Assembly: GCA_947034885.2 (NCBI GenBank)
Contig: OZ019759.1
Coordinates: 4,404,501 to 4,468,500 of the forward strand
Direction: 5' to 3'
From: Thuidium tamariscinum
Lineage: Eukaryota > Streptophyta > Bryopsida > Hypnales > Thuidiaceae
DNA: 64,000 nt
The notes beneath the pieces were generated by a model. The model was given only the letters and a program-made list of their open reading frames with translations. It had not been told where the DNA came from and did not search any database. This document shows, piece after piece, positions 1 through 64,000 of this stretch. The number at the start of each line of letters is the position of its first letter. Positions within the stretch are counted from its first letter, which is position 1. The translations under genes and the position numbers were made by a program.

Positions 1-198
1 GTGTCATAGAACATGAATGTTCTATGACAATTTCCATCTCAAACACTCTAATTGCTCATTAGCTAAGTCGTGGACAAAAAAATGGCAACCCTGCCATTTC
101 CTTTCCAAAGTACCAAGGTCCAAAATATTCTAGTATTCACGTTCAGAAAAGGCCAAAAAAATGTCTAGAAGTTGGAAACTCCTAGAACATTCATAATC
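1..198 (-). mobile_element. Miniature inverted-repeat element, truncated copy
   Basis: The stretch opens with a hairpin (GTGTCATAGAACAT followed by its complement) and matches the reverse complement of the element at 351-623 through about position 198, where the match ends. The right-hand terminal repeat is missing, and the left end may continue outside the window. Shared landmarks are the run near AGCTAAGTCGTGG and the ATATTCTAG box. There is no coding capacity. Superfamily unknown. Confidence 0.7.
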
Positions 199-350
199 CA
201 GGGTGAAGTTGAATTCTGTACTCAAACAATTTAAATTCTCTTGACGACAAAAGGAAAAGGAAAACCTTGGCCTTTTTAAAAAAAAATGAAGAAACCACAA
301 ATGTTAGAAATTTCACAAACAAAGAAGCCCAAAAAAGAAGAAGAGGTCGG

Positions 351-623
351 GGTGTCATAGAACATTCCTGTTCTATGACAATTTCCATCTCAAACACTGT
401 AATTGCTCAACTTTTATCCTAATTAATATGAACGATGTAGGAATTTCCAAATTCTAAACATTTTTATGGCCCTTCATTAACTTGAATTCTAGAATATTTG
501 GGACCTTCATACTTTGAAAAAGAAATGGTAGGGTTGACATTTTTTTTCCCACGACCTAGCTTAATATAAACAATTACAATGTAAGATGGAAATTGTCATA
601 GAACAGGAATGTTCTATGACACC
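351..623. mobile_element. Miniature inverted-repeat element with palindromic ends
   Basis: This 273-bp element has a 40-bp terminal inverted repeat that is identical at both ends (351-390 and 584-623). Each terminal repeat contains its own hairpin, TGTCATAGAACA and its complement around a 4-base loop, so each end can fold alone as well as pair with the other. The interior is AT-rich and non-coding. Perfect ends suggest a fairly recent insertion. No clear target duplication is visible, so the superfamily is left open. Confidence 0.8.
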
Positions 624-1860
624 TTTATCTCTTCCTATTTTTTTTGGCTCTTTGGTCCATGCAATTTCTAACGTTTGTAGTTCTTTCTACGACTTGTGAT
701 GAATTTTGCACCAAGTGTGCATTTCTATTGAGTATGGACACTCCTTAAAAACTTTAAAATGTTGTATAGTAAAGAAAATAATGAATTATTGAAAATCACA
801 TGTATCCAAAAGAACTTCAAATCCTTGTGAAAACATTAAGAAGATATATCACAGTGAATTGTGAACCTCCTTCATGATAGTCTTTACTTAGTGAATATTG
901 TAGTTGAACCAACACTACATCACTTATTGAATTAAATTAGATAGTGAGCTGATAAAGGCTTGTAGCTCATAAGATATGCAAATACATTGCATTCTTTAAA
1001 GTAAAAGCAACTACTTTAGCCTTCCTAAGTCATGATTGAATCTTATGAATGAATATTCCAAGCATGAAGACACTAATTCTGGCATAGCACTTCTATTTAG
1101 AACATGGTACCTACAAAATATACGAAGTTTTCCCTCTCAAGCACTACTCATAATTTTTCCTAAAAAATAATGAACAAAAAACAATATAATCATAATTTTT
1201 CTACTATAAATTTAAGAATATGCATTGAAAGACATTCTAGATAATTTAGCAAAATGACAGGGCTCCCTTGTCATTTGAAATAGCTAGAGACTATGCATTT
1301 TGAGAGTTTGAAATTTAATTTATTTATAGAATATTAAAATTGTACTTCATTCTAAACATGGATTATGTGCCGTGATACTTTTGGAGCCTTTTTGGATATA
1401 AGTTTGGTAGAAGACATCAGACACTTTGGAATTCAATTAAAAAAATTGATTGAGTTCTTCGATTTTAAAGTTTCAGTGACAAGTGGGCAATCCAAAAGCA
1501 TGAAATTTGAATTTGAAAAGTAATGTACACATTCTTGGGGATTGCAGAATGGAACTTCAATGGATTAAGATTTGGAAAGAGTTCTCAAAAAGTACTCCAA
1601 TTAAAAAGAGTGCAATAAATAAAGGTTCTTTAACTTCAAAGTTTAATTATTGGGCACTATACAATGGGACTTCTATAAATTAGAGTTACAAAAGAGTTCT
1701 CTAAAATTACTACAAACAAAGAAGAGTGTAGTAGGTAAATATTTGTTCACTTTTGAAGTTTTATAAACATAATTTTTTTAATGCATTGGGATTTAGGGTT
1801 TGTAGATTTTGATTATAGGGAGTGTATTTTAAAACGTCATATTAAAGCCATATGTTATCG
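624..1860. other. AT-rich non-coding stretch, nothing recognised
   Basis: No reading frame, RNA gene or clear terminal repeat was found. Near 1,787-1,802 there is a single TTTAGGG in the orientation opposite to the telomere-like block that follows. Confidence 0.5.
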
Positions 1861-2045
1861 ACCCTAAACCCTAAGATCCTAAATTCTGATCATGAATGCC
1901 AAAAACCTACAAAAATGATCCTAAATTTTGACCCTAGAAACCCTAAATCCTAAATTGTGACCCTAAACCTGACCCTAAAAGCTTAGAAAACCTAAAAACC
2001 TGACCCTAAATCCTGATCCTAAATCCTAAATACTGTATTCTAACA
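1861..2045. repeat. Degenerate telomere-type repeats (CCCTAAA)
   Basis: About a dozen units of CCCTAAA and its variants (CCTAAAT, CCCTAGAAA, CCTGACCCTAAA) run through about 185 bp. This is the plant (TTTAGGG)n telomere motif read from the C-rich strand, and it is imperfect, so it is an interstitial relic and not a telomere. An opposite-strand TTTAGGG lies about 60 bp upstream. Confidence 0.75.
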
Positions 2046-2736
2046 CCTTAAAAGACTTCAGCAATGCACATTTATGGAGTTGATTTCTAGAAATCTCAAA
2101 GAATCCAAAGCTACCACTCCAGAAGTCAATGATTACCATACGTAGTGGACAGTTGTAAGGTGTCAAAAAATAGTTTTTCTACAATTTGATGCCTTAAAGT
2201 TGATAGAAGGCATCACAAAAAGTTCAGCCAAGTTGCATGAAATTATGCAAGTAGGGGACATGGACCTAGAAAGATTTCAAATTGGATTTGTTACGCACTC
2301 TTGTATCTTGCCCTTCCTTTGAAATGCAGGTCCAAAGCAAAGCCTTGTCGCACAAACAATCGCTTCTTTGTGTTCTAGATCCAACGCACTGTGCCATTGT
2401 CATCTCCTTTTTTTGTGTTGTGGCTGCATGTTTGAATGTTTGAACACATAATGGAGTATTCTTAAGTCGAGAGCATTTACATTGTCCTTAGTTGCTAGCA
2501 AGTACATCGACTTTGATAATCACTCATGTGCGGAATACGGGGTGTTTTCTGCAGATGTTCTTTGTTTTCTGTGTTTTTGATTACATTGTATTCATAGGTC
2601 GGTGTGAGGGGTACTCTTATAGGGAACAACAACTTCTTTGCAGAGCTTCCAAAGATTTTTGGTCTATATCTGTCCCCGAATTCTTCGATGGAATTTACGG
2701 AACATAAAATTCTCAGTGTCAATGATGGTAGTAAGG
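2046..2736. other. Non-coding, nothing recognised
   Basis: Short frames of 70-100 codons occur on both strands between 2,490 and 2,800, but they overlap each other and show no domain, codon bias or start context. I see no gene. Confidence 0.4.
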
Positions 2737-3404
2737 TATCATCGACTCGAGGATAGTATATGCTTTTGCATTTTTGTAGTGGAATCGTTTTTATCATCGT
2801 GTCGATGATACCTTATCCATTATCAACTTACAACATCTTAAACTCTTATTATGTTCATCCTTAGTAATCCAACCTCTATTTTGGAATTATGATATTGACG
2901 GGATAATGAGTCAATTCAGAAGCTGAGGACGATTTTCTATTTAATGTTTATCGTTGAGTCAAAGATAATTCAACCTCAAAGATCGTACTGGTTTGTAAAT
3001 TGTTGTTGACGGAATGCTTATTATTTATATACCATTTGTCGTATAGAAGGTGCTAGTGCATATTTCTAATTTCATATAGAAAATTCTTTAAATATATAAA
3101 ATATGGAATGAATTATTTGGAAGGATTTAGAAAGTATCATCGAGTCAATGATAATCTTTCTATTGAACTTTGATAGGAATGCAAGTATTAGGATTATTAT
3201 ATTTGAGGGTTTTTTCTTAAACTTAGCAGTATTCAACATACGATTAAGGTGTTTTCATTTCTCTTGTGTGCGTATCATCGACTTGATGATAACTATATTC
3301 TTTATAATCCTGTCTTCAACTCCGAGGAGACCTAGGTCCCTGATGTTTGTGTGGGGCTGGCAGATGATTATGGGCTATGTGGCTTTATCATCAAATCAGT
3401 GATA
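2737..3404. repeat. Cluster of six 19-bp palindromes
   Basis: Variants of TATCATCGACTCGATGATA occur at 2737-2755, 2792-2810, 2949-2967, 3135-3153, 3273-3291 and 3386-3404. The first two are also arms of a 15-bp perfect inverted repeat (2732-2746 and 2801-2815). The sequence between copies is unrelated AT-rich DNA. Irregular spacing (55, 157, 186, 138 and 113 bp) argues against a satellite and for dispersed protein-binding sites or subterminal repeats of a transposon. The cluster lies just upstream of the DUF7869 copy. Confidence 0.75.
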
Positions 3405-3639
3405 ATTCCATTCACTTAATGGTGACATCGTCTTCTCATAGGATTGAAATACCATCTCTTCTTGAATGTTCTTAGGCTAGAGTCTGTTAATTGACCACAT
3501 ATTCATTCTTCCCTGAAAGAACAAGAATGACTTAAGAGTTACAAGTTTCTGCATGACTATGATTTTGTGGACAAAATCCTTATTACCAAAACAACAATAT
3601 ATGTTTTAACTATATGACTTCCGTTTGGCAGAATGGATT

Positions 3640-5038
3640 TTCATAGTCTCGAGGAATTTTCAAATCTAGTCCCTACACTTCCAGATGATGTTCGGTTGTG
3701 TGAGGGAATCCCTCGTGCGAAATGGGTCTCACAATCCGTTACTCTCTAGAATGATGACGGGGTGGATATTGCTAGAGGAATTTGTCAAAACGTTGATCCT
3801 AATTTGGTTGTTGACCATGACGGGAAGTCACTTGGTGACAATTGAGTCGCCATGCAAATTGCAGAGTCTTTAAATGAGGAGTTCTATTCTTCTGGAAACA
3901 TGTGGTTGCTATGCTCTTAGCACATCAAGAGAGTGTTTCTTTGTGACGGAGCCTCATTGTACAATCACGATCAAATAAATATATACAACGCGGCCATGAA
4001 CCCCTCAAGTAAGAGAGATTGAAAGGATGTTTGTTCATATGAAACCACTTGGAAAAGGGTTGATCCTGAGGTTCTTTCCAAGAAAGAACTTTTCTTGACT
4101 ATGGAATCAATCACTACAATTTCCACAAAAACATGTTGCGAGTTGAATTGTGTGCAGCTTTTTCCACATGCAAAAATTCAAGCGATACAGATTAAACTTT
4201 GTGGAGGAGATGACTTCAAGGCTCGTAACAAGACACTTCTAGAGGTACACATGCAGATCCACAAAGACGATAGAGGCAAAGAGTGGATAACTTTGAAAGG
4301 TAGAAAAGTGTGCCCTATCGCTTGGTGGATTATTCATGGGATTGCAAAATGTACATTCTACAGGTACAAAGGAAAAGCCAGAAGTGGAGAGCAAGCAGAG
4401 GTTCATGTAAATTTGGGAACCAAAAAGCCTTGCAAGCATACTATTCAAGCTACCGCCACACTTCGGACACTTATTGAACTGGATGCTAATTAGATGCCAC
4501 ACAAGACTAGAATACTTGAATCTCGAGAAAAAGTCACTACAATGGTTCTGTTGTCTTCGTTTTGTTGGAGTGAGCAATTAGAAGAAATCAATGCTTCTAA
4601 TGCAATGTTGGATTTGCCACCAATATCTTCGAGCGGTTTGAGCAATATTCGTTGTGCTTCATTCCTAGAATATGCTCCAAAGGCTCCTAGAGACACCTTT
4701 GCTAGGTGTAGAGTGTGTGACACCTATAAGCAATTAAGAAAAGTTTGTGTGGGTGTTGAGTTGAAATTGAAGTAGACCAATCTTTATAAGACCCATAATG
4801 AAGGACAAGAGGCTCAAAGGGAGTACTATTACTCCAACCGGTGCACTTTTATAAAACACCCTGATAAGATGTTGTGCATCATTCATAATAAGATAGATCA
4901 TTCAAAGACTTCTTCTCCTCACTTCTCTCATAAGAGGAAAGTGATAGAATCCTTCATGAAAATGCCTATAGCAGTTACAGGTATGATTGCTTATGGTTAT
5001 GGTGACGTGCAGTATGCACATTATGAAAAAAACATTTA
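3640..5038 (+). pseudogene. DUF7869-family gene, copy 1, front part
   Basis: Reading from about 3,640, the frame resembles the N-terminal region of copy 2 (minus strand, 6.1-10.4 kb). It continues through 4095-4493 (CCELNCVQLFP, then HMQIHKDD and VCPIAWWIIHG), 4494-4775 (FARCRVCDTYKQLRK, a zinc-ribbon-like CxxC) and about 4,776-5,038 (IIHNKIDHSKT, QYAHY). Several in-frame stops show it is dead. It has no intron at the site where copy 2 carries a 1.2-kb intron. The family is widespread and multicopy in eukaryotic genomes; function is unknown, and a transposase-like role is inference. The frame stops at 5,038, where the large insertion begins, and resumes at 41,935. Confidence 0.75.
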
Positions 5039-5185
5039 AGGGCAATTTTGTTAAATTGGCGACATTCCATGTGCCATTTTTCTTATTCCATGTGCCAGTT
5101 TGTTGTATTCCATGTGCCATTTTTTCATATTCCATGTGCCACTTTGCGATATTCCATAATTATGGCACTTTTGAATGGAGGCGCA
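5039..5185. repeat. Left terminal inverted repeat of the large insertion
   Basis: The outer 25 bp nearly match the complement of the right end. Repeat units of 21-22 bp begin at 5064, 5085, 5107 and 5129 (ATTCCATGTGCCA...), with a fifth partial unit at 5151. A stretch just inside, around GGAGGCGCAGAGG, is shared with the third end at 55.5 kb. Confidence 0.85.
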
Positions 5186-6136
5186 GAGGTTGAGGAAGAT
5201 GTTGCATGCCGTAGCTTTATCTCCTTGCTTTCGTTGAAGTGGTGAGCACTGTAGAACTTGGTCGCCTCCAGAAGCGGAGCCCGTCTACATTGAATGAAAT
5301 GAGAAGTTGTCCCACATGTCTAGGCTTGCACATGCAAGCAATGACAATTTGTAGATACTTTTGAATGTGGCCCATCAAATTTTGAGAAGGTCCACAAGTC
5401 GAGGGGCCTTATCGGTTAGTCCCCTCCTCCCAATGAATGGCAGAGGGTGCAGTTGACGGAGACGTCGTCACGGATGGAAATGCGTGCGTTTCTGACTCGA
5501 GTCGTTGGCGAGGGTGCGGTCAAGGAGTACCGGATCGAAGAGACTGAGGTTCTATTGAACTGAAAGAACGTGAATAACTGTTGAAAACATCTACGAAGCA
5601 ACTACATCTCGACTTCATCAAGCGGCTTCTCTATGGGAGAATTTTGTCAAATGTTGGCTTCAGTCCCTGATGTTGGCCCTTAGATCGATATGGTGACCAA
5701 GTTTATTAGAGTAGCCAAGACCCTAGTCTTTGTTTCTTCGGTTCTTTTTCTCTTCTATTTTTTTTTAAGGTTATTGACTCTCTATGCAACCGCTTGGCTT
5801 TGCCGATTTTGTGTCTCGGTGCTTCTAAATGAAGTGCGGTTTTTCCATTCGCTCCCAAAAATTGAAGAACATGAAGTAGTTGAAAACATAGTATTTTTTT
5901 GCACATGAAGGTCGGGAGTTGGTACAAAATGAGTTGAGGAACTTGGTTGTCCATATTTGTAAGACTACGTCTAAAAAAGTTTTCACAAAAAAGAACATAC
6001 TATTGACGGGCTATCCATTTGAACGAACGATGACCGTGTGCTACTGTGTTTTGCTACGCAACGTTGAGGAGACCCCCTTTCCCAAAATAGAGCACACTTG
6101 TCAATGGTATTCAAAGAAGCGCCCACTTGGGGAGAT
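5186..6136. other. Inner flank of the large insertion, no gene recognised
   Basis: Frames at 5416-5601, 5690-5908 and 5919-6284 are short and overlap others. None shows a domain. The C terminus of the minus-strand DUF7869 copy ends at 6137. Confidence 0.4.
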
Positions 6137-8022
6137 TCATGGTGATGGGGCTTGTTGTTCATCCTCTGCAATTCGGCGTAAATTATCCACGGCAAATTTA
6201 ATTTGTTGTCGAGGAGCAACAAAAGTGGCTCCTTCATTTTTATGTGGTTTCCATGATGCCATGATGCGATCCGTCGAAACGTAGTCGTTTTGGGAGGCTT
6301 GTTTGTTGACCTTCCATCTGAATTGGGCTTTGTATCCTACCTTGCGTATAGTCGTTGCATGTCCTTTGATGTTCCGCAGGGTAGGTGCCATCGCAACAAG
6401 ACCTCTCAAAAGTGGCTTTCTCCAGGATCGAATTGTGGATCTTCCACTGCTCGTCCGAGCCACACGGGCTCTACATGACTGTGTGCTAGTCTGACAAAAA
6501 CGTAGAAGCCTACGCGAAGATCGGTGACCATGCTGTACGTCCATGGTGGCCTCCCTTCGAGGATACCGATGTAGGGGTCTTCTTCCTCGAGTTCCTCACG
6601 CGTTCGCCCGTCTTGCATGAAGTCCGTCATGAAATCCCTTGGTTGCCTTGTTTGAGGCCAAAATCCCTCCTTCAATTTGTCGGAGTAGGGGGGGTCTAGT
6701 TCACCTTGGTCACGCAAGGCATTTCTCACGGCGGTCCAATATGTGACCAAGTAAGACATGCGTGCTTTATATTCCGCCGTCCCATCTTCTTGTGCTATGT
6801 CTATCTAATGTTGAATGTATCCGTCTAGCTCGCGTAGGATGTCGGCTTCCTTTGTCATTTTCGAGGGTTTGATGCTGAGCAGATCACTGGAAGGAAGGCT
6901 GGGCTTGTGCTCCGCATCTTCTTTCCACAGCCTGAGTCCTTCTTTAGGCAACCATGGAATGTCCGTGCATGCCAATTTGTATTGCATGATGGGCCACCTA
7001 TTGTCGTCCATGAAGAATTTGTATTGCCTTCCATTAGAGTGGCCCACCAATTGCTTCTTGTTCATCCCGATGTAAGGTCTGACGTACGCTTTGAAGTCGG
7101 GCACTTCTTCTATGAGGTGCGGGATGAATGGAGCTTCTTCCATGTCCATGTACGACTGCATCAGGAAGGACAGGGTCGGATGGTCATTTTCACGGAGTTC
7201 CATGCTCCATCACCCGAAAGACGCGTCGATGTTGTCGTGTGTATGTCCGACGATCATGAAGGATACCATGACCTCTTTCACGATCCTCTTTGCCACGAGG
7301 AGGGACCAAAAACAAAAGAGGTACTTGTTTTTGTTCTCCCTCCAGGAGTTGTCCATTTGAATGTGTAGGACCGGTGGCAACGGGAGAGCTTCGATCGTGG
7401 GCGACGGAGCATCTCCCAAAGATTCGACACAAATCTCGCTCCCTTGGAGTAATGCACAATACAGCGCCGTGCGACCGCTCCCTTGGAAAAGCGATTGAGA
7501 TGATTTCCCAGGCGGGGCTTCTACATCTCGCAACAACTTTGCTATCGAGCCCACCGTGAAGTTGCTGTCGACGGGGAAGACGTCCAAACTGTAGTGAGCA
7601 TACTTGCCATCCTCGTGCTCGTATACAAACATGGCGGTCACTTTCACTGGCAACTTCATGAATCCATCCAATGCATTCGTCTTCCTTGCTAGTGCCGGAC
7701 ATGCGGTTTTGGAGTGATCCATTTTGTTGTGCATGATGGACAGGAGTTGAGAAGGTCACATTGTAGATAACCATCTGCTACGATAATATGCATGTCGGCA
7801 AGCTTCTTGGAGGAATAAGTGTTTCTCAAAACGAGCTTGGATTCATTGAAAGTCCTCGGACCCCGGTGCATATGAAGCACGCAATTGCTTTAAGTTGTTG
7901 CAAATGCTGCATCTTGCAAACGAATCTCCTCAACCTTTGATGACGTATTCAAAAAAGTGTTTCATTCAAATTTTACTAAAGCTCGATTGCGAGAGGGGCA
8001 ACAATCCCAGTTTCTCGTTGGC

Positions 8023-9246
8023 CTACATAGAACAAGAAACATGGTCAGCCTCGGTTCGGTGACATGCGTTCTTCCAAGGACTCCAAATATTTCATTGCTC
8101 GTACGAGTATTGGCATGTGGGCACTCCATAAGGCCATATTTGTCATATTGAGACTTTTCGCAAATTTTGAAACAAAATGCTAATTATTAAAAAATTCATT
8201 CAAAAAAATAGTATATATAACCAAAAATAAACAATACTCAAATAGTGATTCTATAATGAAATTCTAAAGGTTGGTGTTGTTGACTATTTACAAAAAAATA
8301 CTAGTGAAGAGATAAAGAGGTTTATCTTCAAGTCAAGGATAAAAATGAGACAACAAAAAGTCTCAATATAACGAATATGACCTTCCATGATTATAAAATG
8401 GAATGCATGGAATTGATTACAGAGAAGACGAATGATTGGGATCGACGTTAGAACTTAGATGTGCAAAGAAAACCACTAAATTTGGTTTCTTGCCAGATTT
8501 CTAAAAATGAAGTAGCACTTCAGAAGACATCATTTTCGAGCCAGTTAGGCAATGTTGAAGACCATGTACCATTCTTCAACGACGTCATTCTAGCAAGCGG
8601 TAGTTTGGATGACGATGAAATTGGTTACAAAATTCAAAAATTAGGTGCATTGCATATACTCCGTGCGACGTGTTGTAAACATGATCACGTGCTTAGCGTG
8701 AATGCCTACTATGTAAAGTCTTCACATGACTTTTGCAATGTGAACGTCCTCGTCATCCAATGTGATGATCATGAAAGCCATCAGTGATGCAATTGTTGTG
8801 CTTTATTTTCCTTTTGTCATCTCTACAGTCGACATCAACAGACCCCCTAGCTTGGCCACTATGACTAAATTCAGGGGGGAGGAGAAAAAACATATCGTTA
8901 ACCTAAATATTTGTATCGATGTAATTCACCTTGATCCTTGTCCTTGCTCTTTTGGGGCCTTTGGTTGCGAAATTGAAATCAGAATTTGAAAGAGAAATTA
9001 CTTGCAAATAATAAAGAATTGTAATATTTCCACTTGTCAGTGAGCGAGGGGATGAGTTCACCGCAACCATCTTACTATGCTTATTTTGAATTTGAATGAA
9101 TTCATTTCTAGAAGAGTTGACATGAAGGTGCCTAAATGATCTCTTCCAAGGCGATTCCTACGAGCTCCAAGGATTTGTGCAGGTAGGGTAAACATGTGAC
9201 CGCCACCCTGTTGAGCCTAGGGCACTAACGAAGGTGTGACTTTTAC
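8023..9246 (-). other. Intron 2 of DUF7869 copy 2 (1,224 bp)
   Basis: Donor GAG|GTAAAAGT at 9,246 and acceptor TTCTATGTAG at 8,023 with a pyrimidine-rich lead-in. Joining is phase 0 and restores collinearity with copy 1, which is uninterrupted here. The intron is AT-rich and contains one weak match to the 19-bp palindrome (8323-8341). A 108-codon frame on the opposite strand (8461-8787) has no recognisable domain. Confidence 0.75.
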
Positions 9247-10218
9247 CTCATTCACAGTTGCCAGCAGATGCTTCCATTGGGTTCCAACGGGCAAAACCTT
9301 GAGACCCACTTTCTCGCCGGTGTGCAAAGTACGTGTCAAGTGTGGCATGTGGTCCGCCTTGGCTTCCATCAGGTCATGCAATGTTTGAATGGCCTGCGCA
9401 GTGGCGGACCTCGTCTTTGTTCTATTGAAGTTGCCGTACAAAGCACCTCTGACCTCCGCCTTCGCTTTCGCTTTAAATCTCTGAAACGTGCGCATGGAGA
9501 CATCGTGAACAATCCTCCAAGCCTGTGGACACATGTGTACGCCTTCCACAGTGACGACTTCCTTGGATCCTTGCGCTCTTTTGTGCATGGACTTATGCAC
9601 CTCCAACAGCTTCGTCGTCTTCACTTGATGTGTTTGCAAGTGCAATTCCGTGCGGAGTGAACGAATGACAGGAGGAGCAATTTTACGAGTGCACCCTTGC
9701 TCGCAGTACCGTTGTTCGAAAACACGAGCGACAGATTCCCATGATATCTTCTTGGATTTGCTATCTTCCGTAGCGACGGCGCAAGTCCTCTTCTCATATC
9801 GGTATTTGCGTTTGCCCGCTGTCTTTCGAGAGCGCCCTAGATCTTCATCAAGAGCACGTCGTTTGCGAGCATGATCATAGACACTGATGAGACTGGTGTC
9901 ACCATGATAAAAGATTCGGCATGTGGGCCAACGCAAGCACGTGGCTCCGATGCTGGGGTTTCCATTGTGGACCTCCAACACCACAATGTCGACTTTGTTT
10001 TTACCCAGGCAACTTTGCCCATCAACACAAGCGTTAGGATTAGCAATGATTATGATGACGTCTGCAAAATCGGAACCGTCTTTGTTCCTTGCGAGGAGGG
10101 CCTTGCCAAACCATCCGTCGGGGGCGATCCCCTTATAGTCTGGGATGGGACTCATGTCGACGTCGACCTCCGAGGCATGATCCAATTCAACGTCCTCCTC
10201 TTCACATTCCAGGAATCC

Positions 10219-10323
10219 CTGCAGACGCTTGCATATAGCATGGTCATGAAGACATGGCAGGAGAAGCGAAAGTAGAATTCAGAAATCGAAATCCGTTAGA
10301 GGGTGCAAGGTTGAACGACCAAC
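10219..10323 (-). other. Intron 1 of DUF7869 copy 2 (105 bp)
   Basis: Donor GAG|GTTGGT and acceptor CTGCAG|GG, preceded by a pyrimidine-rich run. It removes an in-frame stop that lies upstream of the acidic N-terminal block. Phase 0. Confidence 0.6.
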
Positions 10324-10356
10324 CTCATCTCCGTCAGACTCGCTCGTGGAAGCCAT

Positions 10357-10823
10357 CCGAAGAAGTACTTTGACTTGCAAGCGCACCTGAGATCCTACTG
10401 GCAAGTACACTTGAGAATGAGCAAGATATACGGACGATTCGATCATGAAGAGTGAAGGCGATATAACAAGAAAGAATATTGGATGATCAGTCTAGGTAAA
10501 GTGAATTCAACTTCCTCAGAGCATTAATGAATCACTTCCGAATGCTCATGTAGAATTATGTGGTAATTTCCTATTCATGACTTTCAATCCTTGAAAAAAC
10601 AACACGTGATAATTATGAGAAAAATATGGCTTCATAAAAAATGCATAGTCATAGTTGAATGAAAAAAGAAATATTCATATGATGTTGACTTGTTAATAGG
10701 ACTGCGAACTCACTGAATTAACCTAAATGAATCTTTTTATTTAAACGTTTGGACAAACTGAAGGTAATGAGGCCATCGAATTCAGTTCATGAAGGTCTCC
10801 ATCCCTAGCAGGCATGCGGGTTT
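10357..10823. other. Upstream region of DUF7869 copy 2
   Basis: No TATA box is evident on the minus strand near the start codon. The stretch is AT-rich with no gene or repeat recognised. Confidence 0.4.
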
Positions 10824-11680
10824 TTAACCCTTTAAGGACCGGTTGACCACTTTTTGGTTGATTTCTGCACTCTCGGTCTAATATTGGTCAAAATACATTT
10901 GATGACAAAAATCTCAAAGAGTAACGCATTTAGAGTGTCTTCATGTGCTTCAAAGAAAACCAATTTCAAGAAAATTGGAGCATTAATGCATTAGCTATGA
11001 GGTTGCAAACTCAAATGGCGTGGACCCTAAAATGGGAAGTGTTCAAAAAAAATACAAAAAACAACAACCAATTTGTGAGAATTTTTTGTATCTTGATGTC
11101 TTGAGAAGGCATAAGTGTTGCTTTGTAATCTCATGAATGCCCAAAGTAAACTTATGCATTGAAATTTATGTAGCGCAAATTCTAAAGGGTCATTCCAGTC
11201 ATTGATTTTTGAGGATTAAGGGAAACAGCTCAAATTCCAACAAGGCTCTAAAAGCAAACATGATTTAAAGGTATATTTTGCTTTCTTCAATGTACCAAAT
11301 CTGCACATTTTAGAAGGGTATTGCTTTTGATGACCACATATGACCATTTTCTGTGAACTTCAGAAATTTGTAATTCATTTCAAAAATCTTCAAAAAATAT
11401 GAAATGACTTTAATTAGATGCCTATTCAACTTGCTTCCTGTGAAAAATGTACTAAAAAATATTTAAAGATATTCCACCTCTCCAAAATTAAAATGTAGCC
11501 CTAAAAGGTCAATTTATGGACCCACTTTATTTAAAGCAATTTGTACCGTTGGATGAGTTTGATTTTTTGTTAGTTGGAGGAATCTCCCTTACGACAATAC
11601 TTTATACAGTTTGATCTAATATTACACTTTCTTGAAGAACTACGCCCGAACCCCAAATCAACCGATCCTTAAACGGTTAA
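10824..11680. mobile_element. TTAA-bounded repeat element, type 2 (copy D)
   Basis: It opens TTAACCCTTTAAGGACCGG and closes with the near complement, CCGATCCTTAAACGGTTAA, about 850 bp apart. The interior (about 11,230-11,520) is related to the miniature element at 27,072-27,369, so it carries a nested relic. Non-coding. TTAA with CCC-starting ends is the piggyBac pattern; assignment is inference. It shares its last TTAA with the next element. Confidence 0.65.
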
Positions 11681-12538
11681 ACCCCTAAAGCCCTGAACAA
11701 CGTTTTCTAAGATTATAAATTTTTTTGGCAGCTCACTACGGATGGAGTTTTTCTTTTTTCTCTTTGAAATTTTGATACAATGTGTGCTTGAGGAGTAGCT
11801 TCAAGGCCCAAGAATTTTCATAACTCTTGACATAAAAGTGAAATTTCAAATTGGTTCTTTAAGTTTATATAGACATATGAAGTTTTGAATCAATCCATTC
11901 CGATCAATGAGTCAAAAGTTTTGAAGATTTTGAGTTTGGGGTAGTTAGCAACCAATTACAGAATCCGTACAGTAGAAGAAAAGTTTGAAATTCTTCATTT
12001 AATTCAGTTTTTTATATTTTTGTAAAAAAATAAAAACAGAAGGTGTAGATTGTTTATTACAACATTTCAACCATTGGGATTTCGAATTTTCAATTCCATG
12101 AATAAAATGTTCACAATTCTGTATTTTGGCTCATTTTTTACTTCTTTCTACTTACTTTTTTTTTCCTACATGCTGTACAATTCCAAATGGTTTGAAATCT
12201 GTTGAGAATGTACTAGCCAACTTGCATTGAAGTATGAATTCAAAGAGTAACCACCATTTTGAATTTTGTTCCATACAAATGTGACCTTGTGAAGTGCAGT
12301 TGCCCGTATTTTCGCAGGGATAAATAAACAGTTTTTGTCAATTCAAATACTTCTATCTTGCAATCTACACAGTGGAAATTTCTGAAATATTTCCCACATG
12401 TTTACAAACCACCTGACTACAAGATCCTACGGTTCCACAAGTCAAAACTGTGTTTTAAAAAAAAGTGGCACTAGTATTAGAAATTGCAATTTTGTAGCAT
12501 TTTTGGTGAAAACATAGTCAAAAACATTTAGGGGTTAA
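11677..12538. mobile_element. TTAA-bounded repeat element, type 1 (copy A)
   Basis: It runs from TTAAACCCCTAAAG to CATTTAGGGGTTAA, about 860 bp. Copies B (20,570), E (22,333) and partial copies F (42,369) and G (59,940) share its interior, including GGCAGCTCACTACGGATGG near the left end (copies A and E) and AGATCCTACGGTT near the right end (A, B and E; F has its complement). No coding capacity. A non-autonomous DNA transposon, piggyBac-like by its TTAA and CCC ends. Confidence 0.75.
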
Positions 12539-12763
12539 TATCCCTTGTCCACATTACTCCGCCGTCCAACTTTACACAAGTACTACTCATTTTCCAAGTC
12601 ACTTCATTCATTCCAGAAGCTAATTTATTACAATCATCCAAGCTTAGGTCATGGAAAACGTTTTCGGCGTCCACAAACAAAAAATAAAGCCGTGCACATT
12701 TTCACACATCTCTCACCAACAGAAAGTTGCAAGTTTTATTTAGGTCTCATTTCCATTTCAAAA

Positions 12764-12778
12764 CGCGCGGTCTGAACT
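12764..12778. promoter_or_regulatory. Half of the TTCAGACC...GGTCTGAA palindrome
   Basis: CGCGCGGTCTGAACT matches the right half of a palindromic motif that recurs at 13,719, 16,827, 17,029, 17,211 and 17,395. Confidence 0.45.
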
Positions 12779-12997
12779 CCAATATTGAAGTGTCCGTAAC
12801 TACGCGAAAGTCTCCCGTCCGTCTGTGTAGCCCTTCAGTATTCGACCGGAATGTATTCAAGAGACCTTCAGGTTTCGTCATGATCAGCAACATAACGAAA
12901 CAAAGTAAGTTAGACTGCAAGTGGAAATGCTCAACAAAGAAGACAACTGAGGATGAAAACAATTCAGAAATCAGGCAGTGGAAGCGAAGCATTCACT

Positions 12998-13492
12998 TCA
13001 ATGCATTGCGGGTGTCACCCAAACTATGGGGGACAGGGCCTGCCCAGCAGCCTTCACCTTGATTTCGTGCTGCCAACTGCTAAGTAGAATTCGTCGTAGC
13101 TCCTGCAACTCAGTGACAGCGAGATCATCAAGGGGGCTAGTCCACAGCCTCAACGGCACTTCAACTCCAAGTGCCCATGATCTGCTCAGTAAATCCAAAT
13201 TCTTGTCAAACTCCTGCAAAATCAAATTCTCCTTCATCGATAGAGAGAGCTCTAGGGCGATGACTTGCACGTCAAATTTGGCCAACAGGAGGGCTGCAAA
13301 TTCAAGTGTCACCTGCACAGCCTTCCAGGTCATACGACAAACAACTACGAGACACGAAAACAAACGCAGCATTGCGCCCCGATTCACCAGTTCCTCGAAA
13401 CGCACCCATGGATTGTCAGACTTGCAACAAAGTCCACGAACAACAAGGGCCACGACGGCGTCACTCAGAACCACTTCCCTCATTGAACCCAT
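12998..13492 (-). CDS. Uncharacterised 164-aa leucine-rich helical protein
   Basis: The start chosen is the ATG at 13,490-13,492 in the context ACAACATGG; the frame ends in TGA at 12,998-13,000. The protein has no signal peptide or obvious transmembrane segment. It is rich in leucine and valine with alternating charges (WVRFEELVNRGAMLRLFS, ALELSLSMKENLILQEF, LQELRRILLSSW), which suggests a bundle of amphipathic helices. I do not recognise the family. A TATA box sits about 100 bp upstream of the start and a short upstream frame (MSTLLL) precedes it. It is the only intact frame with its own promoter inside the large insertion, so it is a candidate cargo gene. An antisense frame of 176 codons covers the same bases but lacks promoter and start context. 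Confidence 0.55.
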   Translation of the reverse strand: MGSMREVVLSDAVVALVVRGLCCKSDNPWVRFEELVNRGAMLRLFSCLVVVCRMTWKAVQVTLEFAALLLAKFDVQVIALELSLSMKENLILQEFDKNLDLLSRSWALGVEVPLRLWTSPLDDLAVTELQELRRILLSSWQHEIKVKAAGQALSPIVWVTPAMH

Positions 13493-13594
13493 GTTGTGCA
13501 ACTACTGAAAGAGGAAACGAAGAAACGCTCGCACTCACAAAGACCAAGCACAGATAAACTCACAGAAGAAGTGTAGACATGGCGGGATGAGGAG

Positions 13595-13740
13595 CATTTA
13601 AATACCCTCGACATTGGTAACAAGGACCTGACCTCCCTGCGAGACAAGGCACAGGAACCTAACCGCTTGGCGAGACTACATCTTGGTGAGACTACCGCCT
13701 GGCGAGACATCGCTGCACTTCAGACCACGCGATCTGAACT
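13595..13740 (-). promoter_or_regulatory. Promoter of the 164-aa gene
   Basis: On the minus strand a TATA-like GTATTTAAATG lies at 13,605-13,595. Upstream, between about 13,636 and 13,716, a GTCTCGC/GTCTCAC core recurs four times, and at 13,719-13,740 there is a TTCAGACCACGCG/ATCTGAACT palindrome shared with other sites in 12.7-17.4 kb. Clustering directly upstream of the TATA box suggests binding sites. Confidence 0.5.
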
Positions 13741-14405
13741 GTATCAACGATTCATGGACTCCGGAAAATTCCAAGAGCAAAGTGCATTGACAGAGTAAAT
13801 AATGAACCCACGAGTGTGCCAATTTCTGAAGACTTGCTTCCCAAGGATTCCAGCCATTGGAATTGCATTACTCACTTCAGATACTTGAAAAGGCACGCGA
13901 TCTATGGCTATACGAAATGCAGCAATGCTATAACTCGAAGTTGATCAATATCTTGGAGACTGAGCGGCAGTTCAATGCTCACACCAATTCCTTCTATTCA
14001 GTCACGAAATGATAGATAACCATTACTCATTTCCGAATCAAATTGGAAAGTCATGCACTGACTTCACTATTGAAACTCCAGATGATTCCATTTGATCACT
14101 CTGTTGCGTCTCCAGGGAATCTTGTACTAGTAGACTTATGAATGGGACTCGTGCTTATGAGGAAATGATTGCTCATCCGGATTCCTGATTTCATACATTT
14201 GAAATCGTTGGTTTGTTCAGGAAATTAAAGAACAAACAAACACCAGGACGACAACAAAATCACCCACTGGAGACACCGGCACCATCGTCATCCATTGACG
14301 TTGAAATATTGAGTTCGCGAAATAGTGAACTACTAACAAGAAGTTCCATCAAAGTAACAGTCGGACAAATAAAAAAGGGAAGTAGTGCGCTTCCCCACAA
14401 GTAGC
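13741..14405. other. No gene recognised
   Basis: One 63-codon frame (14213-14404, plus) without domain or start context. Otherwise unremarkable. Confidence 0.35.
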
Positions 14406-15230
14406 TCAATTTTCGAGGCAGATTCGTGTGAGTGGCGGCTTTGTTTCTAGCAACACTTGTGCCACATTGGTGGCATCGGATGTGGCATCATCTCTATCAT
14501 TATTTTGTCTCCTGCATATTTCGTTCAGTGATTGGTAGGGAAAAGGAAAGGTTGCGGCGCAAGATTTGCAGGTAGGCTCAGTGTCCATCAAGAGGGCAAA
14601 CAGTACCTGGAGTGAGGCAAGACGGAAGCAAACTTCGAGTTCTAAGGAGCGCTCCTCGTTTTCCCAAACATCGCATTTGATCGCTGGTGACCATTTCGGC
14701 TCATTTAAGAGAAGACACCGCGCCACGATTCGCGAAGGAGGTGCGTTGTCACGAATCCTTGCTTCAGTGCATTTGTTGTTGAGGTTCCAGAAGTCTATCG
14801 AGTACATCTTCAATAGGGTGCGCTTCAAGTAATGTGAAATGTTGTTCCATGGCCGTCATGATCGAGGTAGGTTTGTCAAGTTGCGAATGATCGTTGCATC
14901 TCCAAATTTGAAAAATACAAGCTTTTCGCGAGTCCTAGGGAAAATTAAAGTGCCTTCGCGCTTTAGTGTAGCCTTGTGTAATTGTGGAGGATCATATTCC
15001 TGGCAGTCTTCAAAGTAGAGTATTTCCGACATTGGTGGTCGTACTGATGTTCGTGTCCATGGCAGGAACGGGCGACTACAGTTGAACCATGACCTAATGG
15101 CGGAAACTCATTTCAAAACGTGCTCGAACACTGTGAGGACTGTGTTGGACAACGAACAATTCGGGTTGCGCATTCACGTCTTGCCTTCCATTTTCGCAGA
15201 CTTTTCCGTCCCACTTATTAGAAGAAACAT
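14406..15230 (-). pseudogene. Decayed gene of unknown family
   Basis: An open minus-strand frame of 140 codons (14,828-14,406) continues upstream in the same frame, with a few TGA stops, through residues such as SEILYFEDCQEYD and TREKLVFFKFGDATIIRNL up to about 15,230. The frame is protein-like over at least 250 codons and includes cysteine pairs (CKSCAATF). I do not recognise a domain. The stops fall where arginine would be plausible, the same decay pattern as DUF7869 copy 2. The plus-strand frame at 15082-15267 overlaps it and looks weaker. Confidence 0.4.
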
Positions 15231-15316
15231 TTTAGGAATGATCGCCTTATCACCGTTGTCATACTAACCAGGACTGTGCATTTTGAAGACAACTGATCGT
15301 TGCTCTTTTCATTCAG

Positions 15317-16374
15317 GGATGGCGATTTATGGGAAGGCTACCAGCTGTATTGCTTCGCTCATTACTCAAAATGCGCCACATCCAAGGAGGAATTTCAAGT
15401 CTATAAGATGGGTGAGTCCCACATCGACAATCGCCTTTCAAACCTGATTCTCCTCACACTTTTGCTGTCCTTGAGGAGATTGTCTTTATCCTGATATTCT
15501 CGGTGTTGCAGATTGAGTTATGTGTGCGCTGCAGAAGAAGGATGTTGTGGAATGGGGTGTGCATTTTGATGAGGCCATTCGCCAGGCGTGGGCGGAGATG
15601 GAGGATTACGTGCAGGTTCGCCACAACAATGATTGCAAAAACCTGAGGTGATGCCTTTGAAGGTGCAACCCAAGTACATGTACATGAAAATTAGGAAAGT
15701 AACAGTCCTCGTTCTTCTCAACATTCTCATAGAGTTCAGGCTTCTAACTTAGAGGGTATGCCTGTAGGGCGCTCATAGAGAAATTCGACGACATCGAGAA
15801 TCTCTCGTCGACCACAAATGGATGCTTGCTTTTATGACTCATCAAGGTGCGTCAACAATTATCAGTAATGGCAAACTATGTCGTCGAATTTAGACGAATC
15901 CACTACACGATTGTCGTTGAAAACGCAGCTTAGGTGCACTTTTTTCGAGCATGTCTCAGAACTAGTATAGATCTATGATGTCGACTTCCGAGGTCTTGGA
16001 ATAACGAACGCTATGTACTTTAGAACGCGCAGCCTAAACTGAAAATGGTCGTGGTCTTCAAGAACCGTACGAAATCATTATTTTCAGAAAACGTCCGTCG
16101 AACTTCGACAATTGTCATGGGATTATCAAATATTGTAGAAACCACTAGATTCTTCAAAAAACCCAAATCCTACTCATTCAAAATATTTTAACTAGATGGT
16201 TGTGTTCTCTTCTAGGACGATGACCAAGCCACGGAATTTTTGAAAGTAGAGCCCATGCACTTGCCAATGGACGGTGATATATTTGAAGAGATCCGTGGGA
16301 GACTCAACAACACGAAATTGGACTTGGCAAATCTGAAGCGAAAATCACGCCTGTCCAAACGTCGGAAATTGTGA
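15317..16374 (+). pseudogene. Exon-like blocks of an unknown gene, plus strand
   Basis: Candidate exons with splice-like borders are 15,317-15,411 (DLWEGYQLYCFAHYSKCATS), about 15,536-15,629 (KKDVVEWGVHFDEA), about 15,739-15,841 and 16,216-16,374. The last follows TTCTCTTCTAG, codes 52 residues (DDDQATEFLKVEP at its start) and ends TGA; its basic tail KRKSRLSKRRKL could be a nuclear localisation signal. Phases of the earlier blocks do not all agree, so the gene is probably broken. Family not recognised. Confidence 0.35.
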
Positions 16375-16560
16375 ACAGTCCACGACGCGGGGATGCAAAG
16401 TATTTGGGGTACAATGACTCGGCTGATCGGACCAACAGCAAAGGAACTAGAGCTCAGATATTGGAGAACAGATTACCTAGTAACTCCCTGTCCGACAGGG
16501 GACATGTAACGGACTGGTAGACTAGAGTACTGGTTTCTTTTTGGAATATATGATATTTTT

Positions 16561-16711
16561 ACTACTAGAAAAGTCACCCCGAATGAACTGAACTATGTTG
16601 ATTAGGACATCTTGATTCAGACACTTTTATCACAATTGTGTTGAAAGCGTCCGAATCAAGATGTCCTAATCAACATAGTTCAGTTCATTCGGGGTGACTT
16701 TTCTAGTAGTG
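16561..16711. mobile_element. CACTA-ended perfect hairpin element
   Basis: Two 58-bp arms (16,561-16,618 and 16,653-16,710) are perfect reverse complements around a 34-base loop. The right end reads CTAGTAGTG and the left ACTACTAG, that is CACTACTAG...CTAGTAGTG with the first base changed. This is the usual end of plant CACTA miniature elements. Perfect arms imply a recent insertion or conversion. Transcripts would fold into a long duplex. Confidence 0.75.
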
Positions 16712-16826
16712 TTCTTTTTTGCAATGAGACATCTGATGATGAAACATCGCAGAGCCACTAGTTCATTTGCAGTCCGAAGTCATGCAACTCGACGTCAAGA
16801 CTACATTTCTGGGCTTGTCGTTACAC

Positions 16827-16850
16827 AGTTCAGACCGCCCGTTCTAAACT
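16827..16850. promoter_or_regulatory. TTCAGACCG palindrome copy
   Basis: AGTTCAGACCGCCCG followed by TTCTAAACT, a diverged copy of the motif at 17,029 and 13,719. Confidence 0.45.
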
Positions 16851-17028
16851 ACGGACAACACAGAACATGCACTCGTCCTTTTCAGGTCGGCGCTCCATAT
16901 TCTCATGAGCACGGCTCCGGGATTGTCCACCGCTTACTCTATTCGCATCGTCTGAATTGTAGAAAAGAACTCAAGCAATGGCAAAATTTGGATGCTCCAA
17001 CGCACTATTTCCTGACAGTGCCCTACAA

Positions 17029-17418
17029 GGTTCAGACCGCGCGCCCTGAACTGATGAAGTGACACCGTGTAAGATTGCCAGCTGAACTCAGCGAACCTAC
17101 ATGCAGTCCTCGATGCTGAATTCTTGTTCACTATGACTGAATTCATATCCAAAAAGGCAGGCTCCGCGAAAACCAAATTTTCGAGGACTCTCTCTTGGGA
17201 AAGCGCACACGGTTCAGACCGCGCGCCCTTAATTGATGAAGTAATACCATGTAAGATTGCCAACTGAACTCAACAAACCTACATGTAGTCCTCGATGGTG
17301 AATTCTTGTTTGCTGTGACTGAATTCATATCAAAAAAGGCAGGCTCCGCGAAAACTGGATTTTTGAGAGGACTCTCTCCTGGGAAAGCGCACACGGTTCA
17401 GATCGCACGTCCTAAACT
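17029..17418. repeat. Tandem duplication of about 183 bp headed by the TTCAGACCG palindrome
   Basis: Units 17,029-17,210 and 17,211-17,394 are close copies, followed by the first 24 bp of a third unit (17,395-17,418). Each begins GGTTCAGACCGCGCG (GGTTCAGATCGCACG in the third) and ends AAAGCGCACAC. The inner parts share AGATTGCC, CAGTCCTCGATG-like and GGCAGGCTCCGCGAAAAC stretches. Short frames on both strands inside it are repeat artefacts. Confidence 0.8.
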
Positions 17419-17444
17419 GTGGAATCAATGAAATGGCATGTTCA

Positions 17445-17880
17445 CTAAGACATGGAGATGTTAGCAATTCGGTTGAACTCATCAACTATGGATTGAACAC
17501 GAAGGATCGCTCTTCGTCGATCGTCTTCACTTCCAGAATCCCTGGTGGGCCTACATTTCATCCAAGCATGCAAGGTACGCTCCGACAGGACGTCTGCGGT
17601 GCACGGTCGATCCAGGGTTTCTTAAAAACTCACTCCATTGTCACCCTCGTCTACGAATCCTAAATGTCCTCGTCCACCAATCCTAAATGAATCTACTGAA
17701 ACTTTCAACCAAATGTTTTTGTCACATTGAACAACTGACCTCGCAATACAACTATACAATGTTCCCTCAACCGTGATGTGCTCGTGCAATGGACCCCAAA
17801 GCAAGGAGGCATACAAATCAAAGATACTTCTCTCCCATTCCAACACCTCACCGTATCACTCGGAATACGACAACCGAGCT
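17445..17880 (-). pseudogene. Decayed gene, C-terminal part, unknown family
   Basis: A minus-strand frame covers about 140 codons down to a TAG at 17,445-17,447. It has protein-like content (TVEGTLYSCIARSVVQ, GRGHLGFVDEGDN, ERTLHAWMKCRPTRDSGSED, IVDEFNRIANISMS) and internal stops. No family recognised. The gene ends immediately before the third copy of the palindromic motif. Confidence 0.4.
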
Positions 17881-20569
17881 TACAGCCGACAAACTTCAAA
17901 AACCGGAATACAACGAATCGAAGACGCAGGGAATTTCCTAGGCTTATAGAAGGCCGACGCTGAGAACAACACTTTATGAAAAATGTAAATCACAAACCAA
18001 CGTCTAAGCCGAGCACACAACATGCAAACACTCACATAAGCAATGCAATACGACAGCAAGGAACCAGAAAGTACCGCTGCGGCTGGCGACAAAGAAAAAC
18101 TCCACCGCAAACGTAGTGATGCAGATCACAACTGTCTTCCTCCCGTACACTTGCTATCTCCGCTGACACGTTCTTCTCAACTAACTTAGCAAAGAAAACC
18201 ACCCTCTGGACCAAGCACGACACTAAAACAGAGAATTCAGAGAACGGCTAAGAAATGGCGTGCACTCTAGGGTTCCGACGAAGAAAAGTAATCAACGGCT
18301 TCAATGGTAACCTAGGAAAACGAACGGGGTCCCACTGCCGACTCTCATCCAACTCGACATCATTCACCCTTAAACGACAAGATCCATTGCCATCTAGTCA
18401 AACATCATGTTCTAGGTGAATTCAGCATTTTAGATGGCCTTCAAATTTTGATCTTATATTCTCATGACTTCAAACAATGGAGAATGTTAAACCATGGAGA
18501 AATTTCAATTGATTTTGTAAAGAATTGTAATTGTCATCATTTTGGTTGCAAATAATAGAAAAATAAAAGTAAAAATAGATTAAATGATCCAAATTTTGAA
18601 ATTTTTTGTCATGAATTACAAGTAACAATGAATATTAGTCTACAAAATTTTCAATAGATTATTCCTTTTTTAAAACCCCAAACAACCACAACAAAGACTT
18701 GAAGTAACATAAGCCTATCAAACCACATTTCATACTTCATTGAATAGAGGTATAAAAATTTGATGTTTCTTACTAATAGGAAATTGTACTTCCTATTCAC
18801 TGAAATGTTTTCAAAATTGTGGTTGAAAACTACAAACTATTGTTATTTTTTAAAGTTAGGGATAGAAAATAATTATATCAACTAGAATATTTATTAGAAT
18901 ATTCTAAAATATATCATTAATGAAGATAAAAATGGAGAAGTTAATTTTGGCATTCAAGTAGAACATTCCTTTGAAAAGAAAAAAAAAATGAATCAAAAAC
19001 ACAACAATTTGTCCTTTGGGGATTTTAGCACATAGAGCTTGCAATTGCAATAACTTCTTCAATTTCTCAACTTCTCCAAAATTTCAAGTTGAAATTGAAA
19101 GAAAAATTGTCGAGCTTCATTTTCTTTGTCAAAGTCAAATTCCAAAAATGGGTATATTTGAAGTTAAAATCAAGGATGACCTAGGCACATCCACTTTTGG
19201 GATGCATATGCACTTAAGGATTAACCAACAGTCTCAAAACACTCTTTAGGTGGCTACAACATCATAGGACACAAGTAAGTGAAGACCAAATAACTTCAAG
19301 AGTCAGCACACATAGTAAGTGCACCAAATATTAAGCAAAGATGTTTAAAGAACCTTTTCCTATAATTGTACAATACGTTGAAAGATAGCAGAAGGTTATA
19401 CATGAAAGAACAACAACTTATATGGCTAGAGCCACTACAAATTTATGTTTCATAAGACTAATGTCTTCCTCAAATTGACATGCCAAAGTCATGCAATTGT
19501 ACCTACTTACTGAATTTGACGTTCCTACTGGAAAGGCATGAAAATTATATCTGCACTAGTACTCAAACTATATGCACATTGTGGTGGATGCCTACACATA
19601 ATTCAGTGTCAATGATAATGCGTTACTTAATACCACAATTGCAATCATAGAAATATGTAAGTCGATCTTCAGGAGTACAAGGACAATTACTTGGGTGCAA
19701 CACTCTCTGCATATTTGGGTACCTACCCTGAGGCAAGGGGGCAATTACTTGGAGTTCATTTACTTCCCATGAAGAAATGAAAAGGGCCCAACAATTATAA
19801 ATTTTCTAAAAATTGCCTACATTATGGCACTCTACATTACTTATGCCAAAAAGATGGTACTAATTTCTTTCTTTTCTTTAGAAAGGAAACAAAAATTGAT
19901 AAGCTAAGCAAAAGCCACTTTTTGGCAACCGAAATGTACACACTCGGATATGTGAATCTTTTCACAGTAGTATTTTTGACTTTGTAAAAAGTTTTCTTAA
20001 TATCTTATTCACACCATAGGTCTCAAGTGAAGGTAACTAGTAAGGTTCCTAGTTTCTTCATTTCGTTCATATTTTCATTGGATACTTTGTTTGCCTGGAT
20101 TCACTGCTCACTAGGTTCTAATTTCTACTCCCTATTTCTCTATAATTTCTAATCTTCATTTCTACTCCCTATTGCAGTATTGCAGAAAAAAATTGTAAAT
20201 AGAAAGAAATAGAGAATGATTCAAAATAATACATTTTTAAGAATGTATTTATCATAACGAAATTTTCAAAAACTCTATTCCAATGGGTCTATTGTTTTAA
20301 TAAACAATCTAAATCGAAGAACAAACATTTCTTGAAGGTACATTGAAAGCTTGACTTGAATAAAGAACTTCAAAGTACAAAATCGAGAACCATGCAAAAA
20401 AAAACTCATCACTTTCATTTCATTCATCAAAATAGAATGATTCAAAGATTTCCTTGTGTGGATAAATTCAAAGAAACAATTGTAAATTAAAGTTTATAAA
20501 AAAAATTATTTCAATTAGTTTGCCCGGATTGCTTGATTAAAAACAATCTACATATCATACAAGAATTAT
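17881..20569. other. Non-coding, increasingly AT-rich
   Basis: A 63-codon minus-strand frame at 18,032-18,223 could extend the gene remnant to its left, but stops separate them. From 18.4 kb on the DNA is AT-rich with no gene. A stretch near 20,195-20,270 resembles the interior of the type 1 TTAA repeat. Confidence 0.4.
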
Positions 20570-21502
20570 TTAACCCCTAAAGGACCAACATGCCTTTTTT
20601 GGCAACATAGCGATTTTGGGCAGGTACGTGTGGCTAGAGATTTCCATATTTTGGAACCAAACTTTAATAGAAGGTGTAGACGAGGAGTATCTTCAAAGTC
20701 CAACAATTTTCGTGACTTTTGCTTAGATGGTTGAAAAGTTATTGCATAAAACGTTGTTTGTTTCTCAATTCGGGCAGTTTAGGCAGATTAGAAAAAATCA
20801 CTTTTTTTGGAAATAAAATTTTTTAATTGATTTTATAGATTTATATATACATGTAAAGCTTTGAATCATTCCATTTGAATTAATGAGTCAAAAGTTATGA
20901 AGGATTTTAGTTTGCGAGTAGTTATGGATTCTCTTCTCTAAAATAAACTTTGAAGTCCTTTATTTTACTCAATTTTCAATATTTTTGAAAAAAAATATAA
21001 ACATTGGGTGTAGATTGTTTATTACAACATTTGAACCATTGGGATTGGCATTTTTCAATTCAATAAATAAATTTTTACCATTTTTGTATTTTGAATCATT
21101 CTGTATTTCTTTCTTCTTACTATTTTGTTGTACATGTTGTACAATTCCAAATGATATGAAAATTTTCAAGCATGTAGCCAACTTGAATTGGAGAATAAAT
21201 CTAAAGGGTTGCAACCATTTTGGACATTTCTTCATACAAATGTGCCCTTTTGAAGTGCAGTTGCCCGAATTTTCGCAGTGGAAAAAAATTGATTTTTGTA
21301 ACTTCAAACACTAATATCTTGCAATCTACATGGTGGAAATCTCTGAAACTTTTTCTACATCTTCCCAAACTAGTGCACTAAAAGATCCTACGGTTACATG
21401 TATCAAAAAATGTTTTTTTTTCTGAAATTTGGTAGCTGTCCTAGAAATGACAGATTTGGAGCAGTTTTGGTGGAAACATAGTTGTAGTCCTTTAGGGGTT
21501 AA
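20570..21502. mobile_element. TTAA-bounded repeat element, type 1 (copy B)
   Basis: It runs from TTAACCCCTAAAGGACC to CTTTAGGGGTTAA, 933 bp. The right two-thirds align with copies A and E. Non-coding; overlapping 109-112-codon frames on both strands are artefacts of the repeat. Confidence 0.75.
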
Positions 21503-22056
21503 CCCTTTAGGGCCTAGCAAACCAATTTTGGTTCTTTTAAATTGAATTTTGGGAATTGGAACACTCTCTTGGCCTTAGTTCCTCTTCGGGTATGAACAAG
21601 ATATGAGGGCACGGGTATTCCGCTTCCAATGAGCCATTGGCCATCAAATTTAGAGCAATGATGATTTGTCTATTGCAATTTGAAGTTGGGAATTTTAGAG
21701 TTTCAAAATGCACTATGGAACATGTTTCTCTATTGAATTTATTTGTGTATAACTAAAGAGAGAATGCCAACTTCACCATAGTGTTCAATATAATATACTC
21801 TATTTTCAATAAAACTTTCATGGGAAATTGAGCTTTTTGTAATTCCTATGATTTTTCAAAGGCATAAACTTTAAAAAATCATATAAATTTCATTTTTTTC
21901 CCAAAAATAAATTAAAAATCACATTAGATAGAAGATATGAATTCTTATTTGTAGAAAAATAATAATTTAAATTAAATTATAAAATTTTAATATGAAAATT
22001 TGATTCTAGAAGAATTCAAGAGGTTGTTTGGGGCTCCTTAGGCCCTAAAGGGTTAA
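21499..22056. mobile_element. TTAA-bounded repeat element, type 3 (copy C)
   Basis: It runs from TTAACCCTTTAGGGCCTA to its complement TAGGCCCTAAAGGGTTAA, 558 bp, with an 18-bp perfect terminal repeat. It shares its first TTAA with the end of copy B. The interior is AT-rich and non-coding. A further half-end (GTCCTTCAAGGATTAA) lies at about 22,207. Confidence 0.75.
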
Positions 22057-22332
22057 GCATGTAGTCAAAGTTTTTGGAAACTGCTAGGCATTAGAAAAAA
22101 AACTTTTTCTGATATAGCTTGAACATTTCAAAGGAGACAAGAAAATTCCATTCATAGTGAGCGACCTAAAATTGCATTATTGCCAAAAGAACACAACTTC
22201 ACTTGGTCCTTCAAGGATTAAATAAAAACTGTATTCTAAGTACATTGTCTGAAGAAATATCCATATGTTTGATACAACATGCGAACTAACATTTGAAACT
22301 ATGTCTATACTAACATCTGAGATGTAGATTCG

Positions 22333-22522
22333 TTAACCCCTAAGGCCTTGAACAACATTTTTTGAGATTATAAATTTTTTGGGCAGCTCACTACGGATGG
22401 AGTTGTTATTTTATTTATTTGAAATTTTGATACATTACAATGTGTGCCTGAGGAGTAGCTTTAAGGCCCAACAATTATAAAAAACTGTTGACTTCACGGG
22501 TAAAAAGTTATGGTAGGATATG
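22333..22522. mobile_element. TTAA repeat type 1 (copy E), left part
   Basis: It starts TTAACCCCTAAGG and aligns with the left 170 bp of copy A (GGCAGCTCACTACGGATGG). It is interrupted after ATATG at 22,518-22,522 by an LTR-type insertion and resumes at 26,259. Confidence 0.8.
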
Positions 22523-25500
22523 TGTGAGTCCCGTCATTGTCACTTAGGCCTCGGATTTTTCTTTTTTTTCGCTTATTGCTCATATTCAGGGTCATTATAG
22601 TTAAAAACCAACTAAAAAGAGTGCTCAAAGTAGGATTGATACAATTCCCGCTAATGATGGAGAAATGGGTATAATTATTCCGGAGTACGTTAAAAGACTC
22701 CTTAGAGCCAATTTCTACAACTTATCAGGAGATTAGACATGATGTTACGCAATTCATAGGAGATTGCACTAGCAAATACTCGAGATGCGACTTAGCGCAA
22801 AAGCATTAAGGCAGACATTATCGGAATACTTGACGAGGGTTCCAAAAGATTGAATTCCGATTGGCAACCAAGGGAGTCTGACAGTCTCCTACAAGCGTCA
22901 CGGCGAAGCTAACTGGTGGAGATTCCCTTGTACGGGAATGATTCCTCCCCGGAGGAATTAATTCCACCATAGTGCAATTTCTAGTTTAATTAGACAGTGT
23001 AAGTTTTTAGCGAAACTTTGTACTTGTCATTAGGGGGATTCCTAGAAGATCCCCTAAAAAGTTCGTAATTTTCTGGATTACGGAAATGACTCCATGGGAA
23101 GTCAACCGCTTTTACTGGCAATTGGAAATTCATAGAAAATTCCACGGTGATGGTAAAATCCCACTAAAAATTAGGATAGGATTTTTTAGCATAAATAAGC
23201 GTCCCGCCAAATTTCAAGACATTCTAACATCAACAAGTAACAGAACCGACAGCGGAAACAAGTTTTAATGGTTTTATCAAAACTCTTGCGAGTTGACCGG
23301 TGCACGGGGAGTAAACGGAGTCCGATTCGGGTCAACTTAGACTCTTTTCCAACATTCTTGGACCTTCCCGACAACCCTGGCTAGTCAAAACCTTTGGAAA
23401 AAAATCAATTCCAAAAGATAGATTTTCCACCCTTTTTACCGGTTCGTAAATGTTAGCTTGAAGAGCATTTGGGCTCCGAGAATAAGGGGTACGGGTTCTA
23501 TTAGACTAATTTAGGTCTTCTGGAGCTAATGGCACTGTCCGTTTGGCGATCGGACCATTTCTCCAAAAGTTAGAGTAGCTACAACAGTAGGTAGATTTTT
23601 AGATCGTTAAATTGGTTTTTTCTTAGTTAGTTTTATTCGTAACTTGAGGGGGGAGGAGGCCTTGGAAATGTATAAAAGGCCTCCCCCTCCCCTCATTTCA
23701 CACCTCTTACATCTCTATTTCATTTTCAAAAATCTCTTTCATTATCAAACCTCTTATTATTCTTCATACCTTTTCTCAACACTCTATTTCATTTATCCAA
23801 ACTCTTGACTCTTTGATACACTCAATCTCCATCACCTTCCTAAGTTCTTTTGTTGTAGGCACTCACAAGGATCTTGAGGTACCTTCGAGCGCTTAATCAT
23901 TTTAGTAGTACTCTTGCTTGAAGCTTTGATACCGAAATTATCCGATTTAAGTCTTTTGACAAGGGATTCACAGCTTGGATTGGCTTATCGAGGATCCCCC
24001 TAAGCTTAAGCGTGTGATTAAGGTCTTGGTTACATTGTGGAAGTGTGGGTAGGATCCATACTTTCTTTTTAGTTCTTAAGTGGGCAGAGCTCTGGCAAAT
24101 TTATCCTAGAATTTGGGGCTAACACCCTTAATACGGCGAAGCTATCGCCAAGATTCTAGGAGCTTTATAGTTTAGCCAAAAGTTCCACCAAATTCCTTCC
24201 AAAATTCGGGCCTAAACCCCCCGGACGGCGAAGCTTTGAACCTATTCATACTAATTTTCCAGTTTGTTTTTGTGTGAAAGGGTCCCCAAGGGAGATCCAA
24301 AAGTTGGTTTACCCGTGGCTAGCAACTGCCGGGTTTTAGTTTAGTTTCTTGTTTTTTCCAAGTTTACGGCCAGCCAGCCAAGCTAACCGGCCAAGTTAGC
24401 CAGCCAGTACCGTCCGGGATAGCGGCAGGGGATCCCCACCGGCCCGACACCAGCGGCTGGCACGGCAGCGATTGACTAGCCAACACAGGCAGCGTACTGA
24501 CAGGCCATTAACTCAAGCAATTCGGTGGCTTGATCACATACTGATCAGACCACATACTGGTTTCTTCACATACCATATCATCAGATTTGGAAAACTGGGA
24601 TGATACCCTGCGGGGTCCCAACACATTTTCCAAAACTTGGAATTCTAAACTATCGAACTTGAGATTTTTGGGGGAGAAATTTAGCTTGAAGTGTGAAAAA
24701 CAAGTGAGCAAGTTTTTTCTCATTTCTTTCCAAAAATCAAGTAGAGAGAGGAAACTTAGAAGAAGGAAGTTGGAGCCAGTTTCCAACAAACTTTAGAATA
24801 GTTTTTCAATAAAATTCCAAAAGTCCAGAAGTATTGAGGGAGCTCAAAGTGAGGTCTGATCTGGTCAAACCAGATTGACCAGCAACCTAGATCATCAGGG
24901 CAGCCTTCAACCAGGCGAAAAATCAATTCAATTTGGAAGGCAGCCTCACAACCAGGCTAAGAAGTCAATTCAGTTGGAAGGCAGACTCAACCAGGCTGAC
25001 AGATCAACTCAGTTGATAAGTCAACCCCTTTGGAGGGGGTATCAGCCCCCTAGACTTATCAACCAGGCTCCGAGTGCTGGATCTCCAAAAACTTTGATCA
25101 ACAAGTTGCTCGATCTCCAAAAACTTTGATCAAACACTCACAACCAACACTCAAGCTCCCCAAATCGCAAACACCAATACAAGTGCAAGAATTGAAGTGG
25201 AGAATTAGACACAAGCATTTGGAGAAGAAGGCTTGGGTGGCTCAGAACCCCATTAGCTAGAATAGTTGACTTTCTTAACCACGATAGATTTAGACAAAAG
25301 ACAAGTAGAAAAAACAAATAAAAGAATAGTTTGACTTTAGAGAAGTTTAGAGCCTTGCTAAATTAGAGAAAAGTTGGGAAGCCTTAGTTGTGTTAGAATT
25401 GACTTTCAAGACCATTTAGAGATAATTTCAAAAATTAGATTATATTAGGATATTTTATAGGTTGACCTTGGAGGCCATTCAAAAGAAAAGGAAGAAGCCC

Positions 25501-26258
25501 AAAGGATAAAGAAAACTACAAAAAAGAGCTAAAGAAAAAGGAGAAGGCTTTGAAGGACAATACTTCACTCGAAGTATTCAAATTATAATCAAACTCAATC
25601 ACAAGGACATTAGATGGAAGTAGAGCGAGAGCAACTTGGAGAGTTTATGGAGTCGCATGAAGACCTCGAAGTCAAGATGATGGCAGTTAGTTTTTGACAA
25701 ATTCCCTTGTTATCATTTTCTTTCATAATTTCTTTTGCATAGAATTCAATTATTGATCCCGAAATTAGGAACCGTGTTTAAACCCAAGTAGTCAAAATTA
25801 GTGAAATAAACCATTGTTGAAGATTAAGAGATAACCTAGAAACAAATTAGGATTAGATTCTATAAAAGATATCTTAGAACAGAAAAAACCACATCTACTT
25901 TGAATTTGATCAAACATCAGGTAACCTAGAATAGAACACATACTTAGATAGATCCCGTTCATTTGCATGAAGGTTAAAAAGGGTTGACCAAATCGAGTGA
26001 AGCTTAGACTCCGCTAGACATTAAAGAGTTAGAAAACAACCTCAAAGACTTAGCCAAATTCAATCAAACCTAAAGGTAAAGTTATTTTACCCTAGCAATT
26101 ACAAGGGGACCAATTAGGAGTAGGAAATTAGGAAGATCCATTGCTTGGAAGGCGTAACTAGATTACATGTAAGTTAGACACCCACTAGAGATCGTAGCAA
26201 AAGTAGTAGAACTTGGTTGTGTACACTTTATTCCAAGGGTGGGAATAAAGCGCCTACA
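22523..26258 (+). mobile_element. Solo-LTR-like insertion (LTR retrotransposon fossil)
   Basis: The 3,736-bp unit begins TGTGAGTCCC and ends GCGCCTACA, and is flanked by perfect 5-bp duplications, ATATG at 22,518-22,522 and 26,259-26,263. It sits inside a TTAA repeat whose two parts rejoin at the duplication. No pol or gag frame and no internal repeat of the ends were found, which fits a solo LTR or a non-autonomous derivative. A TATA box lies at 23,671. A related, diverged copy in the opposite orientation lies at about 30.7-33.5 kb. Clean duplications suggest it is younger than the host repeat. Confidence 0.7.
23651..23700 (+). promoter_or_regulatory. Core promoter of the solo LTR, TATA box within a hairpin
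   Basis: TATAAAAGG at 23,671 is flanked by G-rich GGGGGGAGGAGGCCTT on the left and C-rich AAGGCCTCCCCCTCCCC on the right, which are nearly complementary, so the TATA box lies in the loop of a potential hairpin. Confidence 0.55.
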
Positions 26259-27020
26259 ATATGTTGTTTTCTCTACTCGGCGGGCAACCTGAGCAGTTGA
26301 ACAAACTTCTTCAAAATTTTTTTTTTTTGGAAACTGTAATTTCAAATTGGTTTTTTCGGTTGATAGAGACATGCAAAGCTTTTAATCAATCCATTCCGAT
26401 CAATGAATCAAAAGTTATGAAGATTTTGAGTTTGGAGTAGTTTGCGGCCAGTTACAAAATCCGTACAGTACAGAAAAAGGTTGACATTCTTCATTTAATT
26501 CAATTTTTCATATTCTTGGAAAAAAAAAGGTGTACATTGTTTATTACAACATTTCAACCATTGGGATAGCAAATTTTCAATTCCATGAATAAAATGTTCA
26601 CAATTTAGTATTTTGGCTCATTTTTTACTTCTTTGTACTTACTTATTTTTTCCTATATGTTGTACAATTCCAAATGGTTTGAAATTTGTTGAGAAGGTAG
26701 CCAACTTCCGTTGAAGTATGAATTCGAAGAGTAACCAGCATTTTTAATTTTTTTTCACACAAATGTGACCTTGAGAAGTGGAGCTGCCTAGATTTTTACA
26801 GGGATAAAAAAACAATTTCTATCAATTCAAATGCTTATATCTTGCAATCTACACGGTGGAAATTTCTGAAAATTTTCCCACATGTTTACGAACCACCTGA
26901 CTACAAGATCCTACGGTTACATGAGTGAAAACTGTGTTAAAAAAAAATTGCACTTGTATTGGAAATGGTAGTTTTGGAGTATTTTGGGTGAAAACATAGT
27001 CAAAAACCTTTAGGAGTTAA
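26259..27020. mobile_element. TTAA repeat type 1 (copy E), right part
   Basis: It continues the left part at 22,333-22,522 and matches the right two-thirds of copies A and B, ending CCTTTAGGAGTTAA. Together the two parts make about 950 bp, the usual length. Confidence 0.75.
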
Positions 27021-27071
27021 GTTTCTTCATTCTAGTTATCCCTTCTCTTTTGTTTCCAGAACGGTACACTA

Positions 27072-27369
27072 TAAGGTAGGGGGCTGTAATTGCAACCCTG
27101 TCTCTAAAAGCAACCAGGTACATTTTGCCTCTAACATGTACCAAAAGTGTACATTTCAGGAGGGGGTCACTTTTAGAAACCATCGTGTTTTCAACTCCAA
27201 AAATTCATAACTAATTCCATGAAGGTCCAAAAAATATGAAACAAATCGGATTAGATGCCAATTCCATTTTCCTCACCACGAAAATTTATTAAAAATGGTT
27301 TTAAGGCGTTCAGCTTCCCCGAAATGCAAATCATGTGGTAAAGGGTCGCTTTTACAACCCCCTACCTTA
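27072..27369. mobile_element. Miniature inverted-repeat element (TAAGGTAGGGGG ends)
   Basis: It is 298 bp with ends TAAGGTAGGGGG and CCCCCTACCTTA. The interior resembles 11,230-11,520 inside copy D. Non-coding. Confidence 0.65.
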
Positions 27370-27399
27370 GATATAAATACGACCTCTTTCATCTTCATT

Positions 27400-27690
27400 C
27401 TTACAAATACATAATAAACTAAGTAGATGATAATTAATAATGAACTAAATAATAAGTAATTAATTAAAAATGAGTTAAAAATTTAATAATGACTTAATAA
27501 TGAAAGAAACAAAAAAATCAATTCAATCATAATAAATTAAATAATAAATATTTAATTATTAATGAACTAAACAACTAACAATAAATTCATTCATAATGAA
27601 TTAAATAATTAATGATGAAATAATGAATAATAAACTAATTTATTTATTAATATTGAAAAAAAAAATTAATTACTAGTTCATTAATTTGCA
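27400..27690. repeat. AT-rich low-complexity tract
   Basis: Degenerate repeats of AATAATGAACTAA and TTAATTA over about 290 bp, almost free of G and C. Confidence 0.75.
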
Positions 27691-28628
27691 CCGACCTTGC
27701 TTGCTATGTGGCATAAACCAATTGATGTTTTAGAAAATTTCTACATGTCTAAGTTGATGTTGCTCAAAATTGTATGCAATTTTTCTAGACACTGAAATCA
27801 TAAAACTGCTCATAAAGTGGAGTCTACCATCTTTAATGACATTCAATACATATTCAATCACCTATAAAGGATTGACATGATGTCACTTGTTCTTGGTCTT
27901 TGCGGCAGCCAATTCGTTGAAAAATGATAAGTTTTGGAAGTTATAGTTTTCAGATAAAATTGGGTTCAAATGTAGATTGATGGATTCTGATGGCTCATGG
28001 AAATCAATTGGTCACATTGACATGACCTTGATATTCAAAATCTACAATGAAGCTCGCTCGACGGTATACACAACTCTAAAATGTTAATTACAACAAATCA
28101 ATTTGAAATATTCAGTGTGATAAGAAGCCTTAGGATTCATTTGGTTGTAATTTTGGAAAATCATGTTAGTATGTATCCATACATGCTACTTTCAAGATGT
28201 ACAAATGGATCCAATAATCATACAAATTTGGCTACTAGTAGTACCAAATAAATTGAAAGAAACATTAGTAAGAGAAATTCGAGAAGCTTGAACGCAATTA
28301 TATGTACTACAAATTGAATACTTCTCCAAACCATACATTCTATTATAATTGTAGTGAACAGTATTCCCTTATTGCAAAAAAAGATGCATCATTAAAATCA
28401 TCTAGACTTAACTAAGTACTCAATAATTCAATAATTCAATTGCATATATACACTTAGATGAATATTCATGAGTGCTGTCAAAATTTCAATTGTGTCCCCT
28501 AAATTCTCCGGAAACTTCATTGAGTGAATAATTACTTGTGAATGCTTTGGAAACTTCAAGTGTTTGTTTTGTATGTGCACCTAATTAATTTGTGGTGGTG
28601 GTACAATTATCAACAGTTAGTTTGAGTT
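27691..28628. other. Upstream region of the BTB gene remnant, no gene
   Basis: AT-rich; no TATA box, reading frame or repeat could be assigned. Confidence 0.4.
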
Positions 28629-29416
28629 ATGGAGTCTGTACAATTGGCAAATGTTGACACTACAAAGTTCCTCATACCGGACGAGTCAACAACAACAAAG
28701 CCAAAGTGGAATTGCTATGATTTCACACTCAAGATGTTGGAGGAAGGTGTATTTGCAGACATCACGCTCAATGCCAACAACGGCTTTGAGAAAGCACACA
28801 GAAGTGTGTTAGCATGTGTGTCACCTATCTTCAAATTAAACTATGTTGAAGCACAACATCAAGGAGCATGTGCACATGCCTCACATCTCTGTCGAAGCTC
28901 TACAATTGTTTCTACTTTTTCTCTATACAACAAAGAAAGTGGACGAGGATATAGTCGCAAGTTTGCTGCAGATGACAGATTTAGCGCTCTCATCGGCGGA
29001 TCAGCGTTTCCCTAACATCCACAAGGTAGTCCTTGAGTACCAGATGCCACCTTTTAGAGCCGCTATTGATAAGCATTTGGGGGAAATTTTCAAGGCCTCG
29101 GTGAAGTACCGGGTAGAAAGGAGACTCGGATATGTTCTACTATGAATCGACTCTGGCTAGGAATTTGACACTTGAAACCTGTTGGCACTACTACGGAAGT
29201 TCATTGATGGCAAAAGGAAGGTCATTCAAGAACAGTGCCCTTCATGTCTGTTTGGATTACATACTAGATAACTACCATGATGTTATCACATCCAAAGGTT
29301 TTCTTGAAGAGATGAGGTGCACTCCATTTCAATTACAGATAGTGATCACGTATGCTAAATCCCAAGATATGCGTAAAAATGCACTTGAAAACTATCTTCG
29401 AATTAAAAGACTCTGA
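28629..29416 (+). pseudogene. BTB/POZ-domain protein, broken
   Basis: The frame starts ATGGAGTCTGTAC at 28,629. The BTB core is recognisable: EEGVFADITLNANN, KAHRSVLACVSPIFK, then HVHMPHISVEALQLFLLFLY and LLQMTDLALSSADQRFPN, then a BACK-like helical tail (HYYGSSLMAKGRSFKN and beyond) to TGA at 29,414-29,416. Plant BTB proteins of the At1g21780 type, substrate adaptors for CUL3 ubiquitin ligases, have this arrangement. The coding stretch is spread over three frames with two frame changes and no plausible introns between them, so it is a pseudogene. It is shorter than typical 320-aa relatives and lacks their N-terminal MATH-like region. Lying inside the 36.9-kb insertion, it is probably a captured host gene. 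Confidence 0.7.
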
Positions 29417-29799
29417 TGTGGCGATGGACCAGTCACGGAGTACAAGTTGACTCGAAGAGACTGAGGTAGGTCTGTAAGTGTAGACTGTTTAAATTTAGTG
29501 GTGTCCCATGTAAACATTGGCTCCAACTTTATGAAGAGAACTGAAGTTTGAATGTTTGGTTAGGTTGCCGTTGAATTATTGTAGACTTTACACGACGTCA
29601 CACTCCATTAAAAACTAGCTTGGGTACGATCATGCTCTGTTTTTGTGACTTCGGACACCATACCTTCATAATTGGTCGAGCAATTCGAGTGTCCTTGAAA
29701 TCGTCAACTTCTCAAACTTCAAGTTCTCATTTCTTGCTCTATGGTCTTGAATGGAGCCCCCTTTTGTTCAGTGATTGGCTATGAGTTTTACATTGCACA
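29417..29799. other. Downstream flank of the BTB remnant
   Basis: No gene recognised. Confidence 0.35.
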
Positions 29800-30075
29800 G
29801 GCAAGAGGGTCGTGACTGCAGGTGAAGGTCCTCTTATTGTGTAAGATGGGATCTAATCGACGAGTACATTCACTCGTTCAGGTGCTCACGGAATTCTTGC
29901 TCCTGAGTTTTGCATGCAAATTGACATTGACGCGATAAATTACAAGTTCTTGAGTGGCAAAGTTCACATGATTGTCCTCGAAGGGGCTCATGCAAGGAAC
30001 TGAGTGACTCCGCAGGCTCTTCCAGCTAATGAAGCACATTGAACGTGCATTGTGACCGCAGAGATGGAGACCGAA
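29800..30075 (+). pseudogene. Fragment of an unknown gene (plus strand)
   Basis: One plus-strand frame reads GKRVVTAGEGPLIV, FTRSGAHGILAPEF, IDIDAINYKFLSGKVHMIV and LEGAHAR with a few stops. The VHxIVxEGAHxR core recurs on the minus strand at about 30,515-30,690. Family not recognised. Confidence 0.4.
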
Positions 30076-30514
30076 TTGATAGCTTTCGTGGTAAGGGTTT
30101 GGTTTGTATTTCAAGGTTTTCTTAGTTCAATTGTGTATGAATGCTTGGCCTTTTTGCACAACTAATGTTAGAATGAACAAGTTGCCTTGATAGATCTATT
30201 AAATCATATAATTAGTGATAGATGATAAAATTAAATCATGTTCTTGACTCATATAATTTGGAACTAATAGATTATTTGGCTCAATATATCTGTGAAACCA
30301 CTTTCCGTAATATATTAGGTATGTCTATCACTCGTGAGTTAACTAATGAACTGTAACACACTCTTTAATTTTTGCGTAAGCATCCTCCAGGATTTGCATG
30401 TGGCATTCAATTGCTTTCAATGAATACATTTTGTTTGTTTTGAAACGAATGACGAAATTTCATTGCAGAGAAAAAAGAATGAACACGTTGAAATTAGTAC
30501 TAACTTTAGAGAGG

Positions 30515-30690
30515 CCCCCACAGTCAAAGCGAGCGATTCAATGTCCTCCTGTGTCGCTGAGTGATCAGTGAAACGCTAAATGTACTTCATTAGCGCATCG
30601 GAAGAGCCAGTGTTGTCACTCAATTCTTCGCGCGTGTGAGCTCCTTCGAAGACAATCTTGTGAACACTGCCATTCAAGGACATGTAAATT
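30515..30690 (-). pseudogene. Fragment of the same unknown gene family (minus strand)
   Basis: The minus-strand frame reads NGSVHKIVFEGAHTREELSD, then SSDALMKYI and ATQEDIESLALTV, with one stop. It aligns with the fragment at 29,800-30,075 over its central part and lies in inverted orientation to it. Confidence 0.4.
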
Positions 30691-30729
30691 CTTGTGTATC
30701 AACTTGAAAATGCAAAACTCCGGAGCTAA

Positions 30730-33540
30730 TGTGAGCACTTTTTTACCCACCCTTGGTAAAAAAGGAAACACAACTAGGTTCTTTTAACTTTTTATGGTTT
30801 TTAATCTATGGGTGTTGTAATGGTTGTCCATTGTGCCTTCCAAGCAATGGATCTTTTCTAACTCCTACGTGTGAAAAATACACAAAACAACAAGAAATTC
30901 TAAATAACTATAAGTTTTACCCTTTTATCTCAATTAACTAAGCCACTGTGGTTTTTTATTCAAAATGAATTCAGTCTTGATTTATAATTTTTAAGTGATA
31001 GAACATGTTTTTCCATTTCTAAAAATATAAAACTTGACCTCATCCGAGCTTTCTAACAATAGTTATGGATGGATGAAGTTTGACCGCTTAATCGGTTCAT
31101 CAAACTCCATCCATTGATTTCTACTAATCTACCTTATAATTTTACTTGAGATTTGACTTTTGGGCTCTGAACTCTATTTACTATTTGACTTTCTAATATG
31201 GTTGACTTTGGATGATTTATCTAACTTTCATCCATTTTGACCCCTAAACTTCATTCTTCCATATCTTGGTTGTTTTAACTCGGTTTTCTAAGTGTTATAT
31301 GCTTTTGGAATCCTCTAGAACTAATCTATAAGTACAAAATGATAAACTTTGACTAAAACCTACTCTAGACCCTCTGAATCATGTTTGAAGTTCGGTTTAA
31401 TGGTATAAATGCTAAACTTAGGACATCAAAAAGAAATAGGAGAATTTGATTTTATACCTCGGGATTCACAATGTTAGGAAGATTGTTGTACAATCCTTCA
31501 AATTCCCCATCATTCGCCATCTTCCGCATACTCTTGGTATTTTTGCCTACGGCTTGAAAATGACTTTTTAATACAAATTTTAAATTTTAAACTTCTAACT
31601 ATTTTTTTTTCTTTCTATTCTCCTTCTTTCTCTTCAACACTATTCTAATTCAATTATTTGGCTATTCCAAGAGTTGACTTGTTTTCAGAATAATAATTGA
31701 TTTCAAATCCCTAAACAATAATTGACCTTCCGCCTCCTATCCTATCTTGGTCAATTATTATTCTATCCAAAGGTCTTAGTGGTTTAAATTGACTCTTTAA
31801 GATTTCTACCTAATCTTATCTCTTCCTAAATTCTCTTCAACCTCCTAAATTGTCACTTCATCTCTCTCTATTTTCAAAGTGGTTTTGAAAGTTCCAAGTG
31901 TTCTACTTCCTATGGTTTTTGAGCCTCTTTTTGCAATGAAAACGTTGCAAATTGAGATTCCTTAGCTTCCTACCTTCTTAACTTCTCTCCTACAACTTGT
32001 CTCTTCACTCTTCTATCTACCTTTTTCTCTTTTTAATTGATTGTTTTTGTTTAAACTATTCTAGTTCCTAGTCTATGTTTTCAAAAGTTCAAGAAATCCA
32101 AAAAATTAAGAAACCGGTCCAGCACAGAGCCAAACAGTTCGTTCGGATAGCCACCAGCACAGCACAGAGCCAGAGTAGTTTAGTTCAGTCGTCCGCTCCG
32201 CATGTTCAGTCAGCAATTCAGTTCAGTTCAGTAGTAGAACCAGACCAGGCAATCAAGCTCCCAGTCAGATTCAAGCCTCGCTCAAACTCAAGTCTTACTG
32301 TCGATGTCCAGGTTCAAGCCTTGCTCAAACTCAACTTTTCCAAACAAATGTTTGGAGACTAAACTTGATGTGTTAAAAAACACATGGATTGGAGATTTGT
32401 TCTAATTCTAAAGGAAGTTTTTGTGAGAATTTTAGTGTTTTCTTTTGGGGAGTAACATAACCAAAGCTTTGCCGTAATTTGTAAAATTCTTAAAAAGCTC
32501 TAAGACCCCAAAACACACAAAGTCAAAGCTTCGCCGTATTTTTAAATATGGAGGAAATTCTAACCAAATTCTTCAAGAGCTCCGTTGCCTAGGGACAATT
32601 AGAAGTCAAATAACAACTCCAAAAATACTACTGTAGGACAACAAGTGAGTGTTAGTGGTATGAAACATTACTACAATTAGTACAAGTTAAAGGAATAACA
32701 AGCTAAAGGACTCCCCTAAGCAGCATCGCCGATCACAAGGGAAGAACCTCTAGGATTAGTACAAAAACTTTAAGCCTCAAACAACAACAACAACAAGGCA
32801 AGTTAATTAAACAACAATTCTAGTGAAAGAAACTTGACAAAAACTTGACAAAAACTTACTAACAAGTGTAAAATACAACAAGGAAGGTTTGAAGGGACCC
32901 CAATGTTCTTCAAAGCTTCACAAAGTAGCAACAAGAGGAGCTTAAAATGCTCCAAAAACAAAAAAATTTGGCAACTTGGCCTAAATAGCCAAAATCCAAC
33001 TAAATGGACCCAAATGAAAACAAGATGGTTCAAAATGAACCTAAGGGGTGAGAAGAGAGGGAAATGAGTGCCCTTTTATACTCAAAGCCAAGGGTCACCC
33101 CCCCTAATTACCTAATGGGAAACTAGTTTAAACTAGTAAAAACTAATTTTTTCCCATTTTTCACTTCTACGCTAATCCTAACTTCTAACTTTTGGAGATT
33201 AACTCCAAATCACAAACGGATTGCATCATTGGCTTCAGAAGGCCATTCCTAATCTAGAGGACCCTCTGTCCCCTTTTTCTACCTCAAAAACTCAAAGAAT
33301 CCTAACAGTGACTAGAAACTCAAAATGGGATAGTAACCCAAGTTTTGGAGTTCACCTTTTTTGTAAAAAGTAACTAGCCTAGGCTCCTAAGTAAATTCAA
33401 GGGAGTAAGAAAAGACCCTAAGTTTATTTTATTCCAAAGTTGTGTACTCCCGATACGCCGGTCAACTCGACAATTAACTTTAAAATTGCTGATTTTAAAG
33501 GATGTTGCTAATTTTGGCATCTTTCACGATCAAAAAGTCA
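30730..33540 (-). mobile_element. LTR-like fossil related to the solo LTR at 22.5 kb
   Basis: Read on the minus strand, this stretch aligns piecewise with 23,080-26,258: the GAGTTGACCGG block near 33,470, the CTCCAAAAGTTAG block near 33,195, the TATA box at 33,080-33,074, the TACGGCGAAGCTTT blocks near 32,530, and the terminal block with GCCTTCCAAGCAATGGATCTT near 30,830. Its outer end at 30,730 is TGTGAGCAC on the plus strand. Its other boundary is unclear because it runs into a different fossil unit. No pol frame. Broken and older than the solo LTR. Confidence 0.55.
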
Positions 33541-36500
33541 CCAAACTAGTTGGGGTGCTTTATGAACATAAAAGAAACTATACTAATTTTTTGTGAGATT
33601 TTTACTGCATTCAAGGTAATTTTCATGAATTTACCATATTGGATTTGAGCGGTTGACTGCTCGGAAAAAGATCTTTAGATGATCAGAAAAAACCGAGAAT
33701 TTTTGAGAAACCTCTCATAGAATTCCTCAAGAGATGTGCAAATTTATATTTTCATTTTGCACATCTAAAGAAGGAGAATCAAATCCTGCTGTTGCAATAC
33801 AGGGTAAGTAAATTCCCCATCATACTCACAAAAATCACTGAAGAGTATAACTAAGTGACCCTACAGATCGAACCCACGAGATTCTGTGAAGTATCTGGCT
33901 TTATTAAGCGATTAAGAGGGGTTAGTCCAAAAACTCTCTAATCCGGTCCTAAGAGTAGAACCTGAATAACCCAAACAACCTAGAGATAACAAATCACTTT
34001 TCCCACGTACACCAATATTCTGTCAATCCGTTCCTATACGGACCCGAACCCTGGCTATTCCGGTTTCCCGGAATTAATCCGTTCCGTCCAACTATGGCAG
34101 ATCCGTATGGTAGTGGATTCCGCTCCTCGTTTCCTTTCGAGACCAATCCGTTCCAGATGATCCGTTCGTATCCGCTCCTTAATCCGGTTTAGCTTTGCCT
34201 ATGTTTTACCATCAGAGGGGTTGCCGCTTAATTTTGTGAGTGGTAGGCCCACCGCTCCTTCCGTGACTTATAGTGGCTGAAGACCCACTTTCTACCCATT
34301 AACTCTAAAGTTACTTCAGATCCGGTTTGATCTCTCATAGCAATGCGGATAGAAATCCGGACTGTAGGTCACACAGAGATCTCCTGTACGATCTTCTTAT
34401 ACTACAACGACTTTGGAACTACTTCCCGTTCATGTGGAGACAGGTGGTTACAAGTGTACCCGTCCGTTCCAACGTTAACCAGAACTCTTCCGTTTGTCAC
34501 TAGGACGGTGAGACCTCACAGGAGATCGGACACTCAACCGGGTTCCCTACCCAGGAGCTCAAGCACGACTAAGGAATCCCTCCCTCTCGTCTAGCCTAAC
34601 AACGGCTTTCTCACCCGGAATCTTAAGACCTAGAAGCGCTGAGGCATTAGAAATACACTCCCAACTCTTCTCTACCCGTTCTCATACACTTAGACACGGA
34701 AAATAAACACCAAAGGGAGAATGTCGCTTGCAAAACCACTTGCGCCTTCCTAACTCCACGTCACGCCGCCCTGCCAAACTCGGGAGATACACACGCAAAG
34801 CAAGAGCAAATAAAATACACAAGGAAACGCAAAAGAAAGACTCCCAGTCCGCCGCGAGGGGATTGACTTAAATAATCAGCAAAAAGAAAAAAGTGCCATA
34901 CAAGTCCGCTGCGATTAACGCTTGGTGGATCTGTTCCTACCTACTCTTGAACTGGAACGGATTCCAACCCACTCTAAGTTCCTAAATCCGGACCGAATGA
35001 TCCTGATCCGATTCTAAGTAAAAACTAAAAATACAAGAAAGGCTAACACCTATTTATCTGCCTCCGCTACTCTAGAGCCTATAGTTGGGCTTTCCGCCCT
35101 TCTTATCTATTCGAAAACCTTAGTGAGGTTCTGATTCCGTTCCCCGTCCACTGCAACCGGAGTTCCAGCGATTAGGCTCGCAAGAGACTCCGACAATTCA
35201 ATTGCCGCCCCCTGTTGACCGGTCGACGCCCGCTCCGACTTCTTGGACTACGGCGTCTTGTCCTTCCCTGGCCTCAGAGGCAATCCTTTGGAAAGATCCG
35301 GAAGAGATATATCGGAGAGTCTGATCGGAATTTCCGTCAGTCTCCGGGTACAATCTTCCAACCGTTCCGCTGCCTTCCGTACATCCACCAATGTCGTCTC
35401 CACCTGCTCGGAGAAGTCGGAAAGGATCTGGACTATCCGGCTTCCGGATATCTTCTTCTCCTTGTGGACTTCTTCGTCAAACAATCGGGCCCGAATGGCG
35501 GCCGATCCGGGTTCTCCGAATATGGCCTTCACCTGACCCGCCAGCTTGACGGTCTCCGCCGCCATCTCCTTGGTAGCGGCCTCGTTGTCCCTAAGGATGA
35601 GGAGTTCCGCTTTCAAACCGTCAACTTCCTCCTAAAGTTTCCGGTTTTCCGCCTCCTGTTTGACGAGATCCGTGGGACTGGTGATGCAGTTCCCCACTAT
35701 ACCCGGAAGAGTACTATTTGGTTGGCCATTGACCATGTCCGCGATGGACTCCAGGGTGACGCGTTTGATCTCCCAATCCACTCGAATGTTGCACAGGATG
35801 ACCGTCAGCTTCTTGAACGGATCATTCGGATCCGTTTCTTCCATTGCCGGTTCTGATGGTCTCGGTCTCTCTTCTGCGGCCGGATTCTGTCGGACCGGAG
35901 GCGATCCTCTTGTGTTCAGTGGTGTGGTCTTCTACCGCTTCACGAGCGGGACTACCAGTTCCTCTTCCTTGTCCTCGTCCTCCGGTTCGGTCTCGGATTC
36001 GGAGTAGACCTCCTCTTCATCCGTCTCCAATTCCCCATACTTCAAGACTATCTCTTGAGCATTCCACGTCTTCTCCTCCGTATCCGTGAGGAGCTGTAGG
36101 GAGCGGTAGAGATGGAAGATGTAGGGGCAGATCGGAGTCGCCCTACTCTTCCCGATGTTTTTCAACAACCAGGTGATCAGGTCCACCACGATCCGGCCCC
36201 AATCCACCCTGTGTTCTCCATTCAGGGCGCCGAAGATTGTGTTCGCCAAGCCGATTGTCACCCTTGTCGGCTTTTCCGGATGCAGGACCGGAAGTAGGAA
36301 CTTCAACAGGCGCTTGTGCCTCTCATTAACGCAGTCCATCACCCGAAATCTGTCCTTCGGGTGAGGGGTGCCGTAGAACTTATTTTGGAGGAAGTCCACC
36401 TTCCTCCCGGCCGGTCCATGCCCCTGGTGCTTGAACCCATAAACCGCCCTCCAGTGGGCTTCTGTCCACTTGTGCGCCACTCCCCGTTCCGTGTTGTCGA

Positions 36501-37270
36501 ACTGGTTCGACACCTTCTCCAACAACTCCTTGACCATCCGCTCCTCCTTGAACCCCTAGGGTTTCTCTACAAATTCTAAGCACCCCATGAGGGTCAAGTC
36601 CTCCATCAAGTTGGACTTCTCCGGCTCTGTGGAAGGGATCAGCGGAACTACTTTTTTGAGTTTCACTCCTACGAGTGGGGGAGTAGTCCATTCTGTCCTC
36701 TTTCGGCATAGCTGCGACATGACAGCTATCCGGAAACCCACACTACCTCACTTCTCTCCTAGCCGCACATCCCGTTCCTCACAAACACTCACACAAACAC
36801 GGAGAACTACCTGCACACACACACCTATACTTCTCTCGCTCGCACAACCATACCTGCACAGAAGCACACACCCGCACTCTCACTGACAGCCGCTAACCAC
36901 CCGCGCACACTAACAGCCGCCCGCTCTGAAAAGTACCAAACGCTACCACTGATAGCCGCGCTACAAAACCCGCTCGGAAAACTAACTCATAGAAAGCAGG
37001 TGAACTCAAAACGTTGAGGGTTAAAAAACACACAACGGAGCGCCTAAGAGCAAATGGGCCAACTGAAAATGTCAAGCCTTATATAGTCTCCAAAAATGGA
37101 TCCGGTCTTCCGTTCCTGATCTTCTGTTTCCGTTCCCATCCGATCAGTACCAAGTCCGGAAAGGATCCGTTCCTCCCTGGAATTGAATCCGGATAGAATC
37201 CACTCCGATTCTACAGGAGTTCGGAAACATTTCCGTTCCGGTTTTCTAGTATTATGGACCGGATTTGTTC
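33541..37270 (-). mobile_element. Fossil retroelement-like unit with gag-like frame, copy 1
   Basis: Minus strand. A TATA box near 37,085 (CTATATAAGG) is followed by frames at 36,741-36,556, 36,537-35,932, 35,844-35,632 and 35,616-35,248. The conserved block (WTEAHWRAVYGF, HPKDRFRVMDC, HPEKPTRVTIGLANTIFGA) resembles plant proteins annotated as putative transposon-associated. An acidic tail and a coiled-coil region follow. Related units lie at 45.3-48.8 and 56.9-62.2 kb. Non-coding parts are packed with GGATCCGGA and GGAACGGA motifs. No reverse transcriptase, so it is non-autonomous or only a fragment; broken in a few places. The left boundary with the neighbouring LTR-like fossil is approximate. 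Confidence 0.5.
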
Positions 37271-37917
37271 CACCACTAGTACTAGAGCATTATCCGGTAT
37301 CATGGCTGGATCTTACTCGTTCCATAAACAAATCCGGATGCTAACTTCTTGTCTTCCACTCCCAAAACTTGCTAAACGGAAGAAATCAAAAATATGCCTT
37401 GCTACACTTGCTATCTCCTTTAGCTTCCGGTAATTAGGGAATCTTTCAACCAAAAGGGAATCTGGGCAAACCGATTGCGCCGTTGGACTCCTAGAATGAT
37501 TTCCACTTCAAATCACCGTACTTAGGTTGTAGATGCCCTTCGTCGCTCTATTTGAATTTCTGTCACCTATAGGCTAACATTTGGGGTTTCTACTATTTCA
37601 TCGATGGAATGGGGAAACTGAAACCTATCTTTGAAAATCAATCTTAGGGCTCTCACATGATTCTCTTGGACCAAGTTAGCCTTTTTGCGTCTCATTGCAC
37701 AATAGGTGTAAAGAATTGGGCATTTTCTACTATATATGTTTATTTTGTACAAAATCTGGGTTTTTACCCTATCTACATGCAAGATTTGGTTACATTTGAA
37801 GGAAAATGTCCCATTGGGACCTTTTGCTATATTGGTATGTGACATCTATATTGTGGTTATTCACTCTTTTTTTATTTACTAAAATATGGTTACCTTGAAT
37901 ATGGTGAATATAATGCA
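37271..37917. other. Non-coding
   Basis: Only overlapping short frames. No gene or clear repeat assigned. Confidence 0.35.
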
Positions 37918-38028
37918 TTTTTCTGCGTTTTCGCAGTTTTTCATTGCGTTTTTTGTGTTTGTTTCAACACAACTCACTTGACGCGTTGTGTTGAAATAAA
38001 CACAAAATTTCAGGCTTTTCTTCTAGTG
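37918..38028. mobile_element. CACTA-ended miniature element fragment
   Basis: It ends CTTTTCTTCTAGTG, the same end as the element at 46,144-46,492, and contains the palindrome TTTCAACACAA...TTGTGTTGAAA. The other terminus is missing. Confidence 0.5.
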
Positions 38029-38029
38029 T

Positions 38030-40790
38030 GAAGAGTTAGTTTTTGGGGTGAAGAGAATGGATCGACTGGAGGAAGAAGCAGATCCAAGCTATTGGGCATA
38101 CATGACATTTTCCAACGTGTTAGGCCAAGTTCAAAGTCAAAGAGGAGGCACACCACAAACCACGTCCAATGAGTGCGTTAGGGAGCCAAGTTCCCAGTGC
38201 CAAATTTGGCATTGGAATGCATTGGATTACATTTCAATGTAAATTTTAGTGCTGGGGACTTGGTTCCCGAATGACTCGTTGCATGACAATGAAGGACACC
38301 AGATGAGGACTACGTGCACTCTAAAGCTAGGCTCCAAGACCAAATCAACATTCAAGAACGAAGACATTGAAGAAGTCAAACATGCATGTCCAAAAGCTTG
38401 GAATTGTCTCTTCCTCTACTGTATCCGTTTTCCTCACCTCCGAAAGTAACTCTTTATCTTACTCAACATCAAAATCCCAAACTTAAAAAGGTGTCTTTTT
38501 GTTTGGGATGTTGCTATTATCTAAAGCAAAGAGTCAATTTTGGAGGTGAGCAAAACGGAATGACTAGAGGAAGAGGCTAATCCAAGCTATTGGGCATACA
38601 TGACATTTTGCAACGTGGAAGACCAAATTCAAAGTCACATTGGAGACACGTCACAAACCACGTCCAATGAGTGCGTTAGGGAGCCAAGTTCCCACTACCA
38701 AATTTGGCATTGGAAGGGCGTTAGCATACATTTCAATGCAAATTTTAGCGTCGAGAACTTGGTTCCCGAACGACTCACAGCATGACATTAAAAGAGGACA
38801 ACCTGCGCTCCAAAGCTACGCTCCAAGACTGAATCAAGAACTTCAACAACAAAGACATTGGAGAAGTCAAGCATGCATGTCCAAAAGCTCGGGTTTACTT
38901 CTTCTTCTATTGTATCCAATTTCGTCACCTCCGAAAGTAACTCTTTTTCTTGCACAACACCAGTATCCCAGACTCAAATGCTGTGTTTCAATTTGAGATG
39001 TTAATATTGTGCAAAGCAAAGAATCTGTTTCCAAAGTGAGGAAAATAGATAGACTGGAGGAAGAAGGGAATCCGAGCTATTGGGCATACATGACATTTCG
39101 CAATGTGGAAGTGCCCAATGCCAAATTGGGCAGTGGGATGCATTACAATACACTTCAATGTCAATTTTGGCATTGGGCACTTGGACCCCAAACGACTCAC
39201 AGCATGACCATGAAGGACATTCCAAGACGACGACATGCACTCCGAAGCTAGGTTGCAAGACAAAATCAAACTTCAACAAAGACATTGAAGAAGTCAAACA
39301 TGCATGTCCAGGAGCTTAGATTCGCCTTTTTCTCTATTCCAAGAAAATTCCTCACCTCCAAAACAAGCTCCTTACCTTGCACAAGACCAACATCCCGAAC
39401 TAAAATGTTGTGTTTCTGTTTGAGATGTCGATATTGTCCAAGGCAAAGAATCTTTTTGGAAGGTGAAGGACATAGATGGACTGAAGAAAGAAGCCAATCT
39501 GAACTATTGGGCATACATGACATTTTGAAACATGACTATTGGGCAGTGGGATGCATTAGGAAACACTTCAATGAAAATTTTGGGAGTGGGAACTTGGTTC
39601 CCGAACGACTCATTGCATGACACTAGAAGAGGACTACGTGCGCTCCAAAACTAGGCTATAAGACCGAATCGAACTTCAAGAACAAAGACATTGCAAAAGT
39701 CAAGCATGCATGTCCAAAAGCTTAGATTCACTTTTTTCTCCAGTGAAGGAAAATTCCTCGCATCCAAAACAAATTACATTTGTGTTTGGGATTTGCATTG
39801 GCGTTCTCCAAGGCAAAGAATCAATTCTGAAGGTGAGGACAACGGATTGACTGGAAGAAGAAGCGAATTTGAGCTATCGAGCATACATGACATTTTGAAA
39901 CATGCAAGGCCAAGCTCCAAGTCACAAAGGCAAAATCACAAACCACGTCATTTGAGTGTTGATGGAATCCTAGTTCACAATGCCAAATTGAGCACTGCAA
40001 TGCATTAGGATACATGTCAATGTCAATTTGGGCCAGAGATACTTGGATCCCAAACGACTTCATTCATGACAATGAAGGACATTGTGAGGCAACAGCGTCT
40101 GCTGCATAGCTATGTTCCAAGACCAAAGGAAGCTTCAAGAACAAAGACATGATTGAAGAAGCGAAACGTGCATGTCTAATAACTCTTATGAGCTTTTTCC
40201 TTCTGTCAATCCATCTTCCTCGCCTCCAAGATGAACTCCACATCCTAGACATCACCAAAATCCCAAATTCCCATGGTTGCATCTCAATTTGGGATGTTGG
40301 TGTTGTCTGAGGCCAAGAGTTCATTTTGGAAAAGAGAAAAACACATTGATTGGAGGAAGAAGCTCATTGGAGCTATTGGGCATACATCACATGCACCTGC
40401 ATTGGAAGTACGCGCATTTTCAGTGAAATATTACAATGAACCGTTCCAAGACCAAAGGAAGCTTCAAGAACAAAGACATGATTGAAGAAGCGAAACGCGC
40501 ATGTCTCATAACTCTAATGAGCTTCTTCCTTCCATCAATCCATCTTCCTTGCCTCCAAGATGAGCTCCACATCCTAGACATCACCAAAATCCCAAATTCC
40601 CATGGTTGCATCTCAATTTGGAATGTCGGTGTTGTCCGAGGCCAAGAGTTCATTTCGAAAAAGAGAAGAACACATTGACTAGAGGAAGAAGCTCATCGGA
40701 GCTATTGGGCATACATCATATGCATCTCCATTGGAAGTACGCGCGTTTTCAGTGAAATAGAAAGTACAACGTACAAAATTCCAAGGCCTA
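38030..40790 (+). repeat. Degenerate tandem array, about seven units of 320-500 bp
   Basis: A landmark block (GGAAGAAG...GAGCTATTGGGCATACAT) recurs at about 38,065, 38,560, 39,055, 39,480, 39,850, 40,350 and 40,675. Between landmarks the units share GGCATTGGAATGCATT-like, CATGACAATGAAGGACA-like and AACAAAGACATTGAAGAAGTC-like blocks. The last two units (40,130-40,400 and 40,450-40,740) are almost identical. Each unit can be read in a similar frame with stops (SYWAYMTFCNV, KHACPKA), so the array may have started as a coding repeat. Confidence 0.75.
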
Positions 40791-41794
40791 ACTTCCTTTT
40801 TGGCACTTCTAAGTCTTCCTTCATATTTCATTATTTACAATGAAGCGAAAATTATTGGATGGAGGTATTTACTCTCTACATTCTAGCAAAGGCGTGGTTT
40901 GTTGAAATCCATATTCTACAAAGCAACCCTCTTCTAATTGCAACACCAACCTAACATTTCTAATCTTAAATCGAAGTTTGAAGTAGACAGGTGTTGCAAC
41001 GAGGACTACCTTACTCATAGTGGTACCTTTCCTAGTATTCCAGGGAAATTAGTACCCCATAATCTTCAGCATATCCTATTTGGAACATCGCAAAGGAAGT
41101 TGGACATGGATATTGTGCCATCTAAATCTGACAACAAAAAACAAAGACAACGAAGACATGGACCTCTCAGATTTCTCCAATGACGAAGGGGACTATAGAC
41201 TAAGAAACACTCTTAGGATGAAGAAGGCAGAGATCGTGGCGAATGTCCACGGTACTTTGAAGGTATGTAATACAAGAAAATGGGCATAATCACTATTCGT
41301 ATTGAGAAGTTGTCATAATTGACAATGAAGAAATAATTGGGGTGTGCCCTTACTATCCTATTGTTTTCCACATCTATAAAATCATGCATCACATCATGTA
41401 CAGAAATGTTTTGACGACAGAGGGCAATACATGGGAGGCTTCGTTTTCCAAATTCCCCACTCTTCTAAAAGAAAGAAATTCCAAGGTAGCTACATTCATA
41501 TCTTTGAACTCGGATTTCCCAACCTTCATTCTGTGGCCATGCACACTTTTGACCAACCAATTTATCTTTGGTTAAATTCCTAGTACCGTACTGTTTCGAC
41601 AACTTTGAAGTACAAACTACTTTGATTCGTAGTTGGCCAAGCACAAACTTTTATGGAGAACGTTTAAAAAGGTGAAGCTCAAATCAACATCTCTACCATT
41701 GTTGCTTTGTATGTTGACTTCAGGTGGACTCCCGTGCGATGCAAGGTCGCTTTGGAAACCACTCTTTGCATTGTCCTATACAATCATGTCCCTT
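40791..41794 (+). other. Right inner flank of the large insertion with exon-like segments
   Basis: A plus-strand segment at about 41,080-41,260 reads DMDLSDFSNDEGDYRLR and KKAEIVANVHGTLK and ends at a good donor (AAG|GTATGT). A second possible piece lies near 41,630-41,670 (AKHKLLWRTFKK). No family recognised and no full gene can be drawn. Confidence 0.3.
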
Positions 41795-41934
41795 CCTCCC
41801 CCCAAGAATGCCATTTTAATGGAATACCGTCCCGTTTGTAGGGAATGTCGCGCCATTATAATCGAATGCCATGCCACTGTAATGAAATGGAATGCCACTG
41901 TACTGGAATATCGCCATTTTAACAAAATTGCCCT
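41795..41934. repeat. Right terminal inverted repeat of the large insertion
   Basis: Read inward from 41,934 the complement is AGGGCAATTTTGTTAAAATG, followed by about five 20-22-bp units containing ATTCCA or ATTCGA and GTGGC or ATGGC. It matches the left end at 5,039 closely in the outer 25 bp and by repeat architecture further in. Confidence 0.8.
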
Positions 41935-42240
41935 TATTTATCCAACAAATTAAAATCATACAATTGGATCAATTGCAAGGTTGTTGGGTGATTTGGAAGG
42001 AGCGCCCAAGAATTTGTCGCGCATGTTCTTTTTTATAGAGAAAGACCAATCAACATTGACGAAGGCGCTTTTGAATGGAGCAGAAACTTGCTTGGACTCC
42101 CTCCTTCCACCTCTAAAAGAACCACTTCTGGCAAAACCTCTTCCTCCAGTGTTAATATTGCAATTAGATAATGCTTTAGGGGACAACAAGAACTGATATG
42201 TTTTCACTTTTTGCTCTATGCTTGTTTGCAAAGGCATTTA
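41935..42240 (+). pseudogene. DUF7869-family gene, copy 1, rear part
   Basis: Immediately after the right terminal repeat a frame with HTIGSIARLLGDLEG, TCLDSLLP and PPVLILQLDNALGDNKN aligns with copy 2 (SNFTVGSIAKLL through the DNSWRENKNKY block). The first aligned residue follows directly on the last residue of the front part at 5,038, so both belong to one gene copy. It ends near 42,240, before the VGHTHDNID block. Confidence 0.75.
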
Positions 42241-42368
42241 TTACATCTTACAATCTTGTATTGAAAATATTTTCTTGGTTTTTTTAGTGGTAGATAAGTT
42301 TGTCATGTCAAAGTTTGATATCAATCATTAATCTTTAGAGAAGTCCTTTAATATGTAAAAGTCTCAAT

Positions 42369-42830
42369 TTAACCCCTAAAGTTTCATGAATATGTTTTCA
42401 CCAAAATACTCAAAAATTGCCATTTTTAGAACAAGTACCAAATTTTTGAAAAAAAAACTTTTTTTGACACATGTAATCGTAGGATCTTATAATATGCTGA
42501 CTTGAGAACATGTTATAAAAATTTCAGACATTTCCACCACGTGGATTGAAAGATATAAGCATTCAATTTCACTAAAATCATTTTTTTGGCCCTACAAAAA
42601 GCATGGCAGCTGTACTTTGCAAGTTCATTTTTTCATGAGAAAATGTCCAAAATAGTAGTGCTTCTTTAGATTCTTTTTCCTAAACAAGTTGGCCACATAC
42701 TTGAAAAATTTCCCATCATTTGGAATTATACAATATATAGGAAAAAAAATAGTAAGTAGAGAGTAGTAGAGAATAATTAGAAATACTAAATTGTTGAGAA
42801 TTTCATTATGGAATTAGTGATTGGCACTTA
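42369..42830. mobile_element. TTAA repeat type 1, partial inverted copy (F)
   Basis: It starts TTAACCCCTAAAG and aligns with the reverse complement of the right half of copies A and B (GTAATCGTAGGATCTTA, CCACGTGGATTG). The other end is lost. Confidence 0.65.
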
Positions 42831-45279
42831 CTTTGCAACACATTAATTCAACTATTTTGATACGATTTTTATAAATTTTTATAAATTGTATTAGATTGTA
42901 ATGGAGAATGATAAATTTTATCAATTAATTGCATCTAAAGATGCATGAATTAAAAAAATATCCATCCATCAAATAGCAATAATGTCTCATGTATAGTCGT
43001 TCTATATGTTGATATGGTAAATTGTTTAAAAGCTACATTTTAAGTTGTCAAGCACATGGTATTTGAGGAATATGTAGTTGATGATGAAGGTAAGCGGAAG
43101 GAATTTTCTAGAGGAACTAGATAATAACATCTTATAAAGACAAAAAGGAAGAGACCCAAAAATAAAGTAGTGTACGATGAAAGTATGTGCAAAGGATTCT
43201 TTGGAGCATTAAGACATTGACGTCTTTGGAATTCAAAAGTGAATAGCTAGAAAAAAAATGTAGTGAATGATGAAGATATACACAAGGAATTTTTGGAATA
43301 TGACTTCAGACGATAATCTCTTGTGAGTATAAAAGTGAAGACAATAAAGAAAAATGCATTTCAAAAGTCAATATAGTCTACACATGTGAGAAAAGGGTGA
43401 TTTAGAAAACAATGGAGGGAACAAAATCAATACAAAGTCACTTCCATCAATGTTAAAATTGTTGTCGTAAATCCTAGGTTCAGAATATTAGGCTATAACA
43501 TCTTGCATATAGAAATTGAAGATAACTTGAATTCCAAATGCAAGCATAAAAGTCCTTTCGTTTGCAAGAATTTGTGCGTTTATTCAAGACAAGGTTGAAA
43601 AGCCCTAAAAGCGCCACCAATATGGATGGAAAACCCTAAAGTATTTAGAAGCCTACTTTGATATATAGTTGTTTAAGTCTATGAGACAAGGATTAAGTTG
43701 TAGGATCATAGAGGAAAAGGCACAAGCGTGATTCTTCATAAAGTACTTCAAAGCATTAAGTGCTCTTCTTAGGGCGACGTCCCATCGCACCTTATGTAGG
43801 ACATTTTGTGAGGTCATCCGTCTTGTCTAGGTTGTGTTTCTAAGGCAATTGTCATTTGTCATGGGGTGATTGCAAGAAATACGTATCCTATTTTTGTCCC
43901 TCAACCTTGGACAAGAGGTTTTTTATGCATAACTTTTTTATCGTTTGTCCATTTCACACGAAACTTGAAAAGAAGGTACATATAAAAGTTTTAGACATAA
44001 TGTAATTTTAAAAATTAAAATTTTTTTTTACTATTTTTAAATAGCCCCCTATTGGATGTCTACCTTAACCATTTGAGGGATTTTAGTCCTATTTTTGACC
44101 CAAAAATGTAAATTTTAAGCTCAAAATTGGCATGCAAGGACTTTAATTAAAATTACAAAAGATCACAAAGAAATTTTCTAAAAATAATAAATTGTCCAAC
44201 TTTCACATGTGCTCAAAGTGGACTACTTTTGTACACATGTTTAGAACACAATTTATTTTTCTCAAAAATAAAAATGGTTGAAAAGAAGCATCTTGAGGTT
44301 AGGAAAAAAGAAATTTTTATTGATTTTTTATAATTTTCTTACTATTTCAAAAAATCAAACATCAATGTGTGCATTTTCATTGTATTTTCTATTGTGTGTT
44401 TTTTTGTGCATAACTTTTAGAATTAAATGTTCTTTGGTTTGACTTTTAAGAGACATAATACTTTCAGTACTCTTTAAATTATTCATATTTTATTTTAATT
44501 AAAAAAAATTTATCCTAGAAGTCACAAGACTCATAAAAAATAGGCCATTTTGAGCCAAAAATAGTAAGTGTTTTTTACAATGATCCCATTGGTCTTTGTC
44601 AATTAAGCACATTATTGGATTGGTGGTGTAAGGCCTTCATTAGGGTTGTATCTAGATAGAGGTAGCTTCAACTAAGGTGTGGGTCACAACCAAAGCCTTA
44701 AGTCTAGCCCATGTGCCACATCATCCAAGCTTACTTTTGTATGGATGATTTAACGTTGTGTTGTTGCTATGATTGTGCTTTGTTTGAATGGATGAATGTG
44801 CTTTAGAAAATTATCCTATCTATAGGTGGGTAATCCCATTTTCCTTTCTCCACACAATCCAAAAGGGATATATAATCATCTCTACTAATCCGATTTTCTT
44901 TTCTTTATTTGAATGAATTTCATTTGAATATGGACCCACCCCTCCTACTAGCATTCCCTACCCCAAAAAATTTAGGAAGGGAGGGTACCAATTTTCCAAA
45001 CAAAAAGTTGGATAGTAAACTCCATTTCAATAACCCCTAAACTTGGTTTTATACATGTTATATGATATATACCTTTCCAATTTGTGTTTGTATTGTTCAT
45101 TTGCCATGATCATTATTTGTACCTTTTTCATCTTGACTTCAAATTAATTGTATTAAGCAAATTGTCACAATCCAAAAATATCAAGGAAATAAAATAGGAA
45201 CGTAGTTAGTAGATTAGTCCAAATTTTCAAAAAATTTAGGCTTAAATTGTAGGGATAAAAGACATTTAGAGTCTTTTAT
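42831..45279. other. AT-rich, no gene recognised
   Basis: A stretch at about 43,860-44,600 contains two related blocks (TTATGCATAACTTTTTTATCG and GTGCATAACTTTTAGAATTAA) and opposite-strand GACCCAAAAATG / GAGCCAAAAATAG, so it may be a decayed fold-back element. Nothing coding. Confidence 0.4.
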
Positions 45280-48200
45280 AGCCTAAGGGCTTATCCAACT
45301 GGAAGGACTCATGAGTTTCCGGATCGAATTCATAAACTTCTGGATCAGATTCTCTCAATGTCCAGAACTGACTTTCATAGTGAGCGGAACGGATCTAGGA
45401 CGGATTGGTTACAATCCGGATCGGATCCGGATGTATTCCGGATGGACGGCACCTACGAGTCTACGCCGCCGACCTACGGAAACTAGCGTAACGGTCCGGG
45501 AACGTTGCAACTTTCCGTTGGGGTCCGAGAAGGGCGGGTATTGAGTGGTATAAATACCCCTCTACCTCGCCTCATTTCCCATTTCCATTTTGTGAAGTAT
45601 TGTGTGCTTGTGTGCAGGTGTTGGAGCGCGTGTATAGTGAGTGAAAGAGTGGTGAGTGTAAAGATTGGTTCCGAGTATAGTTTAGGATTGGTGTTGACCG
45701 CACCGACAGAGAGAGGATTGGATGGAGAGATGGCAAGTTCCTCCAATCCGAAAAAAGTGGCGGTGACCACCAAGGTCATATCGCCGATCATCCCTTTCGA
45801 TCCGCAACATCGGAAGGAATTAGAGGATGATCTGGTGTTTTTAGGGTGCGAGGGTCTAATCCAGCGCCCTTGGAGTGTGAAGAGTGAGGAGATGATTCAG
45901 GAACTCCTCATGGGAGTTCCAAATCAGTACCAGTTGACAATGAGAGGGAGACCAACCACATGGACGGCAGAAGTGTGGGCGTAAGTTTACGATTTTGAGA
46001 TAACCGGATTAGAGTTGGCCACCTGGAACGATAAGTTTGGCACCGAGAAGTTTCTGAAGGATGGATTCGCCATTACGAATTGTGAGAACAACCGGCACAA
46101 GAGGATGCTAGAATTCTTGATTCCCATCCTCTATCCGGAAAAGCACTAGAAGAAAACTACATTGTTTCTGCCAAAAACTGCATTAAACTTGCCAAAATTG
46201 CGTTAAACTTAACAAAAACTGTGTTGGAACTACGTTGCGTTCAACATAACGTGTGGAGTGGATTGTGTTGAATTCTCCTTTCGTAACGCAAAATTTTGTG
46301 TTTCAACGTTTCAACAAAAAATTGAACAAGGAAAACGCAGTATTCAACAAGGAAAACACAAAATTTCGTGTTAGAATGAAAAATTCTGCTTGACAAAGCA
46401 GAACCTCAACACAATCCACCCCACGCATTACGTTTAAGGCAACATAGTTTTAACACAGTTTTTGTGAAACACAACGTAGTTTTCTTCTAGTGTCACTAAG
46501 CACGCGATCTTGGCATATATGATTTTCGGAACCTTGAAGGGCTACTCCAGCAGATCTCCGTGAAGCTGGGTGGAATTGAGCCGGAAGCAATATTGGAGGC
46601 TCTAGACCGCCTCCCAACTCAAGAAGTGCTACAGAAGAAGGATGAGGAGATTTGGAAGTGGGAGCAGGAGTTTTGGATCCAAGGGGAACGGATCCGGAAA
46701 GAGGAAGAACGGATCCAAGCAGTCGAGGCAGAACGGGACGGATTCCAAAACCAAGTGCACTAATTGGAGAGCGATCTTAGCATCGCCAATGGCAAGGTGA
46801 GTGAGGCCACCATGCTGGTCCACAACCTGCAGGGACTGGTGACTCAACCGGCGAAAGTGGTAGTAAGAGCTCAACTCTTTACCGCCCAATTGGTGAAGGA
46901 GGGGCACATCACAGGGACCAAGCTCCTCACCATCCTGGTGGACTTCCAGGCCAAGATGAAGGGGGTATTGAAGGAGATGAGGACCTTGGTAGGGTCACTA
47001 AATCCAAAATTTGGCGAAGGCCTTTCGGATTTATTCAACGTGCAGGTCTATACTGGGTTGAGTCCCAACGTGCAAGTATGAATGTCAACGGATATGAGGC
47101 TACTTGGAGACACGCCGGTGATGAAGAACATAGTCGACCTCGGGCCGGATCCGACTGCAACTGGAACGTCAACAGCGCAGCCCGTTCCGCCCACAATGAA
47201 GACAACGCCCCGGATTGATCTTGAGATCCGGATGAAGGCACTCCAAAATCTGGCCAAGGAACATCTGGAATAGTTTGCTCACATGGCGGAAACCGTTCCG
47301 GCACCTCACAACACCCCGATCGTCCACGACTTGGATGATTCTGACAAAGAAGAGGAGCAGGCTCCGGTCATCCGCAACCAAGGGGGAGAGCAGAGCGGAT
47401 TCAAGGGAGAGATCGAGGAGTTAGGTGAAGAGGAGGCTGACTCGGATGAGACAACAAAGGAAGATGAGAGTGCGACTCCACCCGCTCCACCCAGGCCAGT
47501 GATCAAGAAGCAGACATGATCTACTACGAAGGACACGCCACCCGCCAAGGCAACAGCTCAGAGGCTCTCAGTCCCATTGGGGGCTACTTCGTCAAAGTGG
47601 GCGTGCAAATAGAGTTGCGTAGTTAGTCTTTTTGAATTTTTGGACGAATGTTTCTGGAACGGATTTCCTGCATGTGGGTCCCGATCCGGAATTTTAGGAA
47701 CAACTGGCTAGGACCTTTCTAGATATTCCAGTTGGGCTCTGATTGGTAGTTTCGGATTTTCCCCTACCTTGTTGGCATTTCGTTTTCTATTTTTAGGCTT
47801 TGACTTTGGTTTTGATTTGGGTTTTTAAGGGGCAAGCAAGTTAGTTGGCCTGGCATTCCCTCCTAACGCATATTCAATTGTATTTCATTCCTTTCTCTAA
47901 TCTGAGTCGTTAGGTGGACATTCTAGCTTTGACTTTGCGTTTAGTCTCTATTGGTGTGCTTTGCTTAGAGTGTTGAGAGGTGAGAAGGACAGATGATGAG
48001 GAATCCGAATGCTTAGGCAATTGAGATCTGAACTAAGTGACTAGCTTCCTAGAACTTGGATTTGGAATTGTGAGTTTGTGCGTGGAGCCTTTAATTTGCC
48101 GGAACGGCGATCTGGTGTGAGCCCTGGATTGGCGTGGAGGAGGTTCCAGAACCTCAGGGGTGGATCCGTGCAGAGTTAAGCAATCGCCAAAGGAAAGTTT

Positions 48201-48790
48201 TCGTCCACCGAAAGGTCTGCCAACCACTGAGTCGATCCGCAGAACTAAGGAAGTACGTCCTTTTGGACTTAGGGGTCTTTGGATCTGTCGTTGTAGTAAG
48301 GGTAAGTGAACGTAGTCCTAAGTGACCTGCTAACCGAATCAACCAAGATCCATCCGGAAAGTTGTGAGGATCCTGATTTACCTCTATTGCAATATCAGAT
48401 ATATTTGAGTGTCTTGAGGTGTTTTGTGCATTTTGTTTGAGAGGAGAGAGTGTGAGGTTTATGAGTGGTGAAGTCCCTATCCCTCTAAAGATCAAGAGAG
48501 GACCCCCTGAGGATAAAAGAAGGGCATCTAAAACCGATAATTGAGTGACTAATCCGGATCCGAAAAGGGAATCCGGGAAGAGTTGAGAGACGGATCCGGA
48601 TAAGAGGTCTAATCTAGAACGGAAGGAAGGGATTCGGAAAGTAACGGATCCAGAACAAAATCCAGAAACCAAGTGGTATTCCGGAAGAAGGTAGTAACTT
48701 GGGTGTTTGGGGGCTGGAAAACCTAGAAAACAAAAATGCAACTATTAGTAACGTCTAGAATCTCCTGGGACGATATTCTGTGTCATGTTA
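45280..48790 (+). mobile_element. Fossil retroelement-like unit with gag-like frame, copy 2
   Basis: A CCGGAT-rich leader is followed by a TATA box at 45,549 and a coding region from about 45,731 to 47,519 in several frames. It carries the same domain order as copy 1: the conserved block (TAEVWA, CENNRHKRMLEFLIPILYPEK), a coiled coil (46,560-46,763) and an acidic tail (47,283-47,519, EEEADSDETTKEDES). A CACTA-ended miniature element sits in the coding part at 46,144-46,492. About 1.2 kb of non-coding DNA with many GGATCCGGA and GGAACGGA motifs follows to 48,790. No polymerase. Broken in a few places; ends approximate, no duplication seen. Confidence 0.5.
46144..46492. mobile_element. CACTA-ended miniature element nested in a retroelement-like unit
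   Basis: It is 349 bp from CACTAGAAGAAAACTAC to GTAGTTTTCTTCTAGTG, with further inverted matches inside (AACACAATCCAC and complement). The interior is non-coding. A matching 3-bp duplication is not evident. Confidence 0.75.
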
Positions 48791-49102
48791 TCACGTTTGA
48801 GTGTAATAAAGGTGCTTTTTGCTAGACTGCGCGTACGACACAAATAGATAAATTTAAGTGAGAATTGGTGGGGGGCTTCTATCATTAGATGAATTTTGAA
48901 GGCAAGAAGAGATTATTTTGAAGTTGATCTCCTAGTAATTCCCTATGTTGTTGAGGAACTATAAATTAGCCTTGATAGCCAATTTTTTTTCTTTTAAAAT
49001 TTTTTCAATTTAAGTTTTCAATTTTCAATTTTAAAATTTAAATTAAAATTTTAAATTTTTAAAAATGAAGAATCTAGAAATTTAAAAAAAAAATTATATT
49101 AA

Positions 49103-49140
<38 letters not shown>

Positions 49141-49614
49141 TTTTTGAGAGCAATTGGTTAGAACCCATTATATTAATGAAAGAAACTAGGAACAAAAGGG
49201 CCAAAACCAATTAAATTCATATTTGACAAGGCATAATCTCAATCACATTACACTGATGATGTGGCATTGTTCCCAAAGTTCCTATAATTGAAGAACTCCT
49301 AGTCTCTTCTTACTTTCAAATTTCACCTAATGGGGGAATGGGAATACAAAATAGACCAGTGGAGATTTTCTTACACCTTCCGTAGTGGAAGGCTCCTAAT
49401 TGACTCATCTTTTTGAAACTTCATGTTTTTGAAGAATTCTTCAAAAATATCGAATGAAAATTACCTTCTATACTGCTCATTTGAAATCATCCGAGTGCCG
49501 ACCATGCGTTCTTGGGTTAAGTAGAGACCCGTGTGCCATCGAGGAGGTAGTTCAACTCATTTGCAGTTTGTGGAATTCCACTACACTGTCGGAATTTGTG
49601 AAGTGGGAGGTTTG
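48791..49614. other. Upstream region of the ACR12-like gene
   Basis: AT-rich DNA with a (TTTA)n tract. The last 150 bp are GC-richer and probably contain the 5' UTR. No convincing TATA box was seen. Confidence 0.4.
49107..49143. repeat. (TTTA)n microsatellite
   Basis: About nine perfect TTTA units. Confidence 0.9.
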
Positions 49615-52600
49615 ATGGCAGCACTTACGATGGCCGCAACGTCTCTGGTGCAGCAGCCTGCGTTGTTTTGGGGACAACAAGGTGACCGCGTCATCAGCCT
49701 CTCCGGTGCTAATCTGCACCGGTATCGGACGGGACCTTTGGTGGTATCTCTGCGAAGCGGCTTTGGAAGCCGGAGGTTTGTTGTCGTTGACGCCACCGGT
49801 CGCGATAGTGGATATGCTTTCCCCATTTCCGCCCTTACTCGTTTCCTCTGATGCAGGCGTACCGTGGTTCTTGAATTTTGGGACTTTTTTGTCAAGCTTA
49901 GTTTCATAGTTAATCTCGGAATTGTGACTTTTGTGATCCTGTCTTTTTCGCCTGAGATTAGCCATGAACGCGGGACAATGAGTATTTGGCTTTCTATGGG
50001 TTGCCGTTTTGCTATTATCAGTAAGTTTTGGCATCCTCTAACATGATGTGACGGTTTATGTCGTTGGACTTGCCTCTGATTATCTCAATAAATTCAGCAA
50101 GACAACCCAGAGCTTCAATTTTCGTGAACTCTACTCAGTTAATTACACTCACAGTTCGTAGGCTTACCTGGACCTGCTGATTGAGTTTGGATGGCACAAA
50201 AAGTTATCTTGGAGAATTTCAGTGCTGCATGCTCTCTAAAAATGTTGCGAAGAAACGTAGTCCGTTTATTTTCTAATTTGACATTTATCTTACGTTTTAA
50301 TCTTTACGGCCAGATATATGTAGTATTACACTAGGGGCGGCTCTTGTTCCAAGTCGAACGGTATTAAAGTGTCGACTAATGATATTGATATTTCTTGCAG
50401 ACTGGAGCGCTGTGCATCAGCTGATTCAGCAGGAGTCTTGGGCTCTATGGTAAGAAAAATCAATATGGTACAGTTCGACTCTGGCATTCATCTGTTTCGT
50501 GTTCAGATTCCTCACGGCGTTGCATTTACAACCTTCCCGTTTGCCTCGTCCGCCACACATGTGTTCATAGTTTGTTGTAAAGAATTTTCAAATTGTTACT
50601 TAAATTGACTTACTTTCAACTCAGTGTGGTGAATTTCCATCTGACTATCAAAGGCGTATGTGGTCTTTCAGGCCATCGAAGCTAAGGGCAAGGTAGAACC
50701 AAAACCAATTGTTCTGATTGATCAGGACTCAGATGCCGAGGCTACGATTGTAGAGATTAGCTTCGGGGACAGACTCGGTGCCCTCCTTGACACGGTTGGA
50801 TGACCCTCACATCTTTGTTGGTTTGCATTATTTAATGTTCGTTCTGGCATTTCTTTTATACAGGATGAATTTGCTGTCCCTATCCGCAGTTATCATGAAG
50901 GTTTCTATGAATGATCCTGTATGCGATTGTGAAGTTAAGTGGCCCTCAGCGCGTTTGTCGGGCATCCCTCAGTTTGTCTTATTTGGCTGCTCGAAATTAC
51001 TGTAGGATTATCTTGTCGTGCGCTCATTGTGGGTCTTGCATCATGTGCAGATAAAAGCTCTTAAGGACCTGGGACTCAATGTTATCAGGGGAGTTGTCAC
51101 CACAGAAGGCTCTAATATGCGGCGAAAAAAGTTTCTAGTGACTCGATCGTATGTTCAGCAATTTGCAATCCTGCCCTCTCAAAATATGTTTAGATTTTAC
51201 TTGATTCCCTGAGATATCTGTATTTCTCGATCACACCTCGTTAATCGTGAGTATTCTCTTCACGGTGTGAAAGAACATCAATCTGCTTGTTTCTCAGTAC
51301 TCCGACATGTTCTCTGCTACATCATAATACAATACCTGATTCTGGCAGGGATAACAATAAGAAAGTGGAGAATCCTGAGCTGCTGGAAGCCATACGCCTC
51401 ACTATCATTAACAATCTGCTCCAGTACCATCCTGTATGAACCGTCTCAATTCTGTGTCATACGTACAATGGCCGCAGTCTATCTGCTTCGTTGATCGGAA
51501 TTTGACCTTGGATGACACGAGTCACGCTGCGGCTGACTCTACGGTCGATTATATGGATGCTTTAGGTTCTGCTCGGTTTTACTTAAAACATTTAGAATCC
51601 CTTCTAGTTTTACTCTCGAATGGGTTGCCCCTTTGAGTCATTTGAAACCCCTCGTAGTCATTTAAAAATGCGTAATTGTGCCCGTTTTTATTTCGAACTT
51701 ATGGTTTTCTGTCTATGAATGTGAGGGACTGTAGGAATCCAGTGAGCAGTTGGCCATGGGAGTTGCTTTTGGGGGAGATCCACCTAAACAGGAGGTAGTG
51801 CTACCCGCTAACCATTTTCTCTGTTTGATTTTTGTTGTGAATAGTGGTGTACCTTTTCCGAAGTCTGTAGTGACTCAAAGTGGTCCTCTACACATGAAGT
51901 TCGTAGTCTTTCTGATGCTAGAGGTTTCTGGTGTGGTTACTCGAAGATTTTCTACGTATTTGACAATCGGATATCAAACAGGTGGCGCGAATTAGCCAGA
52001 ATAATAGTTTTTGTCCACTGGATTGAACGTTTTCGTGACCATTGTTGGGATAAATTAGAGCATTGTGCGTGCAGCTTGATGTGGATGTGGCTACTCATAT
52101 CACTGTTACAAGGGATGGTCCTCGAAGGTATCGGCAGGACCCTGTTGATTTTATATTTTTCAGTAATTCTGCCATTATCTTTGCGCTCTACAATCCACCT
52201 GTTTATAGTTCGATATTTAGTCAACCACGATGGTTCTGCACATTTTTGTGGAGATGATGCTTTATTGAATCAGTGCTTGCAGTCTTCTATCTGTTGAGAC
52301 TGCAGACAGGCCAGGCTTGCTGCTTGAAATCCTTAAGGTCATCTGCGACATTAGCATTTATGTAGAGTCTGCGGAGATTGACACACAGGTGAAATTCCTC
52401 AGCAGAACTTCTGTTAATTAAACTGTTTTTACTAATCTGTTCATGCGTATATTGTTTGAGATCTTATATACTTTTGATGGCGTACAATTATCTCAGACGG
52501 AACTTGAATGGCAGGGACTAGTCGCCAAGGACAAGTTTTATGTGACCTATCACGGCGATCATTTAAGTCCATCTATGGAGGAGGTGAGTTGGGTATCTTT

Positions 52601-52816
52601 TATGGCGGCAGTGCATACCTGTGGTTCTAGAAATTGTGTCGTCTATATTTGATGACATCTGAGCAAATTTGCTCGCTTTGAATATCTACAGGTGGATGAG
52701 GTTGTTAAAATGTCAACTACATTTTCAATACTGAACTTTTTTCTTTCCTTCAGGTTTTGACGAATGCTCTTCGCTACTATCTCCGGAGACCTGATACTGA
52801 GGAGGATAGCTACTAA
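49615..52816 (+). CDS. ACR12: ACT-domain protein ACR12-like, plastid-targeted (10 exons)
   Basis: Exons: 49615-49775, 50401-50449, 50672-50794, 51051-51148, 51349-51433, 51735-51794, 52075-52127, 52283-52388, 52515-52583 and 52754-52816. All introns are GT-AG, phases agree, and the sum is 867 nt, 288 aa plus stop, close to the 290-301 aa of Arabidopsis ACR11 and ACR12. The N terminus ([18 protein letters not shown]) is Ser/Ala/Arg-rich and looks like a transit peptide. ACT domain 1 spans roughly residues 83-165 ([20 protein letters not shown]) and domain 2 roughly 193-275 ([16 protein letters not shown]). The tail is [10 protein letters not shown]. Details such as [15 protein letters not shown] and ESAEIDT favour ACR12 over ACR11. 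ACR11 is reported to affect glutamine synthetase/GOGAT in plastids, probably through amino-acid sensing; the role of ACR12 is less clear. The gene looks intact. Confidence 0.9.
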
Positions 52817-55518
52817 CTATATGGATACTGTTGGATTTGGATTTATTAGCTCGTTCATATCTTGATGAACATAATAGAGCTCCATCGCATCTCTGATGGA
52901 GTTGTGAGGAATTGATCATGAGCTGCGATTTAACATTCTAGCAAAGTTCACAGCTTACAGCTCATTCCACCTGTAATTTCAGCTCTTCAACATGAGAATG
53001 CATCTCGCTTGAGGTCATTTATTTTATTCGGTAGGGTTCTCGGTGAAGTCTTTGCATAAAAGTACTTCTGGAAGCATCTTCCCAAAAACAAAGCTCTAAA
53101 GACAGCATAAACTAGTTTCCACCCCCTTCTGGATTAGTGAACTATCTGTCAATGGTTACTGAGGACTGGCTATCATTTATGCATTTCGGAGTAACTATGC
53201 AGCCCTTATTTTAGGTAGGAGCACTTACCAGCACCGCATCTACAAATTCAGTAATCTTCATGGTCACATGGTCAAATTTCGTACTCCCTATGGCCCACTT
53301 ATAACCTCCAAAAATCTTTCCCTTGAGGGATTAATTGTATTTTCAGTTATTGTGCCACCAATACATACATTTGAGAATGATTAATCTATGAGGTAGATCT
53401 ACTCAAAATCTTGAGCTTAGATACTACCATTTAGGCATCCAAAATCCATGAGGAAAATATGATATTTGAAAACATCTTGTTAATGTTGCTAATTGTCATT
53501 TTAGATGATCTTAAAAGGTGGTGGCAACAATGGGATTTTAAGAATATGTTGTCCAATGTTAATATTTGTAGTATAGTAATTTGGCCTACTTAATGATTAA
53601 AGTTTTGTAGTACTAAAGTGGTTACCAAATACAATTTCAACATCAATGTTCAAAGAAGCAATCAATACAGGGTGCTTCATATGGACAAGGTTGAGCTAGC
53701 AGGCTAGAAGAAAGGTCCTAGATTGTTCAGTTAGCTCCCATAAGGTAGTTCAATACAATAAACAATTCCTATATGGTCAAAATCAAGAAATGGAGCTTTT
53801 TGGTAGAATAGAAATTCTACTTGATTTAGAAGGTTTTAGTAGGACAAAGGGAGAGCTTTTTAAATTAGGATGTAAGTTACTTCAAGAGAAATCTAATCCA
53901 AGTCATATTTTGATTTCAATGTTGTAATTAGCTTGCAAGCAACCACTTTCCTTTGTCATTTCAAAAAATTCATATAAGTCTTGTTTTGTTTTCATTGTCA
54001 AGTACACTCAAGTGGAATACAAATCTAAATCCAATTTTAAATAAATATTGAGATCTGCACTATAAATGGAGGTTTCATGATTTTACCACTAATTCTATTG
54101 TGTAATGAAGTAGAATGAATTGATTGGATTAATGTATGATCATTTAGTTCTTGGTAGGTGATTGTTTTCTAATAAATTGTACACTATTGTATAAGGTTTA
54201 TTGAAAACATCCTACTTGTTTGAATGTTTGTGATGTTCAGATCTATTGTTCTTGTAGCAATAATTTCAAAATGATTAAGAATGGTTAACTAATTTGGAAA
54301 CCTTGTGTATTTTCTCGTAAAAAATATGTAGCAATTCAACTAAAAGAATATGTACTCATGATAGAAGAGGTCATCCAAACCTTTACATCCACCAACTCTA
54401 TGATAGTTCATTTTGTTAGTAGACAATTCTTGCTTATTGTCCTTTTCTACAATAGAGGAGAAAAAGAGATATTTCTAGATGATGAAATAGAGGTGATAGG
54501 CCACTTTTAATTTATTAAAAAATTCCAACATGTGCAATGTTATTTCATTCTTCTACTCAAACAATTGAGGAATTAATATTTACAATATTATAATCATCAA
54601 GAAATAGTCAAAGTTTGAATACTATAGGACAATGCTTTCTCTAGATAAGGGAAGGAAAATGTACTCTTATTCAAGATGCTTATGGAAGGACTAGGAAGTA
54701 GAATAAGCCAAATAAAATGTATGCAATTTGGAAGAGATCAAGTGTGTGAAGGAATTAACTACTAGGCATGCATATATGACCCTATTTATAAGGAGGTGAT
54801 GAAGATTGCAACTTGTGATATGGAGTCTAAGGACATGGAGGTCCAAGTGTAATTTTAAAAGTATTTGAATGTTGACATGGCTTAGTATGGGTTGGATCGT
54901 CTTAACTTCAAAGGTTCATAGCCAATTAGAATGAATTTGCATAGTTTACAACACTAGTTTTAGAAAAAACAAACTAGTAAATTGTAAAAGACCTGCTTAT
55001 TCAATTTGAGCAGTTCTTTGCAAAAATACCTAAAATTACATGTTGAAAGACTTTCAAAAATTCATATTCATTAAAATGAGAAGATGTGGGATTCCATTGT
55101 TAATCTTGATCCTAAATTTAGTAGATAAAGGTGTTCACTTATCTCCTTAAATAAGGATTGCTATTTTGTGAGCATGTGAACATGAGCCTTGGGGAGATCA
55201 TTCCTTGTAATTTTAAGTATACACCTCAATTAAGAGGGTATTTCATGTGGGGCTATTTACCTTCATTGTAGTATTTAAGAAGATCATATTTTTATATATA
55301 AAGATACCAAAGGCATATTTTTTATAAATTCAATCATGTGGATTTTATAGTTGGGCTACATTGCATACAAAACTTACATGTCTAATTTTTTCATTTCCAT
55401 ATACAATTCACACCATAAAAGTAATGCATGTCTTACATTTATTGTCAATTTAGTTTAAATGGCAATGTTCCAATAGAATGGCATCATAATCAAAAATTAG
55501 CCTAAGACACAATAGGTG
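52817..55518. other. 3' flank of the ACR12-like gene, AT-rich, no gene
   Basis: The first few hundred bases presumably hold the 3' UTR. From 53.3 kb the DNA is AT-rich with no frame or terminal repeat recognised. Confidence 0.4.
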
Positions 55519-55602
55519 GCTACAAAGCACACATTTTTCCTCTGCCTCTAAGGCTCCATGTCAAAATGGCGCATGGAATACCACCATTTTAATGAAATTG
55601 AC
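55519..55602. repeat. Third copy of the large element's terminal repeat (right-end orientation)
   Basis: The complement reads AATTTCATTAAAATGG, then GGTATTCCATGCGCCATTTT, then GGAGCC...AGAGGCAGAGGA. The order and sequence match the left end of the large insertion (last repeat unit plus the inner GGAGGCGCAGAGG block). Its partner end is not in view, so a second member of the family, or a remnant, lies here. Confidence 0.55.
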
Positions 55603-55848
55603 AATATTTACACTTACTTTATTTGATGTAAGCACTACTTACTAGCTAGTATTGTAGTACAATTTCAAATGACAAATAACAAGTTGTTTTGTTCTTATAT
55701 GATGTCACATTGTTAGCACACTTATAGAAGGATTGGTTTGTTCATGCTAGAATTATTTGACAATTACAACAAATCTCAAGAAAAAAATCCCTAAATTTAC
55801 AAGATTGTATAGGTTTTATCATTCAACTAAAAAAGTTTGTCTACATCT

Positions 55849-55990
55849 CACTACAAGAAAACATCGTCCGAATTGACACGTCAAAATTGACAAATAGTGT
55901 CCGAATTGACAAAAAAAAAGTCAAAATTGACACAAAATTGACAAATAAAACGTCTAAATTGACTAGAAATTATTGCATTTCCTTTTAGTG
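55849..55990. mobile_element. CACTA-ended miniature element with 3-bp duplication
   Basis: It is 142 bp from CACTACAAGAAAAC to CTTTTAGTG and flanked by TCT on both sides, the 3-bp duplication expected of CACTA elements. The interior is a string of GTCCGAATTGACA and GTCAAAATTGACA units, resembling the subterminal repeats bound by CACTA transposases. Confidence 0.8.
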
Positions 55991-56899
55991 TCTATGCTCA
56001 TTGTACTACAAAAAAAATGTATGAACCCTAATTGTAAATGCTAATGTATTAATACAAATTTCTACTAAATGATGTTTTTATATAGCCTAATTTTTATATA
56101 ATAGGGTATGTGGAATTTCAAGGACCCTATAGTAGCTCTACATATTATATAAAAGTTATCCCCTTTGAATTAAATGGACCCTATATTTTAACTTAGGTAG
56201 TTTTCTAAATATAGAGAGTAATCTCCCTAGGGCATGAGCTTCTAAGGTTGTTAATTTGTGAACATACAATTTTTTTAATGATTCCATCTAAGATTTTTGG
56301 CCAAATTTTATCATCCATAGTAAATTTTAGTGCTTATTATTGAAACCCTATTATCGTGGGCCCTTGAACAACCTTACTAAGCCATTTGTTGTATTTTGCT
56401 AGATTTTAAGAAAGAAAAAAATTAATGACTAATTAAAATTCTACTGAAACCAAATGACTTTATTCCAGTCAAATTTTGATTTTGATGATCACTATCCTCC
56501 CTCTTGTTTTTTAGTACCTCCCAATGCCAAAGAAAATCTTGTAATTATAGCTCCAAAAATAAACAAATAAATTTTTTGGCTATAACTACGGGACTCCTCT
56601 CATCACCAAGAGGTACTAAGAAACAAGAGAGAGCAGAGTAATCACAAAAATCTAGTAAATTTCAATAAGTATCTTATGAAGATGACAAATGCTCGATTAG
56701 TCAATTGTCTTTTCAACATTGAGAAGTACCAAGAAACAAGAAAAAAGTGATCAACTAAACAACCATTAGATGAAGAAAGAAGATGTCAATCTCCCAATCA
56801 GTCTCACAAAAGAACAATGATCAAATAATTAATAATTTTGTATAACTAAGTTCATTCTTTACAAATTAATACCTATCATCCAAATGTTTTTCTTCTAAA
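55991..56899. other. AT-rich, with a small fold-back repeat
   Basis: Around 56,485-56,740, TGATCACT...CTCTTGTTTTTTAGTACCTC pairs with GAGGTACTAAGAAACAAGAG...AATCAC, and a third related block (AAGTACCAAGAAACAAG) follows. No gene. Confidence 0.45.
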
Positions 56900-58980
56900 A
56901 TCTTAGCAAGTTTGATTACTGTCGTAGCACAGGAAAGCACAATTCCTTCTTTAAGGTGTTAGAATGCTCTACGTTAACCTTAAAGTGACTCGTGCATCGT
57001 TCCCAAGAGATTTAGTTTGTGAGTCTACTATTGACTGGAAAATTATACTGGTGGTCACAACAAAAACCCAAGCAAAAGACTAATCCTAACCCGGTCTAAG
57101 CATTTCTTGATCTTTACTTCTGATCGGAACGAGATCACACTTCTGAATGCAGAGAGTTTCCTCTCCACTTATACCCACATATTTAGATTTTTCTTATTAC
57201 TCTTTCTGAATATGGAACCTTAGACCGGAAACTAGGGCTCTTCTAACTTCTGTCCCAATTTCCTGAAACTATAATCCAGTCTCGTTCCTAAATAAGTCAC
57301 CAAGTGTAAGTTTAACCTCTGTAACAAGAGGGATCTGCTTTTTTGGGTGTTAAGGAAGGAAGCTTACTCCTACCCTTCAAGTTTTAAAGTGTTAGAAGTT
57401 CCACTATAAAAATAAAAAGAAGAAAAACAACAAGATAAATCCTACCAGACCGGAATACTTCACAACTAGTCCGAAATGGATCCGGTCCAGTAGGTCACGC
57501 AATCGTTCCTGTCTGCTCCTAATAATTACTACAATGATATATTACCGAGTTAGTCCTGAATCCTAGCAGAATAAGGGCAGCAGCTTAAATGGGAGAGCTA
57601 TATCCTTCATAGGTCCTTCTTTCATCTAAAGAGACCTCATCACTTTTCAGTTGGCATTTGGCCGGACGCTCCTGATCTCAAAGCTAGACTCTACGAGTGG
57701 CTATCTCTAATGATTACTCCCCAGACTTGTTCCAAACTATACTGAGAGATCCTACACCAGCTTCCTATCAAAACCAAATTCACTTCAATTCCAAAGACCG
57801 GATAAACTCAGTATCCGAGCGCACTTTCTCTCTACACAAGGTTGCAATCCTAACCATCCCAACAAGACTTTGACAGGGTCAAGCATACACAGTCCACTTT
57901 AGAGTGAATAAAAAAGAGTCTGATTTGTATTTATAACACCAAAAACTTGCGAAAAAAAGATATCAAAATGCACACCGGATTCAACTACAATCCGGATTTA
58001 AATACTAAACAACTACAAGAATAACCTAAAAGTACAAGGGGAATTGACACGAGCCCAGAGAATGCCACGTTACATTTCCTTACAACTTGGGCTTGTTGAC
58101 TTCTACTAAAATCCAAAAATCCCACCAAAAGTGGATCTTAGATCCTATAAACCTGGATCCGGTCCAGTCTAGGTGCATCCAGCTCAAAAGTAACTTGCTA
58201 ACTATTTTCTACCTACCACAAACTTTCAAATTCATCTGCTCCTAGAATTATTCTACCTACTATGGTTGCTAATTACAACTACCTTTTTATCCATTTTGGG
58301 GGGAATCCATATGCTTGGTGGATCCTTCTATAGTTGGTTGCTTCTTGCTGATTGATACCTTGATTGCAACTGTAGCCTTTTCCTTGGAATCTTTCCTTTC
58401 TCCTTAAATCGCTAAAGAGAAGTAACATCCAGTTCTGAGTCATGATCCGGATCCAGATTCCAGTCTGGTTCTAATCCGGATCTTGACCGGATTGTGCTAT
58501 AAAACTCTAGATAATTTGTTTGAGGGTATCTGTAGATTCTTTAAGAGAGTCTTCTCCCTTTAATAACCTCCTTAGACTTCCTCTCCAATTAGTGTTGAAG
58601 GTCCTTAATCTGACCAAATTACTCACCTATCCAGTCCTCTAACTTCCTTACATCCTTGTCATGGAGGAGAACTTTCACTCTCTCCCAAAGGTCGGATGAG
58701 CTGATGTCTCACATCAGCTTACAGACTTTCTTCACAGCCTGTTTCTATCCTCGGACATACTCTTGAAGTCCCACCAAATCCTCAGTAATTTTCCAATAGG
58801 ATCCTCCTTTTGGTTCCGATTTCTGGTCCGGTTGGGAAATATAACTTCTCAACTTAACCAATTTATCTCTACAAGACTACTCTACTTTCAACCTATCATT
58901 AATCTTAGTAATTCATCTAATTCTCTCCCAAAGAATCAGAAAATTTTGCTAAGATTGGATCTTTTGTTCCTAATTCTATC
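56900..58980 (-). mobile_element. Fossil retroelement-like unit, copy 3, rear part
   Basis: Minus strand. About 58,980-58,400 is a decayed coding stretch related to the coiled-coil region of copies 1 and 2. It is followed by a CCGGAT-bearing segment with a TATA-like TTATAAATAC near 57,935 and a long untranslated region to about 56,900. It lies downstream of, and in the same orientation as, the front part at 61.28-62.16 kb, so the two are probably one unit split by an insertion. Much more decayed than the other copies. Confidence 0.45.
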
Positions 58981-61282
58981 CTAAATAATAAAAACTTGTA
59001 TTCTAGGTTGCGACAATTACTAACACAGTAAGACAAAAGTGTAGGTACCTGCATTGGCAATCTCCATTGGAGAGGACCTATGCTACGACAAGATAGTCAT
59101 GAACAAAATAAAATGGTACCGCTAAGTTCTTTTCACACCTAATAAAGTCCTATGAACAATTTTTTTTCTAGAATCTAAATAAGTCCACCGACCTATAAAT
59201 GAAGAGTAAATAATTGATACCCTCCTATTGACTCTAAAAGGACTTACAATGCTATAAGGCAATGTTCAATCAAAATAAAATTTAGAATAGTAAAGATCCT
59301 TATCAACAATTTTTTTAATGACATACATCAATAGAAAATTATTGATAATTGTCTGTAGGCCCTAAGAGGATCTACATTATTATAGGATAGTGATCAATCA
59401 ATATTCTATACAACCTTATTTCCATATCAAGGGTTGCTATTATGTGAGCACAAAAGTATGAGGCTATGAGTCTAAAAGACTATACGCCTATGATATAAGT
59501 GCCTATATTATAGTAACCTTCTATGTTGATAGTGTACATATGCTATAAATACCTATATTATTGGTGTTTATGTTATAAACACCTTCAATGGTTGTATGAT
59601 ACATACTTATATATATACTCAAGGTTCACATGCTCACATACTAGCATTGTTGTTTCTATATTCATTCATCTTTCATATCAATTGAATTCTTCATCTTTTT
59701 CACTATACATACTTTTAAGTAAAATTGAAGATTAGAATTTTCAATCAAATTCAATATAACCATAATAATAGGTCCATTATACTAAGTACTCAAATTTATT
59801 AAAAGCATTAAATTTTAATCCAATTTAAGATGGAATCTATTTTTACAAATAAAATTAAGTTTTTTTTAATGCTTCTTCAAATTTTTAAGCTTTAGGCTAA
59901 AAAAATCCTTACTCTATTAACATTTGAGTTGGCATTAATCCTTTTTTTGCCCCTATAAAAAACAAGGTAGTTGTACTTCACAAGCTCATATTCACCTAAA
60001 AAAAGCCCCAAATTGTAGTGCTTCTTTGGATTTGCTCTTCATACTAAGTTTTCAACATGTTTAGGAAATTTTCAAATCATTTCAAATTGTAAAACATGTA
60101 GAAAAAAATTGCAATGTGTTGACTAGGTAGACAAAAAGCCTAACATAGTTAAGTTTTTGAAATTTCATATCTTTTTCTTGAAAATTTTTTCCCAAAAAGA
60201 GAATACTGGAGACCTTTACGAACCTTTTGTCTACTATAAAAAAAATTTGGACCACTAAAAATTTAGAATCTCATCATTTGGGAGGTTAGATTGAAGTTGA
60301 ACTACTCTATAATCTAAGGCAATCTATAAATTAGGGGCTCTTCCTTCTAAAAGCATAGTTCCAGCTAGCCACCCAAGCATATTCCATCCACCACTACTAT
60401 TGAGCACTTTGCAATGGCAAGTGGTCAAATTACACATGCTATTGTTGCTCCAAGGGTGTAGTCACTTCTAGATGTTCAAGCCCCTTTTTTCATCTTTGGT
60501 AGAAAGCCAAATTGGCTACAATTGTAATTCTCTCTACTATCCACATGATAAGGCGTATATTATTTTTAATGAATCTTCTTGGCTATGTTTAATTTTATTA
60601 ATTCTCTATGTGACATAATTTCCTTCAAGTTGGAGATAAACTTTGGCATTTGGGATAACTCTAAAAATGCAAAAATGGTGAAGTTTCTTGAAAATGGTAA
60701 TTTACTTTGGCACTTGGGAGATTTGTGACAAGAAAATTAAGGCAAATTCTTTGTATGAATCACATGGACTTAGGCACCGTCTTCCATAATATATAACAAA
60801 ATAGAAATACACAAAATAAAATATGAAATAAGTTTAAAAACATTTCATTCAAAAGGTCTTGGTAGAAATTATATACTCTTGGTAGAAACAAAGGTCCAAG
60901 TAAGGGCTCATTTACTCTAGAATATGATCTGAAACAAGCTTGGATGAAAATCTAGACTATAGCCACTAGCATAAAGACTAGGGTCAAAACCCATGACGAG
61001 AATCTATTCCAACCTCCCACTCATTATAGGCATCATCATATAGAAAATTCTCCAAAGTGAAGATTTTCTATGAATACATTCCAACTACACATTGAAGATT
61101 GTAGCTTGTTTTTTAGAAAAGCAAAAGAGCTAAAGTACCTCTCATCTTCCACATATCCTACGACTTACACAATAGCAATGTCAATCAACTTGTAAAATTC
61201 AAAGAAGGCCTTAGCCTTGAGAACAATGTAAGAGTCTAAATAACACCAAAGATTGATTAAAGGGTTAAGGTCAAAGGGAGGC
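58981..61282. other. AT-rich insertion between two parts of the retroelement-like unit
   Basis: No gene. It contains a partial TTAA type 1 repeat (copy G) at about 59,940-60,120. Confidence 0.4.
59940..60120. mobile_element. TTAA repeat type 1, internal fragment (G)
   Basis: It matches the reverse complement of the region near the right end of copies A and B (GTAGTTGTACTTCACAAG, TTTCAACATGTTTAGGAAATT). Both ends are missing. Confidence 0.5.
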
Positions 61283-62160
61283 TCAATATGAATTGTTTAG
61301 TATAATTAGATTAAACAAACTTTGCTTAGTCTCAAGTTTGTGGCAGTGTAAGACAAGTGCAATTAGATGCTTCACCTGACCAACTTCCATTAACTTCAGT
61401 AGTATGCAATGAGATGCCCGAAAGATCGTGTTTGCAATTGTAGTGGTAATCCGGGTTGGCCTTTCCGGATACAGAAGAGGAGTAAGGAACTCTAACACCC
61501 TCCTATCTCTCATGCTTGCACAATCCGCGACTGTATAACCGTCTTTAGGATGAGGCGGTTTGGAGAACTTACCCTTCAAGAACTTGTCCATCCTTGAGGC
61601 ATATCCTTCTCCCTCCTCAGGAAACCCGTACGTCTTCCTCCAAAGCTCCGTTGTCCACCGGTTGGGGAGCGCCCTAACAATCTGGTTCCACTCATTGGAA
61701 TGATCCTCCATCACCTCCCGGACCATCTCCTCGTCCTTGAGGTTCCATGGGCTTTGCAGCAACCCTAGGCAGCCAATCTAAGCTAGGTCTTCCTCCAAAT
61801 ACGCGAGCTCCTAAGCATCCTTGGGCACTCCCGGAGTCACAGACCGGAAATTAAGAGAAACCGGATCCTCTTCTTCCTCAGACCTCCCCATCTCTCTCTC
61901 AAATGAGCGCTCAAGACTTCAAGACAAATTATCTCACCACAAACCCTCCAAAATATAAGCGGCGCTCACTCCACACCTTCTTCCCTCAAGCCGGCCGTGC
62001 GTACTCCGCGATGTAGGAACCGGAAACTCTCAAGCTCTCAAAACTCCCGCTCTTACAACATCAAAAGCGCTCTCAAAATACACCCAAGCAACACCAAACA
62101 CAAAAGCCACCAAATGAGAGTGACAACCCCTCCATCAGCCAAGACCCCTTGAACCTTGAA
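61283..62160 (-). mobile_element. Fossil retroelement-like unit, copy 3, front part with gag-like frame
   Basis: The open minus-strand frame 61,762-61,283 holds the conserved block (WTTELWRKTYGFPEEGEG, HPKDGYTVADCASMRDR, YPERPTRITTTIANTIF) and then diverges. Upstream to about 62,160 lies a leader comparable to copies 1 and 2. Confidence 0.5.
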
Positions 62161-62237
62161 ACTAGCCATTAACTGACAGTTCCGTGATTTCCGGAGAGCT
62201 CCAGCTGTTAGGGTTTCATCCACGGGGAATGCTACAA

Positions 62238-62424
62238 AGGGAGCAGGGAGCAGGGAGCAGGGATTAGTGAGTAGGGACGAAGAATAATGAAAGAAAAATT
62301 GAAAAAATAGTTAGAATTCTTAAGAAAATTGCAAAGAAGAAAACAAAAAAGTGGATGAATTTTTGTAAGAAGTTAGATGAAATGACACAAAAGTGGATGA
62401 CAAAAGTGGATGACAAAAGTGGAT
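62238..62424. repeat. Two short tandem repeats
   Basis: GGGAGCA repeated three times at 62,238-62,262, and a 13-bp unit (GACAAAAGTGGAT) repeated about three times at 62,385-62,424. Confidence 0.8.
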
Positions 62425-62879
62425 CATTCATGAAAGCACAATTCAGTGAATAGTGTGGTTGAATGCATTGCTGAAACTTGGGTGAAAGTTGAAGAAGAGA
62501 GATTAAAGAGCAAGATGAAATGAGCAATTGGGTTCATAAGCAAACAACTCCTAAATTGAATTCATTGTCAACACTAGGTACATGAAACCTTGTTCATATT
62601 TATTCTTTCTTTATGATTTGAAGTAGCAAAGCTAAGCACTACAATTTAATTATTTCAAGTGGATTAGATTTTAGTTCAAGAGAAGACAAAAAGGTGAGGT
62701 TTAGGGTACATGTCATACCTTTTATATTACCAAACTGAAATGTTTTTGCTGAGCACAATGTATACATGTGTTGCACATTTATCCAAAAAGGTTCTCCAAG
62801 TGTAGGGTCAAAAAATCTTTATTGAAGTCAAAACTGAACAACAACCTAATTTCACTTCAATTTCAGAATCCTACTTTCC
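62425..62879. other. Non-coding
   Basis: No gene or repeat recognised. Confidence 0.4.
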
Positions 62880-63974
62880 TCACAAATAATTGAGTATGCC
62901 ACTCAAGTGTATTTGCTTCACTTCGTTGAAGCTTAGAGTGGCACAATGCATGAAGAGATCTGTTGTAGGCTGTAGGTTGCAAATAACAGTGAAAATGAAA
63001 TACAAGTGCTTACAATTCGCCCATGTTCCACGTTTACCCAAGCACCTAAGCTTCATTTCCTTGAAATTTGGACAAGTGCAGTCCGGAAATGACAAAATCG
63101 TCATCAAGTACTTTTCTGCCTTTGGCTCCATACCAGATGCCAATGAAACTATACACCCAAATCCTGGATGAAGAACCATTGTTACTTTATCAATTCGCGC
63201 AACCAATGTCAAAGCAGAAGCACAATTGTTTTGGTGCTTAACTGTAGGAGATTTTGGGTTTCGACGCACTACCTTCCCAACACGAGCATTTGGATGTTCA
63301 TCCTCTGAAGAAGGAATAAGATACGCCTCCAACAATTCTGCACTCGTTGTTCCACCGAACAATCGCTGTGGTGAAATGAGTTGATGCTATGGAAGTTGAA
63401 AACCCACGTTTTCAAGGGCTAAAATCTCAGACAGCGAAAGCTTCGTTCCCATTTTGACGGGCCAAACATCAGGAATTGCTGGTGGGATCGAAACCCATTT
63501 CCTTCGCGTCCCCTTCACACATCACTCAATGTCATCATTGCAAAAAAAAAATTGCATTTTATCACTAGTATTCTTCGTGTAATTCACCATCATACATGTG
63601 TATATTGGAGTTGCAGTGGCGACATTATTTTGAATTATCTAAGCAATACATTTCTTCTTTGTAATAGCCTGGAGGGCAAAGCATGCTTTTGCTGATGTTT
63701 TTGGTAAACGAGCTATGTGCCATTTTGACTCATCACAAGTAGTCTCCTGAATTCCGGACACATGACTCAGACCAGCGGTAATCCTTGCTCCCAAATCGTC
63801 TTTGGTTTCCTTATAGTCTTCATCTTCGTCCTGTATTGTGAGCGGCACACCTTCTAATATTGGATTCAGAGAGTGCGCAGTTGAATTGGCTCTCCTAGAT
63901 CTAGTTTGAATACGCAGATGTGAGAAGTTCACCTTGTCAGGTCTATGTGAATCGTGTTCGCAGCCTAGAGCCAT
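62880..63974 (-). pseudogene. SWIM zinc-finger protein, decayed
   Basis: Minus strand, entering near the right edge. The first open part (63,974-63,639) holds a region rich in acidic residues, then DESKWHIARLPKTSAKACFA and a KKKC motif. About 63,540-63,388 continues in an open frame (WVSIPPAIPDVWPVKMGTKL), and 63,386-62,880 holds LFGGTTSAELLEAYLIPSSE, ASALTLVARI, PGFGCIVSLASGMEPKAEKY and the SWIM finger: CTCPNF, then a Cys-x-His pair in WANCKHLYFIF. SWIM fingers occur in MULE transposases, FAR1-type proteins and many orphan plant families; I cannot decide which this is. In-frame stops (one TAG at 63,387-63,389) and a frame change near 63,560 suggest a dead copy. Confidence 0.6.
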
Positions 63975-64000
63975 GTCAGCTTTTCTTTTTTGCGATCCAA

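Follow-up and report, generated by a model that had tools for sequence, protein, structure and literature searches.

The 36.9-kb insertion at positions 5038-41935 of the window (the whole 64,000-nucleotide stretch that was analysed, on contig C11) belongs, as a damaged copy, to a group of related, very large gene-carrying transposons in a green-plant genome. We read these, with high confidence, as giant DNA transposons of the cut-and-paste kind that a DUF7869 protein would move, the window holding a degenerate one. Features displayed by this family are terminal inverted repeats (TIRs) of about 32 bp, subterminal arrays of 21-22-bp units, 4-bp target site duplications (TSDs), an outward-transcribed DUF7869 gene, and recurring BTB, 579/490-aa and NLI-interacting-factor (NIF) phosphatase genes. 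Within the window the following were located.

3642-5037, plus strand: left part of the decayed DUF7869 gene that the element interrupts, resembling the 951-aa clade
5034-5037, unstranded: left copy of the TSD (ATTT), from flank comparison
5038-5069, plus strand: left TIR, a B-type end, starting AAGGGC here and mostly ATGGTC elsewhere
5064-5157, plus strand: left subterminal array, unit of about 22 bp (ATTCCATGTGCCA...)
6406-7842, minus strand: central and C-terminal portion of a DUF7869 gene (PF25273) that carries in-frame stops, a decayed candidate transposase
9217-10278, minus strand: N-terminal exon of the element's own DUF7869 gene, open frame of 353 aa, 88.6% identical to L061
22173-27008, unstranded: stretch without a syntenic match in the reference element on contig C8, an insertion or divergent region
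28626-29015, plus strand: BTB/POZ exon (PF00651, E 9.7e-5), a damaged cargo copy
30730-38027, unstranded: stretch with no syntenic counterpart in the C8 element, at the position held elsewhere by the 490-aa and NIF genes
35932-36555: '164-aa' repeat gene, within the preceding stretch
38028-40759, plus strand: internal repeat block near the right end, with 90-93% identity to the C8 element in its syntenic pieces
41852-41909, minus strand: right subterminal array, unit of about 21 bp
41904-41935, minus strand: right TIR, an A-type end
41936-41939, unstranded: right copy of the TSD (ATTT), from flank comparison
41936-42292, plus strand: remainder of the interrupted DUF7869 gene

The insertion is real. 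Self-comparison of the window aligns positions 5037-5069 with 41904-41936 as inverted ends over 33 bp (93.9% identity, E 1e-6), and the termini of the element read AAGGGCAATTTTGTTAA. Both the inverted ends described in the first-pass annotation and the repeat arrays that it placed inside them are present, the arrays being tandem repeats of period 22 on the left (5064-5157) and period 21 on the right (41852-41899). If the ends are set at AAGGGC, the element spans 5038-41935 and its flanks, ...AACATTT on the left and ATTTATCC... on the right, show a 4-bp duplication. The same annotation had claimed a 6-bp duplication; that the target site is duplicated stands (ATTT), and the length does not. The pair CATTTA/TATTTA proposed for it is a near match overlapping the first base of each TIR, and at the level of the family none of 18 end pairs matches over 5 or 6 bp.

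That the insertion splits a gene copy, also proposed at first pass, is borne out by the sequence around it, since taking out the element together with one ATTT brings the two halves back into a single frame. The rejoined reading across the junction is HYEKNIYPTN*NHTIGSIARLL, and an open DUF7869 copy reads HYGLDIFPHDSNYTIGSMARLL at the same place. This interrupted gene is distinct from the DUF7869 gene carried inside the element. An independent, large DUF7869 family with open frames of about 950 aa was also observed; the two single-gene copies of these 951-aa elements that were read (L087 and L088) have a sharp right edge, but no left edge could be located for them, and no TIR, of the giants' kind or otherwise, was seen.

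Relatives were sought across the 363-Mb genome (19 contigs). A 32-base end pattern allowing up to three mismatches returned 554 matches, and its reversed control none. The ends fall into two types, A (AAGGGC or ATGGGC, then GTACAGTGGCATTCC) and B (mostly ATGGTC, then TGTGCCATTTT). Among the matches listed, about 100 of the 554, a first pairing test took 34 A and 37 B ends that had been copied by hand and assigned to type by eye, with pairs already seen beforehand, and gave at least 18 inward A-B pairs at 20-170 kb; random placement gave a mean of 0.32 and a maximum of 4 in 2000 placements, and outward and same-strand controls on the same ends gave 0. Because pairs had already been seen when these first lists were made, the test was repeated with exact ends only (21 A and 32 B), yielding 11 inward pairs against a random mean of 0.16 and maximum of 2, with 0 outward. 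The 18 paired elements measure 30.7-163.6 kb, with a median of about 56 kb. The genome search for further end pairs that had been recommended thus found at least 17 others among the matches listed; the single-insertion model survives the refutation proposed for it at first pass, although the spacing of the pairs is not uniform, given this range of sizes. The earlier suggestion of an unusual very large plant element fits the 18 paired elements and the identity of the genome as that of a green plant (49 Chloroa_b-bind matches).

Target sites follow the same pattern as in the window. A perfect 4-bp TSD flanks 14 of the 18 pairs, as compared with 8 of 306 mismatched flanks; of the remaining pairs, C11:14231 agrees at 3 of 4 bases, and no TSD flanks C4:17857, C5:27478 or C8:1943. 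The ends of the giants also bound six short copies (184-266 bp), of which five have a perfect 4-bp TSD and one agrees at 3 of 4 bases. That these loci might instead be segmental duplications or assembly joins with ends alike by chance is suggested by a mirrored cluster of matches on C9 at about 22.6-23.0 Mb, which resembles a large inverted duplication. However, the flanks vary between copies while their 4-bp repeats agree, the 18 pairs are spread over nine chromosome-sized contigs, and the target site in the window rejoins in frame, so that this explanation is very improbable.

For gene content, one relative was read through in six slices and used as the reference for synteny, the 52.3-kb element C8:1943214-1995501, which is itself among the pairs without a TSD. 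It carries a stop-free DUF7869 exon (PF25273, E 8.6e-43), a NIF phosphatase (PF03031, E 1.5e-10), a BTB exon (E 3.4e-7), and open frames of 579 and 490 aa that match no Pfam family (best E about 0.07). Of its 203 ORFs that reach 75 aa, 191 distinct ones were covered by the Pfam scan at E 0.01, a scope in which intron-split genes could be missed. Its other matches, PAZ_2, UPF0093, PH_PKH3_C and HemY_N, occur in one ORF each at E 0.0001-0.004 and are taken as chance. In the 579/490-aa gene a ParB-like NGQHTWKAA and a VMLVFAGAK motif were noticed by eye; profiles gave no support for a ParB or methyltransferase likeness of this gene, and neither its ParB-like part nor its 490-aa part has a useful sequence match to solved structures. 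The same comparison with solved structures returned for NIF weak C-type lectin matches alone, which are taken as chance.

Mapping these proteins onto the 18 paired elements revealed a recurring arrangement. DUF7869 is matched in all 18, at 1.1-6.8 kb from the B end and always transcribed outward, the 490-aa gene in 17, NIF in 17 and BTB in 14, some of the matches being fragments. Starting at the B end, DUF7869 (outward) is followed by BTB, 490-aa and NIF before the A end is reached; the one exception is the 163.6-kb element on C9, in which the inner genes are inverted and which may be nested or rearranged. Genome-wide, 18 of 30 DUF7869 matches, 24 of 63 for the 490-aa gene and 18 of 50 for NIF lie inside paired elements, and the respective 12, 39 and 32 outside paired ends include loci whose second end falls outside the end list, decayed copies and diverged relatives. 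The DUF7869 count of 30 (at least 84% identity) omits the partial match C7:22204154 (89%, residues 1-321), the remaining one of 31 such matches.

The large size of these elements and their recurring genes, partly of unknown function, might also be those of integrated DNA viruses or virus-transposon fusions, like Teratorn of fish. An extract of the Teratorn report describes elements of 41-182 kb with TIRs and many genes (PMC6431247), and in size, TIRs and number of genes the likeness to the present family is evident as far as that extract goes. Teratorn, however, combines a piggyBac-like transposase with herpesvirus genes, and no virus genes were recognised in the present elements. Specifically, the scanned ORFs of the C8 element, 191 of 203 with intron-split genes open to being missed, hold no polymerase, integrase, capsid, packaging or recombinase family, 72 of its ORFs have no match in PHROGs (viruses of prokaryotes only), and the recognised cargo, BTB and NIF, is of a cellular kind. 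A viral origin is accordingly improbable. The first-pass annotation had reported no recognisable polymerase B, integrase or capsid gene, which holds for the scanned ORFs of this relative, and had nonetheless pointed to Polintons/Mavericks on account of AG/TC-type ends and a 6-bp duplication. A large TIR element with terminal AG is indeed what a Polinton would be, but the TSD is 4 bp rather than 6 (a 6-bp match in 0 of 18 pairs) and no Polinton family occurs in the scanned C8 ORFs. A Polinton was rejected for the length of the TSD and, within the ORFs scanned, for the genes carried, and only the slightest chance is left to it.

The window copy is degenerate: it lacks a match to the 490-aa and NIF genes, has stops in DUF7869 and contains stretches not shared with its relatives. 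About 22 of its 36.9 kb aligns to the C8 element, the larger segments at 87-94% identity (pieces merged by hand). Its own DUF7869 gene, not named at first pass, spans about 6.4-10.3 kb on the minus strand, and over 385 aa in its central part (6688-7842) it shares 89.6% identity with the copy in L061, which has no stops. A tblastn search (E 1e-3) with the 579-aa, 490-aa and NIF proteins found nothing in the whole window. The BTB gene recorded inside the element at first pass does contain a BTB domain. The '164-aa gene', regarded then as captured cargo, is probably a nested repeat, because by eye it resembles a repeat that also occurs outside the element (45487-45984 and 61283-61777). The window copy would have moved once into an old DUF7869 gene, and afterwards would have lost the 490-aa and NIF genes, acquired other repeats and gained stops.

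Which gene mobilises the family is suggested by position and by selection. The ratio dN/dS for DUF7869 is 0.08-0.11 when the giant copies on C8, C4 and in the window are compared with one 76% copy containing 3 stops (dS 1.4-1.7), 0.31-0.40 among those three giant copies, and 0.09 for one pair of genes of the 951-aa clade. For NIF it is 0.37-0.70 over ten pairs, and for the ParB-like part and the 490-aa part 0.36 and 0.38, from one pair each against a copy with stops. These values suggest strong constraint on DUF7869 and weak constraint on the NIF and 490-aa cargo. In location and in constraint, the DUF7869 gene is what one would expect a transposase gene to be. Five aligned rows share invariant D/H motifs (KMDH, LDxxxxDxN with D481/D486, QMDN and GHTHDxID) that appear to resemble an acidic RNase H-like site. 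Sequence comparison of DUF7869 with solved structures gave no match. No relatives were found in viral contigs or phages; the bacterial genomes contain one contig, assigned to a cyanobacterial MAG, that codes for a relative of nearly full length (L105), probably a contamination.

Alternatively, DUF7869 could be cargo, or belong to a family of target genes, with some other, unrecognised gene mobilising the elements. The low pLDDT (35 and 34) of AlphaFold models built from 3 and 4 aligned rows leaves room for this, as does the independent family of about 950 aa, of which the two copies read lack the giants' TIR. Yet DUF7869 is the sole one of the four mapped genes found in every paired element, always outward beside the same end; it shows the strongest constraint measured (dN/dS about 0.1); and it is kept in the window element, where 490-aa and NIF matches are missing. 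A cargo role is therefore unlikely. On the preferred reading, DUF7869 is the transposase, presumably an RNase H-like (DDE/D) enzyme, which would bind to the subterminal repeats of either end, cut out the complete unit and paste it into short target sites with a 4-bp stagger; the short copies, in which little but the ends is left, would be moved in trans by an enzyme of this kind.

For the BTB cargo a possible origin can be suggested. Apart from the query, 17 full-length copies of its exon show 96-99% identity, and 11 of these lie within paired elements. If apparent copies of the elements are set aside, the closest relatives are six matches with 45-54% identity at C2:29.51-29.56 Mb, a cluster that presumably consists of host genes. 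The first-pass idea of captured host genes is upheld in that BTB resides in most elements, and the C2 relatives would be consistent with its host origin. The BTB gene may have been taken from a host BTB family and then retained.

Several known systems resemble this family in part. Starships carry a tyrosine recombinase, the 'captain', at one end. Pack-MULEs are non-autonomous, with a TSD of about 9 bp. Set beside the former, the present elements are likewise giant and laden with cargo (30.7-163.6 kb, three recurring genes besides DUF7869), but the Starship host is a fungus and its end bears the captain, whereas here the host is a green plant, DUF7869 takes that position and no recombinase was matched. 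The latter differ from the present family, with its 4-bp TSD (no pair matching over 5-6 bp), recurring genes and candidate transposase. Extracts of the cited papers describe Starships as giant fungal transposons with cargo genes (PMC12289983, PMC11623301) and Pack-MULEs as plant elements that have TIRs, are full of gene fragments and are mobilised in trans (PMC6431247). Sola elements, again from extracts, have a 4-bp TSD, TIRs and a DDD transposase (PMC10741241), and Sola1 is recorded for the moss Physcomitrella (PMC10741241, PMC9033089). Both the TIRs and the 4-bp TSD recur here (14 of 18 pairs; 5 of 6 short copies), and the family, likened by description, is perhaps Sola-like in mechanism, although most Sola elements measure 2-9 kb, some more than 15 kb, in the extract available (PMC10741241), compared with 30.7-163.6 kb here. 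Ectocarpus harbours giant KDZ, EnSpm and Sola-1 elements with accessory genes, among them the 21.5-kb Sola1-1_Ec32, in which a ParB-like and DNA methyltransferase gene of 1104 aa lies opposite to the transposase (PMC12477816, in extract). The 579/490-aa gene, ParB-like in its motifs by eye, similarly lies opposite DUF7869; the Ectocarpus element is smaller than the 30.7-163.6 kb found here, and the extract mentions no BTB or NIF gene for it.

Giant gene-carrying transposons are thus known from fungi, algae and fish (PMC12289983, PMC11623301, PMC12477816 and PMC6431247, all in extract). Among the open-licence literature matches listed there is no account of such a family in mosses, and no mention of the name DUF7869 was found in open-licence literature. 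We tentatively propose DUF7869 as the founder of a family of transposases, be it a superfamily of its own or a giant branch of Sola that has gone unnoticed, driving autonomous 50-110-kb cargo-carrying transposons in a land plant, a plant counterpart of Starships in which a host-derived BTB gene and NIF phosphatase are kept as working cargo. The recurring gene order over elements of up to 110 kb (163.6 kb in the rearranged case), the presence of BTB in most of them and the tiny copies with the same ends would amount to a plant vehicle that moves whole genes, and, if true, this would assign a function to a domain of unknown function.

Three similar open reading frames of the WTxxxWRxxYGF type, their resemblance judged by eye, lie both within and beyond the element, and therefore probably represent a dispersed repeat gene rather than specific cargo:

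Window 35932-36555, WTxxxWRxxYGF-type open frame, inside the element
Window 45487-45984, WTxxxWRxxYGF-type open frame, outside the element
Window 61283-61777, WTxxxWRxxYGF-type open frame, outside the element

A further open frame at window 62880-63386 has a weak match to the SWIM zinc finger (E 0.044, under the Pfam cut-off).

Elsewhere in the genome, on contig C9 (~22.61-22.98 Mb), matches to the DUF7869, 490-aa, NIF and BTB genes, together with B ends (the end type beside DUF7869), are arranged in mirror image around 22.796 Mb, a pattern that suggests an inverted duplication spanning about 370 kb. In the second DUF7869 clade, dozens of copies contain open frames of ~950 aa, and in one of these copies (L087) the DUF7869 gene is flanked on either side by palindromic repeats (TTTAGGTCGANTCGACCTAAA). 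A similar palindrome accompanies a related, near full-length DUF7869 gene (52% identity to plant DUF7869) on CADCWO010000071.1 (L105), a contig deposited as part of a cyanobacterial MAG and probably representing eukaryotic contamination:

L087, 2569-3164 and 6456-6610, palindromic repeats
L105, 34-137 and 486-514, palindrome

Matches to the 490-aa gene are concentrated on C11, the 17.5-Mb contig carrying the window, which holds 19 of the 63 found genome-wide while constituting 4.8% of the assembly (binomial P 7e-11, with fragments from one copy scored separately), and several of these matches are interrupted by numerous stops. C11 may be a non-recombining chromosome, perhaps a sex chromosome.
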